Shown: piece after piece, positions 1 through 64,000 of the stretch
Layout: each line of letters starts with the position of its first letter
Numbering within the stretch: position 1 is the stretch's first letter
DNA from: Rufibacter latericius
GTDB taxonomy: Bacteria > Bacteroidota > Bacteroidia > Cytophagales > Hymenobacteraceae
Length of the DNA stretch: 64,000 nt
NCBI RefSeq assembly: GCF_003721515.1
Contig: NZ_RJJD01000004.1
Location: 248,001 to 312,000, forward strand
Direction: 5' to 3'
Made by a program: the position numbers and the translations under genes
The notes under the pieces: model-generated
Told to the model about the DNA's origin: nothing
What the model saw: only the letters and a program-made list of their open reading frames with translations
Databases searched by the model: none

Positions 1-1723
1 ATATGAATATGTTTCCGGTACAGGTGCTGGCGAAGGCGGAGTCTGGACTGATTTATCGGACAACTTGCCCATGTTGGGCGGTAACTCCGGCGACCTAGAT
101 CTACAGGGCGGCTATAACATGGTGGTGCGGGTAAAACCCAATAACCCCAACTATGTAGTGTTGGGTGGTACCAACCTTTACCGGTCTACCAGCGGTTTTT
201 CAAATACAACTGCCACGGCTAAAATTGGGGGCTATGTTCCTTCCAACAACGGGTTCGCTTTGTACGAGCAACATCACCCAGACCAGCATGAGGTGGCTTT
301 TTTCAAGGGCTCTCCTAATAAAATGATTTCGGCCCATGACGGTGGCCTTTCCAAAACTGAGAACAACCTGGCTGCCACCGTTGAATGGGAATCCCTGAAC
401 CGAGGGTATCAGACCACCCAATTCTACACCATCGCGATGGACCTGAACACCACCAGCGATTTGGTTGTAGGAGGAATGCAGGATAATGGCAGTTGGGCGG
501 TAGATGACATTGAATCGCAGGCTACGTGGGTAGAGCAATTAGGCGGTGACGGTGCCTTTGCGGCGGTAACCACCCATTCTATTCTGGTATCTGCCCAAAG
601 CGGAACCGTTTACCGGATTGCCTATGATGATGCCGGAGATTTTCAGGGATATGCCCGCATTGACCCGCCCAAAGCCAAGGGATACCTGTTTGTGAACCCC
701 TACACCATAGATCCAAACAATGAATACACCATGTATTTGCCGGCAGGTGACACGTTGTGGCGGAATAAAGACATTTCCAAAATTCCGGTGCGGAAAAGCG
801 GGGCTTTCAATCAATCAGACATTGGCTGGGAAGTGGTTTCTAAACTTGGATCCCGCGAGGAAATCTCTGCCGTAGCGGTGAGCAAGTCGCCCGCCAATGT
901 CGTGTACTTCGGAACTAGGGCCGGGAAACTGTATAAGTTCCAGGATGGTACTGTGGCTACTCCCACCAGAACCAACATTACTGGCACTGGTTTCCCGACC
1001 GGTAATATTCAATGTATCGCCATTGACCCCAGAAATGCAGATAAAGCCATTGTCGTATTCTCAAACTATAAAGTAGAAAGCCTTTTCTACACCGCCAATG
1101 GAGGGACTTCCTGGACTCCTATTTCCGGTAACCTGGAAGAAAACGGAGATGTGAAAGGCAATGGTCCTTCTACCCGTTGGGTCACCATTCTGCCTAACCC
1201 AGACGGTACCTCCAAGTTCCTCGTAGGAACCAGCACCGGTTTGTACTCCACGGGTACCCTCAGCGGAAGAAATACCACCTGGGTGAGGGAAGGAACCAAC
1301 ACCATTGGCCAGGTTCCGGTAGACATGGTTCTGAGCCGTACCACCGATGACCTTGTCCTGGTGGGAACCCACGGAAACGGGGTGTACAGCCGCCGCTACT
1401 CTGGTCCGCTGGCCTCCAAAGAAGAAATAGCCACCGCGGCACAGTTCGGGCTGAAGCAGAATTACCCTAACCCTTTCCGGCAGGGAGCAGTGACCACCAT
1501 TCCTTTCAACCTGGAGAGAGCAGCCACCGTGAAACTGACCGTCTATGACCTAAGCGGAAGAACCATCACTACTTTGGTGAACGGCCGGAAAACAGCCGGG
1601 CAGCATCAGGTAACCTGGGACGGACGCACTTCCTCAGGCGGTGCCCTATCCTCGGGAACGTATCTCTATGAATTGACCATAGATGGAAAGCGCTACACCA
1701 AACGCCTGACGTTCTTACGCTAA
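1..1723 (+). CDS. Secreted beta-propeller (BNR/sortilin-like) protein with T9SS sorting domain, 5' end outside window
   Basis: The reading frame is already open at base 2, so this is the C-terminal part of a larger protein; a methionine at position 65 lies inside it and is not a convincing start. The visible part has repeated blade-like segments of the BNR/VPS10 type (for example a W-T-P-I-S-G motif after a Y-T-A-N-G-G-T-S run, and G-T-S-T-G-L-Y-S), typical of secreted glycosidase-like or sortilin-like propellers. The last ~90 residues start with Q-N-Y-P-N-P-F and end in K-R-L-T-F-L-R, the signature of a T9SS type A C-terminal domain, so export to the cell surface or medium is expected. Substrate and enzyme activity cannot be told from this fragment. 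A strong hairpin follows 14 bases after the stop. Confidence 0.85.
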   Translation, partial: YEYVSGTGAGEGGVWTDLSDNLPMLGGNSGDLDLQGGYNMVVRVKPNNPNYVVLGGTNLYRSTSGFSNTTATAKIGGYVPSNNGFALYEQHHPDQHEVAFFKGSPNKMISAHDGGLSKTENNLAATVEWESLNRGYQTTQFYTIAMDLNTTSDLVVGGMQDNGSWAVDDIESQATWVEQLGGDGAFAAVTTHSILVSAQSGTVYRIAYDDAGDFQGYARIDPPKAKGYLFVNPYTIDPNNEYTMYLPAGDTLWRNKDISKIPVRKSGAFNQSDIGWEVVSKLGSREEISAVAVSKSPANVVYFGTRAGKLYKFQDGTVATPTRTNITGTGFPTGNIQCIAIDPRNADKAIVVFSNYKVESLFYTANGGTSWTPISGNLEENGDVKGNGPSTRWVTILPNPDGTSKFLVGTSTGLYSTGTLSGRNTTWVREGTNTIGQVPVDMVLSRTTDDLVLVGTHGNGVYSRRYSGPLASKEEIATAAQFGLKQNYPNPFRQGAVTTIPFNLERAATVKLTVYDLSGRTITTLVNGRKTAGQHQVTWDGRTSSGGALSSGTYLYELTIDGKRYTKRLTFLR

Positions 1724-1736
1724 TTCAGTCTGGAAT

Positions 1737-1784
1737 AAAACAGAAGAAGCTGCCCGAGACAACTCAGGCAGCTTCTTCTGTTTT
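1737..1784. terminator. Bidirectional intrinsic terminator
   Basis: Perfect 18-bp stem (1737-1754 with 1767-1784) bounded by A4 and T4, between two converging genes. It can serve both the propeller gene and hemB. Its right arm runs directly into a copy of the dispersed palindrome. Confidence 0.85.
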
Positions 1785-1815
1785 AGGGCTGTTTCTGGTA
1801 AAACAGGTCAAATAC
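1780..1815. repeat. Dispersed palindrome, copy 1
   Basis: Left half GTTTTAGGGCTGTTT, right half AAAACAGGTC. It shares its first bases with the preceding terminator and ends just before the hemB stop codon. Confidence 0.55.
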
Positions 1816-1818
1816 GGC

Positions 1819-2799
1819 TTAGCGCTTCACGTACTGGGCAAACTCCTTCGCGAAGTAGGTGAGGATGATGTCTGCGCCGGCGCGTTTCATGCTGAGCAGC
1901 GTCTCCAGCATGATTTTCTCACCGTCCAGCCAGCCGTTCTGGGCCGCGGCTTTCACCATGGCGTACTCGCCACTCACGTTGTAAGCGGCAATAGGCAGAT
2001 TGGAGTTGTCGCGGAGCGATTTGATCACATCCAGGTAGGAGAGGGCAGGCTTTACCATGAGGTAATCGGCGCCTTCCAGGGTGTCCAGCTCGGCTTCAAT
2101 GAGGGCCTCGCGGCTGTTGGCGGGGTTCATCTGGTAGGTTTTCTTGTCGCCGTGCTTAGGGGCAGATTCCAGGGCATCGCGGAACGGGCCGTAGAAACCG
2201 CTGGCGTACTTGGCGGTGTAACTCATGATGGCCACGTTGTAGAAAGCGTGTTTGTCCAAAAGCTGGCGGATGTGCGCCACGCGGCCATCCATCATATCTG
2301 AGGGAGCCACGATATCGGCACCGGCTTGCGCCTGGGCTAAAGCCATCTGGCCGAGTACTTCCAAAGACGCATCGTTGATGATTTCGCCATTGTCCACAAT
2401 GCCGTCATGGCCATCGGTGCTGTAGGGGTCCATGGCTACATCGGTTGCCAGCACAATGCCGGGGAACTGACGCTTCAGCTCAGAGATGGTCTTCAGGAAA
2501 AGCCCATCGGGATTCTTGCTCTCCTGCGCGAAACGGTCTTTCTTGTCCTCAGAGATATTGGGGAACGGCGCGAAGGCTTTGATGCCCAGCTCCACGCACT
2601 CGCCTACTTCGTCTACCAGACGATCCAGGCTGAAACGCGAGATGCCGGGCATGGACGGTATGGCTTGCTGCACATTCTGGCCTTCGGTGACAAATATGGG
2701 GAAGATTAAATCGTGTAAAGTGAGGTGATTTTCCTGTACCAGATTACGGATGACATCTGATTTACGGTTCCGGCGGGGCCGGCGGGTTAAATGGTTCAT
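1819..2799 (-). CDS. hemB: Delta-aminolevulinic acid dehydratase (porphobilinogen synthase)
   Basis: Condenses two 5-aminolevulinate molecules to porphobilinogen in haem biosynthesis, in the cytoplasm. The frame extends upstream to 2940, but the start at 2799 gives 326 residues, the normal family length, and begins M-N-H-L-T-R-R-P-R-R. The two Schiff-base lysines are visible as K197 (S-Y-T-A-K-Y-A-S) and K250 (Y-L-M-V-K-P-A). The metal-site stretch near residues 120-133 has aspartates where zinc-type enzymes have cysteines, so a magnesium-type enzyme is expected (family knowledge). It converges with the upstream T9SS gene and shares its terminator. Confidence 0.97.
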   Translation of the reverse strand: MNHLTRRPRRNRKSDVIRNLVQENHLTLHDLIFPIFVTEGQNVQQAIPSMPGISRFSLDRLVDEVGECVELGIKAFAPFPNISEDKKDRFAQESKNPDGLFLKTISELKRQFPGIVLATDVAMDPYSTDGHDGIVDNGEIINDASLEVLGQMALAQAQAGADIVAPSDMMDGRVAHIRQLLDKHAFYNVAIMSYTAKYASGFYGPFRDALESAPKHGDKKTYQMNPANSREALIEAELDTLEGADYLMVKPALSYLDVIKSLRDNSNLPIAAYNVSGEYAMVKAAAQNGWLDGEKIMLETLLSMKRAGADIILTYFAKEFAQYVKR

Positions 2800-2983
2800 A
2801 GCAGCGGTTAGGGTTAAGCAAGCGATTCCACTGTCTGGAACGCCTGCTGCTGATACAACAAAAGTGCCCGGCGAAAAGTGTACGCAGAGCTGAATTTTCT
2901 GCCTGCCATTTCTAGCCGACGGCGCAAAGGTACGGCACATGCCGCTCAGATGCTATGTTTTCCCGGATCAAGCGATAGGCAGA

Positions 2984-3019
2984 GGTTTTAAGCCTGGTTT
3001 TAAAAAACGCGCCTAAAAC
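2984..3019. repeat. Dispersed palindrome, copy 2
   Basis: GGTTTTAAGCCTGGTTTT paired with AAAAAACGCGCCTAAAAC, in the hemB-rocD gap, abutting the rocD terminator. Confidence 0.6.
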
Positions 3020-3056
3020 AAAAGGCTGCCCAAACGTGAAGTCTAGGCAGCCTTTC
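3020..3056 (-). terminator. Intrinsic terminator of the ornithine aminotransferase gene
   Basis: AAAGGCTGCC (3021-3030) pairs with GGCAGCCTTT (3046-3055). Read on the minus strand the stem is followed by TTTTGTTTT. Confidence 0.8.
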
Positions 3057-3074
3057 TGTGAGGAAGCTATTGTT

Positions 3075-4316
3075 CTAGAACTCAGCCAACGTTTTCTCAA
3101 TGATATCACAGCATGCGTTCAGTTGCTCCTCAGAAATCACCAATGGTGGTGCGAAGCGGATGATGTCGCCGTGGGTTGGTTTGGCCAAAAGACCGTTCTC
3201 CATCAGTTTCACGCAGACATCCCAGGCGGTGCGGCCATCGGCGGTAGGTTGAATGATGACGGCGTTGAGCAGGCCGCGGCCGCGTACCAGGCTCACCAGT
3301 TCCGGGTGACGGGCTTTGAGTTCGTTCATGCGGGATCGGAAAATCTCGCCCAGGCGCATGGCATTCTCGGTGAGTTTCTCGTCCTGGATCACGTCCAATG
3401 CGGCCACGGCTACGGCGCAGGCCAGCGGGTTACCCCCGAAGGTAGAGCCGTGTTCGCCAGGCTGGATGCAGAGCATGATGCGGTCATCGGCGAGGGCCAC
3501 AGAAACTGGCAGCACGCCACCGGAGAGGGCTTTGCCCAGGATCAGAATATCGGCTTTCACACCATCATAATGAGAAGCCAGGAGTTTGCCGGTACGGCCA
3601 ATGCCCGTCTGGATCTCGTCAATAATCAGAAGCACGTTGTATTTCTCGCACAAGGCTTTGGCGCCGCTCAGGTACCCGTCTGAAGGAACCACCACGCCGG
3701 CCTCGCCCTGGATGGGTTCTACCATGAACGCGCAGATGTGGGCATTTTCTTTCAATGCCTGCTCCAATGCCTCCAGATTGTTATACGGCAACACTTTGTA
3801 ACCCGGCATGTACGGCCCGAAACCTACGGTGCTGCTGGGATCGGTGGAAAAGGAGATAATACCGGTGGTGCGTCCGTGGAAATTGTGCTCCACTACCAGG
3901 ATCTCGGCCTCGTGCGGCGGAATGCCCTTTTCTTTGTAGCCCCACTTGCGGGCCAGTTTCAGAGCGGTTTCCACGGCCTCGGCGCCGGAGTTCATCATCA
4001 ACGCTTTGTCATAGCCGAACAGCTCGGTGAAGTATTTCTCGGCGGGACCCAGTTTGTCGTTGTAGAAAGCACGCGAGGTAAGCGTAAGTTGCTGGGCCTG
4101 CTCGGTAAGCGCCCCGATGATGCGCGGATGGCAGTGACCCTGGTTCACGGCACTGTACGCCGAAAGGAAATCATAGTACCGGTTGCCTTCCACATCCCAG
4201 AGATAAACCCCCTCGCCGCGGCTAAGCACCACCGGCAGCGGATGATAGTTGTGGGCCCCGTATTTGTCTTCTAAGGCAATGGCCTCTTGGCTGGAGGTAA
4301 CTGTGGAAGTATTCAT
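3075..4316 (-). CDS. rocD: Ornithine--oxo-acid transaminase
   Basis: PLP-dependent class III aminotransferase that converts ornithine plus a 2-oxo acid to glutamate-5-semialdehyde plus an amino acid, linking arginine/ornithine breakdown to proline and glutamate. The 413-residue length fits. Visible signatures are [10 protein letters not shown] near the N terminus, [10 protein letters not shown] for cofactor phosphate binding, the [13 protein letters not shown] block, and the PLP lysine in [10 protein letters not shown]. It is a single gene between non-coding gaps, with a clear terminator downstream. The ornithine assignment over acetylornithine aminotransferase rests on overall resemblance. 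Confidence 0.93.
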
Positions 4317-4466
4317 GTGGTAAATAGTTTAAGGTGATTGAAAAGAAGGCGGCGCATCTTCGCTCTCTAAATACGCAGGAACCGCTTGCAGAGATAAATG
4401 TAAAGAAAAGTCTTGAAAGGCTAACGAACGTGCGTGACTAAGGAGGGGAGTGAGCGTATCCGGTAC

Positions 4467-4502
4467 TTTTTTGCCCTGTTTTCCTGAAAACTGCTGCAAA
4501 AC
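4467..4502. repeat. Dispersed palindrome, copy 3
   Basis: TTTTTTGCCCTGTTTTC and GAAAACTGCTGCAAAAC around a CT centre, between the divergent rocD and DUF5522 genes. Confidence 0.6.
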
Positions 4503-4546
4503 AGCATTTCAAATGACGCAGACTTTCATGCGAGCCCATGGCCTTG

Positions 4547-4554
4547 TATCTTTG
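4547..4554 (+). promoter_or_regulatory. Putative -7 element of the DUF5522 gene
   Basis: TATCTTTG matches the Bacteroidota TAnnTTTG box. It lies only 4 bases before the ATG at 4559, so the message may be nearly leaderless. It argues against the longer reading that starts at 4538. Confidence 0.5.
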
Positions 4555-4558
4555 CGGC

Positions 4559-4756
4559 ATGAAGGCCAAACCGCTGCCGCTGGAACCCGGCGACTTTTAT
4601 TTCAACGAGCAAGGGCTCATGGTTTTCACGGCGCAGTACCATCTCAGGCGCGGCTACTGTTGCCAGAGTGGCTGCAAACACTGCCCCTACGGATTCACTA
4701 AAAAGACGAATTCTGCCCCGGCAGATGGAAGCAAAAAGGACGCTGAGGCAGGTTAA
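4559..4756 (+). CDS. DUF5522 family small cysteine protein
   Basis: A 65-residue protein whose core Y-F-N-E-Q-G-L-M-V-F-T, then Y-C-C-Q-S-G-C-K-H-C-P-Y-G-F, matches the DUF5522 family common in Bacteroidota. The C-C-x3-C-x2-C arrangement looks like a metal or Fe-S site, but no function is established. An in-frame ATG at 4538 would add seven residues, but the promoter-like TATCTTTG lies inside that extension, so the ATG at 4559 is preferred. The rpmB promoter follows about 45 bases after the stop. Confidence 0.8.
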   Translation: MKAKPLPLEPGDFYFNEQGLMVFTAQYHLRRGYCCQSGCKHCPYGFTKKTNSAPADGSKKDAEAG

Positions 4757-4801
4757 AACACTTTTGAAGAACACATTAAAGAAAAAAGTTAGGGGCAAGG
4801 G

Positions 4802-4832
4802 TTGACATTGCATAACTTTTTGCGGATATTTG
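4802..4832 (+). promoter_or_regulatory. rpmB promoter
   Basis: TTG (4802-4804), a 20-base spacer, then GATATTTG (4825-4832), one mismatch from TAnnTTTG. The ATG of rpmB is 34 bases further on. Confidence 0.65.
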
Positions 4833-4866
4833 CATCCCTTTTGTAATAAACGATACTAACGATACA

Positions 4867-5106
4867 ATGGCACGAGTTTGTGATTTAACCGGTAAAAGAG
4901 TGCAGGTGGGTAACCGCGTTTCGCACGCCAACAATAAGACAAAACGCAAGTTTTACCCGAACTTGCAGAAGAAGCGCTTCTACATCCCTGAAGAAGATGC
5001 ATGGGTGACTTTGAAAGTTTCTACCTCTGCTATCCGCACTATTTCTAAGAACGGTATTTCTGCCGTTTTGAAGAAAGCCAAAGAAGACGGTTACATCGTT
5101 TACTAA
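4867..5106 (+). CDS. rpmB: 50S ribosomal protein L28
   Basis: A 79-residue basic protein beginning M-A-R-V-C-D-L-T-G-K-R, the N terminus of bacterial L28, with the family's N-R-V-S-H-A-N-N-K-T-K-R block. It is a structural component of the large ribosomal subunit. In many Bacteroidota rpmB is followed directly by rpmG, a DUF4295 gene and ftsY; here a secreted aminopeptidase gene starts 10 bases after the rpmB stop and separates it from rpmG. Confidence 0.97.
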   Translation: MARVCDLTGKRVQVGNRVSHANNKTKRKFYPNLQKKRFYIPEEDAWVTLKVSTSAIRTISKNGISAVLKKAKEDGYIVY

Positions 5107-5115
5107 GCTTCTGCC

Positions 5116-6735
5116 ATGAAGGCTCTGCGACACCTTTGTTTTACATTGCTTGTGTCGCTGCCGATAGGGGTGACCGCGCAAAATACCGGCCCGGACAAAC
5201 CTGCGGATTTCCTGGATAAAGAATTTCACCGGCAACGGAGAGAGGCCCTGCGGCAAAAGCTGCCGGCCCACTCCGTTGCCGTTTTGTTTTCCAACCCTTT
5301 GAGAAACCGGGCCAACGATGTGGACTTCAACTTCCATCAGGACCCTGATTTCTATTACCTCACCGGCTACCGCGAGCCCAACTCCGTGCTGCTGCTGTTC
5401 TCTGACCAGCACATGGTCAACGGCGTGGCCACGCAGGAAGTATTGTTCACGCAACCCCGCAACCCGCAGCGCGAGTCCTGGACCGGCAAGCGCCTGGGCG
5501 AGGAAGGCGCAAAGCAGCACCTGGGGGTAACGCACGCGCTGCCCGCCACCGCTTTCGCCAACTTCAAGCTGGACACGGCTGCCTTTGACCAGATCCTCTT
5601 CCTGAGCCTGCCTTCTGACGTGCGCAGCGAGCCCGGCGACAAAGCCGATTTGTACGATCTGGTGGCGCAGTTCCGCCAGAAAATAGGCCTCCGGCCCGAT
5701 CAGGATTTCGCCCACCAGGAACTTTACCAGATCATCAAACAGTATGATGCCCTCTCCGGAGACAAGGTGCAACTGGAGGTGCAGCGCCAAATGGGCGCCA
5801 ATCCAAACCTCAGCAACAACGCCTTCCTGAAAAGTTACCTCGCCGCCAAGGATGCGCCTGCCCGGGCTGCCTTGGTCGCCAACATGCCCAAAGAGAAGTT
5901 TGATTTATCTGCCCTTGAGACGGTGCTGGCCGAGATGCGGGAAACCAAATCGCCGGAGGAGTTGAAGTTGCTTCGCAAGGCGGTTGCCATGTCTGCGATC
6001 GGGCAGTTGGAGGTGATGAAAGCCATGCAACCCAACATGTCTGAGACCGAGGTGCAGGGCATCCATGAGTTCGTCTATAAAAAATACGGTGCTGAGTACG
6101 AAGGCTATCCGTCTATTGTGGGCGCAGGCAACAACGGCTGCATCCTGCACTACATCGAGAACGAGAAACCGAAGCTGGGTAATGAGCTGGTCTTGATGGA
6201 CCTGGGCGCCGAGTACCACGGCTACACCGCCGATGTGACCCGCACCATTCCGGCCAACGGCAAGTTCACCCCGGAGCAGAAACAAATCTATGAGCTGGTG
6301 TATGCCGCCCAAGAAGCAGGTTTTAAGGAGTGCAAAGTAGGCAACGCCTTCAGTTCCACCAATGCAGCCGCGCAGGCCGTCTTAGCCGAAGGCCTGATCA
6401 AACTAGGCATCATCAAGAAAGCCGATGAGGCCCGCCGCTATACCATGCATGGCGTGTCGCATTACCTAGGGCTGGATGTGCACGACCGTGGTTCCTACGG
6501 GCCGTTCAAAGCCAATACCGTCATCACCGTGGAGCCCGGCATCTACATCCCCGAGGGGAGCCCCTGCGACAAGAAGTGGTGGGGCATTGGGGTAAGGATT
6601 GAGGATGATATCCTGATAACCGACAAAGGCTGGGAGAACCTCTCGGCGGGCGCACCCCGCAGTGTGAAAGACATTGAGGCGGCCATGGCCAAGCCCAGCC
6701 CGCTGGATAACTTTAAGCTGCCTGAGTTAAAGTAG
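5116..6735 (+). CDS. Secreted Xaa-Pro aminopeptidase (M24B)
   Basis: Metallopeptidase removing N-terminal residues before proline. Residues 1-21 form a signal peptide ending V-T-A-Q, so it acts outside the cytoplasm, unlike E. coli PepP. An aminopeptidase-P N-terminal domain (about residues 35-180) precedes a pita-bread catalytic domain with all five dinuclear-metal ligands visible: D362 and D373 (M-D-L-G-A-E-Y-H-G-Y-T-A-D), H449 (G-V-S-H-Y-L-G), E473 (V-E-P-G-I-Y) and E496 (R-I-E-D-D). It is 539 residues long, typical of the longer secreted Bacteroidota members. The 10-base gap to rpmB suggests co-transcription with L28, while rpmG downstream has its own promoter. Confidence 0.93.
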   Translation: MKALRHLCFTLLVSLPIGVTAQNTGPDKPADFLDKEFHRQRREALRQKLPAHSVAVLFSNPLRNRANDVDFNFHQDPDFYYLTGYREPNSVLLLFSDQHMVNGVATQEVLFTQPRNPQRESWTGKRLGEEGAKQHLGVTHALPATAFANFKLDTAAFDQILFLSLPSDVRSEPGDKADLYDLVAQFRQKIGLRPDQDFAHQELYQIIKQYDALSGDKVQLEVQRQMGANPNLSNNAFLKSYLAAKDAPARAALVANMPKEKFDLSALETVLAEMRETKSPEELKLLRKAVAMSAIGQLEVMKAMQPNMSETEVQGIHEFVYKKYGAEYEGYPSIVGAGNNGCILHYIENEKPKLGNELVLMDLGAEYHGYTADVTRTIPANGKFTPEQKQIYELVYAAQEAGFKECKVGNAFSSTNAAAQAVLAEGLIKLGIIKKADEARRYTMHGVSHYLGLDVHDRGSYGPFKANTVITVEPGIYIPEGSPCDKKWWGIGVRIEDDILITDKGWENLSAGAPRSVKDIEAAMAKPSPLDNFKLPELK

Positions 6736-6775
6736 CGGCATCGGTCAAGGAGGTCAAGTGCCAAACGGAGAAGCT

Positions 6776-6813
6776 GTTTTAGGTTTGTTTTGTGGAAAAC
6801 AGGCCCAAAATGA
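6776..6813. repeat. Dispersed palindrome, copy 4
   Basis: GTTTTAGGTTTGTTTT paired with GGAAAACAGGCCCAAAA, between the aminopeptidase and rpmG genes. Confidence 0.65.
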
Positions 6814-6906
6814 ACTTTTGGCGGGCGCTTGGACTTAGGAGAGTGGAAAAGAAGAGGCTTTGGGGCATGAACTGCGTGATTCCCAAAGTAAAAAAGTAGA
6901 AAAGCA

Positions 6907-6938
6907 TTTGTATTTACAGGACTCGGCTCGTATATTTG
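6907..6938 (+). promoter_or_regulatory. rpmG promoter
   Basis: TTTG (6907-6910), 20 bases, then TATATTTG (6931-6938), an exact match to the Bacteroidota consensus, 27 bases before the rpmG start codon. Confidence 0.75.
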
Positions 6939-6965
6939 CAGTCCTAAATAAAAATCAACTTCGCG

Positions 6966-7154
6966 ATGGCAAAGAAAGCTAAAGGCAATAGAGTTCAGGT
7001 GATTTTGGAGTGCACTGAGCAGAAAAACTCCGGCGTACCTGGCATGTCTCGGTATATCACTACCAAAAACAGAAAGAACACTCCTGAGCGTTTGGAGATG
7101 AAGAAGTTCAATCCGTTCATGAAGAAAGTAACTGTTCATAAAGAAATTAAATAA
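6966..7154 (+). CDS. rpmG: 50S ribosomal protein L33
   Basis: A 62-residue protein with the L33 features [24 protein letters not shown] and K-K-F-N-P. It lacks the paired C-x2-C zinc motifs of C+ L33 forms and keeps only one cysteine, so it is a zinc-independent type. It has its own strong promoter and is followed after two bases by the DUF4295 gene. Confidence 0.97.
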
Positions 7155-7156
7155 CC

Positions 7157-7309
7157 ATGGCTAAGAAAGTAGTTGCAACCCTGAAGACCGCCACTGGTAA
7201 AGACTGGGCAAAGGTGATTAAAGCTGTTAAGTCTCCTAAGACTGGAGCCTACACCTTCAGAGAAGAGATGGTGCCGATTGACCAAGTGCAAGACGCCCTC
7301 AAAAAATAA
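7157..7309 (+). CDS. DUF4295 family small basic protein
   Basis: A 50-residue protein starting M-A-K-K-V-V-A-T-L-K and ending D-A-L-K-K, read directly from the sequence and shorter than most gene-caller limits. It matches the DUF4295 family, which in Bacteroidota is found between rpmG and ftsY. The size, basic charge and constant location next to L33 suggest a ribosome-associated protein, but that is inference. It starts two bases after the rpmG stop, so the two are translated from one message. Confidence 0.9.
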   Translation: MAKKVVATLKTATGKDWAKVIKAVKSPKTGAYTFREEMVPIDQVQDALKK

Positions 7310-7339
7310 TTGCCGATATCGCATTGATGATATACCTGT

Positions 7340-7367
7340 AAAAGTCCCTCCATACCAGGGACTTTTT
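7340..7367 (+). terminator. Intrinsic terminator of rpmG-DUF4295
   Basis: AAAAGTCCCT pairs with AGGGACTTTT (7357-7366), followed by more T. It separates the ribosomal genes from ftsY. Confidence 0.85.
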
Positions 7368-7417
7368 TGGTATATTCTTATTTCTAATTCTTATCTCCAA
7401 TAGTTCCCTAGACCGCT

Positions 7418-8377
7418 ATGGCACTTTTCGGTTTCTTCAGCAAAGACAAAAAAGAATCTCTGGACAAAGGTCTGGAGAAAACCAAAACCAGTTTCTTTGA
7501 CCAACTCAGCAAAGCCGTAGTAGGCAAGTCTAAGGTGGACGAGGAAGTCCTGGATGAGCTGGAGACCGTGCTGGTACACGCCGATGTAGGAATTGGGACC
7601 ACTGTCAAGATCATTGACCGCATTGAGAAGCGCGTGGCCCGTGACAAGTACGTGGGGACCTCAGACCTGGACCGCATCCTACGCGAAGAGATCATGGACC
7701 TCATGGAGGAGAACAAAGGTGGCGTGGCCGAAGACTTTAGCTTACCTGATACTGGCGGCCAACCGTACGTGATCATGGTGGTTGGCGTGAACGGCGTAGG
7801 CAAAACGACTACTATTGGTAAGTTAGCCTCTCAATTCCACAAAGCCGGCAAGAAAGTAGTGCTAGGCGCTGGTGATACCTTTAGGGCTGCCGCCGTGGAC
7901 CAACTCAAGATCTGGGGCGACCGCGTAGGCATTCCCGTGATTGACCACGGCATGAACACAGACCCAGCCTCGGTAGCGTATGACGCCGTGAAGAAAGGCG
8001 TGGAGATGGGTGCTGATGTGGTCATCATTGACACAGCCGGCCGTCTGCACACCAAAGTGGGTTTGATGAACGAATTGTCCAAGATCAAGCGCGTAATGCA
8101 GAAAGTGATTGAAGACGCGCCGCAGGAAGTATTGCTGGTACTGGACGGTAGCACCGGGCAGAACGCTGTGATTCAGGCCCGCGAGTTCACCAAAGCCACC
8201 GAAGTAACTGCCCTGGCTGTAACCAAACTGGACGGAACCGCCAAAGGTGGGGTCATCATCGGTATCTCAGACGAATTCAAGATTCCGGTGAAATACATTG
8301 GCGTAGGTGAGCGCGTGGAAGACCTGCAGGTGTTTGACAAGCGCGAGTTCGTGGACTCCTTGTTCTCCAAGAAATAG
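7418..8377 (+). CDS. ftsY: Signal recognition particle receptor FtsY
   Basis: GTPase that receives SRP-ribosome complexes at the inner membrane for co-translational insertion. The 319-residue form has a short N-terminal region instead of the long acidic A domain of E. coli, then the NG domain. Visible GTPase motifs are G-V-N-G-V-G-K-T-T-T (P-loop), D-T-F-R-A-A-A, D-T-A-G-R-L and T-K-L-D-G-T-A-K-G-G. A copy of the dispersed palindrome with an overlapping hairpin lies right after the stop. Confidence 0.97.
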   Translation: MALFGFFSKDKKESLDKGLEKTKTSFFDQLSKAVVGKSKVDEEVLDELETVLVHADVGIGTTVKIIDRIEKRVARDKYVGTSDLDRILREEIMDLMEENKGGVAEDFSLPDTGGQPYVIMVVGVNGVGKTTTIGKLASQFHKAGKKVVLGAGDTFRAAAVDQLKIWGDRVGIPVIDHGMNTDPASVAYDAVKKGVEMGADVVIIDTAGRLHTKVGLMNELSKIKRVMQKVIEDAPQEVLLVLDGSTGQNAVIQAREFTKATEVTALAVTKLDGTAKGGVIIGISDEFKIPVKYIGVGERVEDLQVFDKREFVDSLFSKK

Positions 8378-8383
8378 TAAAGC

Positions 8384-8422
8384 TGTTTTGGGCCTGTTTT
8401 GAAGAAAGTAGGCTCAAAACAG
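8384..8422. repeat. Dispersed palindrome, copy 5
   Basis: CTGTTTTGGGCCTGTTTT paired with GTAGGCTCAAAACAG, starting 7 bases after the ftsY stop. Confidence 0.65.
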
Positions 8423-8448
8423 GAAAGCCTTTCCTGTGCTTCTTAATT

Positions 8449-8580
8449 CTTCCTGATTCAAGTTTTCAACTTGAGATATGTGGAAGTAAAAGAGGTCTGA
8501 AATGTATATCTTGAGGCTGTCGCCTCACTGAAGTTGAAAACTTCAGACCATAATAGGTCCAAGTTGAAAACTTGAACAAG
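8449..8580. repeat. Block of three related small hairpins
   Basis: Three palindromes share the core AAGTTnnnAACTT: 8458-8474 (TCAAGTTTTCAACTTGA), 8528-8546 (CTGAAGTTG, then AAAACTTCAG) and 8560-8574 (CAAGTTGAAAACTTG). GGTCTGAA/TTCAGACC-type bases flank the block. It resembles the REP-like elements scattered in Bacteroidota genomes; it has no coding capacity. Confidence 0.6.
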
Positions 8581-8707
8581 AGATAATAAAGAAGAGCTCG
8601 GAATCAGGCTATTTATAGGCTGATTCTAATAAAAGAGGCGCAAAGTAAACCAATCACCCCAGTTTGGTTGTTGCACTCCATAAGTAAGAATTCCCTAAGA
8701 CAGGCAC

Positions 8708-10075
8708 GTGAAAGTAAGATCGCTTAAACAAGACAAATACAACGTTATCACGCTGGGTTGCTCCAAAAACCTGGTAGACTCTGAAGTGCTCATGGGCCAG
8801 TTGAAGGCCAACGACCGCCAGGTGGTGCATGACTCAGAGAAAGATGACGCCAATATCATCATCGTGAATACCTGCGGCTTCATTGACAACGCCAAGCAGG
8901 AATCCATTGACACTATTCTGCGCTACGCCGATGCCAAAGAAGCCGGAGCCATTGATAAACTCTATGTCACCGGTTGTCTTTCGCAGCGTTACAAGGATTC
9001 CCTGGAGGCCGAAATTCCGCAGGTAGACGCTTACTTCGGGACCCTGGAGTTGCCACAGCTCCTGAAAACCCTGGAAGCCGATTACAAGCACGAACTTATT
9101 GGCGAGCGCTTGATCACCACGCCTAAGCACTACGCTTACTTCAAGATCGCCGAGGGCTGTAACCGTCCCTGCTCGTTCTGTGCCATCCCGTTGATGCGCG
9201 GCAAGCACGTAGACCGTCCCATTGACAGCCTGGTGAAAGAAGCCACGCGTCTGGCCAATATGGGCACGAAAGAATTGATTTTGATTGCCCAGGACTTGAC
9301 CTACTACGGTCTGCAGCACTATGGCGAGCGCAAGCTTGCCGAGCTGTTACAGCGTCTCTCAGACGTGAACGGCATTGAGTGGATCAGGATGCAGTACGCC
9401 TACCCAAGCCAGTTCCCGATGGATGCGCTGGACGTGATGGTAGAGCGCGAGAACATCTGCAAGTACCTGGACATGCCGTTGCAGCACATCTCTGACAACA
9501 TGCTCAAGACCATGCGCCGGGGTATCTCCAAGCGTCGTACGCTGGAGTTGGTAGATACCATCCGTCAGCGCGTACCAGACATCGCCCTTAGAACCACCTT
9601 GATTGCTGGTCACCCCGGTGAAACGCAGCAGGACTTTGAGGAGATGTACCGTTGGGTAGAGGAAACCAGATTTGATCGTCTTGGTATCTTCACTTACTCG
9701 CACGAAGAAAACACGCATTCCCACACCTTGGTAGACGATGTACCGGATGAGGTGAAGCAAGAACGTGCCGATGCTATCATGGAACTGCAGCAAGGTATTT
9801 CCATGGAGATGAACGAAGAGAAAGTAGGCAATACCTACAAAGTGCTCTTCGACCGCAAGGAAAGTGGCTATTTCGTGGGCCGTACCCAGTACGACTCTCC
9901 GGAGGTAGACAACGAGGTTCTGGTTCCCGCGGGCAGCACCTACGTGCGCCTGGGAGATTTCGCCCAAGTGAAAATCACCGATTCTTCAGACTTCGACCTG
10001 TACGGAGAGGTAGTAAGCAACAATTACGCTCCGGCAGAGAAAGAAGCTTCCGCGCATTTACCGTCTGTTTCCTAA
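8708..10075 (+). CDS. rimO: Ribosomal protein uS12 methylthiotransferase RimO
   Basis: Radical-SAM Fe-S enzyme that adds a methylthio group to the conserved aspartate of ribosomal protein S12. The 455-residue protein shows the UPF0004 N-terminal domain with its three cluster cysteines (T-L-G-C-S-K-N, N-T-C-G-F, T-G-C-L-S), the radical-SAM motif E-G-C-N-R-P-C-S-F-C near residue 150, and a C-terminal TRAM domain. The L-G-C-S-K-N and S-F-C-A-I-P forms favour RimO over the tRNA enzyme MiaB. Translation starts at GTG. The last codons and the stop lie inside a copy of the dispersed palindrome. Confidence 0.95.
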   Translation: MKVRSLKQDKYNVITLGCSKNLVDSEVLMGQLKANDRQVVHDSEKDDANIIIVNTCGFIDNAKQESIDTILRYADAKEAGAIDKLYVTGCLSQRYKDSLEAEIPQVDAYFGTLELPQLLKTLEADYKHELIGERLITTPKHYAYFKIAEGCNRPCSFCAIPLMRGKHVDRPIDSLVKEATRLANMGTKELILIAQDLTYYGLQHYGERKLAELLQRLSDVNGIEWIRMQYAYPSQFPMDALDVMVERENICKYLDMPLQHISDNMLKTMRRGISKRRTLELVDTIRQRVPDIALRTTLIAGHPGETQQDFEEMYRWVEETRFDRLGIFTYSHEENTHSHTLVDDVPDEVKQERADAIMELQQGISMEMNEEKVGNTYKVLFDRKESGYFVGRTQYDSPEVDNEVLVPAGSTYVRLGDFAQVKITDSSDFDLYGEVVSNNYAPAEKEASAHLPSVS

Positions 10076-10091
10076 GAAACAGGCCTAAAAC
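10064..10091. repeat. Dispersed palindrome, copy 6 (overlaps the rimO stop)
   Basis: TCTGTTTCCTAAGAAACAGGCCTAAAAC. The TAA in the centre of the palindrome is the rimO stop codon, so the left arm is coding; the outer left arm is missing. Confidence 0.6.
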
Positions 10092-10110
10092 AAAGATTTA
10101 ACTCTTTAGG

Positions 10111-10147
10111 AGACCTCACAGGTTTTTAAAACCTGTGAGGTCTTTTT
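10111..10147 (+). terminator. Intrinsic terminator of rimO
   Basis: AGACCTCACAGGTTTT (10111-10126) pairs perfectly with AAAACCTGTGAGGTCT (10128-10143), followed by T5. Confidence 0.85.
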
Positions 10148-10172
10148 GTTTCTGGGGTATATCAGTTTTATA

Positions 10173-10199
10173 GTAGGGGCAATCCCTTGTGGTTGCCCT
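10173..10199. repeat. 27-bp repeat, copy A
   Basis: Starts GTAGGGGCAATCCC and is identical over 27 bases to 20774-20800. GGGCAA and TTGCCC inside it can form a hairpin. It resembles a short repeat seen in many bacterial genomes. Confidence 0.7.
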
Positions 10200-10299
10200 T
10201 GTTGATGTAGGTTACAAAGCATAAGAGATTGATTCTTACTTCAGGTTGCTCCATAGGGACAATAGAGGGTGAATAGGTTATAACCAACGCTCCAGTACC

Positions 10300-10339
10300 T
10301 GTTTCAAGCCTGTTTTTACCAAATCGCCCTCAAAACAGA
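10300..10339. repeat. Dispersed palindrome, copy 7
   Basis: TGTTTCAAGCCTGTTTTT paired with AAATCGCCCTCAAAACAG, about 160 bases upstream of bshC. Confidence 0.6.
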
Positions 10340-10453
10340 AACCCACCCACTCCCGCGGCTTAGACCAACTCCGTGATTCCTGTAGTTTCCTGCGTGACAC
10401 CATCCACGGCCTTCTTAGAAACGTACTACGGGTATTATTCTGAAAATAGATTT

Positions 10454-10461
10454 TACCTTTG
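10454..10461 (+). promoter_or_regulatory. Putative -7 element for bshC-fau
   Basis: TACCTTTG matches TAnnTTTG, 36 bases before the bshC ATG. No clear TTTG -33 partner is seen. Confidence 0.5.
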
Positions 10462-10497
10462 CACGGCAGGTGCGCTTAACGCGGCCCGTACCCAGTT

Positions 10498-12054
10498 ATG
10501 AAAGTTTCCTGTATTGACTATAGCGCCATCGGTGCCTTTTCTTCTCTAGTGCTGGACTATCTCCGGAAGGATGCTAAACTCCGGCCGTTTTACGCCCATT
10601 TTCCTGAAATCAGCTCGTTTCCGGCCCTCATTCAGGAGCGGAATTTTCCGGCAGAGCGGCGGCAGGTGCTGGTAGACGAACTCAACCGGCAATACCAGGG
10701 CGTGGAAATCACGGAGGCGGTGCAGGCCAATATCGCGGCGTTAGCCGATGCCCAAACGTTTACCATCACCACGGGGCACCAACTCAACCTGTTCACCGGG
10801 CCGCTCTACTTTATCTATAAGGTGGTTACCGCCATCAACACCGCCCGCGAGCTGCAGAAGGCCTACCCAGACCAGAAGTTTGTGCCCGTGTACTGGATGG
10901 CCACTGAGGACCACGATTTTGCCGAGGTGAACCATTTCACGCTTTTCGGGAAGAACTATGCTTGGGAGAGCGATGCGAAAGGCGCCGTGGGCCGTTTCTC
11001 CACCGATGGCCTGAACGAGCTGCTGGACGAGATGCCCGAAAGTTATCCTTTGTTTGAGCAGGCCTACACTGAAAGCGGTACCCTCGCGGAGGCCATGCGC
11101 CAGATAGTGAACGGTTTGTTTGGCGAGTACGGCGTGGTGTGCGTAGACGGAGATAGCCGCTCGTTAAAGCAGGCTTTCAGCCCTATCGCGCAGCGCGAAC
11201 TCACCGAACAGGTAGGATTTAAAGCCGTTACCAAAACCAACGTGGCACTGGAGCAGCACTACAAACCGCAGGTGATGGTGCGCGAGATTAACCTCTTTTA
11301 CCTGGACCAGAACTTAAGAGAGCGGATTGTGCAGGAAGGAGACCAATACAAGGTCCTGAATACTGATCTGGCCTTCTCGCGGGAGCAAATCCTGGCGTTA
11401 ACCCAGGAACAACCCGAAAAATTCAGCCCGAACGTGGTGCTGCGACCGTTGTACCAGGAACTGGTGCTGCCCAACCTGGCGTACATTGGTGGTGGGGCCG
11501 AGGTGGCGTACTGGTTTCAGCTCAAAGGTACGTTTGAGGCCTACGGGGTACCGTATCCGGCGGTGATGCTGCGCAACTCGGCCATGGTGATCACGAAGCC
11601 CAACGCCCAGCGCATGGAGAAACTGGGCTTTACCGTAACCGAGATGTTCAAGGAACTGCCTGAGCTGAAAAAACGGCTCGCCGAGCTGCTGAACCAGCAG
11701 GATGTAGCCCTGCAGCAGCAACGGAGCGCGGTAGAGGAGGCCTTCCGGCAGATAGAGGAGCTGGCCCAATCCATTGACCCCACCCTGGTGAAAGCCGTTG
11801 GTGCCGAGGCCCAGAAAGCCTATAACAGTCTCCAGATGCTGGAGAAAAAGCTGAACAAAGCCGTGGAAAGCAAAAACGACATAGCGTATAACCAATTGGC
11901 CAACCTGAAGGAGAAGCTTTTCCCGACGGGCGTGCTGCAGGAGCGCGTAGACAACCTGCTCACCTACCAGACCAACAACCCTAACTTCATCCAAGAGTTG
12001 GTGGCCGCTTTTGAGCCGTTTTCTTACTGCTTTACCGTACTTCAGGAAGAATAG
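10498..12054 (+). CDS. bshC: Putative cysteine ligase BshC (bacillithiol biosynthesis)
   Basis: Adds cysteine to GlcN-malate in the last step of bacillithiol synthesis, the low-molecular-weight thiol used by many Bacillota and Bacteroidota. The 518-residue length fits the family. The conserved N-terminal block T-T-G-H-Q-L-N-L-F-T-G-P-L-Y-F-I-Y-K is present at about residues 92-110, followed by V-Y-W-M-A-T-E-D-H-D-F-A-E. The C-terminal third (about 385-480) is rich in E, K, Q and L and should form the family's coiled coil. The 5-formyl-THF cyclo-ligase gene starts two bases after its stop, so the two are one transcription unit. bshA and bshB are not in the window. Confidence 0.93.
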   Translation: MKVSCIDYSAIGAFSSLVLDYLRKDAKLRPFYAHFPEISSFPALIQERNFPAERRQVLVDELNRQYQGVEITEAVQANIAALADAQTFTITTGHQLNLFTGPLYFIYKVVTAINTARELQKAYPDQKFVPVYWMATEDHDFAEVNHFTLFGKNYAWESDAKGAVGRFSTDGLNELLDEMPESYPLFEQAYTESGTLAEAMRQIVNGLFGEYGVVCVDGDSRSLKQAFSPIAQRELTEQVGFKAVTKTNVALEQHYKPQVMVREINLFYLDQNLRERIVQEGDQYKVLNTDLAFSREQILALTQEQPEKFSPNVVLRPLYQELVLPNLAYIGGGAEVAYWFQLKGTFEAYGVPYPAVMLRNSAMVITKPNAQRMEKLGFTVTEMFKELPELKKRLAELLNQQDVALQQQRSAVEEAFRQIEELAQSIDPTLVKAVGAEAQKAYNSLQMLEKKLNKAVESKNDIAYNQLANLKEKLFPTGVLQERVDNLLTYQTNNPNFIQELVAAFEPFSYCFTVLQEE

Positions 12055-12056
12055 CC

Positions 12057-12647
12057 ATGGCCTTGAAAGCTGATCTTAGAAAGGAGTATTCCCAACGGCG
12101 CCAGCAGTTCTCAGTAGAAGAAATAGAAGTCTGCAGCGAGCGCATCTCGGCGCGTTTTCTGGCCGAATTTGCGCCTAAACCGGGGCAGACGGTCCATACT
12201 TTTCTGCCTATCCAGCAGCTACAGGAAGTCAATACCTGGCACATTGTGCGGCAGCTGTGGCAACACAACGTACAGGTAGCGGTGCCCGTGGCCAACCCGA
12301 AGGACTTTTCCATGGCCCATTTCCTTACCACTCCTGAAACCCAGCTGCAGGAAAGCAAATGGGGTATTCCAGAGCCGGTCAACGCCTTGCCCATCCCAGA
12401 GTCCGAGATTGACATTGTGCTGATTCCCCTTCTGACGTTTGACCTTCAAGGGCATCGAGTAGGCTACGGCAAAGGGTTTTATGACCGTTTTCTGGCCCTT
12501 TTGCCCCAAATGAGCCAAAAACTGGGACTCTCCCTGGAGCCTCCGGTGGAGATAATTGACGATGTGAGCGCCACAGACCTTACCCTGGATGCTGTGATCA
12601 CCCCAGATCAGGTGTGGACGTTCAAGTCCTCAGATTCTAAGGACTAA
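12057..12647 (+). CDS. fau: 5-formyltetrahydrofolate cyclo-ligase
   Basis: ATP-dependent enzyme returning 5-formyl-THF to the active folate pool as 5,10-methenyl-THF. It has 196 residues, with the family C-terminal signature G-Y-G-K-G-F-Y-D-R-F near residue 140 and the N-terminal K-A-D-L-R-K-E-Y substrate/ATP block. It is translationally linked to bshC. It converges with the next gene on the other strand, with only 12 bases between the stops and no visible hairpin there. Confidence 0.92.
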   Translation: MALKADLRKEYSQRRQQFSVEEIEVCSERISARFLAEFAPKPGQTVHTFLPIQQLQEVNTWHIVRQLWQHNVQVAVPVANPKDFSMAHFLTTPETQLQESKWGIPEPVNALPIPESEIDIVLIPLLTFDLQGHRVGYGKGFYDRFLALLPQMSQKLGLSLEPPVEIIDDVSATDLTLDAVITPDQVWTFKSSDSKD

Positions 12648-12659
12648 GCGCTTCCTGCC

Positions 12660-14237
12660 TTATTCTTTTTGTACCAGCACTTTCCTGGAGACCTGGAAGG
12701 CGGGCGTTCCTATCTGCAACAGGTACATGCCTGCGGGTAGATGGTCTGTGGCGACCTTAATCTTGGTGCTTCCGCGGGCAAGGGTTTGCGTTGTCTCCCA
12801 GAGTTTATCTCCGTGCAGGTTCACCAGCGTGACCGTGGCATTTATGGGCGCCGGTACCTCAATGGTGAGTTGGGTGCTTTTCTGCGCCGGCATAGGAGCG
12901 ATGTTTACCTGGTAACCTGTCGGTAGGTTGTCATTGACTCCTAGTGGATCATGGTACGACATCTTGAAAATAGTACCGCTTTGATCATCAGAAATCAAGA
13001 GGTTGCCCTGTAAGTCAATAGCAACATCCACGGGTCTGGCCCAGGCACTCGTGGAGTCCTCATTCAGGATGTGGTCTACTAGGGAAACCTGCGCACCCGG
13101 CGTTTGGGTGGAGGCATTCCAAGGAAAATAAATCACTTTGTAGCCAGTTTTCTTCGTGCGGTTCCAGGAGCCATGCAGCGCTAAGATAGCGCCGTTGTTG
13201 TACGGCGCAGCCAATTTGGTGCCTTGGGAGAAAACGAAACCCAACGGTGCCGAGTGAGCCGCGATGCCTTTGGAGATGCGGTTCATGTTGTCGCAGTTGA
13301 CGGTGCCGTTTCTGTTTAATTCATAGTCTGGCGCGAAGGGCATGTTCTCGGTACCCTGGGTCAGGACTGGGTTGCAGAAAGGCCAGCCGTAGTCTCCCCC
13401 GTCACGCACCTTGGTGAATTCCTCCGCCGGGTTGTTGTCTACGTAGTTGGGGATGATTTTGCCGTAGTTCCCCGTGGCATCGTTGAACGGGTAGCGGATT
13501 TGGTCGCGGTTATTTACCGTTACCCACAACTCATCTGTACCTGGAATGAAGGCCAGTCCCTCAGCATTGCGCAGTCCTTTAGCAAAAAGGCGTCGGTTCT
13601 TTCCCTGGGCGTCATACACGTAAATAGCTCCCCTGATAGGATCACTCTGAGTATCTGAGGCACAGGCATTACAGGTGGAGGCGATGGATACGTACAGATT
13701 GTGGTTCCGGTCTAGGGCGATGTTCTTCAGCTCGTGCCCATAGTTGCCGTTTAACTCCGGCAGACTGGCATCGGGCAGATTGTCTACAATTATCTCCCGG
13801 TTCTGCCCAGTCAGGTCACCGTTTTGGTAGGTGTAGCGACTGATTTTATTTTTCTCAGACACATAGAGGTACGTGGTGCCGTTGATCTCGTGAAAAACCA
13901 AGTCATGGGGACGGGCTAATCCGCTCACGAAATCTGTGATCTGGGGACTGCCTGAAGCCGATGGTCGGACTAGTTTCACCCGTCCCTGGCCTGGTACCGA
14001 GACCAGCAAGTCGCCGTTGGGCGCAATGGCCATAAACCTGGCACCGGAAATTCGGGCGTAGACGGCCAGCGAGAAATTCCTGGGCAGGGAGACAAACCGT
14101 TCTGTGTTGAAAGGCGAACTGCGCATGTTCTGAGGCACCGTGACCTTCACCCACTCAGTGGCTCCAGGCGGAGTTGATTGCGCCCAACAGATGCTAACCG
14201 ACAGAAAGAGCAGGAAGGCTAAGTAGCTGTTTTTCAT
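12660..14237 (-). CDS. Secreted PQQ-type sorbosone/glucose dehydrogenase-like protein with T9SS domain
   Basis: A 525-residue protein with an N-terminal signal peptide ending W-A-Q (residues 1-20) and a six-bladed beta-propeller of the glucose/sorbosone dehydrogenase family (about 60-430). Visible signatures are R-P-H-D-L-V-F-H, G-L-R-N-A-E-G-L-A-F-I-P-G-T-D, and D-Y-G-W-P-F-C-N-P, followed by a blade with H-G-S-W-N-R. The last ~80 residues have the layout of a T9SS C-terminal sorting domain ending in S-R-K-V-L-V-Q-K. It probably oxidises a sugar or polyol outside the outer membrane using bound PQQ; the substrate is not predictable. Confidence 0.87.
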   Translation of the reverse strand: MKNSYLAFLLFLSVSICWAQSTPPGATEWVKVTVPQNMRSSPFNTERFVSLPRNFSLAVYARISGARFMAIAPNGDLLVSVPGQGRVKLVRPSASGSPQITDFVSGLARPHDLVFHEINGTTYLYVSEKNKISRYTYQNGDLTGQNREIIVDNLPDASLPELNGNYGHELKNIALDRNHNLYVSIASTCNACASDTQSDPIRGAIYVYDAQGKNRRLFAKGLRNAEGLAFIPGTDELWVTVNNRDQIRYPFNDATGNYGKIIPNYVDNNPAEEFTKVRDGGDYGWPFCNPVLTQGTENMPFAPDYELNRNGTVNCDNMNRISKGIAAHSAPLGFVFSQGTKLAAPYNNGAILALHGSWNRTKKTGYKVIYFPWNASTQTPGAQVSLVDHILNEDSTSAWARPVDVAIDLQGNLLISDDQSGTIFKMSYHDPLGVNDNLPTGYQVNIAPMPAQKSTQLTIEVPAPINATVTLVNLHGDKLWETTQTLARGSTKIKVATDHLPAGMYLLQIGTPAFQVSRKVLVQKE

Positions 14238-14758
14238 AGTTATCCTTTTGAGGGTGGTCTGTTATTTAACGAACCAGAACGAAAAATAGCGATGCCAATT
14301 CCAGTACGTTTATCGGTTTTCATCCTGATGTCTCAGGCTGGAGAAAGGGCGCTATTCCGCCCAGAATCGGTAAGTTCGGCTAGGAAAGTAATAGTCCTTG
14401 ACTGCCTATCTTACTTGGCTTCTTCCTTTCTATCATTATCTACTAAAGCACTACACCTTTTAAGCCTGTTTTCTGAAAAGGAGAGCAAAACCACGGACAA
14501 AAGGTTTGCTGTCCTTCCTTGTGCTGCAACTAGTCGGAAAACCCCTTGGCTTGCGTACTTTTTAACTTTTCATAAAAAGAATAAATCATTAGCTTATATC
14601 TTTATTAAAACTCCTTTCACTTGAAAAAAAATAATAGTTTTTTAGACAGACTTTAGGAGATATTTGAAATTATGAATATAATCCGGAATCAATTTTGACT
14701 ACTCTGAGCCACAACTCCATAAATGCTATTATCTCACCTAACTAAACCTGTTTAACGC
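14238..14758. other. Divergent intergenic region upstream of susC-like gene
   Basis: 521 bases between divergent genes. An open frame at 14292-14624 is judged spurious because it runs through palindrome copy 8, has no family likeness and becomes AT-rich at its end. The last 200 bases are AT-rich and should hold the SusC promoter (a TATCTTTA-like box near 14596), but no exact TAnnTTTG match and no regulator gene is seen. Confidence 0.6.
14457..14495. repeat. Dispersed palindrome, copy 8
   Basis: CTTTTAAGCCTGTTTTC paired with GAAAAGGAGAGCAAAAC around a T centre, upstream of the SusC gene. Confidence 0.6.
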
Positions 14759-17700
14759 ATGAAAAAAACATTACTTCTCTTACTTTCCCTCATTTCTTCG
14801 CTGAGCATGGCCTATGCGCAGCAGCGGGAAATCAGTGGTAAGGTGACCGCCTCAGACGACGGCACCGGTTTGCCCGGGGTAAGTGTAGTAGTCAAAGGCA
14901 CCACCAACGGAACATCCACCGATGGCAATGGGGATTTCACAATCAGGGTAGCCGATGACAACGCCATTCTGGTGCTTAGTTATCTGGGCTATGTGACCCG
15001 AGAAGTACCGGTGGCGGGCCAGACCTCCTTTAACATCACTCTTTCTTCGGATAACCAGCAATTAGGAGAAGTAGTGGTAACGGCCTTGGGAATTGAAAGG
15101 AGCGAGAGGTCTCTGGGCTATTCAACCCAAGAGGTAAAAGGCGAAACTTTGACATTCACTAAAGAACAAAATGTATTGGGTTCCTTGGCAGGTAAAGTGG
15201 CCGGAGTGCAAGTAACAGGTTCTTCTGGTGCAAGTATGGGTGGTACGCAGAAGATCCAGATTAGAGGAGTAAATTCCGTAACAGGTGGCGGCCAGCCGTT
15301 GGTGGTAGTAGATGGTACTCCCATTTCAAACTCAAACTTTGCCGGAAGAAACGGTCCTGACTACGGTAACCTGGCCCAGGATATAAATCCGGAAGACATT
15401 GAATCTGTCAACGTACTGAAAGGGCCTACTGCCTCAGCGCTCTATGGTATTCGTGGTCAGTACGGGGTAATTATGATTACCACTAAGAAAGGCAGCAAAG
15501 GCCCTAAAAAAGTTGTAGTGCAATTAAACTCTGCCTTCTCAGTGGAAAAAGTGGGCAATTTAATGCCTATGCAAAATGTCTATGGGGGTGGCGGAAGCCA
15601 GACCTGGAGAACCCTTGCTAATGGGGAAAAATATGTAGACGGCACAGATGAAAGCTGGGGACCTAAAATGGACGGTACGCTGGTGCGCCACATGCACAGC
15701 TTCTACCCCCAGGACCCAATGTATGGCAAATTAGAGCCTTTTGTTGCACACCCAGACAACATCAAAGACTTTTTTGAAACCGGATTCAATCTTAACAACG
15801 GGATAAGCGTAGCTGGCGGAAATGAGAACTCTACCTTTCGGTTGAGCTATAACAATACCTACATTGAAGGAGTTGAGCCAAACACCTGGCTTAAGCGGAA
15901 TAACCTTGGGTTAAGTGCTTCTCTTGATCTAACGAAAAAGTGGAGCGTGTCAACTAACATCAACTATGCCACCAATGATGCGCAACGCCCATCTCAGGGG
16001 TATTATGAAGGTTCCAGAAACTTTACCCAGTGGTTCCAGCGCAACTTGGACATGAATAGGTTAAAGGACTATAAATATCCAGACGGCACCTTCTATCACT
16101 GGAATATAAACAGACCTAATGCTGCCGGCGTAATCACCAACTATGAGCCAATTGACTGGAACAACCCCTACTTTGAAGCCTATGAAAACACTAATGGTGA
16201 TAACCGGGACCGGTTTTTTGGAGATGTAGGCTTAACCTACCAGGTATTGCCTGAGTTGAAACTGAGCGGTTTTGTGCGTTCTGATATCTACGTTCAGAAT
16301 ATTGAACACAGAGAAGCCGCCGGAGGCAGGTACCAGGATGCGTATTCTACTGGAAAGTACCAGAACAGAGAAATGAACTATGAGTTCCTGGCGCAGTACA
16401 CCAAAGACTGGAACGACTTCTCCTTCAACTTCAACCTAGGAGCCAACCTGTTTGACAGAAACTACACCTACCTCACCCAGGCTACCGTTGGAGGTTTGTC
16501 CAGCCCAGGGTTTTACAACATTGAAGCCTCCCGTGAGCGGCCTTCCGTTTCTTCTTATCTTTTGAGAAAACAGCTGCAAAGCGTCTACGGAATGGCAACA
16601 ATCGGGTATAAAGACACCTACTTCCTTGATGTTTCTTTGAGAAGAGACCATTCCTCTACGTTGCCAGATCCTTATTACTATCCATCGGTATCGGGTTCAT
16701 TTGTGTTTAGTGAACTGCTGAACTGGAAACCACTTTCGTTTGGAAAACTACGGGCCAGTTATGCGCAGGCCGGGAACGATGTTAATGTTTACGCCACTTC
16801 TCTTAATTATGAAGTGGGTGGGTTATACGGCAACGAAAGTGGTACAACCAATACTTCTTATGTGCCAGACGTTTTAAACAACCCCTACATTGAGCCTTCT
16901 TTTGCTACTTCTTATGAAGTAGGCATGGACCTTAAATTCTTCAATGGTCGGTTAGGGGCAGATTTTACTTACTATCAGCAGAGAAATAAAAGCGATGTCA
17001 TTGAGCTGAATGTATCCGGAGCCAGCGGGTATAGTTCTTCCTACATCAATGCCGGACTTATGGTGAACAGAGGTATTGAACTTGCCCTGACTGGCACTCC
17101 CCTGCAAACAGATCGTTTCTCTTGGGATGTCGCCCTTAACCTGGCCAGAAACAGGGGTACGGTAAAAGAGCTTTACCCAGGCCTTGATTCTCGCTTGCTT
17201 GAATCAAATACCTACAGTGGCGTTTCTGTGTACCTGTATTCAAACGTAGGACAGCCTTTCGGGAAGTTAGTAGGCCAAGCCTATCAACGTGATGAGGCAA
17301 CTGGTAAAGTTTTATTGGGTGCTAACAACCTGCCTTTGTATACAACAGCCACTCATGACTTCGGGAGCGTGCTTCCAGATGCTACCGGTGGTTTCCAAAA
17401 TACATTCCGGTATGGGCAAATTGACCTGAGCGCCATGATTGACTACCAGTTTGGTGGTCAGTTCTTCAGCTGGTCTCGCATGTTGGCAGTGAAAGCCGGT
17501 CTGGCGGAAGAAACAGCTGCTTTGAACGATAACGGTAAAAACGTACGTGACCCACTTACAGAAGGAGGAGGGGTGAAGGTCAACGGTATCTATGGTCCTG
17601 GAACACCGCTTGCCGGACAGGAATTCAATGGGTATGTAGATGCCAGAGCCTATTTTAGAACAACGTTAGGAACACGGGTATATGAAGAGTGGTTGTATGA

Positions 17701-17950
17701 TGCTTCTTACGTGAGACTTAGAGAGGTGCGGCTTGGATATACCTTAAGCAAAGCCACGTTAGGTAAATTGCCATTTGAGAAAGTTGGTATTGCTTTCATC
17801 ACCCGCAACCCTGTGATGATCTGGCAAAAGGCTCCTGAAGGACTAAACCCAGCCGAGTTGGCAACAGGTGCCTCTTCCTTTGGCTGGTTAGAAACCGGAG
17901 GATTGAACACAGTTCGTTCTTATGGCGTGAACCTGAACATTACTTTTTAA
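14759..17950 (+). CDS. SusC/RagA family TonB-dependent outer membrane transporter
   Basis: A 1063-residue outer membrane transporter. A signal peptide (1-21, ending A-Y-A-Q) is followed by a carboxypeptidase-regulatory-like barrel-plug extension (about 24-100: R-E-I-S-G-K-V-T, then L-P-G-V-S-V-V-V-K-G-T), the SusC signature V-V-V-T-A-L-G-I-E-R, a plug domain with I-Q-I-R-G-V-N-S-V and P-L-V-V-V-D-G-T-P-I, and a beta-barrel ending in aromatic-rich strands (L-N-I-T-F). With the SusD-like lipoprotein 12 bases downstream it forms a TonB-driven nutrient import pair. No hydrolase or sensor gene is attached, so the substrate is unknown. Confidence 0.96.
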   Translation: MKKTLLLLLSLISSLSMAYAQQREISGKVTASDDGTGLPGVSVVVKGTTNGTSTDGNGDFTIRVADDNAILVLSYLGYVTREVPVAGQTSFNITLSSDNQQLGEVVVTALGIERSERSLGYSTQEVKGETLTFTKEQNVLGSLAGKVAGVQVTGSSGASMGGTQKIQIRGVNSVTGGGQPLVVVDGTPISNSNFAGRNGPDYGNLAQDINPEDIESVNVLKGPTASALYGIRGQYGVIMITTKKGSKGPKKVVVQLNSAFSVEKVGNLMPMQNVYGGGGSQTWRTLANGEKYVDGTDESWGPKMDGTLVRHMHSFYPQDPMYGKLEPFVAHPDNIKDFFETGFNLNNGISVAGGNENSTFRLSYNNTYIEGVEPNTWLKRNNLGLSASLDLTKKWSVSTNINYATNDAQRPSQGYYEGSRNFTQWFQRNLDMNRLKDYKYPDGTFYHWNINRPNAAGVITNYEPIDWNNPYFEAYENTNGDNRDRFFGDVGLTYQVLPELKLSGFVRSDIYVQNIEHREAAGGRYQDAYSTGKYQNREMNYEFLAQYTKDWNDFSFNFNLGANLFDRNYTYLTQATVGGLSSPGFYNIEASRERPSVSSYLLRKQLQSVYGMATIGYKDTYFLDVSLRRDHSSTLPDPYYYPSVSGSFVFSELLNWKPLSFGKLRASYAQAGNDVNVYATSLNYEVGGLYGNESGTTNTSYVPDVLNNPYIEPSFATSYEVGMDLKFFNGRLGADFTYYQQRNKSDVIELNVSGASGYSSSYINAGLMVNRGIELALTGTPLQTDRFSWDVALNLARNRGTVKELYPGLDSRLLESNTYSGVSVYLYSNVGQPFGKLVGQAYQRDEATGKVLLGANNLPLYTTATHDFGSVLPDATGGFQNTFRYGQIDLSAMIDYQFGGQFFSWSRMLAVKAGLAEETAALNDNGKNVRDPLTEGGGVKVNGIYGPGTPLAGQEFNGYVDARAYFRTTLGTRVYEEWLYDASYVRLREVRLGYTLSKATLGKLPFEKVGIAFITRNPVMIWQKAPEGLNPAELATGASSFGWLETGGLNTVRSYGVNLNITF

Positions 17951-17962
17951 TTAGAGAAGACC

Positions 17963-19351
17963 ATGAAGAGAATATATATACTGTTGTTAGCTTGCCTTGC
18001 CTTCGCAAGCTGTGAGTTTGACGAGGATATAAACGTGAACCCCAATAAACCCAGCCAAGCGTCTGGTGGGCAGTTACTGGCAAATGCCATGCTATCCTTG
18101 CCAGGTCTAAGTTCTTCCCCGCAAGGAGAGTTTATGGCTCAGTACTTATCTGAAACTCAGTTTCCGGGAGGTTCCCTTTACCCAGAAGGTGCTACCAACT
18201 TTTATGGGCTTTACACTGGACCTCTAATGAACCTGGAGGAGGTAATCAATTCAACAACCCTAGACGGAAGAGAGGGACCGGTAGAGAACCAGAAGGCCGT
18301 AGCCAAGATCCTTAAGGCTTATTTCTTCTGGAATATAACTGATAGATGGGGAGACGTACCTTACACCGAAGCACTAAAAGGGGCGGATAATTTCGCGCCT
18401 GCTTATGATACCCAGGAATCTATCTATAACAACCTCTTCGCATTGTTGAAAGAAGCGAATGGGCAGATTGTGGCCGGTGATATCAAAAATGATATTGTCT
18501 ATGGCGGGAACATGGACAAATGGAAAAAGCTAGGAAATACTATCCACCTTCTGATGGCGCTCCGTTTATCTGAAGTAAACCCAACTAAAGGGAAAGATGA
18601 ATTTAATCAGGCACTGACAGCTGGTATCATGGCCTCCAACGCCGATAATCTTGTTTTCAAGCATTTGGCAGTGGAAGCAAATGAAAATTATTGGTACAGC
18701 CAAGTGGGTAGACAGCAACGTTTATGGTGGGCATTAAGTCAGACACTTGTGAATACAATGAAACCTACGGCAGATCCTAGGTTGGCCATTTACGCCGATC
18801 CTAATGAAGATGGAGAATATGTAGGCTTGCCATTTGGCAAACCCGAAGGCGGGGTTCCCAATGACTATGCCTTGCTTGGTTCAGATATCTGGAAACAGGA
18901 CGCCCCCGTGGCCTTGGTAACCTACGCCCAAGCCTTATTCGCCAAAGCTGAAGCCGCTAAGCGTGGCTGGATTGCCGGTGGCGATGCAGAAGCCAAAACC
19001 AATTATGAGGAGGCCATCAAACAATCTGTTATGCAGTGGACCGAAAATAGCACCGGAGTAAGTGATTTCCTGCAGAAGCCAGAAATTGCGTATGACCCTG
19101 CAAAAGGATTAGAGCAAATTGCAACCCAACGGTATGTTCACCTATTCATGCACGGGTACGAGGCTTGGGCAGAGTGGAGAAGAACCGGATACCCTAGCAA
19201 CTTGGTAACTCCCGGAGGAAAAGCAATTCCTGCAAGATTAATGTATCCTTCTAATGAGTCTGCTAATAACACTACGAACTATAAGGCTGCCTTACAAAGA
19301 TTAGGCGGCACTGACGGCCTGTACGGCAAAGTCTGGTGGGACAAGGACTAG
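17963..19351 (+). CDS. SusD/RagB family nutrient-binding lipoprotein
   Basis: A 462-residue surface lipoprotein with lipobox A-F-A-S-C at residues 13-17 and the acidic E-F-D-E-D following the cysteine. The body has the SusD-like_2 layout: L-L-A-N-A-M-L-S, K-I-L-K-A-Y-F-F-W-N-I-T-D-R-W-G-D-V-P-Y-T-E-A (the TPR-like helix conserved in the family) and Y-V-H-L-F-M-H-G-Y-E-A-W-A-E-W-R-R-T-G-Y-P near the end. It caps the SusC barrel made by the preceding gene. A terminator follows. Confidence 0.95.
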   Translation: MKRIYILLLACLAFASCEFDEDINVNPNKPSQASGGQLLANAMLSLPGLSSSPQGEFMAQYLSETQFPGGSLYPEGATNFYGLYTGPLMNLEEVINSTTLDGREGPVENQKAVAKILKAYFFWNITDRWGDVPYTEALKGADNFAPAYDTQESIYNNLFALLKEANGQIVAGDIKNDIVYGGNMDKWKKLGNTIHLLMALRLSEVNPTKGKDEFNQALTAGIMASNADNLVFKHLAVEANENYWYSQVGRQQRLWWALSQTLVNTMKPTADPRLAIYADPNEDGEYVGLPFGKPEGGVPNDYALLGSDIWKQDAPVALVTYAQALFAKAEAAKRGWIAGGDAEAKTNYEEAIKQSVMQWTENSTGVSDFLQKPEIAYDPAKGLEQIATQRYVHLFMHGYEAWAEWRRTGYPSNLVTPGGKAIPARLMYPSNESANNTTNYKAALQRLGGTDGLYGKVWWDKD

Positions 19352-19376
19352 TTAGAGCCTGAAAACATATGCAAAG

Positions 19377-19406
19377 AAAAAGGCCGGAAGTTTACCGGCC
19401 TTTTTT
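19377..19406. terminator. Intrinsic terminator after the SusCD pair
   Basis: AAAAAGGCCGG (19377-19387) pairs with CCGGCCTTTTT (19395-19405). It can work in both directions and also lies downstream of the converging SRPBCC gene. Confidence 0.85.
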
Positions 19407-19450
19407 GTGAAATCAGGTCAAAAGCAAGTTAAGTGTATGCCGATGGTTTT

Positions 19451-19834
19451 CTACTGTTCTTCAAAAAAGGCCAGCAAAGCGCCAGCGTAGGCATCGTTCC
19501 AGCCTTCTACCAGTTCATCGTAGGCCTCGTCTGGGATGTTGGTCTGCTTCACTTCCATAGAACAGCCTTGTTTATGCGGGTGCAGTTTGATAGTCACAAT
19601 AGAGTCTTCGGGCTCGCCCTCGAAGTACCAGTGTTGCACCAGTTTTTTGTTTTCCTCAAACTCCAGGTTCTTGCCTACAATGCTGCCTTGCCAGAGCGAG
19701 AACTCGGTTCCGGGCTCGGTAGACATCTCGGCGGGTTCCCCGGTCCAGATCTCCAGGGTAATGGGGTTGGTCAACGCGATGTACACTTCCTCTGGGGTGG
19801 CGGGCAGCAAGTAATATTTCTTGAAATCTTTCAT
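19451..19834 (-). CDS. SRPBCC (START/AHSA1-like) domain protein
   Basis: A 127-residue cytoplasmic protein with the helix-grip fold pattern of AHSA1-type SRPBCC proteins: K-K-Y-Y-L-L-P-A-T-P-E-E-V-Y-I-A-L-T at the start, I-W-T-G-E-P-A-E-M in the middle, and a long C-terminal helix with E-L-V-E-G-W-N-D-A-Y. The family binds hydrophobic ligands or assists client proteins; the role here is unknown. The ATG at 19834 is preferred over a TTG two codons upstream. Confidence 0.82.
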   Translation of the reverse strand: MKDFKKYYLLPATPEEVYIALTNPITLEIWTGEPAEMSTEPGTEFSLWQGSIVGKNLEFEENKKLVQHWYFEGEPEDSIVTIKLHPHKQGCSMEVKQTNIPDEAYDELVEGWNDAYAGALLAFFEEQ

Positions 19835-19891
19835 GGTCAAAACAATTGGGCGAAGGTAAAAACTACAATAGACTCCCGGTGCCTCGGGTGG

Positions 19892-20485
19892 TTACTTTAT
19901 TTCAGAGATGTCCCCGGTGGGCGAAATCCGGTAGCGTTTGCGGGTGACGGTGAGTTTGCGGGTGTTGGGCACCTCGTTGTACTGCGCGTCTACCTGCCAG
20001 CGAGTGGTGCTGTCCAGGTGCTCAATGGTGAAGTCTTTCTGGATGGTGTATTGCTCACTGTGTTTAATGCCCGGCTCTTCGCCACAAGAAGTAGTTTTCA
20101 AATCCTGCTCATCCAATTGAGTCCCCTCCTGGTTATACGTCCTGATTCTGGGCAACGTCTCATCGGCGGGGAAGAGCACCAGCAGAGCAGTAACATCCTC
20201 GTTCACCGAAATCTGTCGGTAAGGAAGCTCATGCGGTTTCAGGAAGGTGCCGGCCACGGTGGTGTCTAACCGGGAGCCCAAGGTGTATTCAAAGGAACAG
20301 GTGGCCTTGAAGGGCAAAGCCAACGCGGGCAGGTCAGAAACAAAGCTTTGGAAGGAAATAGCCGGAGAGGACGTAGTGACAATTTCCTCGACCGACGGAT
20401 TGGTTTCATACTGCGAAGTATTGTCTCTGGAACAGGCCGTGAATAGAAACAGGAAAAGCACTAGGCTGGGGAGCAGTTTTTTCAT
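19892..20485 (-). CDS. Uncharacterised lipoprotein
   Basis: A 197-residue protein with a lipoprotein signal: hydrophobic stretch L-V-L-F-L-F-L-F and lipobox F-T-A-C at residues 15-18. The mature part contains charged beta-rich segments (T-R-K-L-T-V-T-R-K-R-Y-R-I-S near the end) and one further cysteine (T-T-S-C-G-E-E-P-G). I do not recognise a family. It is separated from the SRPBCC gene by 57 bases on the same strand, so the two may be co-transcribed. Confidence 0.75.
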   Translation of the reverse strand: MKKLLPSLVLFLFLFTACSRDNTSQYETNPSVEEIVTTSSPAISFQSFVSDLPALALPFKATCSFEYTLGSRLDTTVAGTFLKPHELPYRQISVNEDVTALLVLFPADETLPRIRTYNQEGTQLDEQDLKTTSCGEEPGIKHSEQYTIQKDFTIEHLDSTTRWQVDAQYNEVPNTRKLTVTRKRYRISPTGDISEIK

Positions 20486-20577
20486 AGATGCTTTATACGC
20501 GAAGAGCTATATAAAAGGATTGCCTAGCTGAGGCATAAGCCCCAGAAATGGCAAAGAGGCGCAACAGGAGGATTCCG

Positions 20578-20613
20578 TTTAAAGCTCATTTTCCCAAAAT
20601 CGGCCTTGAAACG
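20578..20613. repeat. Dispersed palindrome, copy 9
   Basis: TTTAAAGCTCATTTTC paired with CAAAATCGGCCTTGAAAC; one of the more diverged copies. Confidence 0.45.
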
Positions 20614-20712
20614 CAAGTCGAAAGGTGTTTTGAGTAAAATCATAGGCAGAGTTAAGAAAGTGGAAGCATGTGCCTAACCAAGATTTCATGATTATTCTTT
20701 AGACACGCATTC

Positions 20713-20896
20713 CGTCCCCCTTTGAAGGGGGTAGGGGGATGACTACTTGTGCAAATCATGGCGTTCCCATGTTGTAGGGGCAATCCCTTGTGGTTGCCCT
20801 AGCTGGAGAAGAACCAGGAAAGCCTCCGCTCTGTAGCGAAAGCCGTCAATTTTTCACCCGACTTTGTCATCCCCCTACCCCCTTCAAAGGGGGACG
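20713..20896. mobile_element. 184-bp REPIN/MITE-like element with 31-bp terminal inverted repeats
   Basis: Bases 20713-20743 and 20866-20896 are perfect reverse complements over 31 bases. Each arm also folds on itself (CCCCCTTTGAAGGGGG). The interior has no reading frame and includes copy B of the 27-bp repeat. No target-site duplication is obvious. The C/G-run arm resembles short repeats widespread in Bacteroidota. Mobility would depend on a transposase elsewhere; this is inference. Confidence 0.7.
20774..20800. repeat. 27-bp repeat, copy B
   Basis: Identical over 27 bases to 10173-10199, here nested inside the 184-bp element. Confidence 0.7.
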
Positions 20897-20910
20897 ATAA
20901 CGTAACACAT

Positions 20911-20950
20911 AAAAAAAAGCCGCAGCCTGTTATTAGGCTGCGGCTTTTTT
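20911..20950 (-). terminator. Intrinsic terminator of the DPP-IV-type peptidase gene
   Basis: AAAAAAGCCGCAGCCT (20913-20928) pairs with AGGCTGCGGCTTTTTT (20935-20950). The poly-A on the left gives a T-run when read on the minus strand, so it is likely bidirectional. Confidence 0.88.
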
Positions 20951-20968
20951 TAGCTGGTCAACTATAGA

Positions 20969-23479
20969 TTATTCCTCGTCCTCTGGTTGAGCAGTTCTGC
21001 CGGATTGAGGCTTTTTGTTGTTCTGTTCCATCTCACGATCCATCTCGGTGATATTCACGGTTTGCGAAAAATCACCCAAAAGGTGTTTGGAGAAATAATC
21101 GGCGGTCATCCAGAAGGAGTACTCGGTCATGTCACCGTAGCCGTGGCGTTGGCCGGGCATAATCACCAGATCGAAGCGTTTGTTGGCTTTGATGAGGGCG
21201 TCTGCCATTCTGATGGTGTTGGCCGGGTGCACGTTGTTGTCCACGTCGCCGTGGGTAAGCAGCAGGTGCCCTTTCAGGTTCTTGGCCAACTCTGGGTTTT
21301 TATCAATGGTGTACTGGAAGGTAGTATCACCTTTGGCGGTGATCACTTCTTTCACGCCGTGGTGTTTCTCAGACCACCAGCGGTTGTAGATGTTGTTCTC
21401 GTGGTTACCGGCGCCAGAGACCGCTACTTTGAAGAACTCTGGGTACACCAGCATGGCGGCCGTAGACATAAATCCTCCGCCGGAGTGGCCGGTGATGCCC
21501 ACTCTGTTGATGTCAATGAAGGTATGTCTGTCTGCCAATTGTTCTACGGCGGCTTTCTTATCGGCGAGGCCGTAGTCACGCAGGTTGCCGTAGCCGTAGG
21601 TATGGTACCACTTGGAGCGCGCCGGGTGACCACCACGGTTTCCTACGGTGATTACAATGAAGCCCATTTGCGCCAGACGGTCCATGCGGTCCATGCTTCT
21701 CCCGAAGGCTTTGTTCACAGCTTCGGTCTGCGGACCTGGATAGATATACTCAATGATGGGGTATTTCTTGGTGGAGTCGAAATCGAAAGGTTTGTACATG
21801 ACGCCGTACAGATCCGTCACACCGTCATCAGCTTTCACAATAAACGGCTCGGGGAATTTGTAGCCGGTAGTCATCAGGCGAGACAGATCGGCGGTCTCCA
21901 GGTCCATTACTTTTTTGCCGTTGCTGTTGTACAAGGCAGATTTTGGAACCGTGTTCACGCGCGAGGCCGTGCTCACGAAGAACTTGCGGCTGTCGTTCAT
22001 GCTTACCTGGTGGTCAAAGTTGCCGCTGTTCAAGAGCTTCAGGCCAGAACCGTCGAAGTTTACGCGGTACAGGTGCAGGTAGTAGGGATCTTCCTTGGCT
22101 TCGCGGCCGTTAGCGGTGAAGTACAGCACGCGGGCTTTGTCATCTATGCCTACAATCTCCTCGCAGTGGTAGGCGCCTCTGGTGATCTGGTTTTTCAGTT
22201 TGCCGTTACCGTCATAGAGGTAGAAATGACCCCAGCCATCGCGCTCAGACCAATGGATCATTTCGCTGCCGCCGTTCACCAGGCCCACGCGGCTTACTTC
22301 CACGTAAGTGTTGAACCGCTCATCAATCAAAGGCTTCACGGTGCCCGATGGAACATCCAGCGACAACACGTCAATCTTTTTCAGGTCGCGGCTGGTGCGG
22401 GTGAAATAGACTTTGCTGTTGGTGCCGTGCCACAGGTTGGCGCGGAATTCGTCATCGCGGGAGTTTTGCTTGGCGGGTGCTGGCCACACCGATAACTCCT
22501 GGTCTTTAAAAGCAGCAGCGTTGATCTTTTTAGCGGTCTTTTCCGCAAAGTTGAACAAAAGCAGCTCTCTGATGGGGGCCTCTTTCTCGCCGGGCATCTG
22601 GTACTTGTAGGTTTCCAGGGCTGGACGACCTGCCGCAGTATTGTGGAGCACCCACAGGTCCTTCACTTTGCGGGCATCGGTACGGGTCATGATGAAGTGC
22701 TTGGAATCCGGGGACCACATGATGAACGCGGGCTTGCGGTTCTTCTTGTTCTTCTCGCGCTCCACGTTGGTTTCGCCCTGAGAGTCGCCGTAGCTATAGT
22801 TTTCCACGCCATCGGTGGTGAACTTGGTTTCCACAATAGTGGAGTCTTTCTCGTTTTTGAGGGCTTTCTCGTAATTGGCGCGGTCCATCCAGTACAGGTT
22901 GTGCTCTTTGGCGAACACCACGAATTTCTGATCTGGCGAGATGGAAGCCCAGGTAGGCTTGCGCTTCGGTTTGTTGTAGTCCTTCAGCTCGGTTAGTTTG
23001 CGGGTAGCCAGGTTGTACTGGAAGTAATGCGTTTTTTTCTCCAGTGAATCAGCGGCTTTTTTATCGATGCGGTCTTTTTTGACCTGATCTACGGTGCTTT
23101 TTATCTCGAACTGCACGTTCTTTTCGTCCTCAGTGAATTTGAGGTTTTCAATAGGCAAATGCTGCGCATCGAATGGGTCACGCACCACCAAGGTGATATC
23201 GGCGGCCAGTTGATCGGTGTTGAAAATAGCCTGTTTGGACTTGGTGGCCGGGTCTACGATGTACCAGTTCTTTCCGTTGGACGTCTCATACATGTACCAG
23301 AACCGATCGGTTTGCTTTAGCCAATGCGGGTCCAGGCTGGTGGTGAAGATGAGTTTTTCTAATTTTTTGGGGGAAAAGCGGGACGCCAACTGGTAATTGG
23401 CTTTGGCAGGTTGCCCAGATTGGGCGTTTGCTCCCAGGCCTGCCATCAGAAAGGCGGCCAGAAAGTAAATTATTCTCAT
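20969..23479 (-). CDS. Secreted S9 family (DPP-IV-type) prolyl oligopeptidase
   Basis: An 836-residue periplasmic serine peptidase cutting dipeptides or short peptides. The start at 23479 (M-R-I-I-Y-F-L) gives a clean signal peptide ending A-N-A-Q; the frame extends to 23524 but adds only a non-signal stretch. An N-terminal DPP-IV beta-propeller (about 35-560) precedes an alpha/beta-hydrolase domain. The catalytic triad is visible as Ser in G-H-S-G-G-G-F, Asp in H-G-D-V-D-N-N-V-H-P and His in G-Q-R-H-G-Y-G. The C terminus is charged (E-Q-N-N-K-K-P-Q). Family role is use of external protein or peptide turnover. Confidence 0.93.
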   Translation of the reverse strand: MRIIYFLAAFLMAGLGANAQSGQPAKANYQLASRFSPKKLEKLIFTTSLDPHWLKQTDRFWYMYETSNGKNWYIVDPATKSKQAIFNTDQLAADITLVVRDPFDAQHLPIENLKFTEDEKNVQFEIKSTVDQVKKDRIDKKAADSLEKKTHYFQYNLATRKLTELKDYNKPKRKPTWASISPDQKFVVFAKEHNLYWMDRANYEKALKNEKDSTIVETKFTTDGVENYSYGDSQGETNVEREKNKKNRKPAFIMWSPDSKHFIMTRTDARKVKDLWVLHNTAAGRPALETYKYQMPGEKEAPIRELLLFNFAEKTAKKINAAAFKDQELSVWPAPAKQNSRDDEFRANLWHGTNSKVYFTRTSRDLKKIDVLSLDVPSGTVKPLIDERFNTYVEVSRVGLVNGGSEMIHWSERDGWGHFYLYDGNGKLKNQITRGAYHCEEIVGIDDKARVLYFTANGREAKEDPYYLHLYRVNFDGSGLKLLNSGNFDHQVSMNDSRKFFVSTASRVNTVPKSALYNSNGKKVMDLETADLSRLMTTGYKFPEPFIVKADDGVTDLYGVMYKPFDFDSTKKYPIIEYIYPGPQTEAVNKAFGRSMDRMDRLAQMGFIVITVGNRGGHPARSKWYHTYGYGNLRDYGLADKKAAVEQLADRHTFIDINRVGITGHSGGGFMSTAAMLVYPEFFKVAVSGAGNHENNIYNRWWSEKHHGVKEVITAKGDTTFQYTIDKNPELAKNLKGHLLLTHGDVDNNVHPANTIRMADALIKANKRFDLVIMPGQRHGYGDMTEYSFWMTADYFSKHLLGDFSQTVNITEMDREMEQNNKKPQSGRTAQPEDEE

Positions 23480-23614
23480 GAAAAGGGTTTTGTAGGTGTT
23501 TGGAAGCTTGAAGATACGAAACAAGCGTTGTTTTTCTGTATGCGTGTGCCAGAAGATCCTTTAAAGAAGTAAGCTTTTAAGGCTTGGTGTAAGCAGACAG
23601 CCTGTAAAAGAAAA

Positions 23615-23660
23615 TACACCTGACGGTAGATTCAATACATGGAATCTACCGTCAGGTGTA
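23615..23660 (-). terminator. Intrinsic terminator with 19-bp perfect stem
   Basis: Bases 23615-23633 pair perfectly with 23642-23660 around an 8-base loop. Read on the minus strand the stem is followed by TTTTCTTTT, downstream of the 23680-24972 gene. Confidence 0.85.
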
Positions 23661-23679
23661 CCTAAGAACCGTTACTTGT

Positions 23680-24972
23680 TCAATTTACTTTTCGGGCAAA
23701 TAAATAGCTTACGCCTGCGCTGATAGATTGTGTGTTGATGGCATAATCCACGCGTCTGGAAATATTATTGGTGGTGTAAAGAAGTGACACATCCAGATTG
23801 TTGAAGAGCATCATGCCGGCCCGGGCGGTGTAGGAGTACCAAAACGTCTCAGGCTGTTCATAGTTTTCGAGAATAGCAGCGGTGGAAACCTCGCCTGGTA
23901 CAATATTATAGGTTGTCGTGAACTTGTCCTTGGAGTAACTAGCCTTGGTGGCAATCAAACCAGCCGCCAGGTGCACCTTGAAATTGTCGCGGTTATACAA
24001 ATTGTACAAAACCTGAGGGTTCAGGGAAGCAGAAAGCTGTTTGTACTCATATTGATAGACATAAGTAGAGGAAGACCCCTTTTGAACTTCATGCTGCACC
24101 CTGGGTGCGGCCATAGATACCGAAAACTCTGTCCTGAGCAGTAAGCGCTGAGTTGCTGGGTTTGCAAAGGCATCAATCCCCAGAGAGAACTTTGGTAAGT
24201 AGGAGGAAAATTCCTGTGCGCCTACCAGTTGTTCTTTGTCATTCGTCATGGTTGCCCTATTCAGCCATAAACCCAGCATAAACCTTGTTCTGGGAAGCTT
24301 CTTAAAGGGGACGGCGCTCGCTTGTTTTGTCTCAGGGCCGTTTATCTGTCGTACCAAGGGTAAGAGATCATTCTTTGCATAGTCAGAAGTTTTGATCTTA
24401 TTCAGGAGGCCCTGGGAGTTGCCTTGGTATCTGATGGCCAAAGCCCAAAGCTGGTTCCGGTAGAGGGGATCTGTTGCGACATACTCCGCTTGGCCTACCT
24501 TGAAGTATCTTCTATAAAGAAGCTCCTGATAAGGAGTACCGGCCGTGTGTTCTTTTAGATAGAAGCGTAATTTGATCTTGTCTTTATAGGTGAAAAGGGA
24601 GACCGAAGGCCCTGCATGCGTCACTTTCAAGAAGACCGTATCCTGTACACTTGTGGTATCTGCTCCATGGGTTAAGGAGGAAAGGTCTACGGGTGCCTGA
24701 GAAATTGAAACCCTCGCGCTTTGATAGGCTTCAATGCCCAGCACCTCCACGTATACGCTGTTGGCCGGGGTGAATTTTTGCTCCGTGGTGCTGGTCTCTG
24801 TGGATTTAAACGTAATGGCCCCTGGATTCTGTAACCATTCCTGATGGTCAATGAACCCTTTTAGGGTATCTCCTGCGCTGGTAACCACCAAGCCGGGTTT
24901 GAAGTTTGTCTGGGCTTGACCAATAAAGGATAAAAGGCAAAGACTAAATAATAGGGTAAAGGTTTTCCTCAT
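23680..24972 (-). CDS. Uncharacterised secreted/outer membrane protein
   Basis: A 430-residue protein with a signal peptide ending G-Q-A-Q (about residue 20). The first half contains L-V-V-T-S-A-G-D-T-L-K-G-F-I-D, a motif found at the N terminus of many Bacteroidota secreted proteins of unknown role. The second half looks like an outer membrane beta-barrel, with alternating hydrophobic strands and an ending S-A-G-V-S-Y-L-F-A-R-K. No enzyme motif is visible. It is a single gene with its own terminator. A barrel porin or envelope structural protein is likely, without a more precise function. Confidence 0.75.
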   Translation of the reverse strand: MRKTFTLLFSLCLLSFIGQAQTNFKPGLVVTSAGDTLKGFIDHQEWLQNPGAITFKSTETSTTEQKFTPANSVYVEVLGIEAYQSARVSISQAPVDLSSLTHGADTTSVQDTVFLKVTHAGPSVSLFTYKDKIKLRFYLKEHTAGTPYQELLYRRYFKVGQAEYVATDPLYRNQLWALAIRYQGNSQGLLNKIKTSDYAKNDLLPLVRQINGPETKQASAVPFKKLPRTRFMLGLWLNRATMTNDKEQLVGAQEFSSYLPKFSLGIDAFANPATQRLLLRTEFSVSMAAPRVQHEVQKGSSSTYVYQYEYKQLSASLNPQVLYNLYNRDNFKVHLAAGLIATKASYSKDKFTTTYNIVPGEVSTAAILENYEQPETFWYSYTARAGMMLFNNLDVSLLYTTNNISRRVDYAINTQSISAGVSYLFARKVN

Positions 24973-25034
24973 TTAGGGATAGAAGGTTAGGTGAATAAAA
25001 TATTAAGTAAAATAAAGGGATAGGGTCAACTGTA

Positions 25035-25703
25035 CTATTTCTCGCCGCGGGTCATTTCCCGTTTGCCGGGAGGGCCGGGCAGCGCTTCTACGGTAAAGCC
25101 TGCTGCTTTTAGGCTGCGTTTGAAGCTACCTTTGGCGCAGTAAGTGACCAGGGTGCCGCCGGGAGCCAGGCAATCGTACATCTTTTGGAAAATGGCATCA
25201 GTCCAGAGGTGGGGTTGTTTTTCCGGGGCAAAAGCATCGAAATAGATCAAGTCATAGCTTTCCGATGCTGGGGCGAAGGCTTCCAGATCGGTTTCCAGTT
25301 TGCAGAGGGTGAACTGCGGGGTGATAGCTACTGGCTGCTCCCAGGGGGCGTTGTGCAGGGGCACGAAGAAGTCCAGCAGCTCGGGGTTGAGGATGAATCT
25401 ATCGAAGTGCAGTTGGTTTACTACCTCCGGCGTTAAGGGGTATTTCTCCAGGGTTTCATAGAAGACCGAAGCGCCGGAAACCAGCGTGTGTTGCAGGGTG
25501 AGCAGCGCGTTCAAGCCAGTCCCGAAGCCAACTTCCAGCAGGCGCACCGTGGACTTACGCTCCAGGGTGGCTTCCAAACCCATTTTGATGAACACGTGCA
25601 ACGATTCCTGCAGCGCCCCGTGCACCGAGTGGTAATGCTCGTTCAGTTCCGGCACGAAAAGGGTGGTAGAGCCGTCTTTGGTTTGTCTTACTTCAAGATT
25701 CAT
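25035..25703 (-). CDS. mnmD: tRNA (mnm5s2U34)-methyltransferase MnmD
   Basis: SAM-dependent methyltransferase completing the wobble modification mnm5s2U34. At 222 residues it corresponds to the methyltransferase half of E. coli MnmC without the oxidase half. Visible motifs are L-L-E-V-G-F-G-T-G-L-N-A-L-L-T for SAM binding and the family's Y-F-D-A-F-A-P-E-K-Q-P-H-L-W-T, followed by T-Y-C-A-K-G and R-K-like basic C-terminal residues. It is a single gene between gaps. Confidence 0.92.
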   Translation of the reverse strand: MNLEVRQTKDGSTTLFVPELNEHYHSVHGALQESLHVFIKMGLEATLERKSTVRLLEVGFGTGLNALLTLQHTLVSGASVFYETLEKYPLTPEVVNQLHFDRFILNPELLDFFVPLHNAPWEQPVAITPQFTLCKLETDLEAFAPASESYDLIYFDAFAPEKQPHLWTDAIFQKMYDCLAPGGTLVTYCAKGSFKRSLKAAGFTVEALPGPPGKREMTRGEK

Positions 25704-25773
25704 GAAGCAAATTAAGCATCTTAGGTGAATTAAGAATTAGGAATTAAGAATTAGAATGGGGGAGTTGCTATTT

Positions 25774-25806
25774 CGGGTCTTTTATCCGGAAAACAGGCTT
25801 AAAACG
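25774..25806. repeat. Dispersed palindrome, copy 10
   Basis: CGGGTCTTTTATCC paired with GGAAAACAGGCTTAAAAC, upstream of mnmD. Confidence 0.6.
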
Positions 25807-25881
25807 AAGTAGGCCTACTAACCATAGCGTTCAGAAATCTTATGGACCACTTGCTCCTGCCACCCGAATCAAACTCTTTCG

Positions 25882-25917
25882 CTTTTGACCTATTTCCTGG
25901 AAAACAGGACTAAAACA
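25882..25917. repeat. Dispersed palindrome, copy 11
   Basis: CTTTTGACCTATTTCC paired with GGAAAACAGGACTAAAAC, adjoining the terminator at 25919. Confidence 0.65.
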
Positions 25918-25918
25918 G

Positions 25919-25946
25919 AAAAGAGCCTTTCCTGGAAAGGCTCTTT
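25919..25946 (-). terminator. Intrinsic terminator of the 26007-26666 gene
   Basis: AAAGAGCCTTT (25920-25930) pairs with AAAGGCTCTTT (25936-25946); on the minus strand it is followed by TCTGTTTT from the neighbouring palindrome copy. Confidence 0.8.
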
Positions 25947-26006
25947 GCATAAGAGGTATTCAAAAGTGAATGGAAAACCAGAGAGATGGGCTTCCCGGTT
26001 CTTGCC

Positions 26007-26666
26007 TTAATCTATGTAGCCCTCGTACTGGATGCTGGTGACTTTGCCTCGGGAGAGATGGAACCTGAGCCAGGAGTTGCGTTCCCAGTCACAGACCTCT
26101 ACCACGTTCTTGTTCTCTTTGATGAAGAGTTTGTAGCCTATGAGTTTCTGGAGCAATTCCTGTCGGGAGCACCCTACTTTGATGCCGTTCTTCAGGGCTA
26201 GGTTGGGGCTTTTGATATCGGCGTAAGAAAGCAGGAAGCGCTTGGTGTACATGGGGTAATACAGCTCAACCGTGCTGGAGTCAAAGTTAAGCTGGAACAG
26301 GGTGTCTATGTAGCGGGCTTTGTGCTGGTTGGTAACGGTGTCTTTCAGAACTTCAAATGCGGTCCTGATCTGGGCCTCATAGTGCTGTAAAACCGGCTCT
26401 TCCTCAACAGGCAAAAACGGATTGGAGATAAACGCCACCGCCTTGATCACGTCTGGGTGGTCCTCAGACACCATTTCCAAGTGTTCATAGAAGGCCTTCA
26501 TGCGGGCTGTGTTATCAAAATTTGGGGCGTAGGTGCTTTTAGGCGTGGAGTTGGGCTTATTCGCGGCCATCCGGGCAACACGCGGGGTATCAGGTTCCTG
26601 CTTGCTTTGGCAGCTACCATGCACCCATATAAGGAGCAAAAACAAAAGCACCATCAGCCGCCACAT
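26007..26666 (-). CDS. Uncharacterised secreted protein
   Basis: A 219-residue protein when started at 26666, where M-W-R-L-M-V-L-L-F-L-L-L gives a signal peptide ending near H-G-S-C-Q, possibly a lipoprotein. The frame runs up to 26894, but that extension has no signal character. The mature part is mixed and includes Y-Y-P-M-Y-T-K-R-F-L-L-S-Y-A and a C-terminal W-L-R-F-H-L-S-R-G-K-V-T-S-I-Q-Y pattern typical of small beta-sheet proteins. I recognise no family. Confidence 0.65.
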   Translation of the reverse strand: MWRLMVLLFLLLIWVHGSCQSKQEPDTPRVARMAANKPNSTPKSTYAPNFDNTARMKAFYEHLEMVSEDHPDVIKAVAFISNPFLPVEEEPVLQHYEAQIRTAFEVLKDTVTNQHKARYIDTLFQLNFDSSTVELYYPMYTKRFLLSYADIKSPNLALKNGIKVGCSRQELLQKLIGYKLFIKENKNVVEVCDWERNSWLRFHLSRGKVTSIQYEGYID

Positions 26667-26916
26667 ACCCGTATCAGAAATAAAAGGAAACTTAGTAATA
26701 TTAGTATTTTGAAAATACGAAATAATAGTTTGCAAAGCTACACAGAACCCCACCAATTTTAACTTAATCTTTAGACCACTATACTCTTGGAAACCCCTAA
26801 CCGTTGCGTAAAATCCATCGGCTTTCAAAAGTTTCTCCGGTTTTAGCCACCCAAGAGTTTTTAAGCTGAAGTTGCCAAAACCGGAGAAAAGCAAAGTTCT
26901 GGGGCAAGAGATTTAC

Positions 26917-26945
26917 CGCTGTTTTCCGGAAAACAGGCGATAAGC
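26917..26945. repeat. Dispersed palindrome, copy 12
   Basis: CCGCTGTTTTCCGGAAAACAGGCG: the inner arms CTGTTTTC/GAAAACAG are perfect, the outer arms weak. It overlaps none of the BrkB-like gene, which ends 4 bases later. Confidence 0.65.
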
Positions 26946-26948
26946 GGG

Positions 26949-27914
26949 TTAGGTCCTGAAGCGCCCCTGAGCGGGTGGGCGGCCAGCAGCTTGCGCATCC
27001 ATTGTTTCTTCGTGGGGAACTTCGCGTACTTCTATCCGCACGGAGTTATGGTTAGGCATCACGGGCTGGCCAAAGGTGTCTGCGTATTCCTGCGTGATCT
27101 CGGCCCCGAAGAAGATGATGAGCGAAGAGTAATACACCCAGGAAAGCAGGAGCACCATAGAACCGGCCGCGCCGTATGAACTGGTCATGTCGCTTTGGCC
27201 CAGATACCAGCCAATGAGGTATTTGCCCAGCAAAAACAGAAAAGCGGTGGCCGCGGCCCCCACCCACACATCGCGCCAGCGGATAATGGCATCTGGCAGG
27301 TATTTAAAGATCAAGGCAAAAAGCAGGGTAATCAGCCCCAAAGACACCACCACGTCTAAAATGTAGATGAACACCACTGCTACACCCGGCAGTAGCCGCT
27401 GCATGTAATCTGTGAGAATGCCAATCAAGGCGCTTATCACCAAACTCACCAGCAAGAGAAATGAAACACTCAAGATCATCCCGAAGGACAGGATCCGGTC
27501 CATGACCAGTTTCAGGATGCCGTTTTTGGCCTTGGTCTGCAGGTTCCAAACGTTGTTCAAAGACTCCTGCAGGGTCACAAAGATGGTAGTGCCGGCGAAG
27601 ATCAGGGTGCCTATGCCTATCCAGGTAGCAAGTGGACTAGGGCCCTCCAAGTGCAGTTTCGCCATCATGGACTGTATCTCTGTGGCAGCCTCGCGTCCCA
27701 CCAAACCGCTGATCTGGGTATCTAACTGGCCAGTGACCGCTTCTTCGCCAAAGAAGAAGCTGGCGGTGCGCACCACAATAAACAAGAGAGGGGGAAGGGA
27801 GAAAATAGTGTTGTAGGAGAGCGCCGCTGCCAACCGCAGGGAGTTGTTTTTCATGAACTCAGAGGCCGAGTTCATAATGAGCCCCCATATTCCTTTTGCT
27901 GTATATTTACTCAT
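26949..27914 (-). CDS. YihY/BrkB family inner membrane protein
   Basis: A 321-residue integral membrane protein with about six transmembrane segments, matching the YihY/virulence-factor BrkB family. Visible features are A-A-A-L-S-Y-N-T-I-F-S-L-P-P-L near residue 30, a G-I-G-T-L-I-F-A-G-T-T segment, and the family's Y-G-A-A-G-S-M-V-L-L-L-S-W-V-Y-Y-S-S near residue 250. A hydrophilic tail of about 40 residues follows. The family is often wrongly called ribonuclease BN; no catalytic residues are expected. Physiological role is uncertain. Confidence 0.9.
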   Translation of the reverse strand: MSKYTAKGIWGLIMNSASEFMKNNSLRLAAALSYNTIFSLPPLLFIVVRTASFFFGEEAVTGQLDTQISGLVGREAATEIQSMMAKLHLEGPSPLATWIGIGTLIFAGTTIFVTLQESLNNVWNLQTKAKNGILKLVMDRILSFGMILSVSFLLLVSLVISALIGILTDYMQRLLPGVAVVFIYILDVVVSLGLITLLFALIFKYLPDAIIRWRDVWVGAAATAFLFLLGKYLIGWYLGQSDMTSSYGAAGSMVLLLSWVYYSSLIIFFGAEITQEYADTFGQPVMPNHNSVRIEVREVPHEETMDAQAAGRPPAQGRFRT

Positions 27915-28000
27915 TCGCTTAGAGTCAGATGATGAATTACCTGAAACTACGGGAAGAGACGCTTAATTGTTGATGTAAGCGCAGATTGGGAGGTTTTATT

Positions 28001-28182
28001 GAGACATTGAATGGTTGAAAGAATGATAGATTGAGAGAATGGGAAATTGAAAGAATGGTTTGATTAGGCATCCTTTTCTGAAAACAGGCAGAAAACCAAT
28101 TCTCCCAAGCCAGTTCCTAATGACCAACCCAATCATCTTCCATTCCTTCACTCATTCATTCTCTCAATCCTTCAATCTCTCA
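28001..28182. repeat. Imperfect inverted repeat of ATTGAAAGAATG-type words flanking a palindrome
   Basis: The left side (about 28001-28060) is built of ATTGAATG, TTGAAAGAATG and ATTGAGAGAATG words. The right side (about 28133-28182) is the same words in reverse complement (CATTCATTCTCTCAATCC). Palindrome copy 13 sits between them. No coding frame. Confidence 0.55.
28064..28097. repeat. Dispersed palindrome, copy 13
   Basis: TTAGGCATCCTTTTC paired with GAAAACAGGCAGAAAAC, at the middle of the 28001-28182 inverted repeat. Confidence 0.55.
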
Positions 28183-29616
28183 TTGAAAAGAAAGCGTGAG
28201 CTGCCCTGAGGCCAGGAAGTGGGCCTGGATGCCGGTGGGAGTGAGGTACAGGGTATCTGGTTCGAAGGAGAAGTCTGCCCCACGCAATAAGAACCTTTCC
28301 TGCAATTGGTTTTCTTTCAGGCCGCTCTGCAGCGCCTCCCGGATGGTGGTCAGTTGCTTTTTCACCGGGAAAACCATTTGTTTTTCTAATTCGGCCTTAA
28401 AACGGTTCTGCAGAAGCCATTGCGCCGTGTTCACCAACTGATCCTTCGTTTGCAGGGTGTACTCCAGGTCCTTTACCTGGATGCTCTGGGAAGCGGCATC
28501 GTAGAACGGGGTTCCCTGCAGCCACACTTTTCCGTTGAATTTCTTGGTGAGGAAAGCCGCTTTGGTTTGGCCGCTCAGATCCAAGGCCAAAAGAAGTTTG
28601 GTGCCTTTTCCGCTCAGGGTGATGTCATGGACGGTGAGTTGGTGTTTGTCGTTCTCAAAGCTGAAGCGCTGGTTCCGGAGTTCTTTCTGCAGTACCTGGT
28701 TGAGGTAATCATAGGAGATGTCGCTGGCAATGTTGAGCTGGGCCAACGGCGGAAGCGTACGGGTGGGGGTGAAGTTGGGCAGGGCTGCCGTTTTAACCTG
28801 GGCCGGTTTCTGCCCCGAGAGCACCTTTACAAAAGCGTCTATGCCTACCTGCAGGCTCAGTTGGTTCTGCTGCAATTCAAGCGGGGTAAGGCGCACGGCC
28901 TGCGGTTCAATGGAAAGCCAGGTGTTGTACTGCTCATTGAGCAGGAGGGGCGTCTGGAGTTGTCGCCAGGCCTGGTTCAGGTAGGTGGGCAGAGGCACGC
29001 GTCGTTGCAGTTCCTGGTCTAGTTGCTGTAGCATGGGCGCCAGTTGGGTCTTCAGCTTGGGTTCAATGAAAGGCGCCAGGTTCAGCTTCAAAGGACCCAG
29101 CGAAAGCGTGGGTTTGCGCGCTCCCCAGGCAAAGTCTCCGCTGGTATAGCTTTTCAGGGTGTAGTCGGGCTGTAGTTGCAGGCGGCTTTCGGTGCGAACG
29201 GTAACCTCAAACTCGGTTTCCTCGGTTTTCTGAAGCTTTTTGCAGAGTTCGCAGGCGTTCCATTGCCATCGGCCCCGAGCCCAAATCTTCAGAGGGACTT
29301 CCATGGACAGCTTGCTGAACTCTGAGCGCAGTTTCATGGGACCGGCCTTCGTGACTTTCACCATCAGATCATCGTCCTGCAGGTCATCGTCCTGGTAAAT
29401 GACGCCGGTGAGTTGCTGGTTCAAGATTCCCTCCAGAGCCGAGACCGGAATAGTGATGGGCAAGGTGATGGTTGACAACTGCAGCGGGGGCGAAGGTTGG
29501 GAAGTGTCCGTGCCTGCCGGCTCCTCTACGGCGAAAGACGTGGTTTTCTGGCAACCCGCCAGTACGCTCAGGCACAGCAAAACCGAAATAAAGAAAAGGG
29601 AAAGGTACCCGCGCAT
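28180..29616 (-). CDS. DUF4403 family lipoprotein
   Basis: A 478-residue protein with a signal peptide and lipobox V-L-A-G-C at residues 18-22. The body matches the DUF4403 family: T-I-T-L-P-I-T-I-P-V-S-A-L-E-G-I-L-N near the N terminus, a C-E-L-C-K pair at about residue 122, and repeated long amphipathic strands such as those ending Y-T-L-Q-T-K-D-Q-L. The family is found in the envelope of Bacteroidota and Proteobacteria and has a tubular lipid-binding-like predicted fold, but no activity is established. Its stop lies at the edge of the 28001-28182 repeat. Confidence 0.85.
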   Translation of the reverse strand: MRGYLSLFFISVLLCLSVLAGCQKTTSFAVEEPAGTDTSQPSPPLQLSTITLPITIPVSALEGILNQQLTGVIYQDDDLQDDDLMVKVTKAGPMKLRSEFSKLSMEVPLKIWARGRWQWNACELCKKLQKTEETEFEVTVRTESRLQLQPDYTLKSYTSGDFAWGARKPTLSLGPLKLNLAPFIEPKLKTQLAPMLQQLDQELQRRVPLPTYLNQAWRQLQTPLLLNEQYNTWLSIEPQAVRLTPLELQQNQLSLQVGIDAFVKVLSGQKPAQVKTAALPNFTPTRTLPPLAQLNIASDISYDYLNQVLQKELRNQRFSFENDKHQLTVHDITLSGKGTKLLLALDLSGQTKAAFLTKKFNGKVWLQGTPFYDAASQSIQVKDLEYTLQTKDQLVNTAQWLLQNRFKAELEKQMVFPVKKQLTTIREALQSGLKENQLQERFLLRGADFSFEPDTLYLTPTGIQAHFLASGQLTLSFQ

Positions 29617-29693
29617 GCCGTAGACGTGTGTTTGCTTGAACAGAATAAAGCCTCGTTTAAGGCTTGTTTAAGCAAAATTAAGCTAAAAATGCG

Positions 29694-30026
29694 TTACTCC
29701 TTGGCGGCAAGAAGCTGTTCAAGGAAATCACGCACGTCATTCTCTGAGGAAAGCAGGGCGCAGTCGCGGAGGGTGCTTTTATAATAAATGGCAAAGAAAG
29801 GCGTGCCGGTCAGTTTCACCTCCTTGCTGGAGACGGGGTTTTCTGAGGCGTCCATCTGCAGGAACGTGATGTCTTTGTAAGCGGGGTCTTCCGAAAACTG
29901 CTTGAAAGAAGGTGCCAGCGCTTTGCAGATAAGGCAGTTTTCATCTATGAATTTGACAATGACCCGCTCTTTCTCAAAGATGATAGAGCGTAGTTCATTG
30001 TCAGAAGAGATTTGAATGGCCATCAT
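29694..30026 (-). CDS. Thioredoxin-like protein
   Basis: A 110-residue cytoplasmic protein with the thioredoxin fold. The active-site motif is present in N-C-L-I-C-K (C-L-I-C rather than C-G-P-C) near residue 33, followed by P-S-F-K-Q-F-S, and the cis-proline loop is visible in T-G-T-P-F-F-A-I-Y. The variant dithiol suggests a dedicated reductase or bacilliredoxin-like role instead of general thioredoxin; bshC in the same window makes the latter conceivable but unproven. It starts M-M-A-I; either methionine could be used. Confidence 0.85.
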   Translation of the reverse strand: MMAIQISSDNELRSIIFEKERVIVKFIDENCLICKALAPSFKQFSEDPAYKDITFLQMDASENPVSSKEVKLTGTPFFAIYYKSTLRDCALLSSENDVRDFLEQLLAAKE

Positions 30027-30109
30027 GTAAAAAGAATGTCTAGCTTAAGGATAACGAGGGAAAACCGCCATAGGTTAAGAAACCGTACTCTTTGGCTTGC
30101 CGGGAGGGG

Positions 30110-30838
30110 TTAGTCTTTCTGAAGAATCCACTCTTTTCTGCAGATGGGTGCCTGCCACATAGCGGTAGCTAATTCCTGGTCTGAGGAGAACTGGAGCTGG
30201 GTAAGGCAACGGGCCTCCACGCTCAAGGCCACCTGTTTCTCCTGGAAAGGCCAGGGATGCACCCGCACCGGACCGGCTTTCAGTTGGGTCACCTCGTACC
30301 GTACCTGGTCTGGGCCGTTGCTGATCTCCAGGGCACGTTCCATCTCAGGCAACTCGTTTCGGCACAGGATGAGAGAGAAGCGGTCGCACCATTGCATGAA
30401 GTCGTAGGCGTACTGGGCGTGGGCTTTGGAGATCCTGAGCTGTTGGCGCCATCTTTTCTGGGAAGCCAGCTGCTCGTCTAGAAAGGCATCCCAGTCTTTT
30501 TTCTGGCCCCTAAGTTCCTCGTACAGAAAAGAGAGGTGCATACTGGTGAGCAGACTCCGCCACTGGCCCTGGAACCGTGCCTCCTTCATCACCTGCTGGG
30601 CTTGTTCCAGACAAAAAGGCAACTGGGTGAAATTAGCGGGTGCCCCGGCGGGAGTGAGGGCGTATCGGCCGTTCCAATCCTTCTGGCCGTCGTCGTGTTG
30701 GGCGATGGCCGCCAGGGTTTGCATGAAGTGCAGCGGCCTTTTATCAGATCGCCAGGCGAATCCTATCTCGGCTGCCAACAGGGCATGTGCCTGCTGGTAG
30801 ATGATTTCCCATCCTCTCTCATGCGTATTTACAATCAT
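30110..30838 (-). CDS. DUF3891 family protein
   Basis: A 242-residue soluble protein. The N-terminal H-E-R-G-W-E-I-I-Y-Q-Q-A-H-A-L-L-A-A, then A-I-A-Q-H-D-D-G (about residues 43-52), and later M-Q-W-C-D-R-F-S match the DUF3891 family. Conserved histidines and aspartates (H-D-D-G) suggest an HD-like metal-binding helical fold, but the family has no assigned function. It is a single gene on the minus strand, 84 bases upstream of the thioredoxin-like gene and possibly co-transcribed with it. Confidence 0.82.
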   Translation of the reverse strand: MIVNTHERGWEIIYQQAHALLAAEIGFAWRSDKRPLHFMQTLAAIAQHDDGQKDWNGRYALTPAGAPANFTQLPFCLEQAQQVMKEARFQGQWRSLLTSMHLSFLYEELRGQKKDWDAFLDEQLASQKRWRQQLRISKAHAQYAYDFMQWCDRFSLILCRNELPEMERALEISNGPDQVRYEVTQLKAGPVRVHPWPFQEKQVALSVEARCLTQLQFSSDQELATAMWQAPICRKEWILQKD

Positions 30839-30935
30839 GGTGCGTCTTTATTCCCTTGATGCTGCCGTTTCCGGCCGACTGGTGCAGTGAAGGTTTGTAC
30901 GTCTGATTCAGAAATGTAGCAAAGTGGTTTCTACG

Positions 30936-30963
30936 GTGTTTTTCAAAAACTTGCCCTAAAACG
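30936..30963. repeat. Dispersed palindrome, copy 14
   Basis: GGTGTTTTTC paired with AAAAACTTGCCCTAAAAC, upstream of the DUF3891 gene. Confidence 0.5.
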
Positions 30964-31013
30964 GCAGATTGTTCCGCTGTCTGTCTGCATTTGTCCGGTG
31001 GAAGTTTTGTTTA

Positions 31014-31045
31014 GAGGCTGATTTTTAGAAAACGGGCACAAAAAA
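31014..31045. repeat. Dispersed palindrome, copy 15
   Basis: AGGCTGATTTTTAG followed by AAAACGGGCACAAAA, adjoining the terminator at 31046. Confidence 0.45.
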
Positions 31046-31072
31046 GCCGGACATCAGAAGCTGATGCCCGGC
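31046..31072 (-). terminator. Intrinsic terminator of the 31098-31754 gene
   Basis: GCCGGACATCAG pairs with CTGATGCCCGGC with one mismatch; on the minus strand it is followed by T6. Confidence 0.85.
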
Positions 31073-31097
31073 GAACTGTCTATTATAAGATTTGATC

Positions 31098-31754
31098 CTA
31101 GAACACGAAACCCAAACGCAGGCCGGTATTCACGGTTGGGCGCAGACGCAATGATCCGCCCTCGCCTTCAATAGTGGTGTTAGGGCCATTTTCAGGGTTG
31201 ATCTCAACATCGCCTTCAGCCTGGTATTGCAGCCCGAACCCGAACTCTACGCCCAGGTACACGTGCTGCGCGAAATAATAATCGGCTCCGGCAACGGCTC
31301 CCAAACCTAACCCGAAGTAGTTGCGGTTGGTGATGTTGTTTCCGTTTGACCAGCCTCCCTCAATCTCGTAATTATCTGCTTCCTCGCTGGCGAAGAACTT
31401 GGAAAAAGAGATCTCGGCACCTACATAAGGAGACAGACGGTCTGTGCCCGCAAAGTGCTTCTCAATACCGGGTGCCAACACAAACAGGGTAGAAGTGCGG
31501 CTGAAGTCATCGTCTGAGGTCTGGTTTTGCACATCCAGGATGAAGGAAGCGCGCACGGCCGTATTGGGAGCCAGGAAATAACGGCCGCGTAGTTGGTTTA
31601 AACCCAGGCCTACGGTATTGCCATCGGTAAGGCTCAATTGCACCTCACCGGTTACGTTTCCGGCACTCGGTTTAATGCCGCCCGCGTCCTGCGCTGAAGC
31701 CGCAAAACCTAGGGTAAGACAAAGTGCAGCAGCCGTGATGAATTTCTTAAACAT
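31098..31754 (-). CDS. Outer membrane beta-barrel protein
   Basis: A 218-residue protein with a signal peptide ending S-A-Q (about residue 21) and an eight-strand-like barrel pattern: G-N-V-T-G-E-V-Q-L-S-L, F-V-L-A-P-G-I-E-K-H-F, L-S-P-Y-V-G-A-E-I-S-F, G-A-D-Y-Y-F-A-Q-H-V-Y-L-G-V-E-F-G-F, and a final T-G-L-R-L-G-F-V-F. It is of the small OmpW/OprF-barrel kind without an OmpA peptidoglycan-binding domain. Specific role unknown. Confidence 0.88.
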   Translation of the reverse strand: MFKKFITAAALCLTLGFAASAQDAGGIKPSAGNVTGEVQLSLTDGNTVGLGLNQLRGRYFLAPNTAVRASFILDVQNQTSDDDFSRTSTLFVLAPGIEKHFAGTDRLSPYVGAEISFSKFFASEEADNYEIEGGWSNGNNITNRNYFGLGLGAVAGADYYFAQHVYLGVEFGFGLQYQAEGDVEINPENGPNTTIEGEGGSLRLRPTVNTGLRLGFVF

Positions 31755-31876
31755 AGTTTTAAAGTTAAATAGGGGATGTTTCTGGGGGTAATATTAAGCA
31801 AGCGGTGCGTATTTGCCGCCGGTGAACAGCTGTCTAAAGGATAGTGGCCTCATAATGAAGAAGATTGATTTTGTTT

Positions 31877-31912
31877 GTTTCTGGCCCGTTTTAGAAATAC
31901 TGGCCTAAAACA
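31877..31912. repeat. Dispersed palindrome, copy 16
   Basis: GTTTCTGGCCCGTTTTAG paired with AATACTGGCCTAAAAC, adjoining the terminator at 31914. Confidence 0.6.
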
Positions 31913-31913
31913 A

Positions 31914-31945
31914 GAGATCCATGCCCGGCAAAGGGCATGGATCTC
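31914..31945 (-). terminator. Intrinsic terminator of the threonine dehydrogenase gene
   Basis: GAGATCCATGCCC pairs perfectly with GGGCATGGATCTC (31933-31945); on the minus strand it is followed by TTGTTTT. Confidence 0.75.
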
Positions 31946-31989
31946 AAAATGGCTAAGCTATATGTTACAGGTTCTTTTGCCTGTAAACC

Positions 31990-32952
31990 TTAGTTGTTGA
32001 TGCGTTTCAGGTGCAGGAGCATGTCATCGGTCATGGTGTGCAGGTCGTACTGCGGGTTCCAGCCCCAGTCCTGGCGGGCGGCCAGGTCATTGATGCTCTG
32101 CGGCCAGGAATCGGCGATCTGCTGGCGGCTGTCTGGTTCATAGGTGATGCTGAAGTCTGGGTAATGGCGCTGGATGCTGGTGGCAATCTCCTGCGGGGTG
32201 AAGCTCATGGCTGCCAGGTTGTACGATGACCGCACTTTCACTTGCTCGGCGGGCGCGTGCATGAGGTCCAGGGTGGCTTTGAGGGCATCGGGCATGTACA
32301 TCATGGGCAGGCGCGTGTGCTCGCTCAGGAAACATTTGTAGGTGTTGGTCGCTAAAGCCTGGTGGTAGATGTCTACGGCGTAATCGGTGGTGCCGCCACC
32401 GGGCAGGGCTTTGTACCCTATGAGGCCGGGGTAGCGAAGGCTGCGCACATCCAGACCGTATTTGTTGAAGTAGTACTCGCACCACCGCTCGCCAGCTTGC
32501 TTGCTGATGCCGTACACCGTGTTCGGGTCCATGATGGTATCCTGCGGCGTGTTCTCGCGCGGCGTGTTCGGTCCGAAAACTGCGATGGACGACGGCCAGT
32601 ACACTTTCTCCACTTTCTGCTCCAACGCGAAATCCAGGACATTGAAGAGACCGTCCATGTTCAGGCGCCACGCGAATTTGGGATTTTTCTCGCCCGTGGC
32701 AGATAAAATAGCCGCCAAATGGTAAATCTGCTTGAACTTGTAGCGCGAGGCCAGTTCGGTGAGGTGCTGCGGGGTGAGCACGTCCACAATCTCAAAAGGC
32801 CCCGATTCGCGCAGATCAGCTTGTTTGGGGTATTGGATATCGGCGGCCACCACGTTGGCATCGCCATAGATCTTTCTCAATTCAAGGGTGAGTTCAGAGC
32901 CTAACTGTCCGCAGGCCCCAATCACTAAAATGGCATTTTTCTGTTTTGACAT
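31990..32952 (-). CDS. L-threonine 3-dehydrogenase-like short-chain dehydrogenase (epimerase family)
   Basis: A 320-residue NAD-binding SDR-type protein. The Rossmann motif G-A-C-G-Q-L-G-S-E-L lies at residues 12-21, the S-S-I-A-V-F-G strand at about 125, and the catalytic Y-x3-K is seen as Y-G-I-S-K. This matches the SDR-type L-threonine 3-dehydrogenases known from psychrophilic Flavobacterium and archaea, which resemble UDP-galactose epimerases. The adjacent divergent kbl gene strongly supports this: the dehydrogenase makes 2-amino-3-oxobutyrate and Kbl cleaves it to glycine and acetyl-CoA. A different NAD-sugar epimerase role is less likely. Confidence 0.85.
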   Translation of the reverse strand: MSKQKNAILVIGACGQLGSELTLELRKIYGDANVVAADIQYPKQADLRESGPFEIVDVLTPQHLTELASRYKFKQIYHLAAILSATGEKNPKFAWRLNMDGLFNVLDFALEQKVEKVYWPSSIAVFGPNTPRENTPQDTIMDPNTVYGISKQAGERWCEYYFNKYGLDVRSLRYPGLIGYKALPGGGTTDYAVDIYHQALATNTYKCFLSEHTRLPMMYMPDALKATLDLMHAPAEQVKVRSSYNLAAMSFTPQEIATSIQRHYPDFSITYEPDSRQQIADSWPQSINDLAARQDWGWNPQYDLHTMTDDMLLHLKRINN

Positions 32953-32972
32953 GCAAGTGCTGAATAGGAAAA

Positions 32973-32980
32973 CAAATGTA
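32973..32980 (-). promoter_or_regulatory. Putative -7 element of the threonine dehydrogenase gene
   Basis: Read on the minus strand it is TACATTTG, a match to TAnnTTTG, 20 bases upstream of the start codon. Confidence 0.5.
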
Positions 32981-33027
32981 CGTTATTCAAGTGGCTCCAA
33001 AAAATATGGGAGAGTGCCCGGGTTTTG

Positions 33028-33035
33028 TATCTTTG
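33028..33035 (+). promoter_or_regulatory. Putative -7 element for kbl
   Basis: TATCTTTG matches TAnnTTTG. It lies 122 bases before the kbl start, which implies a leader that includes palindrome copy 17. Confidence 0.45.
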
Positions 33036-33085
33036 GTGATCTTAGGTACGGAATAGGAGAAAAACTTTCCCGTACCATCCCTTAT

Positions 33086-33122
33086 TGTTTGGGGCACGTT
33101 TTCTGAAAACAAGCCTCAAACG
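33086..33122. repeat. Dispersed palindrome, copy 17
   Basis: TGTTTGGGGCACGTTTTC paired with GAAAACAAGCCTCAAAC, 36 bases before kbl, within its likely leader. Confidence 0.65.
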
Positions 33123-33157
33123 GCGTAAAATGTTAGTAGCAAGTTTATCTAACCGAT

Positions 33158-34351
33158 ATGTACGAAACCTTAAAACCAGATTTAGACCAGCAGTTAGCTG
33201 AGATCAAAGCCAACGGTCTTTATAAAAACGAGCGTGTGATCACCACCCCGCAGCACGCCGCGATCCAGACCCAGCAGACCGGAGAGGTGCTGAACTTCTG
33301 CGCAAACAACTACCTGGGCCTTTCCTCCCACCCGGCGGTGCTGGAAGCAGCCAAACGTACCCTGGACACCCACGGCTACGGCATGAGCTCCGTGCGGTTT
33401 ATCTGCGGCACCCAGGACATCCACAAACAACTGGAGCAGAAACTGGCCGAGTTTCTGGGTACCGAGGACACCATTCTGTACGCAGCGGCCTTTGACGCGA
33501 ACGGCGGCGTGTTTGAACCTTTGTTCGATGAGAAAAGCGCCATCATTTCCGATGCCCTGAACCACGCCTCCATCATTGATGGCATCAGGTTATGCAAGGC
33601 GCAGCGCTTCCGCTATGAACACAACAACATGGCCGATCTGGAAGCCAAACTTCAGGAATCACAAGGCGCCAAGCACCGCATCATTGTCACCGACGGTTCT
33701 TTCTCCATGGACGGCACCATCGCGCAGCTGGATAAAATCTGTGACCTGGCCGATCAATACAAAGCTTTGGTATTGGTAGATGAGTCGCACTCCAGCGGTT
33801 TCATTGGCAAGACCGGCCGTGGCACGCATGAGTACCACAACGTGATGGGCCGCGTGGACATTATCACCGGAACCTTGGGCAAAGCCTTGGGCGGCGCCAT
33901 GGGCGGATTCACCTCGGGCCGCAAAGAGATCATTGACATGCTGCGTCAACGCTCGCGCCCGTATTTGTTCTCTAACTCTCTGGCACCGGCTATTGTGGGT
34001 GGTTCACTGGCGGTTCTGGAACTGTTAAGCTCCACTACCGAATTGCGCGACCGTTTGGAGTGGAATACCAAATATTTCAGGGAGAAAATGACAGCCGCCG
34101 GGTTTGACATCCGCCCGGGCGTGCATCCTATTGTGCCGGTAATGTTGTATGAAGCTACTTTAGCCCAGGAGTTTGCAGCCCGCATGTTGGAGAAAGGCAT
34201 TTACGTGATCGGCTTCTATTTTCCAGTGGTGGCCAAAGGCGCGGCCCGCATCAGGGTGCAGCTTTCCGCGGAGCATACCCAGGAGCAGATTGACCGCGCC
34301 ATCCAGGCCTTTACCGAGGTTGGCCAGGAACTAGGCGTTTTGAAAGGCTAA
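33158..34351 (+). CDS. kbl: Glycine C-acetyltransferase (2-amino-3-ketobutyrate CoA ligase)
   Basis: PLP enzyme of the alpha-oxoamine synthase family that splits 2-amino-3-oxobutyrate with CoA to glycine and acetyl-CoA. The 397-residue length matches Kbl. Visible features are [13 protein letters not shown] near residue 47, [12 protein letters not shown], the V-D-E-S-H-S-S-G-F block and the PLP lysine in [11 protein letters not shown]. With the divergent dehydrogenase it completes the two-step threonine breakdown route. A terminator follows the stop. Confidence 0.95.
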
Positions 34352-34353
34352 CC

Positions 34354-34392
34354 CGTTTTAGACCTTCCTTCAGAAAACTGCCTTAAAAACGG
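34354..34392. repeat. Dispersed palindrome, copy 18
   Basis: CGTTTTAGACCTTCCTTC paired with AGAAAACTGCCTTAAAAACG, between the kbl stop and its terminator. Confidence 0.6.
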
Positions 34393-34425
34393 CCTGCCAT
34401 CTCAAGAATGGCAGGCCGTTTCTTT
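34388..34425 (+). terminator. Intrinsic terminator of kbl
   Basis: AACGGCCTGCCAT pairs perfectly with ATGGCAGGCCGTT (34408-34420), followed by TCTTTT. Confidence 0.85.
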
Positions 34426-34619
34426 TGTCCTTTGTAGGTGAAGGTTAAGCTTTGGAGTGCTCACTCCAACTTTCTAGCCAGCTATAATATTCCCGGGAGA
34501 CAAAAAGCAGAGGCGCTGTTTTATGGGTATTTGCCCTTGAACTAAAGCAATGGTGAATTGTCAGGTGGTACTTACTTTTATAACGGTAAGCCAAAATAAG
34601 AGGAAGGCAAGGGAAATGC

Positions 34620-34654
34620 GTTTTTAGGTACTTTTTTGAAAACATCTTAAAAAG
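34620..34654. repeat. Dispersed palindrome, copy 19
   Basis: GTTTTTAGGTACTTTTTT paired with GAAAACATCTTAAAAAG. Confidence 0.55.
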
Positions 34655-35344
34655 TGGCCTGTTACAACTGAAAAATGAATTGATTTTGGTTGTGAAGGGT
34701 ATTTTGAAGCTTAGGGCTTTACTAATAAGAGGTTTTTGGTGAGAAATGCCGCAAAAGTAAAATCCTGAAAATTGAGCTGAAAGCCGGATAATATGGCAAA
34801 GAATAGGTTGTTTAAATAAAGTAGTTATTTCTATAGAATGGAGTTGGTGCCGCCCTAAAAACCCGTGTTTATAGGAATAACTTTTACAGAATTTGACGTA
34901 AAATAAAGAGTGTTCCCCTTAAATTCACGCAAACGTTGACATAGGAAGGCGGTGCTCTTTAGCTTTCTCATTTTATGTAGAGACATCAATTGAACCGTTT
35001 CCTGAAGAAGGTTGTCAAGACAAATTTTCCTTTCGAAAATAAGAAGCAAATCTGGGAACGAAATGCTTTTCCTGGTCTTAGTTGATCTTGGAATTCAGGC
35101 ATTAAGAAGTTAATTTTTTTTTGTTAAAAGGTTGGTAGTCAGAATGAAGCGTTTGTTTTAAGACTGAAGTGTTTTCCTGGGAACAGCAGAAAGGAAATTG
35201 CCAAGCTCTCCCTGAGTATCTGCCACAACCAGTTGCCAGATTGAGCGGTTCTTGGCAGGCGGTTTTGAGAGAAAGACGCAAGTAAATAAGCCCGTGAGGT
35301 GCAGTAGATACGGTTTTTCCAAGAGAAGGAATATGAATCTATTT

Positions 35345-35377
35345 TCAGCACCTTTTTCAGAAAAGAGCGCCAAAACA
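35345..35377. repeat. Dispersed palindrome, copy 20
   Basis: TCAGCACCTTTTTC paired with AGAAAAGAGCGCCAAAAC; diverged. Confidence 0.45.
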
Positions 35378-35435
35378 GGGTGCAGGCAGTACTAGACTAA
35401 TCTTGGCCTGCGTTTTATATAATATCTAATTTAGG

Positions 35436-35466
35436 TTGTCAGCAAACAGATCATTCCCTACTTTTG
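35436..35466 (+). promoter_or_regulatory. Putative promoter for the NYN-cold-shock gene or an RNA upstream of it
   Basis: TTG (35436-35438), a 20-base spacer and TACTTTTG (35459-35466), an exact TAnnTTTG match. If it drives the next gene the 5' leader is about 370 bases long. Confidence 0.5.
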
Positions 35467-35842
35467 TCAGATGTTCCCTGTAGAAAAGAATACGTTCTTT
35501 GCATTCTCGGGTAATCAACAGAATTCCCTGCCCTGGCAGAAACCCCGGTTCTTCCTCTTCAGGAGGAGGTATTGATATTTGATTACAGTACTAGAAAGTG
35601 GTCCCCCAGACTAAAAGAATGAAGGTGTTTTTAAGTAATAGCAGATTGTTCCCTATAAGTTTTATACAGACATCCGAAGAGAAATTTTCCTGCTTCTCCC
35701 CAACAAAGATTCCTCTGCCTGTCGCCGCTTTCCCTCCTCGGGTATTTCCCCCTTTTTTATATAGTGCCTTAAGACAGCCCATAACCAGATTAAGACAGAT
35801 TGAATTGATAAAAACGACAGACAGACACAAAACAGAAACAAC

Positions 35843-36763
35843 ATGCAGGACAAACTAGTAAGGATTGGCGTCTTCTATGACGGCAATTATTTCTTACAGG
35901 TCAGCAACTACTACGCCTACGGCCATCAGCGCAAACGCAGGATAAGTATTTCTGGCCTTCATGATTTCATTCGGGAGCAGGTAGCCGAGGAAGAGAATGT
36001 GGACCCACGCTTCTGCCGGATCGTGGATGCCCATTATTTCAGGGGTCGCCTGAACGCGTATGAAGCCAGCCAGCGCGGCGATACCCTTTACTGGGACCGC
36101 GTATTTGATGACATCCTCATGTCTGAGGGCGTGACTACCCACTACCTGCCGGTACGCACTACACCGGAGGGGTACAAACAGGAACGCGGCATAGACGTGT
36201 GGTTGGCCTTGGAAGCCTTTGAGCAGGCCTTCTACAAACGGTTCGATGTATTGGTGCTGATTTCTTCAGACGGAGATTACGTGCCCATGGTACGCAAGGT
36301 GAATACCCTGGGAACCCGCGTGATGGCCCTTACCTGGGAGTTTGAATACACCACAGACAACGGGCAGCGCATGACTACGCGTCCGTCCCAGGATCTGCTG
36401 GCCGAGGTAACGTACCCGATGGCCATGCACGGCATCATTGACCAGCGCATTGCCCGTAACGATTCCGCTATCCAGCGGTTATTTGTGCAGCCAGACCAGA
36501 AGAGAAGCACCGTTACCCAGGACCATCATGATGACGATGAGTATGATACCACTGCCCAGATAGATGGGCACGGCGAAGGAGAGATCATGAGCCTGAAAAA
36601 CGGGTACGGTTTCATCAAGTTCCCGCCCAACAACCTTTTCTTCCACTTCACCAATGTCCTTGACACAGACTTCAATGAACTGCATGTAGGAGACCGGGTA
36701 GAATTTGAGATTGAGAAAGATGATGAAGGCAATGACGTGGCCAAAAGCGTCAAACTTCTCTAA
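35843..36763 (+). CDS. NYN/LabA-like (DUF88) nuclease domain fused to a cold-shock domain
   Basis: A 306-residue protein with two domains. Residues 1-190 form a NYN (PIN-like) domain: I-G-V-F-Y-D-G-N-Y-F near the N terminus supplies the first acidic residue, K-Q-E-R-G-I-D-V-W-L-A and V-L-I-S-S-D-G-D-Y-V-P-M carry the other conserved acidic residues of this metal-dependent RNase fold. A linker of about 50 polar residues with an H-H-D-D-D-E run leads to a cold-shock RNA-binding domain at about 245-306 (G-Y-G-F-I-K-F then L-F-F-H-F-T-N-V, and V-G-D-R-V-E-F-E-I). The likely activity is binding and cleaving RNA in the cytoplasm (inference). Long leader upstream and regularly spaced repeats downstream suggest post-transcriptional control. 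Confidence 0.88.
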   Translation: MQDKLVRIGVFYDGNYFLQVSNYYAYGHQRKRRISISGLHDFIREQVAEEENVDPRFCRIVDAHYFRGRLNAYEASQRGDTLYWDRVFDDILMSEGVTTHYLPVRTTPEGYKQERGIDVWLALEAFEQAFYKRFDVLVLISSDGDYVPMVRKVNTLGTRVMALTWEFEYTTDNGQRMTTRPSQDLLAEVTYPMAMHGIIDQRIARNDSAIQRLFVQPDQKRSTVTQDHHDDDEYDTTAQIDGHGEGEIMSLKNGYGFIKFPPNNLFFHFTNVLDTDFNELHVGDRVEFEIEKDDEGNDVAKSVKLL

Positions 36764-36765
36764 CA

Positions 36766-36914
36766 GCCTGACTACCTGTTCCAGAAGAAACAGTTCTCTT
36801 GCGGCCCGACTAGCCTCAACCGAACGGTGATTTTACAGTGGCCTGACTAGCCGCTTTTGAAAGAGTGTTCACGGGTAGCCTGACTAGCTGCTCTTGAAAA
36901 TTGAAAGGGGAAGC
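36766..36914 (+). repeat. Four regularly spaced GCCTGACTAG motifs (period 37-38 bp)
   Basis: Copies start at 36766 (GCCTGACTAC), 36804 (GCCCGACTAG), 36841 (GCCTGACTAG) and 36878 (GCCTGACTAG), giving steps of 38, 37 and 37 bases. Units 3 and 4 are also similar past the motif (CCGCTTTTGAAAG versus CTGCTCTTGAAAA); the other spacers differ. The first copy begins two bases after the NYN gene stop and the array ends before that gene's terminator, so it is expected to be in its 3' untranslated RNA. Confidence 0.75.
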
Positions 36915-36930
36915 GTGACAAAGCTTCCCA
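36907..36930 (+). other. Small hairpin after the spaced repeats
   Basis: GGGAAGC pairs with GCTTCCC around an 8-base loop, just past the fourth motif and 42 bases before the terminator stem. Confidence 0.5.
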
Positions 36931-36971
36931 AGACATAAACAACAAAGACAAAATATCAACGACATAAAATC

Positions 36972-37001
36972 AAAGGGGGAGCCGAGAGGCTCCCCCTTTT
37001 T
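36972..37001. terminator. Intrinsic terminator between converging genes
   Basis: AAAGGGGGAGCC pairs perfectly with GGCTCCCCCTTT (36988-36999), followed by TT. It closes the NYN transcript about 210 bases after its stop. Confidence 0.85.
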
Positions 37002-37019
37002 CATTGGGAATAGGTATGC

Positions 37020-37058
37020 TGTTTTAGTGCTTCTTTCTGGAAACCAACCTTAAAGCGG
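37020..37058. repeat. Dispersed palindrome, copy 21 (overlaps a stop codon)
   Basis: TGTTTTAGTGCTTCTTTC paired with GGAAACCAACCTTAAAGC. The TTA inside the right arm (37050-37052) is the stop codon of the minus-strand esterase-family gene. Confidence 0.55.
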
Positions 37059-38366
37059 GTTCAGAGCTGTGGTTTGGTCTATGAACAGAAAAGCATCATA
37101 GCGCTGGGGCAGAACCGTGGGGACGTAGTTTCCTGCCTCAGAAACGGGATTGTACTCCACCCCAATGGCCCGGTGTCCCCGTCGCTGCATGGCTTCCGGA
37201 ATGTCTCGTAATTCACGCATCAACAGCAACTTGTTTCCGGGGCTATGCCGATGAAGGATGTCTTCCCAGCTGTTGTTCATAGCGGCGGGTACGTTCATGA
37301 CCCTGGTTGCCCCGCCCCACATATTAGAGGCTACTACCTGGCCTTGGTACGAACCAAAGCCCACCAGGTAAACCCCCTGCTGCGCATGCTCCTCCCGCAG
37401 CAATTGCCCTATGTTGACCATTCCAGAGTTGGCCATGTCTGTGTAGCGGGCATCGCCTACGTGCGTGTTGTGGGCCCAGATAATGATTTTGGCTCCGTTT
37501 CCTTTGTGGGCCACCAAGCGGTTCACGGTTTCCTGCATGTGCCGGTCGCGCACGTTCCAGGAGCCTGTGCCGCTCCGCACCATCTGAAAGTAGTACCGCT
37601 CGGCGTTTACCGCTACCAGCGCGTTCTGTTCGGCGTTGAAAGCCGCTTCATCATTGGCGGGTTGCCGGGCTTTAAAAGCCTGCACGGCTTCCAGCAGTTT
37701 CTGGAGTTGGCCTGAGCAGGAGGCTCCCTGGGCGGTGGCTTGCGCATAAAGTTGCTCGTCGCGGTTGTAGGGAGCCAGGCAAGTCTGGGCATCGCGGGTC
37801 AGTTGGGCGATGGCCGGATCAGCGGTTTCCATATAGGTGCGTATTTCGTCCAGTGATTCCCAGAGGCTGTACACGTCCATGCCGTAGAAACCTACTTTCT
37901 GGTTCTGGGTTAGGGTTTGGTTGTGCTCCCGAAGCCAATCTGAGAAGGTGGCTACTTCCTGGTTGGCCCACATCCAGGTGGGCCACCGCTGGAAAGAAGC
38001 AACGGCTTGTTGTCCGGTTCCGCTGCCTTGCCCCTGAATGTACTGGTTCAGAGAATAGGCCGCGGGCCAGTCACCTTCCACCGCAATCAAGGTAAATCCT
38101 TTTTCCTGGATGAGTCTTTTGGAGAGGTTTGCCCTCCAGGTGTAAAACTCAGAGGTGCCGTGCGAGGCTTCCCCAATCAACACATATTGGCTGTTGCCTA
38201 TCTCGTTCATCAGCAGGTCCAGGTCGCCCATGTTCTCTAAAGGGTACACTCCCTTCGTCAGGAATCCAGATCCCTGATTTACCTGGTCAAGGGTGTCTTC
38301 ATCGGAGGAGCAAGAGTAAAGGCATACGCTTAACACCAACATCCAGAGCAATCGTAATTTTCCCAT
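37050..38366 (-). CDS. Erythromycin esterase family lipoprotein
   Basis: A 438-residue protein with a lipoprotein signal (lipobox L-Y-S-C at residues 16-19). It shows the family's G-E-A-S-H-G-T-S-E-F-Y motif near residue 62, V-E-G-D-W-P-A-A-Y, the I-W-A-H-N-T-H-V-G-D motif at about 298 and G-V-E-Y-N-P near the end. The family includes EreA/EreB macrolide esterases and many proteins of unknown substrate; secretion as a lipoprotein and chromosomal setting do not prove macrolide resistance. Its stop codon lies in a copy of the dispersed palindrome. Confidence 0.88.
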   Translation of the reverse strand: MGKLRLLWMLVLSVCLYSCSSDEDTLDQVNQGSGFLTKGVYPLENMGDLDLLMNEIGNSQYVLIGEASHGTSEFYTWRANLSKRLIQEKGFTLIAVEGDWPAAYSLNQYIQGQGSGTGQQAVASFQRWPTWMWANQEVATFSDWLREHNQTLTQNQKVGFYGMDVYSLWESLDEIRTYMETADPAIAQLTRDAQTCLAPYNRDEQLYAQATAQGASCSGQLQKLLEAVQAFKARQPANDEAAFNAEQNALVAVNAERYYFQMVRSGTGSWNVRDRHMQETVNRLVAHKGNGAKIIIWAHNTHVGDARYTDMANSGMVNIGQLLREEHAQQGVYLVGFGSYQGQVVASNMWGGATRVMNVPAAMNNSWEDILHRHSPGNKLLLMRELRDIPEAMQRRGHRAIGVEYNPVSEAGNYVPTVLPQRYDAFLFIDQTTALNPL

Positions 38367-38589
38367 GTTCTTCTTCCTTTTAAGCTAATGTGAAGGTGTT
38401 CACCAGAAGGAATAGTCATAAACCGGTGTTGGCTGTGTATTCCAGGAGTATGCTTAAACGAAGAGGGGAAAGCTAAGTATTCTGAATTTCTACGGCATTT
38501 ATGGGCGCAAATACCTGAATTGGCGTTTCGGCTTTTAGCGCGGCCTAGGTAGGTATTGTTTTACTTTAAGGTAGGAGGAACGCGGTGCG

Positions 38590-39267
38590 TTACTCTTGCA
38601 CCGGTACCTGGGTTTGGGGCACGGAAGTATCCGGCGGAGTAAGGATCTCCGCCATGGGCGGAAGCCAATACGGCGTGCCGTATCTAGGGTTTAAGACCAG
38701 TTTGTTCCGCATCTCGTCCAAGGGGCTTTCTTCGTGCAGGCGGTGGAGCAGCTGCCAGGTGGCGGTGGCGTCTGGAAGAGCACGGTGCCAGCGGGTCAAC
38801 GGAATGCCGTAGGCTTTGCACATGTCGGGCAGGTTGCGCGGTGAAGGCTGCCGTAATCGGCACACTGATAGTGTATCTAAAAAGGGATGCTGCACCGGAC
38901 CCAATCTCAGCCTGCGGTAAGTGCTGTACAGAAACCCCAGGTCAAAAGGAGCATTGTGCGCCACCACCGTGCTATCACCTATGAACTCTTTGAGGATGGT
39001 GAAGGCGGCGCGTTCGTCCATGCCGTTGACCAAGTCCTCTGGGGTAATGCCGGTGATCTCGGTGATTTTCCTGGGGAGTTCTCCTTTCAACTTCACCAGC
39101 GTATGGAACCGGCCTGTGATCTGCCCATAGGCGCTTTTCACCGCCGCAATCTCAATCACCCGCCCTTTGCTGCCGCTTACCCCGGTGGTCTCAAAATCCA
39201 ACGCCGTCACGTTGCTGAGGAGGGGGGTTAGCTGTGGAAAAAGCGGAAGAAAGGGAGCGTCAGACAT
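38590..39267 (-). CDS. DEDDh 3'-5' exonuclease (DnaQ-like)
   Basis: A 225-residue exonuclease related to the DNA polymerase III epsilon chain. The four acidic residues and the histidine of the DEDDh site are visible: L-D-F-E-T-T-G near residue 25, V-A-H-N-A-P-F-D near 103, and H-R-A-L-P-D-A near 160. The start M-S-D-A-P-F at 39267 gives a normal N terminus; the frame opens 12 codons earlier. It is probably a stand-alone proofreading or repair nuclease, not the replicative subunit. Confidence 0.9.
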   Translation of the reverse strand: MSDAPFLPLFPQLTPLLSNVTALDFETTGVSGSKGRVIEIAAVKSAYGQITGRFHTLVKLKGELPRKITEITGITPEDLVNGMDERAAFTILKEFIGDSTVVAHNAPFDLGFLYSTYRRLRLGPVQHPFLDTLSVCRLRQPSPRNLPDMCKAYGIPLTRWHRALPDATATWQLLHRLHEESPLDEMRNKLVLNPRYGTPYWLPPMAEILTPPDTSVPQTQVPVQE

Positions 39268-39313
39268 CGGAAAAAATGAGTAGCTTGTAGCACGTATACG
39301 CAAGAAGCAAGTT

Positions 39314-39351
39314 CGGTTTTCAGGCCGGTTTTCAAAAACTACCCTTAAAAC
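39314..39351. repeat. Dispersed palindrome, copy 22
   Basis: CGGTTTTCAGGCCGGTTTTC paired with AAAAACTACCCTTAAAAC, between the divergent exonuclease and oxidoreductase genes. Confidence 0.6.
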
Positions 39352-39406
39352 ATATGGCAGCCGATGCGGTTTCCAGAGTTATTCTAAACACTTAATACAG
39401 GCAAGC

Positions 39407-40852
39407 GTGGGTACTACTCAATACGATGCAGTGGTGGTGGGTTCGGGGCCCAATGGGTTATCGGCGGCCATTGCGTTGCAACAGGCAGGGTTGGAGGTGT
39501 TGTTATTAGAAGGCAAAGACCAGATTGGCGGCGGATTGCGCTCGCAGGAATTGACCCTGCCGGGCTTTCTGCACGATGTGTGCTCGGCCATCCATCCGCT
39601 GGCGGCGGGTTCGCCTTTTTTCAAGACGCTTCCGTTGCAGGAACACGGTCTGGAGTTTGTCTACCCTGAGGTCTCGGCAGCGCACCCCTTTGACGGCGGA
39701 AGAGCGGCCGCCCTCCATCTGTCTCTGCAGGAAACAGCGCAGGCCCTGGGCAATGATAAACAGGCCTACCTGAACCTCATGCAGCCGCTGGTGAAAAGCT
39801 GGCCAGGCTTAGCGAAAGACGTATTAGGTCCTTTGCGCATTCCCAACCATCCCATTGATATGGCCGCTTTCGGGCTGAACGCCCTGACCTCGGCAACGTT
39901 CCTGGCCAACCGTTTCAAGACGCAGGAAGCCCGCGGTTTGTGGGCGGGTATGGCGGCGCACTCCATCCAGCCTTTGTCTAACCTCACTACCTCGGCCATT
40001 GGCTTGGTGCTTATGGCGGTGGGGCATTTACAGGGCTGGCCGGTGCCCAAAGGCGGTTCGCAGCAGATCGCCAACGCGTTGGCCTCTTACTTTGTGAGCC
40101 TGGGCGGAAAGATAGAGACCGGGCATTATGTGACTTCCCTGAAGCAGTTGCCAACGCACAAAGCCCTGTTGCTGGATGTGACGCCCAAGCAACTCCTGGT
40201 AATAGCCGGCGAGAAACTGTCTCCGTTCTACAAAAGTCAATTGAAGCGCTACCGCTACGGCATGGGCGTGTTCAAGATAGACTGGGCCCTGGACGGACCC
40301 ATCCCGTTTACCGCTCCCGAGTGCCGGCAGGCCGGAACCATCCACCTGGGGAATACGCTGGAGGAAATCGCGGCCTCAGAAAAGGTGTCGGCCAGCGGAG
40401 GTCACCCCGAGAAACCGTTTGTGCTGTTGGCGCAACAGAGTCTTTTTGATTCCACCCGTGCTCCGCAAGGAAAGCACACCGCCTGGGCTTACTGCCACGT
40501 ACCAAACGGTTCTACGGTAGACATGACCGAGGCCATTGAACGACAAGTAGAGCGTTTTGCGCCCGGTTTCCGCGATCTGATCCTGAAACGCCACACCCTG
40601 AACACTGCCCAGATGCAGGCTCATAATCCCAACTACATCGGCGGCGATATCAACGGCGGCATCATTGACCTGGGGCAGTTGTACACCCGTCCGGTAGTGA
40701 CCTTGTCTCCGTACCAGACCTCGGCAAAGGGCATTTACCTTTGTTCCTCGTCTACGCCTCCGGGCGGAGGTGTGCACGGGATGTGCGGGTTCCATGCGGC
40801 CCGCCGGGCTTTGAAAGATGTGTTTCACCTATCGGCCCCAGTTTTAAAATAA
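39407..40852 (+). CDS. FAD-dependent oxidoreductase (phytoene desaturase/PYROXD2-like)
   Basis: A 481-residue flavoprotein starting at GTG. The N-terminal dinucleotide motif V-V-G-S-G-P-N-G-L-S-A-A-I-A-L is followed by the E-x-x-x-x-x-G-G block (L-L-L-E-G-K-D-Q-I-G-G-G-L-R-S), typical of CrtI-like amine oxidase flavoproteins. The C-terminal G-I-Y-L-C-S-S-S-T-P-P-G-G-G-V-H-G-M-C-G motif matches the PYROXD2-like group. No carotenoid gene is nearby, so a carotenoid substrate is not assured. Confidence 0.88.
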   Translation: MGTTQYDAVVVGSGPNGLSAAIALQQAGLEVLLLEGKDQIGGGLRSQELTLPGFLHDVCSAIHPLAAGSPFFKTLPLQEHGLEFVYPEVSAAHPFDGGRAAALHLSLQETAQALGNDKQAYLNLMQPLVKSWPGLAKDVLGPLRIPNHPIDMAAFGLNALTSATFLANRFKTQEARGLWAGMAAHSIQPLSNLTTSAIGLVLMAVGHLQGWPVPKGGSQQIANALASYFVSLGGKIETGHYVTSLKQLPTHKALLLDVTPKQLLVIAGEKLSPFYKSQLKRYRYGMGVFKIDWALDGPIPFTAPECRQAGTIHLGNTLEEIAASEKVSASGGHPEKPFVLLAQQSLFDSTRAPQGKHTAWAYCHVPNGSTVDMTEAIERQVERFAPGFRDLILKRHTLNTAQMQAHNPNYIGGDINGGIIDLGQLYTRPVVTLSPYQTSAKGIYLCSSSTPPGGGVHGMCGFHAARRALKDVFHLSAPVLK

Positions 40853-40914
40853 GAATTTTCAGAACCGGATAGGGGTGTAGCCGAATATAGCGGTCTTACT
40901 ATCTCATGAAGGGA

Positions 40915-40957
40915 AAAAAGCTCACCAGAAGCACCAGGTGCGGACGGTGGGCTTTAT
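40915..40957 (+). terminator. Probable terminator after the oxidoreductase gene
   Basis: AAAGCTCACC (40918-40927) pairs with GGTGGGCTTT (40947-40956) with one G-T pair; T-rich bases follow. Confidence 0.6.
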
Positions 40958-40995
40958 TCTTTTAGGGCTGTTTAGCGAAAAACGGCTTTAAAATG
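40957..40995. repeat. Dispersed palindrome, copy 23
   Basis: CTTTTAGGGCTGTTTAG paired with GAAAAACGGCTTTAAAATG. Confidence 0.6.
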
Positions 40996-41146
40996 GATTT
41001 GCTTTCACCGATAGCCAACAGCAGAGAAGATGGTAAATGGAAGGTTCCCGCTGGTGCTTGTCCATCCATATCAGCTAGGAAGAGAGGAAGCGGTTGTTTA
41101 AGTTCTTTCCCGCCATCAGAGCGATGCAATTTCAATATCAGCACTG

Positions 41147-42067
41147 TTAATATCTTTCCACGCCTTTGGCTGGCTGCCATTCAGATTTGGGTTCAAAGTG
41201 CTGCCACAAGGTTTTGGAGACGGCTCTGATGAGGGCGTAACCGGCATTGTTGTATTCCCAGCTTTCGTCTTTCTGATTCTTGGTAATGATGCAGAAGACA
41301 TAATCGCCATGCGGGGCGTTCACTAGTACCACCTCAGAACGTGACTGGTTCACAGCGCCTGATTTAGAGGCCGTGTGCACGTACGGGGGTATCTGTGAAA
41401 GGGCCTCGTTGTCAAAATAAATACGGCCCATGTTGCGGTACATGCGCTCGCTGGCCGCGGGGCTCACGGCTTTTCCATCCCGGATCATCGTCACCAGGCT
41501 AGCCATCTCGCGCGGGGTGGTCTGCCCCCAGCCGTACTTCTCCCAATTGGGTCTTCGGCCCGGGGTGCGGGAGTTCATGCGGGTATGGGTGAAACCGTTT
41601 TTCTCCAGCCAGACGTTAATGGCAGTTCCGCCACCCGCTAACTGTTGTAACCACAAACTGCCCGTGTTATCTGACGTGGTGATGCTGAGCATCTGAATCT
41701 TGCCTAAGGCCACCGTAGAACTGTCTTTGAAATTACCCACAATGTCTTCGCCGGCATAGTAGAGGGAATCGCGGTAGCGCAGGATGGTTTTAGGGTCTAT
41801 CTCGCCTTTCTCTATTTTGTCAAACATGGCTACCATAATAGGAACCTTGATCATGCTGGCAGTGGGGAAGAGCGTGTCGGCGTTGATGGCCACTATGCGG
41901 CCCGTCTTCAGGTTCTTCACGTAAATGCCCACTTCCCCCTGGAAATCTTTGGTAAGCGCCTGAAGTTTTTGGGTAAGCTTGACGTCTGTTTTTTCTTTGG
42001 GAGCTTTCTGGGCAAAAGAGGCAAAACTAAACAACAACAAGACGGGCAGGAAGTAGCGACGGAGCAT
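41147..42067 (-). CDS. Class A beta-lactamase-like serine hydrolase
   Basis: A 306-residue periplasmic protein, starting at 42067 (M-L-R-R-Y-F-L-P), with a signal peptide ending S-F-A-Q. The active-site S-x2-K lies in T-A-S-M-I-K, the S-D-N motif in T-T-S-D-N-T-G, and the K-T-G triad is replaced by K-S-G (T-A-S-K-S-G-A-V). An E166-type omega-loop glutamate is not evident: the region reads M-N-S-R-T-P-G-R-R-P-N-W. The fold is that of class A beta-lactamases; whether it destroys beta-lactams or acts as a penicillin-recognising hydrolase is open. Confidence 0.87.
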   Translation of the reverse strand: MLRRYFLPVLLLFSFASFAQKAPKEKTDVKLTQKLQALTKDFQGEVGIYVKNLKTGRIVAINADTLFPTASMIKVPIMVAMFDKIEKGEIDPKTILRYRDSLYYAGEDIVGNFKDSSTVALGKIQMLSITTSDNTGSLWLQQLAGGGTAINVWLEKNGFTHTRMNSRTPGRRPNWEKYGWGQTTPREMASLVTMIRDGKAVSPAASERMYRNMGRIYFDNEALSQIPPYVHTASKSGAVNQSRSEVVLVNAPHGDYVFCIITKNQKDESWEYNNAGYALIRAVSKTLWQHFEPKSEWQPAKGVERY

Positions 42068-42148
42068 AGGTAAGAAGTGGTTTTGCGGGAAAAGGTACAA
42101 AGTTTTACTTATTTCCCAGTGATGGAAACTACCAAACTTTAACTCAGC

Positions 42149-42184
42149 TTTAAGCGTCTTTTCTCAAAAACAGGTTAAAAACAG
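42149..42184. repeat. Dispersed palindrome, copy 24
   Basis: CTTTAAGCGTCTTTTC paired with AAAAACAGGTTAAAAAC, between divergent genes. Confidence 0.6.
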
Positions 42185-42395
42185 CTAATGGTTTGTGGCT
42201 AAACCATCCAACAACCCAGATCTTGTATCTTGGAATTCAAGAAGAGGAACAGCTGTGGTCTTAAACTTTTAGGGGATCAGGTAAATTGCTTTACCTAAAA
42301 TAATTCTATATTTAGAACAGAACCATTTAGGGGAATACAGAGTTGGTGCCCTTTTCCCCTTTTAACTACTTCACTTGCCAGAAAGCTTTAGGATA

Positions 42396-43802
42396 ATGAA
42401 AAAAATATGTTCAATGCTTGTGCTTACGCTGTTTTCCTTGCCCTTTCTGCAAACTGAGTTGATAGCCCAAAGGCAGAAGTCTGTGAAAAGTACGAGTGCC
42501 AGGCAAGAAAACGGCTGGATCAATCTCTTCAACGGGAAAGACTTGCAGGGGTGGAAACAGGTGAATGGAAAGGCCTCTTACAGGGTAGAGAATGGGGTTA
42601 TTGTAGGCACCACTGTGTCAGACTCTCCTAATAGCTTTTTGGTCACGGATAGACCCTACGGAGACTTTATTCTGGAATTTGAGATGCTGCTCCATAATGA
42701 CCTCAACAGTGGGGTGCAGTTCAGAAGTATTTCGGATCCCGCTGTGATGAACGGCCGCGTGCATGGGTATCAGTTTGAGTTAGACCCATCGGACCGGAAA
42801 TGGACCGGCGGTATTTATGATGAGGCTAGAAGGGAGTGGCTCTACCCCCTCTCCTTGAACCCCGGTGCGCAATCTGCCTTTAAGAAAGGAGCCTGGAACA
42901 AAGCCCGTATTGAAGCCATTGGGAATAAAATCACTACTTGGGTGAATGACGTGCCCGTTGCTTCTCTGGTAGACGCCATGACGCCCCAGGGTATTATAGC
43001 CCTGCAAGTGCATTCCATTGGAAAACCCGAAGATGCCGGCAAAGAGATAAAATGGCGGAACATTCGCATCAAAACCTCCAATTTGTCGCCCCGTTCCGGG
43101 CACAATGCTTTCGTGGTCAATCTGGTTCCCAATGCCCTTACGGAGCAGGAAAAAGCACAGGGCTGGAGCTTGCTCTGGGACGGGGCCACCACCAAAGGCT
43201 GGCGAGGGGCGCACCAGAAGGAGTTTCCGAAAGGCGGATGGCAGATAAAGAACGGCGAGCTGCAGGTGTTGGAGTCGGGCGGCGGCGAATCTGTGAACGG
43301 AGGCGATATTGTCACCGAAAAAGAGTTCGGGGCCTTTGAGCTGCAATTGGAGTTTAAGCTCACTGAAGGTGCCAACAGCGGCATCAAGTATTTTGTCACA
43401 GAGAAGGAGGAAGTAGGCCAGCGGTCTGCCATCGGTCTGGAGTACCAACTACTGGATGATGCCAAGCACCCAGATGCCAAAATGGGCCGCAACGGGAATA
43501 GGACGTTGGCCTCTTTGTATGATTTGATGACCTCAGAAAAGAACCCTCGTTTTGTGAAACCTATTGGGCAATGGAACCACGCTCTTCTGCGGGTGAAGCC
43601 AGATAACACCGTAGAGCATTGGCTAAACGGAATAAAGGTCCTGGAATACCAACGGGGTTCCCAGGCCTTCCGGGAACTGGTGGCCATCAGTAAATACAAA
43701 GACTGGAAGAACTTTGGCGAGGCCCAGAAAGGGCGCCTGTTGCTGCAAGACCACGGAAACAATGTCTCTTTCAGGAGCATCAAAGTAAGGGAGCTGCTAT
43801 AG
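42396..43802 (+). CDS. Secreted protein with two DUF1080 (3-keto-disaccharide hydrolase) domains
   Basis: A 468-residue protein, starting at 42396 (M-K-K-I-C-S-M-L-V) with a signal peptide ending L-I-A-Q. Two concanavalin-like DUF1080 domains follow: about residues 40-225 (W-I-N-L-F-N-G-K-D-L-Q-G-W-K to I-K-W-R-N-I-R-I-K) and 245-468 (W-S-L-L-W-D-G-A-T-T-K-G-W to F-R-S-I-K-V-R-E-L). The family includes 3-keto-glycoside hydrolases that cut oxidised disaccharides, and many lectin-like members. It heads a three-gene run with an oxidoreductase and a cytochrome-bearing lipoprotein. Confidence 0.9.
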   Translation: MKKICSMLVLTLFSLPFLQTELIAQRQKSVKSTSARQENGWINLFNGKDLQGWKQVNGKASYRVENGVIVGTTVSDSPNSFLVTDRPYGDFILEFEMLLHNDLNSGVQFRSISDPAVMNGRVHGYQFELDPSDRKWTGGIYDEARREWLYPLSLNPGAQSAFKKGAWNKARIEAIGNKITTWVNDVPVASLVDAMTPQGIIALQVHSIGKPEDAGKEIKWRNIRIKTSNLSPRSGHNAFVVNLVPNALTEQEKAQGWSLLWDGATTKGWRGAHQKEFPKGGWQIKNGELQVLESGGGESVNGGDIVTEKEFGAFELQLEFKLTEGANSGIKYFVTEKEEVGQRSAIGLEYQLLDDAKHPDAKMGRNGNRTLASLYDLMTSEKNPRFVKPIGQWNHALLRVKPDNTVEHWLNGIKVLEYQRGSQAFRELVAISKYKDWKNFGEAQKGRLLLQDHGNNVSFRSIKVRELL

Positions 43803-43880
43803 AAAAATTCCTTTGGAGTACTACCTGTTATACTGCTTCGGCGCCCATCAAACAAGAATACAACCCAAAAACAAACACGC

Positions 43881-45221
43881 ATGGAACCTGCTAAAAATAC
43901 TCGCCGCGATTTTATCAAGAAAGCTGTTTTAGGAACAGTAGGGCTGTCTTTGATGGGCATGAGTGCCAAAAGCTACGGCAGAATTCTTGGAGCCAATGAC
44001 CGGGTTCAGGTAGGAATCATCGGGTTCTCTGACCGGTTCAAGCATTCGCTGCACCCCTCCTTTATGCACCATGCCAAGGAACTGAATTTTGAGTTTTCTG
44101 CAGTGTCTGATATCTGGAACCGCCGCCGTGACGAGGCAGAGGCTTTTATAAAGGAGAAGCAGAACTCTAAAATAAAGAAGTACCGTAACAATGATGAACT
44201 ATATGGTAATAAAGACATAGACGCCGTCATCATCAGTACCGCTGACTTCCAGCACGCCCTCATGGGGGTGGAGGCGGTGCGCAATGGCAAGGACGTGTAC
44301 CTGGAGAAACCCATGGCGGAAACCATGGAGGATGCCCGGGCTATTCTGCAGGCGGTGGAGCAAACTGGTAAAATAGTGCAGATTGGTTCTCAGCGCCGGA
44401 GTGCCCCTAATTACATTGCGGCCAATGAATACATCAAGTCCGGCAAGTTTGGCGACATCAAAATGGTAGAGATGACCTGGAACGTGAACCAGCCGGGCCG
44501 CTGGCGCAGACCAGACCTGGTGAGTCAAATCCGGAAGGAAGACACTGATTGGGACCGTTTTCTTATGGACCGACCTAAAGTAGCTTGGGATCCGCGCAAA
44601 TTTCTGGAGTACCGGTTGTTCTGGCCTTATTCGTCTGGTATTCCCGGGCAATGGATGTCCCACCAGATTGACACGGTGCACTGGTTTACAGACCTGGAGC
44701 ACCCCAGAAGCGTGGTGGCCAACGGCGGTATTTACATGTGGCATGACGGGCGTGAAAACCCAGATACCCTCACCGCGGTGTTTGAGTATGGCCCGGAGAA
44801 TGACCCCGCTAAGAATTTCCAGGTGGTGTACTCCTCCAGGTTCAGCAATTCGGCCGGAGGCATCAAGGAACTTTATTACTCCAATGGAGGCATGCTGAAC
44901 CTGGACACAAACAAAATCACCTCAGAGGGCGGGCTTACCAAAAACATGGCCAGTGAAATGCGGATGCAGCCCAACCTACTGCAGGACTACACCCTGCCTA
45001 GCGACAGCAAAATAGCAACCGAGGCCAACACCGGCGGAGATCCTATGACGTCACTGCACATGCGCAACTGGATGGAGTGCGTACGGAGCCGGAAGACACC
45101 TAATGCTTCGGTAAAAGCGGGCTACGATCATTCGGTTGCCAACATCATGACCAGAGTAGCCATGCAAACCGGTAAACGGGTAACCTTCAACGCCGCCAAG
45201 CAAGAGGTGGTCATTAGCTAA
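43881..45221 (+). CDS. Tat-exported Gfo/Idh/MocA family oxidoreductase
   Basis: A 446-residue NAD(P)-dependent sugar oxidoreductase. A twin-arginine signal (T-R-R-D-F-I-K-K at residues 8-15) sends the folded, cofactor-loaded enzyme to the periplasm. The Rossmann domain starts V-Q-V-G-I-I-G-F-S near residue 42, the catalytic-lysine motif is Y-L-E-K-P-M near 141, and the C-terminal domain holds W-M-S-H-Q-I-D-T-V-H-W. Such enzymes oxidise or reduce the 3-position of sugars with tightly bound nicotinamide, which fits the flanking DUF1080 gene. Confidence 0.93.
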   Translation: MEPAKNTRRDFIKKAVLGTVGLSLMGMSAKSYGRILGANDRVQVGIIGFSDRFKHSLHPSFMHHAKELNFEFSAVSDIWNRRRDEAEAFIKEKQNSKIKKYRNNDELYGNKDIDAVIISTADFQHALMGVEAVRNGKDVYLEKPMAETMEDARAILQAVEQTGKIVQIGSQRRSAPNYIAANEYIKSGKFGDIKMVEMTWNVNQPGRWRRPDLVSQIRKEDTDWDRFLMDRPKVAWDPRKFLEYRLFWPYSSGIPGQWMSHQIDTVHWFTDLEHPRSVVANGGIYMWHDGRENPDTLTAVFEYGPENDPAKNFQVVYSSRFSNSAGGIKELYYSNGGMLNLDTNKITSEGGLTKNMASEMRMQPNLLQDYTLPSDSKIATEANTGGDPMTSLHMRNWMECVRSRKTPNASVKAGYDHSVANIMTRVAMQTGKRVTFNAAKQEVVIS

Positions 45222-45372
45222 AAGTAGATTTTACGAAAGGCTTCCTGCTTGGGCTTTTGCAGCACAATAGGTAAATCAACACTAGCTCTAACATCATCAT
45301 CATTACTTCCTTCAAAGCAGGGCGCGACCTTAGGGCAGTGTTCTCATGTATTGCCTTGGGTCAAATTTTGGA

Positions 45373-47667
45373 ATGAGAAACACGATTACCTTTTTTCTTT
45401 TACTGTTTATTGGCTGCGCTTTCTGCTTTTGCAAGCAAAAGAGGGTTGATGAGCAAAAACAAGTATCTGCCGCTGACTTCAGTGAAGAATCTTCTCCCGT
45501 CGTTTCTCCGCAGGAATCTATCGGTCTCATGCAAGTGGCAGAAGGGTTTGAGGTAGTCCTGGTAGCTGCCGAGCCGCTGGTCAGTTCCCCGGTAGCGTTG
45601 TCTTTTGATGAACAAGGCCGAATGTGGGTAGTAGAAATGACGGGCTATATGCCAGATACTACCGGTGCCGGAGAAGATTTGCCTACCGGTAAAATCGTGA
45701 TTCTGGAAGATACCAACCAGGATGGGGTGGCAGATACCCGCAAGGTATTTCTTGATTCCTTGAGAATGCCAAGAGCTATCTGTCTGGTGGGAGATGGTAT
45801 ATTAGTGGCGGAGCCTCCTAGTTTGTGGTACTATGAGATAAAGCAAGGCAAGCCCGGTAAGCGCACGCTGGTAGATGCAGCCTACGCCGAAGGAGGCAAT
45901 GTGGAACATCAACCAAATGGCCTGCTCCGCGCACTGGACAACTGGATATACAGCGCCAAGTCTGACAAGCGCTACCGAAAAGTAGGCGATACCTGGGTAA
46001 AGCAGCAAACCCACTTCAGGGGACAATGGGGAATCTCCCAGGATGATGCTGGCAGGTTATTCTACAATACGAACTCTGAAAATCTGCTGGGCGATTATTT
46101 TATGCCCGGCTTCGGCGCTGCAAACCAGAACCAAAAAGCCGTGGCTGGTTTCAATGAGAAGATAGTAGCCAATAACAGCGTATACCCCATCAGGCCCACT
46201 ACGGGCGTTAACAGAGGATATCTGGAAGGAGTTTTAGATGATAGTCTCAGGTTGGTGAGTTTTACGGCCGCCAGTTCGCCATTGGTATACCGGGGAGCTT
46301 TATTTGGGAAAGAGCACACAGGAGATGTTTTTGTGGCTGAGCCGGCGGCTAACCTCATCAAGCGCAATACACTGCAAACAAACGGATACCTTACAACGGG
46401 TAAGCAAGCCTATAAAGGAAAAGAATTCCTGGCCAGCGTAGATGAGCGTTTCAGGCCGGTAAGCTTATACAATGCCCCAGATGGTAGTCTGGTGGTGGTG
46501 GATATGTACCGTGGCATTATTCAGCATAAAACCTACCTAACTCCTTACCTTAAAAAGGAGATTGCGAAACGCAACTTAACCCAGCCCCTGCTTTCTGGGC
46601 GTATTTATAAAATCGTCCCCAAAAACAGCAAGGTCAGAAAGATGACCATGCCCAAAGATGCGGTAAAGCTGGTGAAACTGTTAGGTCATGAAAACGGATG
46701 GATACGGGATAAAGCCCAGCAACTTTTGATTGACCAGGAGGCGCGGCGCATTATTCCAGAACTCCGGCAGGCGCTGGTAAAATCTAGAAATCCCTTACTG
46801 GTGACTCACGCGCTCTGGACCCTAGAAGGTCTGAATGCACTTCGGGCGGAGGAGGTGGCATTTTTGCTGCGACATCATGACCCCTTAATTAGAGTACAGG
46901 GGTTGAGTGCATTGCCCTCTATCTTAAGTGGTGCTACCTATCAGCAGTTTATGCCCGTATTCCAAGAAATGGTCAATAAACCTGATACACTAGTTGCACC
47001 ATACCTGGCTTTTCTGGCGAACCATCTAAGGCCTTTTGACCAAGAAGGGGCAAACTCTTTGCTAAAGCAAGTTGTAAGGAAGCACCCAACTAACAGGTAC
47101 GTGGCAGATGCGGTCATCAGCAGCCTGTCAGGGCGGGAAGAATCTTTCCAGAAAGCGATGCTGTCTTTTGTTCCTGATACGGCGACGGCCCTGCACCGGC
47201 AGTTACAGCAGGTATTCGCTTATAAGAAAGAGGCACAGGATAACCGCAATAAGGAGGCGGTGCTAAAACAATTTCCGAGGGGAGCGGCTATGTATGCCAC
47301 TTCCTGCCAAACCTGCCACGGCCCAGACGGAAACGGGGTGAAATCTCTGGCGCCTCCTCTTAATCATTCTGAATGGGTCACAGGAAACAAAAGCAGGCTC
47401 GCCGCAATTGTGTTATATGGCCTGACTGGTCCGGTCAACGTGAACGGGCATGTCTACAAAGCACCAGAAATCAATGGTGACATGCCCGGGATAGGGTACA
47501 GCCAGAATTTGCCAGAGGAAGACGTGGCAGAGTTACTAAGCTACATCCGGAAGTCTTGGAAAAATAAAGCAAGCACTGTACACCCAGAAGAGGTGAAAAA
47601 AGTAAAACAGAAATTCAAGAATCGGCAGAAAGCTTTCACCGCGGAGGAACTGAACTACTTGTTTTAG
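45373..47667 (+). CDS. PVC-type lipoprotein: propeller, HEAT-like repeats and c-type cytochrome domain
   Basis: A 764-residue protein starting at 45373 (M-R-N-T-I-T) with a lipoprotein-type signal (L-F-I-G-C). A beta-propeller membrane-bound dehydrogenase domain (about 50-420: V-A-L-S-F-D-E-Q-G-R-M-W-V-V-E-M) is followed by helical HEAT-like repeats (430-620) and a cytochrome c domain with haem motif C-Q-T-C-H-G-P-D-G near 645 and a distal methionine in D-M-P-G-I-G-Y. It could take electrons from sugar oxidation by the neighbouring enzyme. This three-gene arrangement recurs in Bacteroidota and Planctomycetes. Confidence 0.9.
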   Translation: MRNTITFFLLLFIGCAFCFCKQKRVDEQKQVSAADFSEESSPVVSPQESIGLMQVAEGFEVVLVAAEPLVSSPVALSFDEQGRMWVVEMTGYMPDTTGAGEDLPTGKIVILEDTNQDGVADTRKVFLDSLRMPRAICLVGDGILVAEPPSLWYYEIKQGKPGKRTLVDAAYAEGGNVEHQPNGLLRALDNWIYSAKSDKRYRKVGDTWVKQQTHFRGQWGISQDDAGRLFYNTNSENLLGDYFMPGFGAANQNQKAVAGFNEKIVANNSVYPIRPTTGVNRGYLEGVLDDSLRLVSFTAASSPLVYRGALFGKEHTGDVFVAEPAANLIKRNTLQTNGYLTTGKQAYKGKEFLASVDERFRPVSLYNAPDGSLVVVDMYRGIIQHKTYLTPYLKKEIAKRNLTQPLLSGRIYKIVPKNSKVRKMTMPKDAVKLVKLLGHENGWIRDKAQQLLIDQEARRIIPELRQALVKSRNPLLVTHALWTLEGLNALRAEEVAFLLRHHDPLIRVQGLSALPSILSGATYQQFMPVFQEMVNKPDTLVAPYLAFLANHLRPFDQEGANSLLKQVVRKHPTNRYVADAVISSLSGREESFQKAMLSFVPDTATALHRQLQQVFAYKKEAQDNRNKEAVLKQFPRGAAMYATSCQTCHGPDGNGVKSLAPPLNHSEWVTGNKSRLAAIVLYGLTGPVNVNGHVYKAPEINGDMPGIGYSQNLPEEDVAELLSYIRKSWKNKASTVHPEEVKKVKQKFKNRQKAFTAEELNYLF

Positions 47668-47769
47668 GACACCTTCATTTCCAGAGTTTTTGCCCTGGTT
47701 TTACAGATTTAAATCAAAAACAGGTTTATGTCTGAGAGGTGAATTGGTTAGGGTACACACCAATATTGG

Positions 47770-47809
47770 CTGTTTTGAGGGGATTTTATAGAAATCAGGC
47801 TTAAAACAG
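47770..47809. repeat. Dispersed palindrome, copy 25
   Basis: CTGTTTTGAGGGGATTTTATAG paired with AAATCAGGCTTAAAACAG, between converging genes. Confidence 0.55.
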
Positions 47810-47914
47810 TAGTAGTAAGAAGGAGTTCTCAAATGGGTGCTATGGAAAGCCGAGAGTTACAGCAAGCTGAAGCTTTTCATTGCTACGTGATGAAAAGTTA
47901 AGGAAAGTAGACTA

Positions 47915-48745
47915 TTAAGCGGCCGCTACTTTCTCTACCACCTTCGGCTCGATGTCAAACAGGAAGTGGTTGAGTTTGGAACGCAGGTCAGCTGCGGAGA
48001 GGTTGCGGTAGACCTCGCCGTTACGTACCAAGGCAATCTGGCCGGTTTCCTCTGAGACTACCAGCACCACGCTGTCGGTGACTTCTGAGAGCCCGATGGC
48101 GGCGCGATGGCGGAGGCCCATGGAGGCGGGCACATCGTTGCTTTCGGTGACGGGCAAAATACAGCGGGCGGCTTTGATGCGGTTCCCCTGAACAATGACG
48201 GCGCCGTCGTGCAGGGGGCTATTTTTGTTGAAGATGGAGATAAGCAGACGCTTGCTCACAATGGCGTCAATGGCATCGCCGGACTCCGCGAAATAGCGCA
48301 GTTCTGAGCTTCGGGCAAAGACGATCAACGCGCCGGTGTTCTTTCCGGCCAGTGATTTGGCGGCTTCAATGAAAGGGGTGATGGAGAGTTTGTCTATGTT
48401 CTCGGTGCGGCGCCACGGAAATCCTTTGAAAAGGCGCTCGTTGTTGAACGCGGTGGTTTTGCCTATCATGAGCAGGAATCGCCTGATTTCGGGCTGAAAT
48501 ACGATAATCGCCGCTAAAACGCCCACGCCCATGAACTGCCCCAGAATGATGGTGAGCAGTTCCATGCCGGCGGCTTTCACCACCAGGTACAAGAGGTAGA
48601 TGGAGAGCAAGCCTAAGAAAATCTTGAGAGCCACGCTTCCGGTCAGGAGTTTATAGAGTTGGTACAAAAGCACCGTCACCAATAAGACATCAATGATGTC
48701 CAGCCACTCTATGTCTAAAAACCCTATGGAAAACAATGAAATCAC
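47915..48745 (-). CDS. cdaA: Diadenylate cyclase (c-di-AMP synthase), CdaA type
   Basis: A 276-residue enzyme making cyclic di-AMP from two ATP. Three N-terminal transmembrane helices (residues about 10-85) anchor a DAC domain with the catalytic D-G-A motif (L-H-D-G-A-V-I-V near 198) and the R-H-R motif (G-L-R-H-R-A-A-I near 232). Translation appears to start at GTG, whose bases overlap the folP stop in a GTGA, so the two genes are coupled. c-di-AMP controls osmotic and cell-wall balance in bacteria that use it. Confidence 0.95.
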   Translation of the reverse strand: MISLFSIGFLDIEWLDIIDVLLVTVLLYQLYKLLTGSVALKIFLGLLSIYLLYLVVKAAGMELLTIILGQFMGVGVLAAIIVFQPEIRRFLLMIGKTTAFNNERLFKGFPWRRTENIDKLSITPFIEAAKSLAGKNTGALIVFARSSELRYFAESGDAIDAIVSKRLLISIFNKNSPLHDGAVIVQGNRIKAARCILPVTESNDVPASMGLRHRAAIGLSEVTDSVVLVVSEETGQIALVRNGEVYRNLSAADLRSKLNHFLFDIEPKVVEKVAAA

Positions 48746-49620
48746 GCCGTCAACATCTTTTTAACTATCTCTATCGCATGTACCGCCTCCTTCACATCGT
48801 GCACCCGCAGAATATCTGCCCCGTTCAGTAACGCCAGGGTGTTAGCAACAATTGTGCCCGTAAGGGCTTCCTCAGGGCCTACGTGCAGCGGTTTGTAGGT
48901 CATGGATTTGCGGGAAAGCCCTATTAATATCGGTAACTCAAATACTTCCAGTTCTTTAAGGCGGCGCAACAGCTGGTAATTCTGGTTTACATTTTTTGCG
49001 AAACCAAAACCCGGGTCCAGCAGAATGTCTTTTACGCCGGCTGCTCTCAGCTGCGCCACCCGTTCGGCAAAGAAGGAGAATACCTCTTCCATGAGCCCCT
49101 GTTCGTATTGGTTCAGGGACGCCATGTTCTGCGGCGTGCCGCGCATGTGCATCAGGATATACGGGACTCCCAACCTGCCCGCCGTGGCGAACATGGCCTC
49201 GTCTAAGGTGCCGCCGGAGACATCGTTGATCAGGTGTGCCCCGTGCCGGACTGCCTCTTCCGCTACCCGGGCCCTGAAGGTGTCAATGGACAGCAATGCC
49301 TCAGGGAAAGCCTTGGAGAGCGCCTCTATAATGGGTAATACGCGATTTAGCTCTTCCTGTTCAGAAACCTCGGGAGCGCCGGGCCGGGTAGAATATCCGC
49401 CAATGTCCAGGAAGGTGGCACCTTCCTCCAGCATCTTCCCGGCCTGGGCCAGTGCCTGGTCTATGCCTTGCAGGCGGCTGTCGGCGTAGAAGGAATCTGG
49501 CGTGGCGTTGAGAATACCCATCACCGTGGGCTGCTGCAACAAGACCAACCGACCACCACAGTTTAAGGTGGTTTTTTTGCAAAAAAGTGTATCTTTCGCG
49601 TTCAATTGGCCTATTTCCAT
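48742..49620 (-). CDS. folP: Dihydropteroate synthase
   Basis: Joins p-aminobenzoate to dihydropterin pyrophosphate in folate synthesis; target of sulfonamides. The 292-residue protein has the pterin-binding signatures V-M-G-I-L-N-A-T-P-D-S-F-Y (residues ~33-45), F-L-D-I-G-G-Y-S-T-R-P-G (~71-82), L-I-N-D-V-S-G-G and the final R-V-H-D-V-K-E-A. It overlaps cdaA by four bases at its 3' end and is divergent from the DUF1599 gene. Confidence 0.95.
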   Translation of the reverse strand: MEIGQLNAKDTLFCKKTTLNCGGRLVLLQQPTVMGILNATPDSFYADSRLQGIDQALAQAGKMLEEGATFLDIGGYSTRPGAPEVSEQEELNRVLPIIEALSKAFPEALLSIDTFRARVAEEAVRHGAHLINDVSGGTLDEAMFATAGRLGVPYILMHMRGTPQNMASLNQYEQGLMEEVFSFFAERVAQLRAAGVKDILLDPGFGFAKNVNQNYQLLRRLKELEVFELPILIGLSRKSMTYKPLHVGPEEALTGTIVANTLALLNGADILRVHDVKEAVHAIEIVKKMLTA

Positions 49621-49645
49621 TTCCTATAAAAGTAAAGCGAAAAAC

Positions 49646-50215
49646 TTGATTCACCAAACTGCCCAGGAGTACAACCGCGTGATAGAAGCATGCCAGCGCC
49701 TGTTTTTACAGAAAACCCAGGATTATGGCACCGCTTGGCGAATTCTTCGTCTGCCTTCCCTCACCGATCAGATTTTTATCAAGGCACAGCGCATAAGGTC
49801 TATCCAGGAGAAAGGCACGCAGAAGATCCAGGACGATATCGCCTCTGAGTTTGTGGCCATCGTGAACTACTGCGTGATTGCCTTGATGCAGGAACAACTG
49901 CTAGACCAGGGCGAAATGGAGCAGGCATTGCCGGTGGAGCGGGTTCGGGAACTGTACGAGGAGGAGATCAGGAAAACGCAGGCTTTGCAGGAAGACAAGA
50001 ACCATGACTACGGCGAGGCTTGGCGCAGCATGCGCGTGGAGTCCATGACCGATCTGATTCTCATGAAGATATACCGCACCAAACAGATTGAAGACAATGC
50101 CGGCCACACGCTGGTGTCTGAAGGAGTGGAGGCCAATTACCGTGACATGCTCAACTATGCCGTTTTCTGCCTGATAAAACTAAACTATCCTAACCATGGT
50201 ACTCCGTCTGCTTAG
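49646..50215 (+). CDS. DUF1599 domain protein
   Basis: A protein of about 189 residues with two similar halves carrying the motif D-Y-G-x-A-W-R (T-Q-D-Y-G-T-A-W-R near residue 26 and N-H-D-Y-G-E-A-W-R near 125), each followed by a Y or L-x-D-Q/L-I-x-K-x-R-I-x-x-I-Q-type helix. This matches DUF1599, a helical nucleotide-pyrophosphohydrolase-like family. An ATG at 49502 exists, but its extension lies over the folP start region and shows no conserved features; TTG at 49646 (L/M-I-H-Q-T-A-Q-E-Y) is the likelier start. It overlaps the next gene by 20 bases. Confidence 0.82.
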   Translation: MIHQTAQEYNRVIEACQRLFLQKTQDYGTAWRILRLPSLTDQIFIKAQRIRSIQEKGTQKIQDDIASEFVAIVNYCVIALMQEQLLDQGEMEQALPVERVRELYEEEIRKTQALQEDKNHDYGEAWRSMRVESMTDLILMKIYRTKQIEDNAGHTLVSEGVEANYRDMLNYAVFCLIKLNYPNHGTPSA

Positions 50216-51311
50216 TAGATTCGCTTGGGTTGTAGTAGGCGGATTGTTCATTTTCTCGGGCCTGATCAAGTTGAATGATCCGGTGGGCACCGCTATCAAG
50301 CTGGAGGAATACTTTGAGGTGTTCTCTGTGGATTTCTCCTCGGTGTTTCTTTCGCTCAAGCCCTTTGCCTTGTACCTCTCCATTTTTCTGAGTACACTGG
50401 AAGTGGTGCTGGGCGTGGCCTTGCTGGTGCGCTGGAAACTGAACACCGTGCTTTGGCTGCTCTTTGTTTTGATCCTGTTTTTTACTTCGCTCACGTTCTA
50501 CTCGGCGTACTTCAACAAAGTAACCGATTGCGGTTGCTTCGGGGATGCGATCAAGTTGACCCCGTGGGAGTCGTTCACCAAAGACATCATCTTGCTGGTG
50601 CTCATCCTATTGTTGCTGTTCACCCAGCGGCAGTTGCTTTCCCTGGGCCAGATCAACCGAGGTGTCACCGGTGCCATTGTGTTGGTTTCCCTGATTTTCT
50701 CTTTGACTATTAGCGTTTATGCCTATCGGAACGAGCCGTTCCTGGATTTCAGGGCGTACCGGGTAGGAGCCAATATCCCTAAGTTGATGAAGCCCTCTGC
50801 CCCGCTGCGGTACCAATACGTAATGGTGAAGAACGGCCAGGAAACCACTTTTGCAAACTATCCAACCGATACCACTTACAAGTTCAAGCAGATGGTGCCG
50901 CTTAACCCTGAGGATGGGCCCAAGATCACGGACTTCAACATCTGGAACGACCAAGGCGATTTCACCCAGGAAATGTTCCTGGGCAACCGGCTCCTGATTT
51001 TGGTGAAAGATGTGAACAAGGCAGATCACGAGAGCTTCAAAGAAATCAACGCCTTGCTGGCCGGACTGGAGAAAGACCAAAGCCCAAAGGTGGTGCCCGT
51101 AGTGATTACTTCCAGCAGCAGTCAGGAGTTCGATGTGTTCCGGCACGAGGTCAACTTGTCCGCCCCTTATTTCTTCGCCGATGCCACCGTCCTGAAAACC
51201 ATGATCCGCTCCAATCCGGGATTGTTGCTGTTCAAGAACGGCGTAGTGGTGGGCAAATGGCATTACAACAACACCCCCACGTTGCAGGAAGTACAGGAAA
51301 AGGTGCAATAA
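50196..51311 (+). CDS. BT_3928 family DoxX-like membrane protein
   Basis: A 371-residue inner membrane protein. Residues 1-180 hold five hydrophobic segments of the DoxX/MauE type with the signature F-S-G-L-I-K-L-N-D-P-V-G-T near the first helix, and a C-x-C pair (T-D-C-G-C-F-G-D) between helices 3 and 4. The rest (about 190-371) is a soluble thioredoxin-like domain facing outwards. It matches the BT_3928 family, often paired with DUF1599 in Bacteroidota as here (20-base overlap). A role in electron transfer or oxidative folding is inferred from the fold. Confidence 0.85.
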   Translation: MVLRLLSRFAWVVVGGLFIFSGLIKLNDPVGTAIKLEEYFEVFSVDFSSVFLSLKPFALYLSIFLSTLEVVLGVALLVRWKLNTVLWLLFVLILFFTSLTFYSAYFNKVTDCGCFGDAIKLTPWESFTKDIILLVLILLLLFTQRQLLSLGQINRGVTGAIVLVSLIFSLTISVYAYRNEPFLDFRAYRVGANIPKLMKPSAPLRYQYVMVKNGQETTFANYPTDTTYKFKQMVPLNPEDGPKITDFNIWNDQGDFTQEMFLGNRLLILVKDVNKADHESFKEINALLAGLEKDQSPKVVPVVITSSSSQEFDVFRHEVNLSAPYFFADATVLKTMIRSNPGLLLFKNGVVVGKWHYNNTPTLQEVQEKVQ

Positions 51312-51344
51312 AGGATGGAAAGTTGGAGGGAATAAGGTAATGAT

Positions 51345-51382
51345 CGTTTTAAGGTCCATTTCTGAAAAACAAGCCTAAATCG
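51345..51382. repeat. Dispersed palindrome, copy 26
   Basis: CGTTTTAAGGTCCATTTC paired with GAAAAACAAGCCTAAATCG. Confidence 0.6.
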
Positions 51383-51456
51383 CATTAACCAGATTCTTCT
51401 TTCATTCACACCCATTTATTGCGCAATTTCACCCTCACCCATCCAAAACTTTGGTT

Positions 51457-52005
51457 ATGTCCTCCGTTCAAAGCAATCCGGCATCTAAAATTTTTCTGGT
51501 AGGAATGCCGGGTTGCGGAAAATCTACGGTGGGGAAGGTGCTGGCCCAGGAGCTAGGCTACCACTTCCTGGACCTGGACACCTTGATTGAAGAGCAGGAA
51601 AAGCAAACCGTGCCTCAGGTGTTTGAACAACAGGGGCAGGCATACTTTCGGCAAGCCGAAGCCAAGGCTTTGCGCCTGGCGGCCGCCCGACCTGAGAACC
51701 TGGTGCTGGCTACCGGCGGCGGGGCGCCCTGCTTCTGCGAGAACATGGATTTCATGGTTTCCCATGGCAAGCCAATTTATCTGCGGCTTTCACCGGAGAA
51801 TTTAGTAGACCGGTTATCAAGCCAGGATCTGCAGGCAAGGCCTTTGCTACGCGATAAAAGTTCTGCTGAGTTATTGCGTTATCTCTCTGAAACTCTGCGA
51901 GAACGCGAGGTGTTTTACAAGAAAGCATCTCTGGTGGTGCCCGCCGCCGAGGGTTCTGTGGCAGACGTTGCTCAGGCCATCGTACAGCTTCTTCTCGCCC
52001 CCTGA
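51457..52005 (+). CDS. aroK: Shikimate kinase
   Basis: Phosphorylates shikimate at the 3-position in the pathway to chorismate. The 182-residue protein has the P-loop G-M-P-G-C-G-K-S-T-V-G, L-D-T-L-I-E-E (shikimate-binding Asp), F-R-Q-A-E-A-K and the A-T-G-G-G-A-P-C stretch of the substrate site, then R-P-L-L-R. A TTG two codons upstream (51451) keeps the frame open, but the ATG at 51457 is the natural start. Confidence 0.95.
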   Translation: MSSVQSNPASKIFLVGMPGCGKSTVGKVLAQELGYHFLDLDTLIEEQEKQTVPQVFEQQGQAYFRQAEAKALRLAAARPENLVLATGGGAPCFCENMDFMVSHGKPIYLRLSPENLVDRLSSQDLQARPLLRDKSSAELLRYLSETLREREVFYKKASLVVPAAEGSVADVAQAIVQLLLAP

Positions 52006-52040
52006 TGTCTAATGGGTGGCCGGTTCTGGATAATTTTGAT

Positions 52041-52048
52041 TATTTTTG
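52041..52048 (+). promoter_or_regulatory. Putative -7 element of the fatty acid hydroxylase gene
   Basis: TATTTTTG matches TAnnTTTG, 43 bases before the ATG at 52092. Confidence 0.5.
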
Positions 52049-52091
52049 CACGTTTCACAGCAAGAAACGTTTCTTCTAATTTTCACTTACT

Positions 52092-52703
52092 ATGAAACCG
52101 AATCATAAAGGATCTGCGACTCTTTTCAAGAATCCGGTGCTGGAGCGACTTACCCACACGCACATCGCCATTCCAATTTCTATCTTCCTGGTCATCGCTA
52201 TTGGTTTGCTGATGTATGGTTTCAGGTACGGCTTTCTGGATGTGCTGTCTGCCGTAGGGCTTTTTATAGCAGGCTGGCTTCTATTCTCTTTGGTAGAGTA
52301 CATGGCCCATCGCTACATTTTCCATATGGAGCCTACCAATGAGTTCAAGAAGAACATCCAATACACGTTCCATGGAAACCACCACGACTACCCAAAAGAC
52401 AAGACCCGGCTGGCCATGCCGCCCATTGTGAGTTTGTTTATCGCCTCGTTTTTCTTTTTCGTGTTCAAATTGATTTTCGGGACGATGGTGTTTGGTTTGG
52501 TGGCCGGTTTCCTTTTTGGGTACGCGCTATACCTTTTTGTGCACTACGCCGTGCACGCCTATGCCCCACCTAAGAACTTCCTGAAACAGCTCTGGATTCA
52601 TCACAGCATTCACCACTACAAAGACCCTGAACGGGCCTACGGTGTTTCTTCCCCGCTTTGGGACTGGATTCTGGGAACCATGCCAGAACAACGTAAGAGA
52701 TAA
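52092..52703 (+). CDS. Sterol desaturase/fatty acid hydroxylase family membrane protein
   Basis: A 203-residue membrane-bound di-iron enzyme. The histidine boxes that hold the metal are all present: H-R-Y-I-F-H (about 76), H-G-N-H-H-D-Y (about 96), H-Y-A-V-H-A-Y (about 150) and H-H-S-I-H-H-Y (about 174). The order and the G-V-S-S-P-L-W-D ending match the fatty acid 2-hydroxylase branch, which modifies sphingolipid or other acyl chains; Bacteroidota make sphingolipids, which fits. It needs an electron donor encoded elsewhere. Confidence 0.9.
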   Translation: MKPNHKGSATLFKNPVLERLTHTHIAIPISIFLVIAIGLLMYGFRYGFLDVLSAVGLFIAGWLLFSLVEYMAHRYIFHMEPTNEFKKNIQYTFHGNHHDYPKDKTRLAMPPIVSLFIASFFFFVFKLIFGTMVFGLVAGFLFGYALYLFVHYAVHAYAPPKNFLKQLWIHHSIHHYKDPERAYGVSSPLWDWILGTMPEQRKR

Positions 52704-52706
52704 TCT

Positions 52707-52769
52707 CAACAGCCCTTAAACAGAGAAGGCCACCTGCACAAGGTGGCCTTCTCTGTTTAAGGGCTGTTG
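52707..52769. terminator. Very long bidirectional terminator hairpin (29-bp perfect stem)
   Basis: 52707-52735 pairs without mismatch to 52741-52769 around the loop GCACA. It separates the converging hydroxylase and small lipoprotein genes. Confidence 0.85.
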
Positions 52770-52782
52770 GAGTAAATGGAGC

Positions 52783-52971
52783 CTATAACCGGTTTCTTCC
52801 CCCTCCCCGTATTTTACGGAGTAGCCACATGATCAAAGCGATCACGATCACGATGATGATAACGGCCGTCCACATACCTGCCTGAAAGATATCCCCGATG
52901 ACGTCACAGCTGGAAAGCGTCATGGTCAGGAGCAACATGAACGAAAAGAAGTATGCTTGTAAATTTTTCAT
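52783..52971 (-). CDS. Small membrane lipoprotein
   Basis: A 62-residue protein with a lipoprotein signal (S-S-C-D at residues 20-23), the stretch V-I-G-D-I-F-Q-A-G-M-W, one transmembrane helix (I-I-I-V-I-V-I-A-L-I) and a basic end R-K-I-R-G-G-G-R-N-R. Similar short proteins with a C-D-V-x-G-D-I-F-K-A-G pattern are common in Bacteroidota and have no assigned function. The long hairpin downstream would terminate it. Confidence 0.8.
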   Translation of the reverse strand: MKNLQAYFFSFMLLLTMTLSSCDVIGDIFQAGMWTAVIIIVIVIALIMWLLRKIRGGGRNRL

Positions 52972-53261
52972 ATTAGTATTTTTTAAGTCAGTTATAAAAG
53001 ATTGGTTTACACCAGAGAACTATATGATATTCTGAATACTCTTTTTATACAAAAAGGTTGAATGTCTAGCCTGCACAGATTTGCTTTGCCCAGCTTTCGT
53101 CTATTAAGCAAAGTTGTTTTGTGTGATCAAATTCTTTCGGATTAAGTAGGTGAAGTGGTTGGCATGAAGGTGTTCTTATCATTGAAGAGCGATAAATGGG
53201 ATAAGAATCCTTGGCATTGGAACTCAATCTAAGAAGCTCCATAGGTACTGTTCTCCCAGAT

Positions 53262-53299
53262 TGTTTTAGGCCTCCTTTTCGGAAAACAAGCCTAAAATG
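53262..53299. repeat. Dispersed palindrome, copy 27
   Basis: TGTTTTAGGCCTCCTTTTC paired with GGAAAACAAGCCTAAAATG: outer arms are nearly perfect, one of the clearest copies. Confidence 0.75.
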
Positions 53300-53354
53300 A
53301 GTGACGGGTTTTCTTTTTACACGAAGAATTAGGTACTGAAAGATGGTTGATTTT

Positions 53355-53419
53355 ACCAGTAGCTATAAAACAGAGAGGCCCGTCTTCTGGACGGGCCTCT
53401 CTGTTTTATAGCTACTGGT
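53355..53419 (-). terminator. Very long terminator hairpin (30-bp perfect stem)
   Basis: 53355-53384 pairs without mismatch to 53390-53419 around the loop TTCTG, ending 6 bases beyond the protease stop codon. Confidence 0.8.
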
Positions 53420-53424
53420 GTAGG

Positions 53425-54600
53425 CTATTTCAATGCAATTGGATCTGGTTTTCCGTCTGGATCGCTGGTTACCGAGCCTTGCGAGTTTACGCGTCCACCA
53501 GTGAGGGCCAGAATACCCGCTACGTGCGGCGCAGCGTAGGACGTTCCGTTTCCAGAAACGTATCCGCTTCCTTTCCAGGTAGTTTTGATGTTAGTGCCTG
53601 GAGCAGCAAACTTCACCGAAGCACCATAGTTGGAAGAGGGGTTGAACTTGCCGAAGGAGTCCATGTTAGACACCACGTATACATTAGGTGCTACCACGCG
53701 GGCAGGAGAATCGTTCTTGCAGTCAATGTAGCTGTTGCCAGAGGCTACTACTACAAACATTCCTTTGGCAGCAACTTTCTTTACCAAATCATCTAGCATG
53801 GTGGAGGCAGCTACCCGGAGGCTCATGTTTACCACGTCTCCAGCTTTGCCGTTGGTATACGCATAATTTAAGGCTGAGTAGATACGGGTAAGCGTACCAG
53901 CGCCAGCGTTATCAAATACACGCAGCGCTACAATGGTGGCGTTTGCGGCAACTCCCACAACACCTACATTGTTATTCTTGGCTCCAATGATACCGGCTAC
54001 TCCTGTGCCATGTCCGTAACCATCTTCCCAAGAGGTAACACCTGAGATGAAAGATTTGCTACGGATTTTATCTACGTTCAGGTCTGGGTGCGTAGACTGT
54101 ACGCCTGAGTCAATGACCCACACCGTTTTACCGGTACCGTCGCCGTAACCTACACGGGCAACGCCCCAAGGAATAGTTTGGGAAGTGATAGTAGTGCTGG
54201 TAGTGGTTTCGGCTAGAGGAGTAGCTACTGCATCCCCTAACTTCACTGATTGTTCTGCTTCAACGTACGCTACGTTCTCATCTTGCATTAGTTGGCGAAC
54301 CTCCTCTTTGCTAAAATTGCCCGTGAACCCGTCTGATGCGCCATCAAACACATCGCTCACTCGGCTCTTGTTGATGCCTAATCTCTGGAATAAACGCTCT
54401 CTTAGTTCTTGTTTAGAAGCGGCACTGCCGTTTTTCATGACAACAATGTACTTGCCTTCTACAGTTTTAGAAGAAGTAGCAGGAGGAGTCGGCGCAGGAG
54501 CCGTTTCTTCTAAAAGCTCGTCTTTCTGACAACCTGCCATGGAGAATACTGAGGCCAAGGCAAAAAATGAGACGGCTTTTTTGAAATTCGTTGATCGCAT
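53425..54600 (-). CDS. Subtilisin-like S8 serine protease with I9 propeptide
   Basis: A 391-residue secreted protease, starting at 54600 (M-R-S-T-N-F-K-K) with a lipoprotein-type signal (S-M-A-G-C-Q-K). An inhibitor I9-type propeptide occupies about 45-125 (Y-I-V-V-M-K-N-G to V-A-Y-V-E-A-E-Q). The catalytic triad is visible: Asp in W-V-I-D-S-G-V-Q-S, His in G-Y-G-H-G-T-G-V-A-G and Ser in G-N-G-T-S-Y-A-A-P-H-V-A. There is no T9SS domain. The C terminus ends K-P-D-P-I-A-L-K. It borders the AT-rich accessory stretch and could process the large secreted proteins beyond it (inference). Confidence 0.93.
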   Translation of the reverse strand: MRSTNFKKAVSFFALASVFSMAGCQKDELLEETAPAPTPPATSSKTVEGKYIVVMKNGSAASKQELRERLFQRLGINKSRVSDVFDGASDGFTGNFSKEEVRQLMQDENVAYVEAEQSVKLGDAVATPLAETTTSTTITSQTIPWGVARVGYGDGTGKTVWVIDSGVQSTHPDLNVDKIRSKSFISGVTSWEDGYGHGTGVAGIIGAKNNNVGVVGVAANATIVALRVFDNAGAGTLTRIYSALNYAYTNGKAGDVVNMSLRVAASTMLDDLVKKVAAKGMFVVVASGNSYIDCKNDSPARVVAPNVYVVSNMDSFGKFNPSSNYGASVKFAAPGTNIKTTWKGSGYVSGNGTSYAAPHVAGILALTGGRVNSQGSVTSDPDGKPDPIALK

Positions 54601-55043
54601 AGTCAATCGTTTTGAGTTAAAGACAGTTTGCAACGTAACCTTGTGCTACGCACTATCGTAACCGCTCATTTTTCTTTATGGTTCATTCAACTTTGAAAAG
54701 AAGATGAAGTAGTACTGCTAATAGAATAAAAAGGCGAGGAAATATTATATATAATAGGGCTTTAGCCTTGCTGCTTAAGGTTCTTGTTGAATAATTCTTA
54801 TGGATTTGTAATTAGTTAAGTAGAAGTTGCGTTTTGGTATAATGCGTTACCTGTTAATAGCTTAGAACAAGGAAAAACCCTAAAAGAGATGGCTTCAGGA
54901 TGATTGTTGAGTTTGTTTCTTTAAGGTTCTGATTTCTACTTACTCTTTTAAGTTCTTTATTTCTAATGGGCATGGATGAGATGTTCTATAAAGGCTGTCT
55001 TTTTAATAGTTTATAAAAGTTACTAGTAACATGATCTTGTTAG

Positions 55044-55098
55044 AGCCCGTTGCCATAATATATTAAAAATTTAATATATTATGGCAACGGGCTTTTTG
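55044..55098 (+). terminator. Orphan intrinsic terminator (24-bp perfect stem)
   Basis: 55044-55067 pairs with 55070-55093 and is followed by T5 on the + strand, with no T-run on the other side. The nearest + strand gene upstream ends at 52703, so it may end an unannotated small RNA. Confidence 0.75.
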
Positions 55099-55379
55099 TT
55101 ACAACTTATTTGAACTTCCTATTTACAGGTAATTACCTTCCTCTATTGCTCTATGCTATTTCACTTAATTAGATAACAACTGGTTAAGTAAGTGAAACTT
55201 GATTAAAGCTTAGGTTTTTGATCCAAAAAAGAATCTACTATTCATAAAGGCCTTTGTTGTGCATTGAAACTCTTTACTCATTTCACTCCAAAATATGTGT
55301 TTTTACCTGAGTAGGAAAGAGGTCTGAGCCTTATTAGTTTAGGGTGTTTCATACAAAATTTAGACAAGTATAGTTTGAT

Positions 55380-55443
55380 TTTATTGGATAGTTTCTAAAA
55401 TTAAGTATGCATGCATACTTAATTTTAGAAACTATCCAATAAA
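55380..55443. repeat. Perfect 64-bp palindrome with no spacer
   Basis: The 32 bases from 55380 (TTTATTGGATAG...) are the exact reverse complement of the 32 bases to 55443, centred between 55411 and 55412 on TGCATGCA. There is no loop and no mismatch. It is not flanked by a T-run typical of terminators. Confidence 0.9.
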
Positions 55444-55664
55444 TGTCTATGGTTTAATCTAGTAATATACTTATATTTCAACTAAAGGTTATATGGTTTA
55501 AATAATTAAATTTATACCTTATAAAAGAAACTTAGGCAATGTCAAGATGGGAAGAGTTATATGTATTTACATCGATTAAGCTTTATGCAAATATGATTAT
55601 TTTGATCGAAAATTGTTTTAATGCCTATTGATACATATTTCTAATTGTGTTTGATAGAATTTAA

Positions 55665-55709
55665 TAAACATGCGCCTTACGTGGTAAAATGCATGTTTAT
55701 GTACGTTTG
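55665..55709 (+). promoter_or_regulatory. Putative promoter with 9-bp dyad before the giant T9SS gene
   Basis: TACGTTTG (55702-55709) is an exact TAnnTTTG box. TAAACATGC (55665-55673) and GCATGTTTA (55691-55699) form a perfect inverted repeat just upstream, positioned like an operator. The implied leader is about 110 bases. Confidence 0.5.
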
Positions 55710-55827
55710 CGGGATAAGTACAATTTATAAAAGTGGTGGATTGATAGATAGGATCACCAAATTTGTAGGACTAGTTAAAAGAGATAACTAAGTAATACAA
55801 TAATTTACAATGCCTATTACCCATTTT

Positions 55828-58800
55828 ATGAAAAAATTGTACTCAACCAGTGATGGCTTCATTAATGAATCATGTTTACACTGGCTGCTAATAGTTGCGT
55901 CAGTTTTTAAAAAAGGCAAATATTACCGAATTAATTATTTAGGTAAAGTTGCCACCATTGTGCTAGTACTTATTGCTTTTACTGCAGTTTCCAATGCTTT
56001 CGCACAAACTAATTATGCGCCAGTTGCTAGTAACGTAACTGCTAATAGAATTAACAATATTGGAAGACAGCTCATTCGCCCGCTTCAAGGTACGGATGCC
56101 GAGGGACAGGTACTTACTTATATAATAACTGATCTAAACCTTGGAGTTGGAGGTGGTAATAGGGGAGTAAGTGGTAGTTTGCATAAAGGAAATGTTACAG
56201 GGGTGCTAGTGGTTGGTGATATATTATCGGCATCAGAGGTGCAAAATCTTTTCTATACGCCTCCTACTTCACAACAGGGGAATCAAACTGCTACACTTGT
56301 TAATGGCACGCATAGCTTTACTTACGTTGTGAATGATGGAGTAAATAATTCTACTCCAGCCACATACTATCTTCCGGTCGGGCAGGCTCCTGTTCCCTCC
56401 CCAACTAGTATGATCATTAGTCCTGTATTAAATACAGCAGGTGAAATCAGCATACCATCTCCTTCTGCAACAGGTGGGGCAATAAACGGATATATCATTG
56501 TAAGACCAGCAACTACCCAAGGTCAACTTCATTACAGCACTACCCCGACAGGTGTCAAAACATTAGTTGGATCAACTGCGGCAACGGTGAATAGTGCCAC
56601 TGTCTTCTTATGGTTTACGCCTTCCGCTTCTTACGAAGGTATTGCTACATTCACTTATGTTGCAAGAAATGGGGATGGAAACACTACAACCGCCGCCAAC
56701 CAGGCTACTTATTCTATTCCGGTCTATAGTAAAAGACCAGTTGTAAGCAACGTTACTACGGTGGCTATTCCAAAAACTGCTGGAGAGAAACCAATAAATC
56801 CTTTGACTGCTACAGCTATTTTAGAAACAACTATCTCTAGTTTCATTATTTCTAATTTGCCTACTGCTAGTGCCGGTACATTGCGCATTAATGGTTCTCC
56901 GGCCACGGCGGGCACATATTCTGCTACAAACGGACAATTGGCAGGATTAACTTTTGAACCAAATCCAAATCTTGGATCTGGCACTACCAGTGTGACATTT
57001 AGCTTCCAGGCAACCAACAACGAAGGAGCTATTAGCTCAGGAACGGCTATTTACACTATTCCTATCCCTAATGACAATGCTTCGGTTTACTCAGTGGCTA
57101 AAACATCTTTTAATAAAGACGCACTGTCAAATGGCATTATATTAGCTACCCTTGCAGATGCAGATGGAGGAATTGTGTCTGCATCTGCAGTAACAGTAAT
57201 GCCCAACGGAATGGCTCTTAACCCTTCTACTGGAGCAATCACTGTTAGTAACATTGATGAGCTAAGTGCAGGTGAATACACAAGGTATATCAACACAGTT
57301 GACGCAAAAGGAGGTAAGTCGTACATAACAGTAGTCATCAACATTGTAAATGATAGAGAGGCTGTTTATACTACTACCAACACGTTCTTTACAAATGTTG
57401 GCCAGGGAGTGACATTAGCTACGGTAAGTGATTTGGATGGGGCAATAGTCAATGCTTCAGCAACAGGTTTAGAAAGCTGGATGACGTTAAATCCTACTAC
57501 TGGGGCCATCACAAGAAATGGATCCGCTGCTATTCCCGCAGGTGCTTACACAAAGATCATTAAAATACTAGATGCAGCTGGGGGTAAATCAGATGCAGAA
57601 GTGACTATTGTAATTAATAATGCAACGGCTTCTTATAATTATATCTCGCAGCATTATTCTATTTATGCCTTAAAACCAAATACAGTGGTAGGTACGGCTG
57701 TTCTTTCTAGTGGAGCTGCAATATCAACAGCTACCCTTGCACCAGGGGCTACTGCTTTACCTAGCTTCCTGAGGTTAAATCCTGATGGAAGTATAGCTGT
57801 TAATACAAATAAAGTTGTTGTAGGAAAATACTCCAGTATTATCAGATTAAATGGCTCTATAGATGCACCTGTTGTTATAGATGTAAATGATGACATTTAC
57901 CAAATTAACAATGAAGCATTTAAGTTAGGTGATAATAACTACAGGCTAACAACGGCTGAGGCTAATAAAAGAGGGGAGGTTTGGAAGACTACCCCTGTGG
58001 ACCTTTCTAAGTCTTTTGAAATCACGTTCAAAGCAAACTTTGGGAGTATAGATGCCAATGGAGCAGATGGTATTGCTTTTGCCTTGCAGCGGCATGGCAG
58101 TAATCCTCTTTTCGCTTACGGGCAGACCGGAGAAGGCCTAGGGGTAGGGCACGGCGCAAGTACTGCAAATCCAAGAACAGGTGGTATCTCCCCTTCTGTA
58201 GTAGTTGAGTTTGATACATGGCAAAATACAGCAGTGGCAGCAAGTATTGAGCCGGTGTATGATCACCTTGCTGTATTCTTAAACGGAGAAGAAAGAGCCC
58301 CTGTTACTCCTGTTGTTCCAATGAAAGGTACAACTGCTGCTCCAGTAAACGTAGAGGATGGGGCAAACCATTTGGTTAAAATCATTTGGAATAAAGCAAC
58401 CAATAAGCTCTCTGTTTACTTTGACAATAGCTTAAGAACAGAATATAGTTCAGATTTAATTGCAAATGTCTTTGGTAACAACCCAATGGTTTACTTTGGT
58501 TACTCTGCCAGTACAGGTGCAAGTATGAATGAACAAAAGATTTCTGAGATTAATTTCTCTCTACTTGATACTGATGGTGATGGGTTTGCTGATGCCAGTG
58601 ACTTAGATAGTGACAATGATGGCATTTCAAACCTAGTTGAATCAGGTAAAGACAATAATGGTAACTTCATCAATCCATTTGGAGACCAGAATAATGATGG
58701 ATTAACCAACTACAAAGATCCTGTGTTCTGTGCAAGTATAGGAAGTTTCCTGAATAACAAAGGCGTTTGTGCTAGCTTAGATGTTGATGGTGATGGTCTA

Positions 58801-60321
58801 ATCAATGCACTTGATTTGGATAGCGATAATGACGGTATTCCAGATGCTGTTGAAGCAAATGATGGCGTGTTGAAGTCTAATATGACTCTAAGTGGTCAAT
58901 ACCCTGTTTCATTTTACTCTGTTCAAACTGATACAGATAGAAATGGGATGATAGATGCTGTGCAAGGGGAGAATGCATTGCTAAATGGTGATAAGGATGG
59001 GGATGGAATACCAAATGCTTTAGACCTTGATTCTGATGGAGATGGAATAGTAGATGCAGTTGAGGCTAACAATGGGGTGTTGCCGGCAGATATGACCTTA
59101 AATGGCCAATACAGTGTAGCTTTTATGTTCTTAAATGACCTGAATCTAGATGGTATAAATGATGCTCTTGCTGCTAACCCATTATTTACTAAAGACAGGG
59201 ATATGGACCAGGATGATTTGTTTAACTTCTTAGATCTTGATAGTGACAATGATGGTTTGCCAGATGTCTTGGAGGCGCAAGATCAAAATAGAATGGTAGT
59301 TAAGAAAGGTTTAGATATCAATAGGAATGGTATTGATGATGCATACGATGTTATTATAAGTGGTGGTGCTGCTTTGACTCCTCTTAATACAGATGGTGAT
59401 TCTAATCCAGACTTCCTTGATCTAGATAGTGACAATGACCTGTTTTTGGATTTTGAAGAAGCGTTCGATAAAAATGGTGATGGTAAATCTGAAGATGACT
59501 TTATCAAAATGGCAAGTGAGTTTGGAGAAAGGGTAAATGATAAAACAATTTACACCCTTACGCCGGAGAAGAATGGGCGTCCAATTTGGTTGGCTTATGC
59601 TTCTGACTCTAGGCTTAATTTATTAAGTACTAAAAGTAGTTTGCCAGCATTGTACAGAGACGTAAATAGAAATGGTCTTGTAGATTTATTTGATTCTCAA
59701 GCTTTCGGTGAAGAGTCTACTGTGAGTACTACAAATTACTCTTTCCGAAGTGCAGGTGCAAATGTCCCGCTTCCTGTTAAGTTAATCAATTTCTCTGGTT
59801 CTCAAAAAATAGGGGGGATTCAGTTAAAGTGGGCTACTGCTGCTGAAAAAGATAATGACTTCTTCCAAGTAGAGCGTAGTCAAGATGGTAAGGCCTTTGC
59901 TCTTATTGGCCAAGTGAAAGGAAACGGAACCAGCAATGTATTGCAGAGCTATAGCTTCGTAGACGCTTCTGCTCCAGCAGGTACTGTGTACTACCGCCTG
60001 AAGCAAGTTGATTTTGATGGCAAATTTGAGTACTCCAAGGTAATTGCTTTGAAAGCAGATGGTAAGACTAATGCTCAAGCTTCTTTGAGTGTATACCCTA
60101 ATCCAACTTCAGGGAAAGTATTCTTTACTTCTGCTGAACTGGAAGGTGCTGCCACAGTGACCTTGTATAATGCAAATGGTCGTGCGATTTCACAGAAGCA
60201 AGTTGAATTGAAAGTTGGGGAGCCAATTGCTCTTGATTTATCTGCCCAAGCTGCAGGTGTCTACTACCTACAGGTGCAGACTGATGTCAACAAAGTTACA
60301 ACTCGCGTAGTAAAGCAATAA
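55828..60321 (+). CDS. Giant secreted lectin/TSP3-repeat protein with T9SS domain
   Basis: A protein of about 1497 residues. The ATG at 55828 (M-K-K-L-Y-S-T-S) is preferred; an ATG at 55810 adds six residues. The leader is unusually long: about 50 residues precede the hydrophobic helix and its A-F-A-Q cleavage site. Cadherin-like and putative-Ig repeats fill roughly 60-690, an L-type (legume) lectin domain lies at about 690-915 ([16 protein letters not shown]), then acidic TSP3-type calcium-binding repeats (D-L-D-S-D-N-D-G-I) to about 1215, a fibronectin-like segment (about 1310-1415) and a T9SS type A domain (V-Y-P-N-P-T-S-G-K to V-V-K-Q). It is likely a calcium-stabilised surface adhesin binding sugars. 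Confidence 0.9.
58566..59460 (+). repeat. TSP3-type repeat region inside the giant T9SS gene
   Basis: Repeated D-x-D-x-D-G units, seen at DNA level as variants of GATAGTGACAATGATGG near 58606, 58818, 59030, 59237 and 59424. Two larger units also repeat ([15 protein letters not shown] versus [15 protein letters not shown]), which suggests internal duplication of a block of about 70-75 codons. Confidence 0.8.
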
Positions 60322-60336
60322 GGAATCTGTTTTATT

Positions 60337-60386
60337 CCAAAACAGCAAGGGCCACCTCTTTATAGAGGTGGCCCTTGCTGTTTTGG
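60337..60386 (+). terminator. Long intrinsic terminator (23-bp perfect stem)
   Basis: 60337-60359 pairs with 60364-60386 around TTAT, 15 bases after the giant T9SS gene; T-rich sequence follows. Confidence 0.85.
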
Positions 60387-60455
60387 TCCTTTTAGTGTTT
60401 CACACTTCTAATGAAAAAGTACCGTTCACAGCAAAGAAGTTGAATGCTTGGTGCT

Positions 60456-60490
60456 TTATGCCTGTTTCCTGAAAAGTAGGTCGAAAATAG
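60456..60490. repeat. Dispersed palindrome, copy 28
   Basis: TTTATGCCTGTTTCC paired with GAAAAGTAGGTCGAAAATAG; the only copy found right of 54 kb. Confidence 0.5.
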
Positions 60491-61121
60491 ATTAGGTAGT
60501 AAAAGTAAGATCTAAAGCATAGGGTAGGCCTTTGAACTTGGTTCTTTACCGAAGCGAGAGATAAGGAGGTGGGTAGTTTGTTTTACTCTCTGTTGTGGCC
60601 TTTATGCAATATGGGAGCTCAAATGTTCGTCTTTGGCTCTTGGGCGTCTTTTTACTTTTCTCCGGTATTTAGGCATGAAGTGTTTTTGAGAAGGGGTGAG
60701 TAAAGGTTAATGAAGTATTTTGTTGCAATAATTTTCTCCTTCTTTTTATGTATTTTCCGATATCAGCAGAATAGAAGTATAATTATAAGCGGTTTAATAA
60801 AATAGCTTTGTATAAGGCAGGTTTTTAGAATTTTGAAAAGAAATGTAACTAAATACCACAGTTAATTTTTATTAAACAATCCAAGTAGCTTGTGTTCAAG
60901 TTTGCCTTGCTTATTTACTAATAAAGTATTGAATTAAATAAATAAAAATCTAGTCTGTGCCTTTTTCTGGGATTGTCAAATAGGATTTAACCGAAGAATG
61001 GAAAGGCGTTAGTGTTTCACTGGAATTCATTGAATTAAATACAATTATCCTCAACTTTATAGGGTTTGTCGAAATCCTTGACATGCAAATGTCCTAGTTG
61101 TTTAAAGTAATTGTGTTTTTC

Positions 61122-63065
61122 ATGAATTTAATGCGTTTTTCAAAGAAGCTTTTGTGTTTAGTTTTTTGTTTGTTCTTTTTGCAGAGTAGTGCTTTTAGTG
61201 GGAACCTTATCAACTTTCCTTGGCAACAAAATTTTACTTTTCTTCTTCCTTCGGGATCCGTCTCATACCCTGGTAAGCAATTAACCGCCCAGCCCGACTT
61301 GGTGGCATTCAAGGAGAGTTCCATGGTTTTAGAGACCTCTCCAGAAACAGTGGTAATTGAGATAGGTCTAAGTAATGTCACTAGTACTCCAACCGCAGCC
61401 TATGCCAACCTGAAGTATAACAAAGCAGGCGTGTTCAACTTCGAGATGGATGACAATAGCGGCAAAGCAGTGGATGTCTTTAGAGTCCTGAACGGAGGCA
61501 CTGCATCAAATGGAGTTACCTATCCCGGTAAATTCTTTACAGATGGCTGTGGAAATAAAATCAACTACCGCGGGGCTGTTGCCTTGAACTTCCTTAATAA
61601 TTATAACCAGGACCAGGTTGTGAACAATGCTGCTGGAAAGAAGATAAACCAGGAAGGCCTAAATCTTTTGGTGGGAAATAATTGGACCCTAGAAAACCAC
61701 GGCTATGCCCACAGTGCAGGCAATACTTTAATCGATGGCGATATTGCCAAAAACATCCACGAAAACACCAAGGTTTTCTACTCTAAGATGGCAGCGGCGG
61801 GGCTTCCTTACCGGATCAGGGTAGCGGTTACCCCCACCAATGACGAAGGCTACCAGCCCACTGCCAAACAATTGGGTTATATTGGATTAACAACGCAAAC
61901 CCGAAGGGATGACGCTTCTTTGTTCAGTGGGTACGCGGCCCTGTCTCCAGACTGGACTCAAATGCTTTACACGCACAGGTCCTTCAATGATAAATGGGAT
62001 CAGACCACCACAAACTCCTTCAAAGAAAAGATAGACCGTCTGCTGCTTTTAAATGCAACCACTGCTACTCCACAAATGTTCAGATTAGGTACTCATGGGC
62101 CCGATCTTCCAAAATGGGCAGAGTTGATGGACTATTTGCAAACGGCCTCTAAGGACAGGGTTTGGGTTCCTTCCTTGCAGGAGTTGATTGAGTATTTCGA
62201 GGTGAAAAGATTGCTGGTCAGAACATCCACCTATGATGCTACGGCCAAAAAGTTGATCATTACTTTGAACTACTCGAAAATACCAGAGCACAACAGGTTC
62301 AGAGATGTCTCGCTTTTGATTAAAGGAGCTAATGTCACTTCGGTGAGTGTTAAAAGTGGCAGCTTGGACAAGGTGTCTTTCAATTCATCTACCGGTTTGA
62401 TCAATTTGTACAAGGTGAAAAAGACGTTTGCCAATCCAGCCTTAGATGTGCTTCCTCCAAAAATCGTGAGTGCTACCCTTACGGGTTCTAATAAAGTAAG
62501 AGTTGTGTTTGACCGTTCGGTTTCTCTGACTAAAACAGGCTTCTCCATAAAATCGGGCGGGGTAGAGGTGCCGGTATCCGAGGTGATTGGTCAAGGAACT
62601 GTGTGGGACTTGAAGGTGCTAAGTACTTACACTAGTTCAAGTGTGTTGTCTCTCTATTACCGCATGCAAAGGGGGGCCGCAGTGGATGCGAGTAATTCCA
62701 CTTTCAAGGTGGGTAGCTATATTGGGAAAAAGATAGTAAACAAAATTGGCGCTGTAAGTACCTCTGGCATGCAATCTTTAGAGTTAGACAGTTTTGAGAC
62801 AGATAGTTTGGTTGCTTCTGAGCATTCTTTGCAGGCTTATCCTAATCCAACTACGGGCAATGTGTACATTATTCCTGCTGCTCTTTCAGGGCAAGGAGCC
62901 ATTACTGTCTATAATAGCAATGGTAAAATAGTCCTGCAGCAAAAGGTTCAGGTGGAGAAAGGCCAGCCTTTGCTCTTGAACCTGGATGAACAGGCAAGCG
63001 GTTTTTATACGCTGCGCCTAGAAACATCTACCGGAGCGCAGGTTTCAAGAATAGTAAAACTTTGA
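61122..63065 (+). CDS. Secreted polysaccharide-deacetylase-like (CE4-like) protein with T9SS domain
   Basis: A 647-residue protein; ATG at 61122 (M-N-L-M-R-F-S-K-K) or 61131 begins a signal peptide ending near S-A-F-S-G, while the frame opens at a TTG at 61098. Residues about 90-370 resemble a NodB/CE4 deacetylase: F-E-M-D-D-N-S-G (about 107-114) has the metal-binding aspartate pair and E-N-H-G-Y-A-H-S (about 191-198) the H-x3-H motif. A domain with K-I-V-S-A-T-L-T-G-S-N-K-V-R-V-V-F (about 445-545, SWM/Ig-like) follows, then a T9SS type A domain (Y-P-N-P-T-T-G-N-V to R-I-V-K-L). It could trim acetyl groups from a surface or environmental polysaccharide. Confidence 0.82.
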   Translation: MNLMRFSKKLLCLVFCLFFLQSSAFSGNLINFPWQQNFTFLLPSGSVSYPGKQLTAQPDLVAFKESSMVLETSPETVVIEIGLSNVTSTPTAAYANLKYNKAGVFNFEMDDNSGKAVDVFRVLNGGTASNGVTYPGKFFTDGCGNKINYRGAVALNFLNNYNQDQVVNNAAGKKINQEGLNLLVGNNWTLENHGYAHSAGNTLIDGDIAKNIHENTKVFYSKMAAAGLPYRIRVAVTPTNDEGYQPTAKQLGYIGLTTQTRRDDASLFSGYAALSPDWTQMLYTHRSFNDKWDQTTTNSFKEKIDRLLLLNATTATPQMFRLGTHGPDLPKWAELMDYLQTASKDRVWVPSLQELIEYFEVKRLLVRTSTYDATAKKLIITLNYSKIPEHNRFRDVSLLIKGANVTSVSVKSGSLDKVSFNSSTGLINLYKVKKTFANPALDVLPPKIVSATLTGSNKVRVVFDRSVSLTKTGFSIKSGGVEVPVSEVIGQGTVWDLKVLSTYTSSSVLSLYYRMQRGAAVDASNSTFKVGSYIGKKIVNKIGAVSTSGMQSLELDSFETDSLVASEHSLQAYPNPTTGNVYIIPAALSGQGAITVYNSNGKIVLQQKVQVEKGQPLLLNLDEQASGFYTLRLETSTGAQVSRIVKL

Positions 63066-63803
63066 TTCTTAATCTAATTATCAGTTAAGTAAGAGACTGT
63101 CTGCACCCATAGACAGTCTCTTTTCTTTTTAGGCAAAAGGGTAGCTGGTGCCTTAAGCTTGTACATATTTTCTGTTTACAATGCAGAAAACGGTTAGATA
63201 ATAGACTGAGTTGCTTTTTCAAAGATTTTGTCTGGTCTCTTATAGTCCTTCTCTCTGCCTCCTTCCTGTTTTCATCTTTAAGTTGCGTCTTGGCCTTTAG
63301 CATTCCTTAATTGCTTAGAAGCAGATGCTATATTATAAAATCACTTTCTAAAAGCTGGCTTCCAGCTCAAGTTTAGTTTGGGCTTGCTATAAACATCCAA
63401 CAAAGCTGAACGCATGCTCCCTTAAGGTTTATGTTTGAAGGTAAAGTACTGCCTTTGTTGAAATTTGTTATATGATTTTTTCAATAAACTATTGAAATTA
63501 CTATAAATATACAAAGATATATTTGGGGTTTGCCTCAGTAACTGAAACAATTAAGGAATCTTTTTAAATAAAACAATTTTAGATGTTGTGCCTTTTGTTA
63601 GCCATTAAGCCTTTAAAAGTATATAATTTTATATAAATTTTATAATATTAAGTTAACTTAATTAAATCTAAATCGATTTTTGTAGCCCAGTTTATCATAA
63701 AGAACATCTATGGAATAGATGAATTTTTTTGATCAAATTTGTGTACTTAATACAATGTGTTATTGGTTGCATTTTATTTTAAGTATAATAATATGATTTT
63801 TAT
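63066..63803. other. 738-bp AT-rich gene-free interval
   Basis: Apart from the terminator at 63091-63122 nothing is recognisable. The right half is extremely AT-rich (63470-63800) with short TTTTATATAA-type words and precedes the last gene. Confidence 0.65.
63091..63130 (+). terminator. Intrinsic terminator of the CE4-like gene
   Basis: AAGAGACTGTCT (63091-63102) pairs with AGACAGTCTCTT (63111-63122), then TTCTTTTT. Confidence 0.85.
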
Positions 63804-64000
63804 ATGAAAAAACTGTACGATAATTCCAAAGTTTTTTGTTTGATGCTATGTTTGCTCGCCATTCAAATGGCTGCGAATGCACAGGCGCTTTTGACATCAA
63901 CGGGTTATTCTGAAAATTTTGATGGAATAGGCAACAATACTAGTTGGGCAGATAATAATACTAATCATGTGTTAGGTTGGTACACCCGAATTGTGACAAA
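63804..64000 (+). CDS. Start of a secreted protein, 3' end outside window
   Basis: The ATG at 63804 opens a frame of at least 65 codons running off the window. It begins M-K-K-L-Y-D-N-S-K with a hydrophobic core (L-M-L-C-L-L-A-I-Q-M) and a cleavage site A-N-A-Q near residue 26. The next residues contain Y-S-E-N-F-D-G-I-G followed by a W, the way many Bacteroidota T9SS cargo proteins start their first beta-sandwich domain. The M-K-K-L-Y start is shared with the giant T9SS gene at 55828. Confidence 0.75.
   Translation, partial: MKKLYDNSKVFCLMLCLLAIQMAANAQALLTSTGYSENFDGIGNNTSWADNNTNHVLGWYTRIVT

What the first reader, a model, noticed from the sequence alone, without database searches (positions are those of the whole stretch)
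1780..60490. One diverged palindrome family occupies almost every intergenic gap (about 28 copies in 64 kb)
Seen in sequence: about 36-bp imperfect palindromes with outer arms GTTTTAGGC/GCCTAAAAC and inner arms CTGTTTTC/GAAAACAG, found between genes throughout 1.7-53.3 kb and once at 60.5 kb. Clear copies are at 6776, 25882, 33086 and 53262. They are strongly diverged from each other yet keep the same double-arm plan, which suggests an old family under some selection (structure or protein binding) and not recent transposition. Positions vary: after stops, before starts and next to terminators. I do not recognise this as a named element. Options are a REP-type repeat with its own RAYT, a nucleoid-protein site, or an RNA hairpin affecting message ends.
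Basis: seen in the sequence. Interest (0 to 1): 0.75.

Follow-up and report, generated by a model that had tools for sequence, protein, structure and literature searches.

The report
Rufibacter chromosome-wide 40-bp palindromic DNA tag
Bacteria of the genus Rufibacter carry thousands of copies of one 40-letter symmetric DNA signal, mostly between genes and kept in place across species by selection on its DNA letters, so an unknown protein probably reads it; a related genus has a different signal of the same sort.

Summary
The window holds 37 copies (≥18 bits; shuffles average 0.06) of a 39/40-bp palindrome, CTGTTTTAGGCCTGTTTT-N3/4-mirror. In 864 kb of this genome there are 428, against 1 in reversed sequence: about 2,800 per genome by extrapolation. 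It marks Rufibacter: all 46 stretches with the strict pattern, and all 16 genomes of the genus, against 0-6 matches in each of 21 sister-genus genomes.

It is not a mobile repeat or, for most copies, a hairpin. Arms do not covary except in 19 of 232 copies that resemble terminator stems. Perfect copies mostly differ in loop and flanks. Congeners keep a site in 97 of 108 orthologous gaps. In aroA all 8 Rufibacter examined carry a site that three alignable outgroups lack, without an indel. One Rufibacter has the motif but no RAYT-type match.

Best reading: a DNA site read by a symmetric protein, behaving like DNA uptake sequences (species dialects, a different motif in a sister genus, scarcity on large secondary contigs). 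The reader protein is unknown, and no type IV pilus ATPase was found. A chromosome-architecture protein is the main rival.

The parts
1778..1817 (.). copy of the 40-bp palindrome, convergent gap; its left arm overlaps a terminator-like hairpin at 1736-1785
   Evidence: 38.6 bits; hairpin
2983..3021 (.). copy, tandem gap, 39 bp
   Evidence: 38.4 bits
4465..4504 (.). copy, divergent gap
   Evidence: 31.4 bits
6774..6813 (.). copy, tandem gap; a site in the same gap in all 7 congeners examined
   Evidence: 41.6 bits
8383..8422 (.). copy, 5 bp after the stop of the SRP54-domain (ftsY-like) gene
   Evidence: 44.3 bits; domain
8609..8648 (.). copy, tandem gap
   Evidence: 27.4 bits
10054..10093 (.). 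copy overlapping the stop codon of the RimO-like gene 8708-10075; sister genus g2 has its own motif at the same gene end in both genomes examined
   Evidence: 31.2 bits; (L060:10375, L061:10777) with gene places; the name RimO is recalled
10299..10338 (.). copy, tandem gap
   Evidence: 39.8 bits
10585..10624 (.). weak copy inside the bshC-like gene
   Evidence: 20.3 bits
12485..12524 (.). copy inside the 5-FTHF cyclo-ligase-like gene, whose convergent neighbour is only 12 bp away; kept in 6 of 7 congeners, no indel against two outgroup loci
   Evidence: 27.4 bits
14455..14493 (.). copy; my caller leaves this stretch as gap, a 110-aa ORF covers it
   Evidence: 29.6 bits
19388..19427 (.). copy, convergent gap
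   Evidence: 26.4 bits
20575..20614 (.). copy 89 bp from the left gene; 87-89 bp in five congeners
   Evidence: 35.1 bits
22525..22564 (.). weak copy inside a gene
   Evidence: 20.7 bits
25768..25807 (.). copy
   Evidence: 31.7 bits
25879..25918 (.). copy
   Evidence: 35.3 bits
26908..26947 (.). copy filling most of a 54-bp gap; a site in this gap in all 7 congeners
   Evidence: 29.8 bits
28060..28098 (.). copy
   Evidence: 25.6 bits
29653..29692 (.). copy
   Evidence: 28.9 bits
30925..30964 (.). copy
   Evidence: 30.4 bits
31007..31046 (.). copy
   Evidence: 35.3 bits
31875..31913 (.). copy, 39 bp
   Evidence: 35.8 bits
33085..33123 (.). copy, divergent gap
   Evidence: 33.4 bits
34353..34391 (.). 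copy, 1 bp after a stop
   Evidence: 24.5 bits
34618..34656 (.). copy
   Evidence: 25.9 bits
35339..35378 (.). copy
   Evidence: 34.4 bits
37019..37058 (.). copy, convergent gap
   Evidence: 32.8 bits
39314..39353 (.). copy 46 bp from the left gene; 44-46 bp in four congeners (one of them weak, 17 bits)
   Evidence: 32.8 bits
40552..40591 (.). weak copy inside a gene, kept in 1 of 4 congeners compared
   Evidence: 21.1 bits
40957..40996 (.). copy, convergent gap
   Evidence: 32.5 bits
42145..42184 (.). copy, divergent gap
   Evidence: 35.8 bits
46588..46627 (.). weak copy inside a gene
   Evidence: 21.4 bits
47684..47723 (.). copy, convergent gap
   Evidence: 21.1 bits
47770..47809 (.). copy, convergent gap
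   Evidence: 37.6 bits
51344..51383 (.). copy
   Evidence: 34.4 bits
53261..53300 (.). copy, convergent gap
   Evidence: 38.9 bits
60451..60490 (.). copy, tandem gap
   Evidence: 30.2 bits

Best explanation
Shown: it is a DNA site of 40 (or 39) bp made of four GTTTT/AAAAC cores on two mirrored half-sites. It occurs about once every 2 kb in the window genome, is abundant in all 16 genomes of its genus, keeps its place across species, and for most copies is held by its letters and not by base pairing. Inferred: a two-fold symmetric DNA-binding protein reads it. Most likely role, inferred: a self-DNA tag of the kind of neisserial DUS and Haemophilus USS. A biased DNA-uptake or DNA-recognition step followed by recombination would keep restoring and spreading good sites, so that they pile up in permissive places (after stop codons, in terminators, in variable parts of genes), drift in dialects between species, and are scarce in acquired DNA. 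The protein is unknown and would not be a standard type IV pilus component. I put about 0.9 on 'protein-read DNA site' and the figure below on the full reading including the uptake-tag role.
For: Copy number and control: 428 in 864 kb, 1 reversed. Genus restriction. No arm covariation in 213 of 232 copies (4.55 vs 4.59, sd 0.09); 19 near-perfect copies are the exception. Copies share no flank, and R. ruber perfect copies mostly differ in loop. Orthologous retention: 97 of 108 syntenic gaps; in 87 position-matched pairs the two central columns of each core are 0.90-1.00 identical, flanks 0.31-0.46. Sites in coding DNA without indel: aroA in 8 of 8 Rufibacter and in none of 22 outgroup genes; two more genes. 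Dialects: column 7 is T in about 0.9 of G006/G013 arms, 0.19 in G000. Sister genus g2 has an unrelated 30-bp motif of the same class: 436 in 540 kb, 1 reversed, no cross-hits, no significant orientation bias, spacing more even than a gap-matched null (variance/mean 0.70 vs 1.21, sd 0.17, at 5 kb, 0 of 300 permutations). Four large secondary contigs hold 3 sites in 160 kb; the longest site-free run, 22 kb, contains an integrase. Copy number, permissive placement, terminator link, dialects, relative evenness and scarcity in acquired DNA are described for DUS/USS (passages of PMC3630211, PMC2397512, PMC7811141). Riemerella, also Bacteroidota, needs ComEC, DprA, ComF, RecA and four proteins of unknown function to transform (abstract of PMC8459023); ComEC-domain proteins are in 12 of 12 genomes checked.
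Against: No PF00437 ATPase over cut-off in the four Rufibacter searched, whereas the known DUS receptor ComP is a type IV minor pilin (abstract in the listing). A 40-bp palindrome has no counterpart among uptake sequences known to me. In G000 spacing is at most marginally even (0.67 vs 0.77, sd 0.08, at 5 kb, p=0.09; 0.84 vs 0.80 at 20 kb), and gap occupancy depends on length and convergence, not on distance to other sites. USS in genes are reported biased to gene termini and to one orientation (abstract of PMC2346458); here in-gene sites are even along genes and g2 orientation is not significant. No site was gained in 30 comparisons of site-less gaps, though these gaps are short (63-247 bp) and some other gaps do hold extra copies in one species. 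A cytochrome-oxidase operon is site-free for 17.6 kb. ComEC also occurs in sister genera without a visible motif. Whether Rufibacter transforms was not looked up. Core identity is inflated because matched sites were found with the same profile.
Confidence: 0.42

Rival explanations
1. Sites of an abundant chromosome-architecture (nucleoid-type) protein that binds about 2,800 places, perhaps as two dimers on phased A-tracts, and bends or insulates DNA at gene junctions. Its specificity changed between genera.
For: Symmetric 40-bp site with cores about one helical turn apart; copies per gap level off near one in long gaps, and 29 of 29 convergent gaps of 250 bp or more are occupied; in G000 occupancy is independent of neighbouring sites; near-absence on secondary contigs also fits a chromosome-only function.
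Against: Of the nucleoid-protein families only PF00216 was searched: one full-length HU per genome; no candidate protein. Concerted change of very many sites within the genus and a different motif in the sister genus are hard to get for a housekeeping function.
Confidence: 0.33
2. A transcription-unit-end device: a bound protein acts as a roadblock or insulator at 3' ends, helping intrinsic terminators.
For: Density peaks 0-90 bp after stops; convergent gaps of 60-120 bp are occupied in 19 of 23 cases, tandem 21 of 88, divergent 1 of 8; co-occurrence with terminator-like hairpins, odds ratio 3.2 in G000 and 1.6 in g2, partly because some copies are themselves stems; one conserved site lies inside a gene whose convergent gap is only 12 bp.
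Against: In-gene sites are not concentrated at 3' ends (57 sites, p=0.23 against uniform) and two mid-operon in-gene sites recur at the same spacing in three genomes. Secondary contigs have genes but almost no sites. The 3' bias is also what a permissive-place model predicts.
Confidence: 0.15
3. REP/MITE-like mobile palindrome, amplified once in the ancestor and decaying.
For: Palindrome, mostly intergenic, confined to one genus; 15 of 16 Rufibacter have 1-6 Y1_Tnp matches.
Against: G006 has the motif and no Y1_Tnp match; loops and flanks mostly differ among perfect copies; no insertion at the in-gene sites that could be aligned; conservation is sharply column-specific, not a uniform decay.
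Confidence: 0.03
4. RNA hairpin or terminator family.
For: 19 of 232 G000 copies are near-perfect palindromes (2.8 expected); 13 of the 19 have outward pairing and 11 a nearby T-run; in G005 18 of 67 (8.1 expected). Weak arm-arm signal at columns 7 and 8 over all copies, z=2.9 and 3.4.
Against: The other 213 G000 copies are at the null, and so are G006+G013 overall (7.37 vs 7.34, sd 0.13). The centre changes between 3 and 4 bp in 25 of 87 orthologous pairs. The sister motif is not palindromic. No Rfam match at gathering score in the window.
Confidence: 0.03

Closest known systems
Neisserial DNA uptake sequence (DUS) and Pasteurellaceae uptake signal sequence (USS)
   Same: Thousands of copies, about one per 1-2 kb, permissive places, link to terminators, dialects by lineage, scarce in acquired DNA (papers read in passages).
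   Different: Here a 40-bp palindrome (DUS first known as a 10-mer, USS modelled as 31 bp); no type IV pilus ATPase found; no gene-terminus bias of in-gene sites; uptake untested; Bacteroidota.
REP sequences / REPINs with RAYT
   Same: Palindromic, extragenic, high copy number (abstracts in the listing); near 3' ends (recalled).
   Different: No obligate Y1_Tnp partner, no pairing constraint in most copies, no insertion seen, no conserved tag beside it, positions fixed between species.
IHF/HU-type nucleoid protein sites
   Same: A 35-40 bp footprint with A-tracts (recalled) would fit; a possible third motif in genus g6 resembles a doubled IHF consensus (recalled consensus).
   Different: About 30 bits of information (sum over columns) is far above IHF's (recalled); only one ordinary full-length HU per genome.
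Intrinsic terminators
   Same: A minority of copies lie in terminator-like stems.
   Different: Most copies show no pairing beyond chance and no T-run rule.

Membership tests
DUS/USS | Hundreds to thousands of chromosomal copies of one motif, far above chance | tested here: met
   428 in 864 kb vs 1 reversed
DUS/USS | Lineage dialects congruent with phylogeny | tested here: inconclusive
   Dialects met: consensus differs between G000, G005 and G006/G013, g2 motif unrelated. Congruence with a tree was not computed
DUS/USS | Scarce in recently acquired DNA | tested here: met
   3 sites in 160 kb of four large secondary contigs; 22-kb integrase-bearing run without sites. Few regions tested; that the contigs are acquired is inferred
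DUS/USS | Relatively even spacing | tested here: inconclusive
   Met in g2 at 5, 10 and 20 kb, not at 40 kb; not significant in G000 (p=0.09 at 5 kb, 0.07 at 10 kb)
DUS/USS | In-gene copies biased to gene termini and one orientation (reported for USS/DUS) | tested here: not met
   57 in-gene sites uniform, p=0.23; g2 in-gene orientation 60:81, p=0.09
DUS/USS | Receptor is a type IV pilus component | tested here: not met
   No PF00437 match over cut-off in G000, G005, G006, G013; pilins themselves were not searched
DUS/USS | Biased uptake of tagged DNA | not testable with these tools
   needs experiment
REP/REPIN | RAYT (Y1_Tnp) in the genome | tested here: not met
   G006 has the motif and no Y1_Tnp match at E<=0.001; the other 15 Rufibacter have 1-6
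REP/REPIN | Hairpin-forming arms under pairing constraint | tested here: not met
   213 of 232 copies at the null (4.55 vs 4.59, sd 0.09), 19 near-perfect copies are the exception
REP/REPIN | Conserved tetranucleotide beside the palindrome | tested here: not met
   no flank column above 0.1 bits in 196 copies with a 4-bp centre
Mobile element (MITE) | Insertion relative to an empty site | tested here: not met
   no gaps in the 2 of 53 queried in-gene sites with an outgroup relative in hand; aroA equal length by eye against three outgroups
Rfam RNA family | Match at gathering score | tested here: not met
   0 in the window
Nucleoid-protein site | Known binding protein | not tested
   only PF00216 searched; no protein-DNA test possible

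The most novel reading that the evidence does not exclude
Hymenobacteraceae use a chromosome-wide DNA code read by a protein class not yet described. Each genus has its own high-copy motif (Rufibacter 40-bp palindrome, g2 asymmetric 30-mer, possibly a third in g6) that is neither an uptake sequence nor a REP. The code and its reader re-specify together at thousands of loci and can overwrite protein sequence.
Probability: 0.35. Interest if true: 0.93.

Novelty: new variant of a known kind. Interest (0 to 1): 0.84.

Why it matters
If it is an uptake tag, it would be, as far as I know, the first in Bacteroidota, and would point to a pilus-independent uptake receptor and to genus-level barriers to gene exchange. 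If it is an architectural site, it would be an unusually information-rich and fast-changing nucleoid code. Either way the reader protein could be sought by one pull-down, and natural dialects give ready-made swaps to test.

Tried and rejected
RNA-hairpin, REP-RAYT and MITE readings were tested and rejected as above. Type IV-pilus uptake was tested with PF00437 only: nothing over cut-off in the four Rufibacter searched (G006 has one match below cut-off); in g2, G021 has one over cut-off and G016 only one below it. Even spacing in G000 was tested two ways: not significant. g1-g2 co-occupancy of 3' ends: 15/6/2/15 of 38 orthologue pairs (p=2.7e-4), but 10/5/1/2 when both gaps are 100 bp or more (p=0.33), so it may only reflect gap size; distances to the stop did not correlate. 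A LytTR-like direct-repeat reading of the g2 motif (recalled consensus) was considered and not tested. No reader protein was found. Sister genera g3, g4 and g5 gave no convincing motif in the limited stretches examined. Literature: 9 of 10 searches listed no paper that I recognised as describing this repeat; the library lacks most subscription journals. Papers: PMC8459023 and PMC2346458 abstract and outline; PMC3630211, PMC2397512, PMC7811141, PMC8565304, PMC12306157 passages; all others listings only.

Rows dropped and limits: searches use window genes starting before 45 kb and 7 congeners, and only gaps whose two flanking genes are found in the same order and strands; matched sites were found with the same profile, which inflates core identity. 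In one search, 22 outgroup aroA genes were scanned; a YEDHR-type anchor was found in 8, of which three (G065, G023, G018) show equal length by eye; in the other 14 the score given is the best anywhere in the gene, at most 0.6. R. ruber and XAAS loci were picked because they hold perfect copies, so their strength is biased upward. Searches show absence of an indel; whether sites came by mutation or by recombination is not shown.
Full report
OBSERVATION. On 864 kb there are 428 copies of at least 20 bits with 1 reversed. The window has 37. Information sits in four T/A cores, GTTT(T) at columns 2-6 and 14-17 of each mirrored half; the columns between are weak. Copies share no flank: best 31 of 60 letters among all pairs of 4-bp-centre copies.

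MOSTLY NOT A HAIRPIN. Over 232 copies the arms agree at 10.86 of 18 columns, 10.47 expected if independent; two columns (7 and 8) have mutual-information z of 2.9 and 3.4. In 11 weak columns the mean is 5.02 against 4.64 (sd 0.09) for permuted arms. One search splits this: 19 copies with 9-11 matches (2.8 expected) carry the excess, 13 of them with outward pairing and 11 with a nearby T-run, as in terminators; the other 213 are at the null (4.55 vs 4.59, sd 0.09). In G005 18 of 67 copies are near-perfect (8.1 expected); in G006+G013 20 of 63 (14.9 expected, within the permutation range). Choosing copies by profile score could hide a weak covariation. Terminator-like hairpins and sites co-occur at 3' ends (odds ratio 3.2 in G000, 1.6 in g2).

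WHERE IT LIES. 2.11 per kb non-coding and 0.10 per kb coding; convergent gaps of 250 bp or more are 29 of 29 occupied, tandem gaps of 250-500 bp 58 of 74, divergent ones of that size 19 of 29. Density is highest 0-90 bp after stops. In G000 gap occupancy depends on gap length and convergence and not on the distance to other sites; in g2 it also rises with the distance to the farther neighbouring site.

PHYLOGENY. A sequence-only profile (R1) reached its scoring limit of about 112 in all 16 genomes of the genus, window genome included, against 0-6 matches in each of 21 genomes of five sister genera (two with one strong match, best E 1.4e-7 and 2.4e-6) and 0-8 in each of 22 genomes of other families. 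A strict pattern searched in one genome for each of 84,980 species returned 46 stretches, all titled Rufibacter; a G009 contig has the same length, 605,317, as one of these records, so genus g1 is Rufibacter. One viral contig matched a looser pattern (not followed up).

SELECTION IN PLACE. In seven congeners 97 of 108 syntenic gaps whose G000 partner has a site also have one; 0 of 30 syntenic gaps of 60 bp or more without a G000 site have one. In 87 position-matched pairs the two central columns of each core are 0.90-1.00 identical while ungapped flanks are 0.31-0.46; several sites keep their distance to a gene within 1-3 bp with unrelated flanks. The centre switches between 3 and 4 bp in 25 of the 87. 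In the most distant species columns 1, 7 and 8 are only 0.20-0.23 identical, because those species use another dialect (YCGTTTTTGG).

WRITTEN INTO GENES. 57 of the 428 sites lie more than 60 bp inside called genes, with no significant concentration along them. In aroA all 8 Rufibacter examined have a site starting 50 bp before HTYEDHR (21.9-40.9 bits); the 22 outgroup genes scanned score at most 0.6, and G065, G023 and G018 have the same number of residues there. Two further genes, the only ones of 53 queries with an outgroup relative in hand, align with no gap at the site. So these sites arose without insertion and with amino-acid changes.

A SECOND MOTIF. Dyad statistics, checked on Rufibacter as positive control, revealed in genus g2 (G016, G021; not named by any search) an unrelated asymmetric motif, SASTTTT..GCC..AAA.CMTASCGTTTT: 436 in 540 kb against 1 reversed, 2.84 per kb non-coding, 0.32 coding, no significant orientation bias, spaced more evenly than a null that permutes counts within gap and gene classes at 5-20 kb but not at 40 kb. 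Neither motif is found in the other genus's sequence. Both motifs lie at the same RimO-like gene end. A third, weaker palindrome may exist in genus g6 (26 hits against 8 reversed at a low cut-off).

ACQUIRED DNA. Four large secondary contigs of G008, G012 and G003 have 3 sites in 160 kb; three chromosomal controls have 0.35-0.45 per kb; three small contigs that look chromosomal (apparently between rRNA operons) have sites. The longest site-free run in the G000 pieces, 22 kb, contains an integrase and two nucleases, but the next, 17.6 kb, is a cytochrome-oxidase operon, which tells against a strict spacing rule.

MECHANISM. Shown: DNA-level site, genus-specific, position kept. Inferred: symmetric protein. 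For the role I weigh an uptake-type tag (0.42) against architecture (0.33). For the tag: dialects, permissive places, sites inside genes, scarcity on secondary contigs, even spacing in g2; comparable traits are reported for DUS/USS in the passages read. Against: no pilus ATPase, palindrome, weak spacing signal and strong convergent preference in Rufibacter, no gene-terminus bias. Riemerella shows that Bacteroidota can transform with partly unknown proteins (abstract), so the missing pilus is not fatal.

NOVELTY. The nine literature searches listed no paper that I recognised as reporting this repeat or uptake sequences in Bacteroidota; this is limited to open-licence papers and to titles, abstract beginnings and the passages read.

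Noticed in passing
L060-L065, L081, L128-L147 (genus g2; e.g. L061:9299-9347): A different high-copy 30-bp asymmetric motif, about 0.8 per kb, in a sister genus.
   Followed up: yes
L040, L041, L079, L080 (genus g6; e.g. L080:1822-1850): Possible third high-copy palindrome ATAA-n4-TTGATnATCAA-n4-TTAT, resembling two overlapping IHF consensus sites (recalled consensus).
   Followed up: partly
L017:6006-20000 and L018:1-7914: 22-kb site-free stretch with tyrosine recombinase, Mrr-type nuclease and DNA/RNA endonuclease, probably a genomic island; absence of the motif may mark acquired DNA.
   Followed up: partly
L187-L190, L192-L193, L196-L197: Large secondary contigs of three Rufibacter genomes almost lack the motif: 3 sites in 160 kb.
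   Followed up: yes
L235: Single viral contig (IMGVR_UViG_2839759663_000002) with one copy, perhaps a provirus edge in a Rufibacter isolate (guess).
   Followed up: no
window 55380-55443, 53355-53419, 52707-52769, 60337-60386: Long perfect inverted repeats (23-32 bp arms); the one at 52707-52769 overlaps a weak motif-like stretch at 52753 seen with the early profile.
   Followed up: no
L001 and places listed: 15 of 16 Rufibacter have 1-6 Y1_Tnp matches, many in frames of about 180-200 aa (RAYT-like); no tie to this motif was seen.
   Followed up: partly
L191, L198, L203: A 7.3-7.5 kb contig shared by three genomes, apparently from between rRNA operons, has two in-gene sites kept at the same spacing.
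   Followed up: partly
G022 and G035: Isolated strong matches to the Rufibacter motif in two sister-genus genomes (E=1.4e-7 and 2.4e-6); possibly transferred DNA.
   Followed up: no
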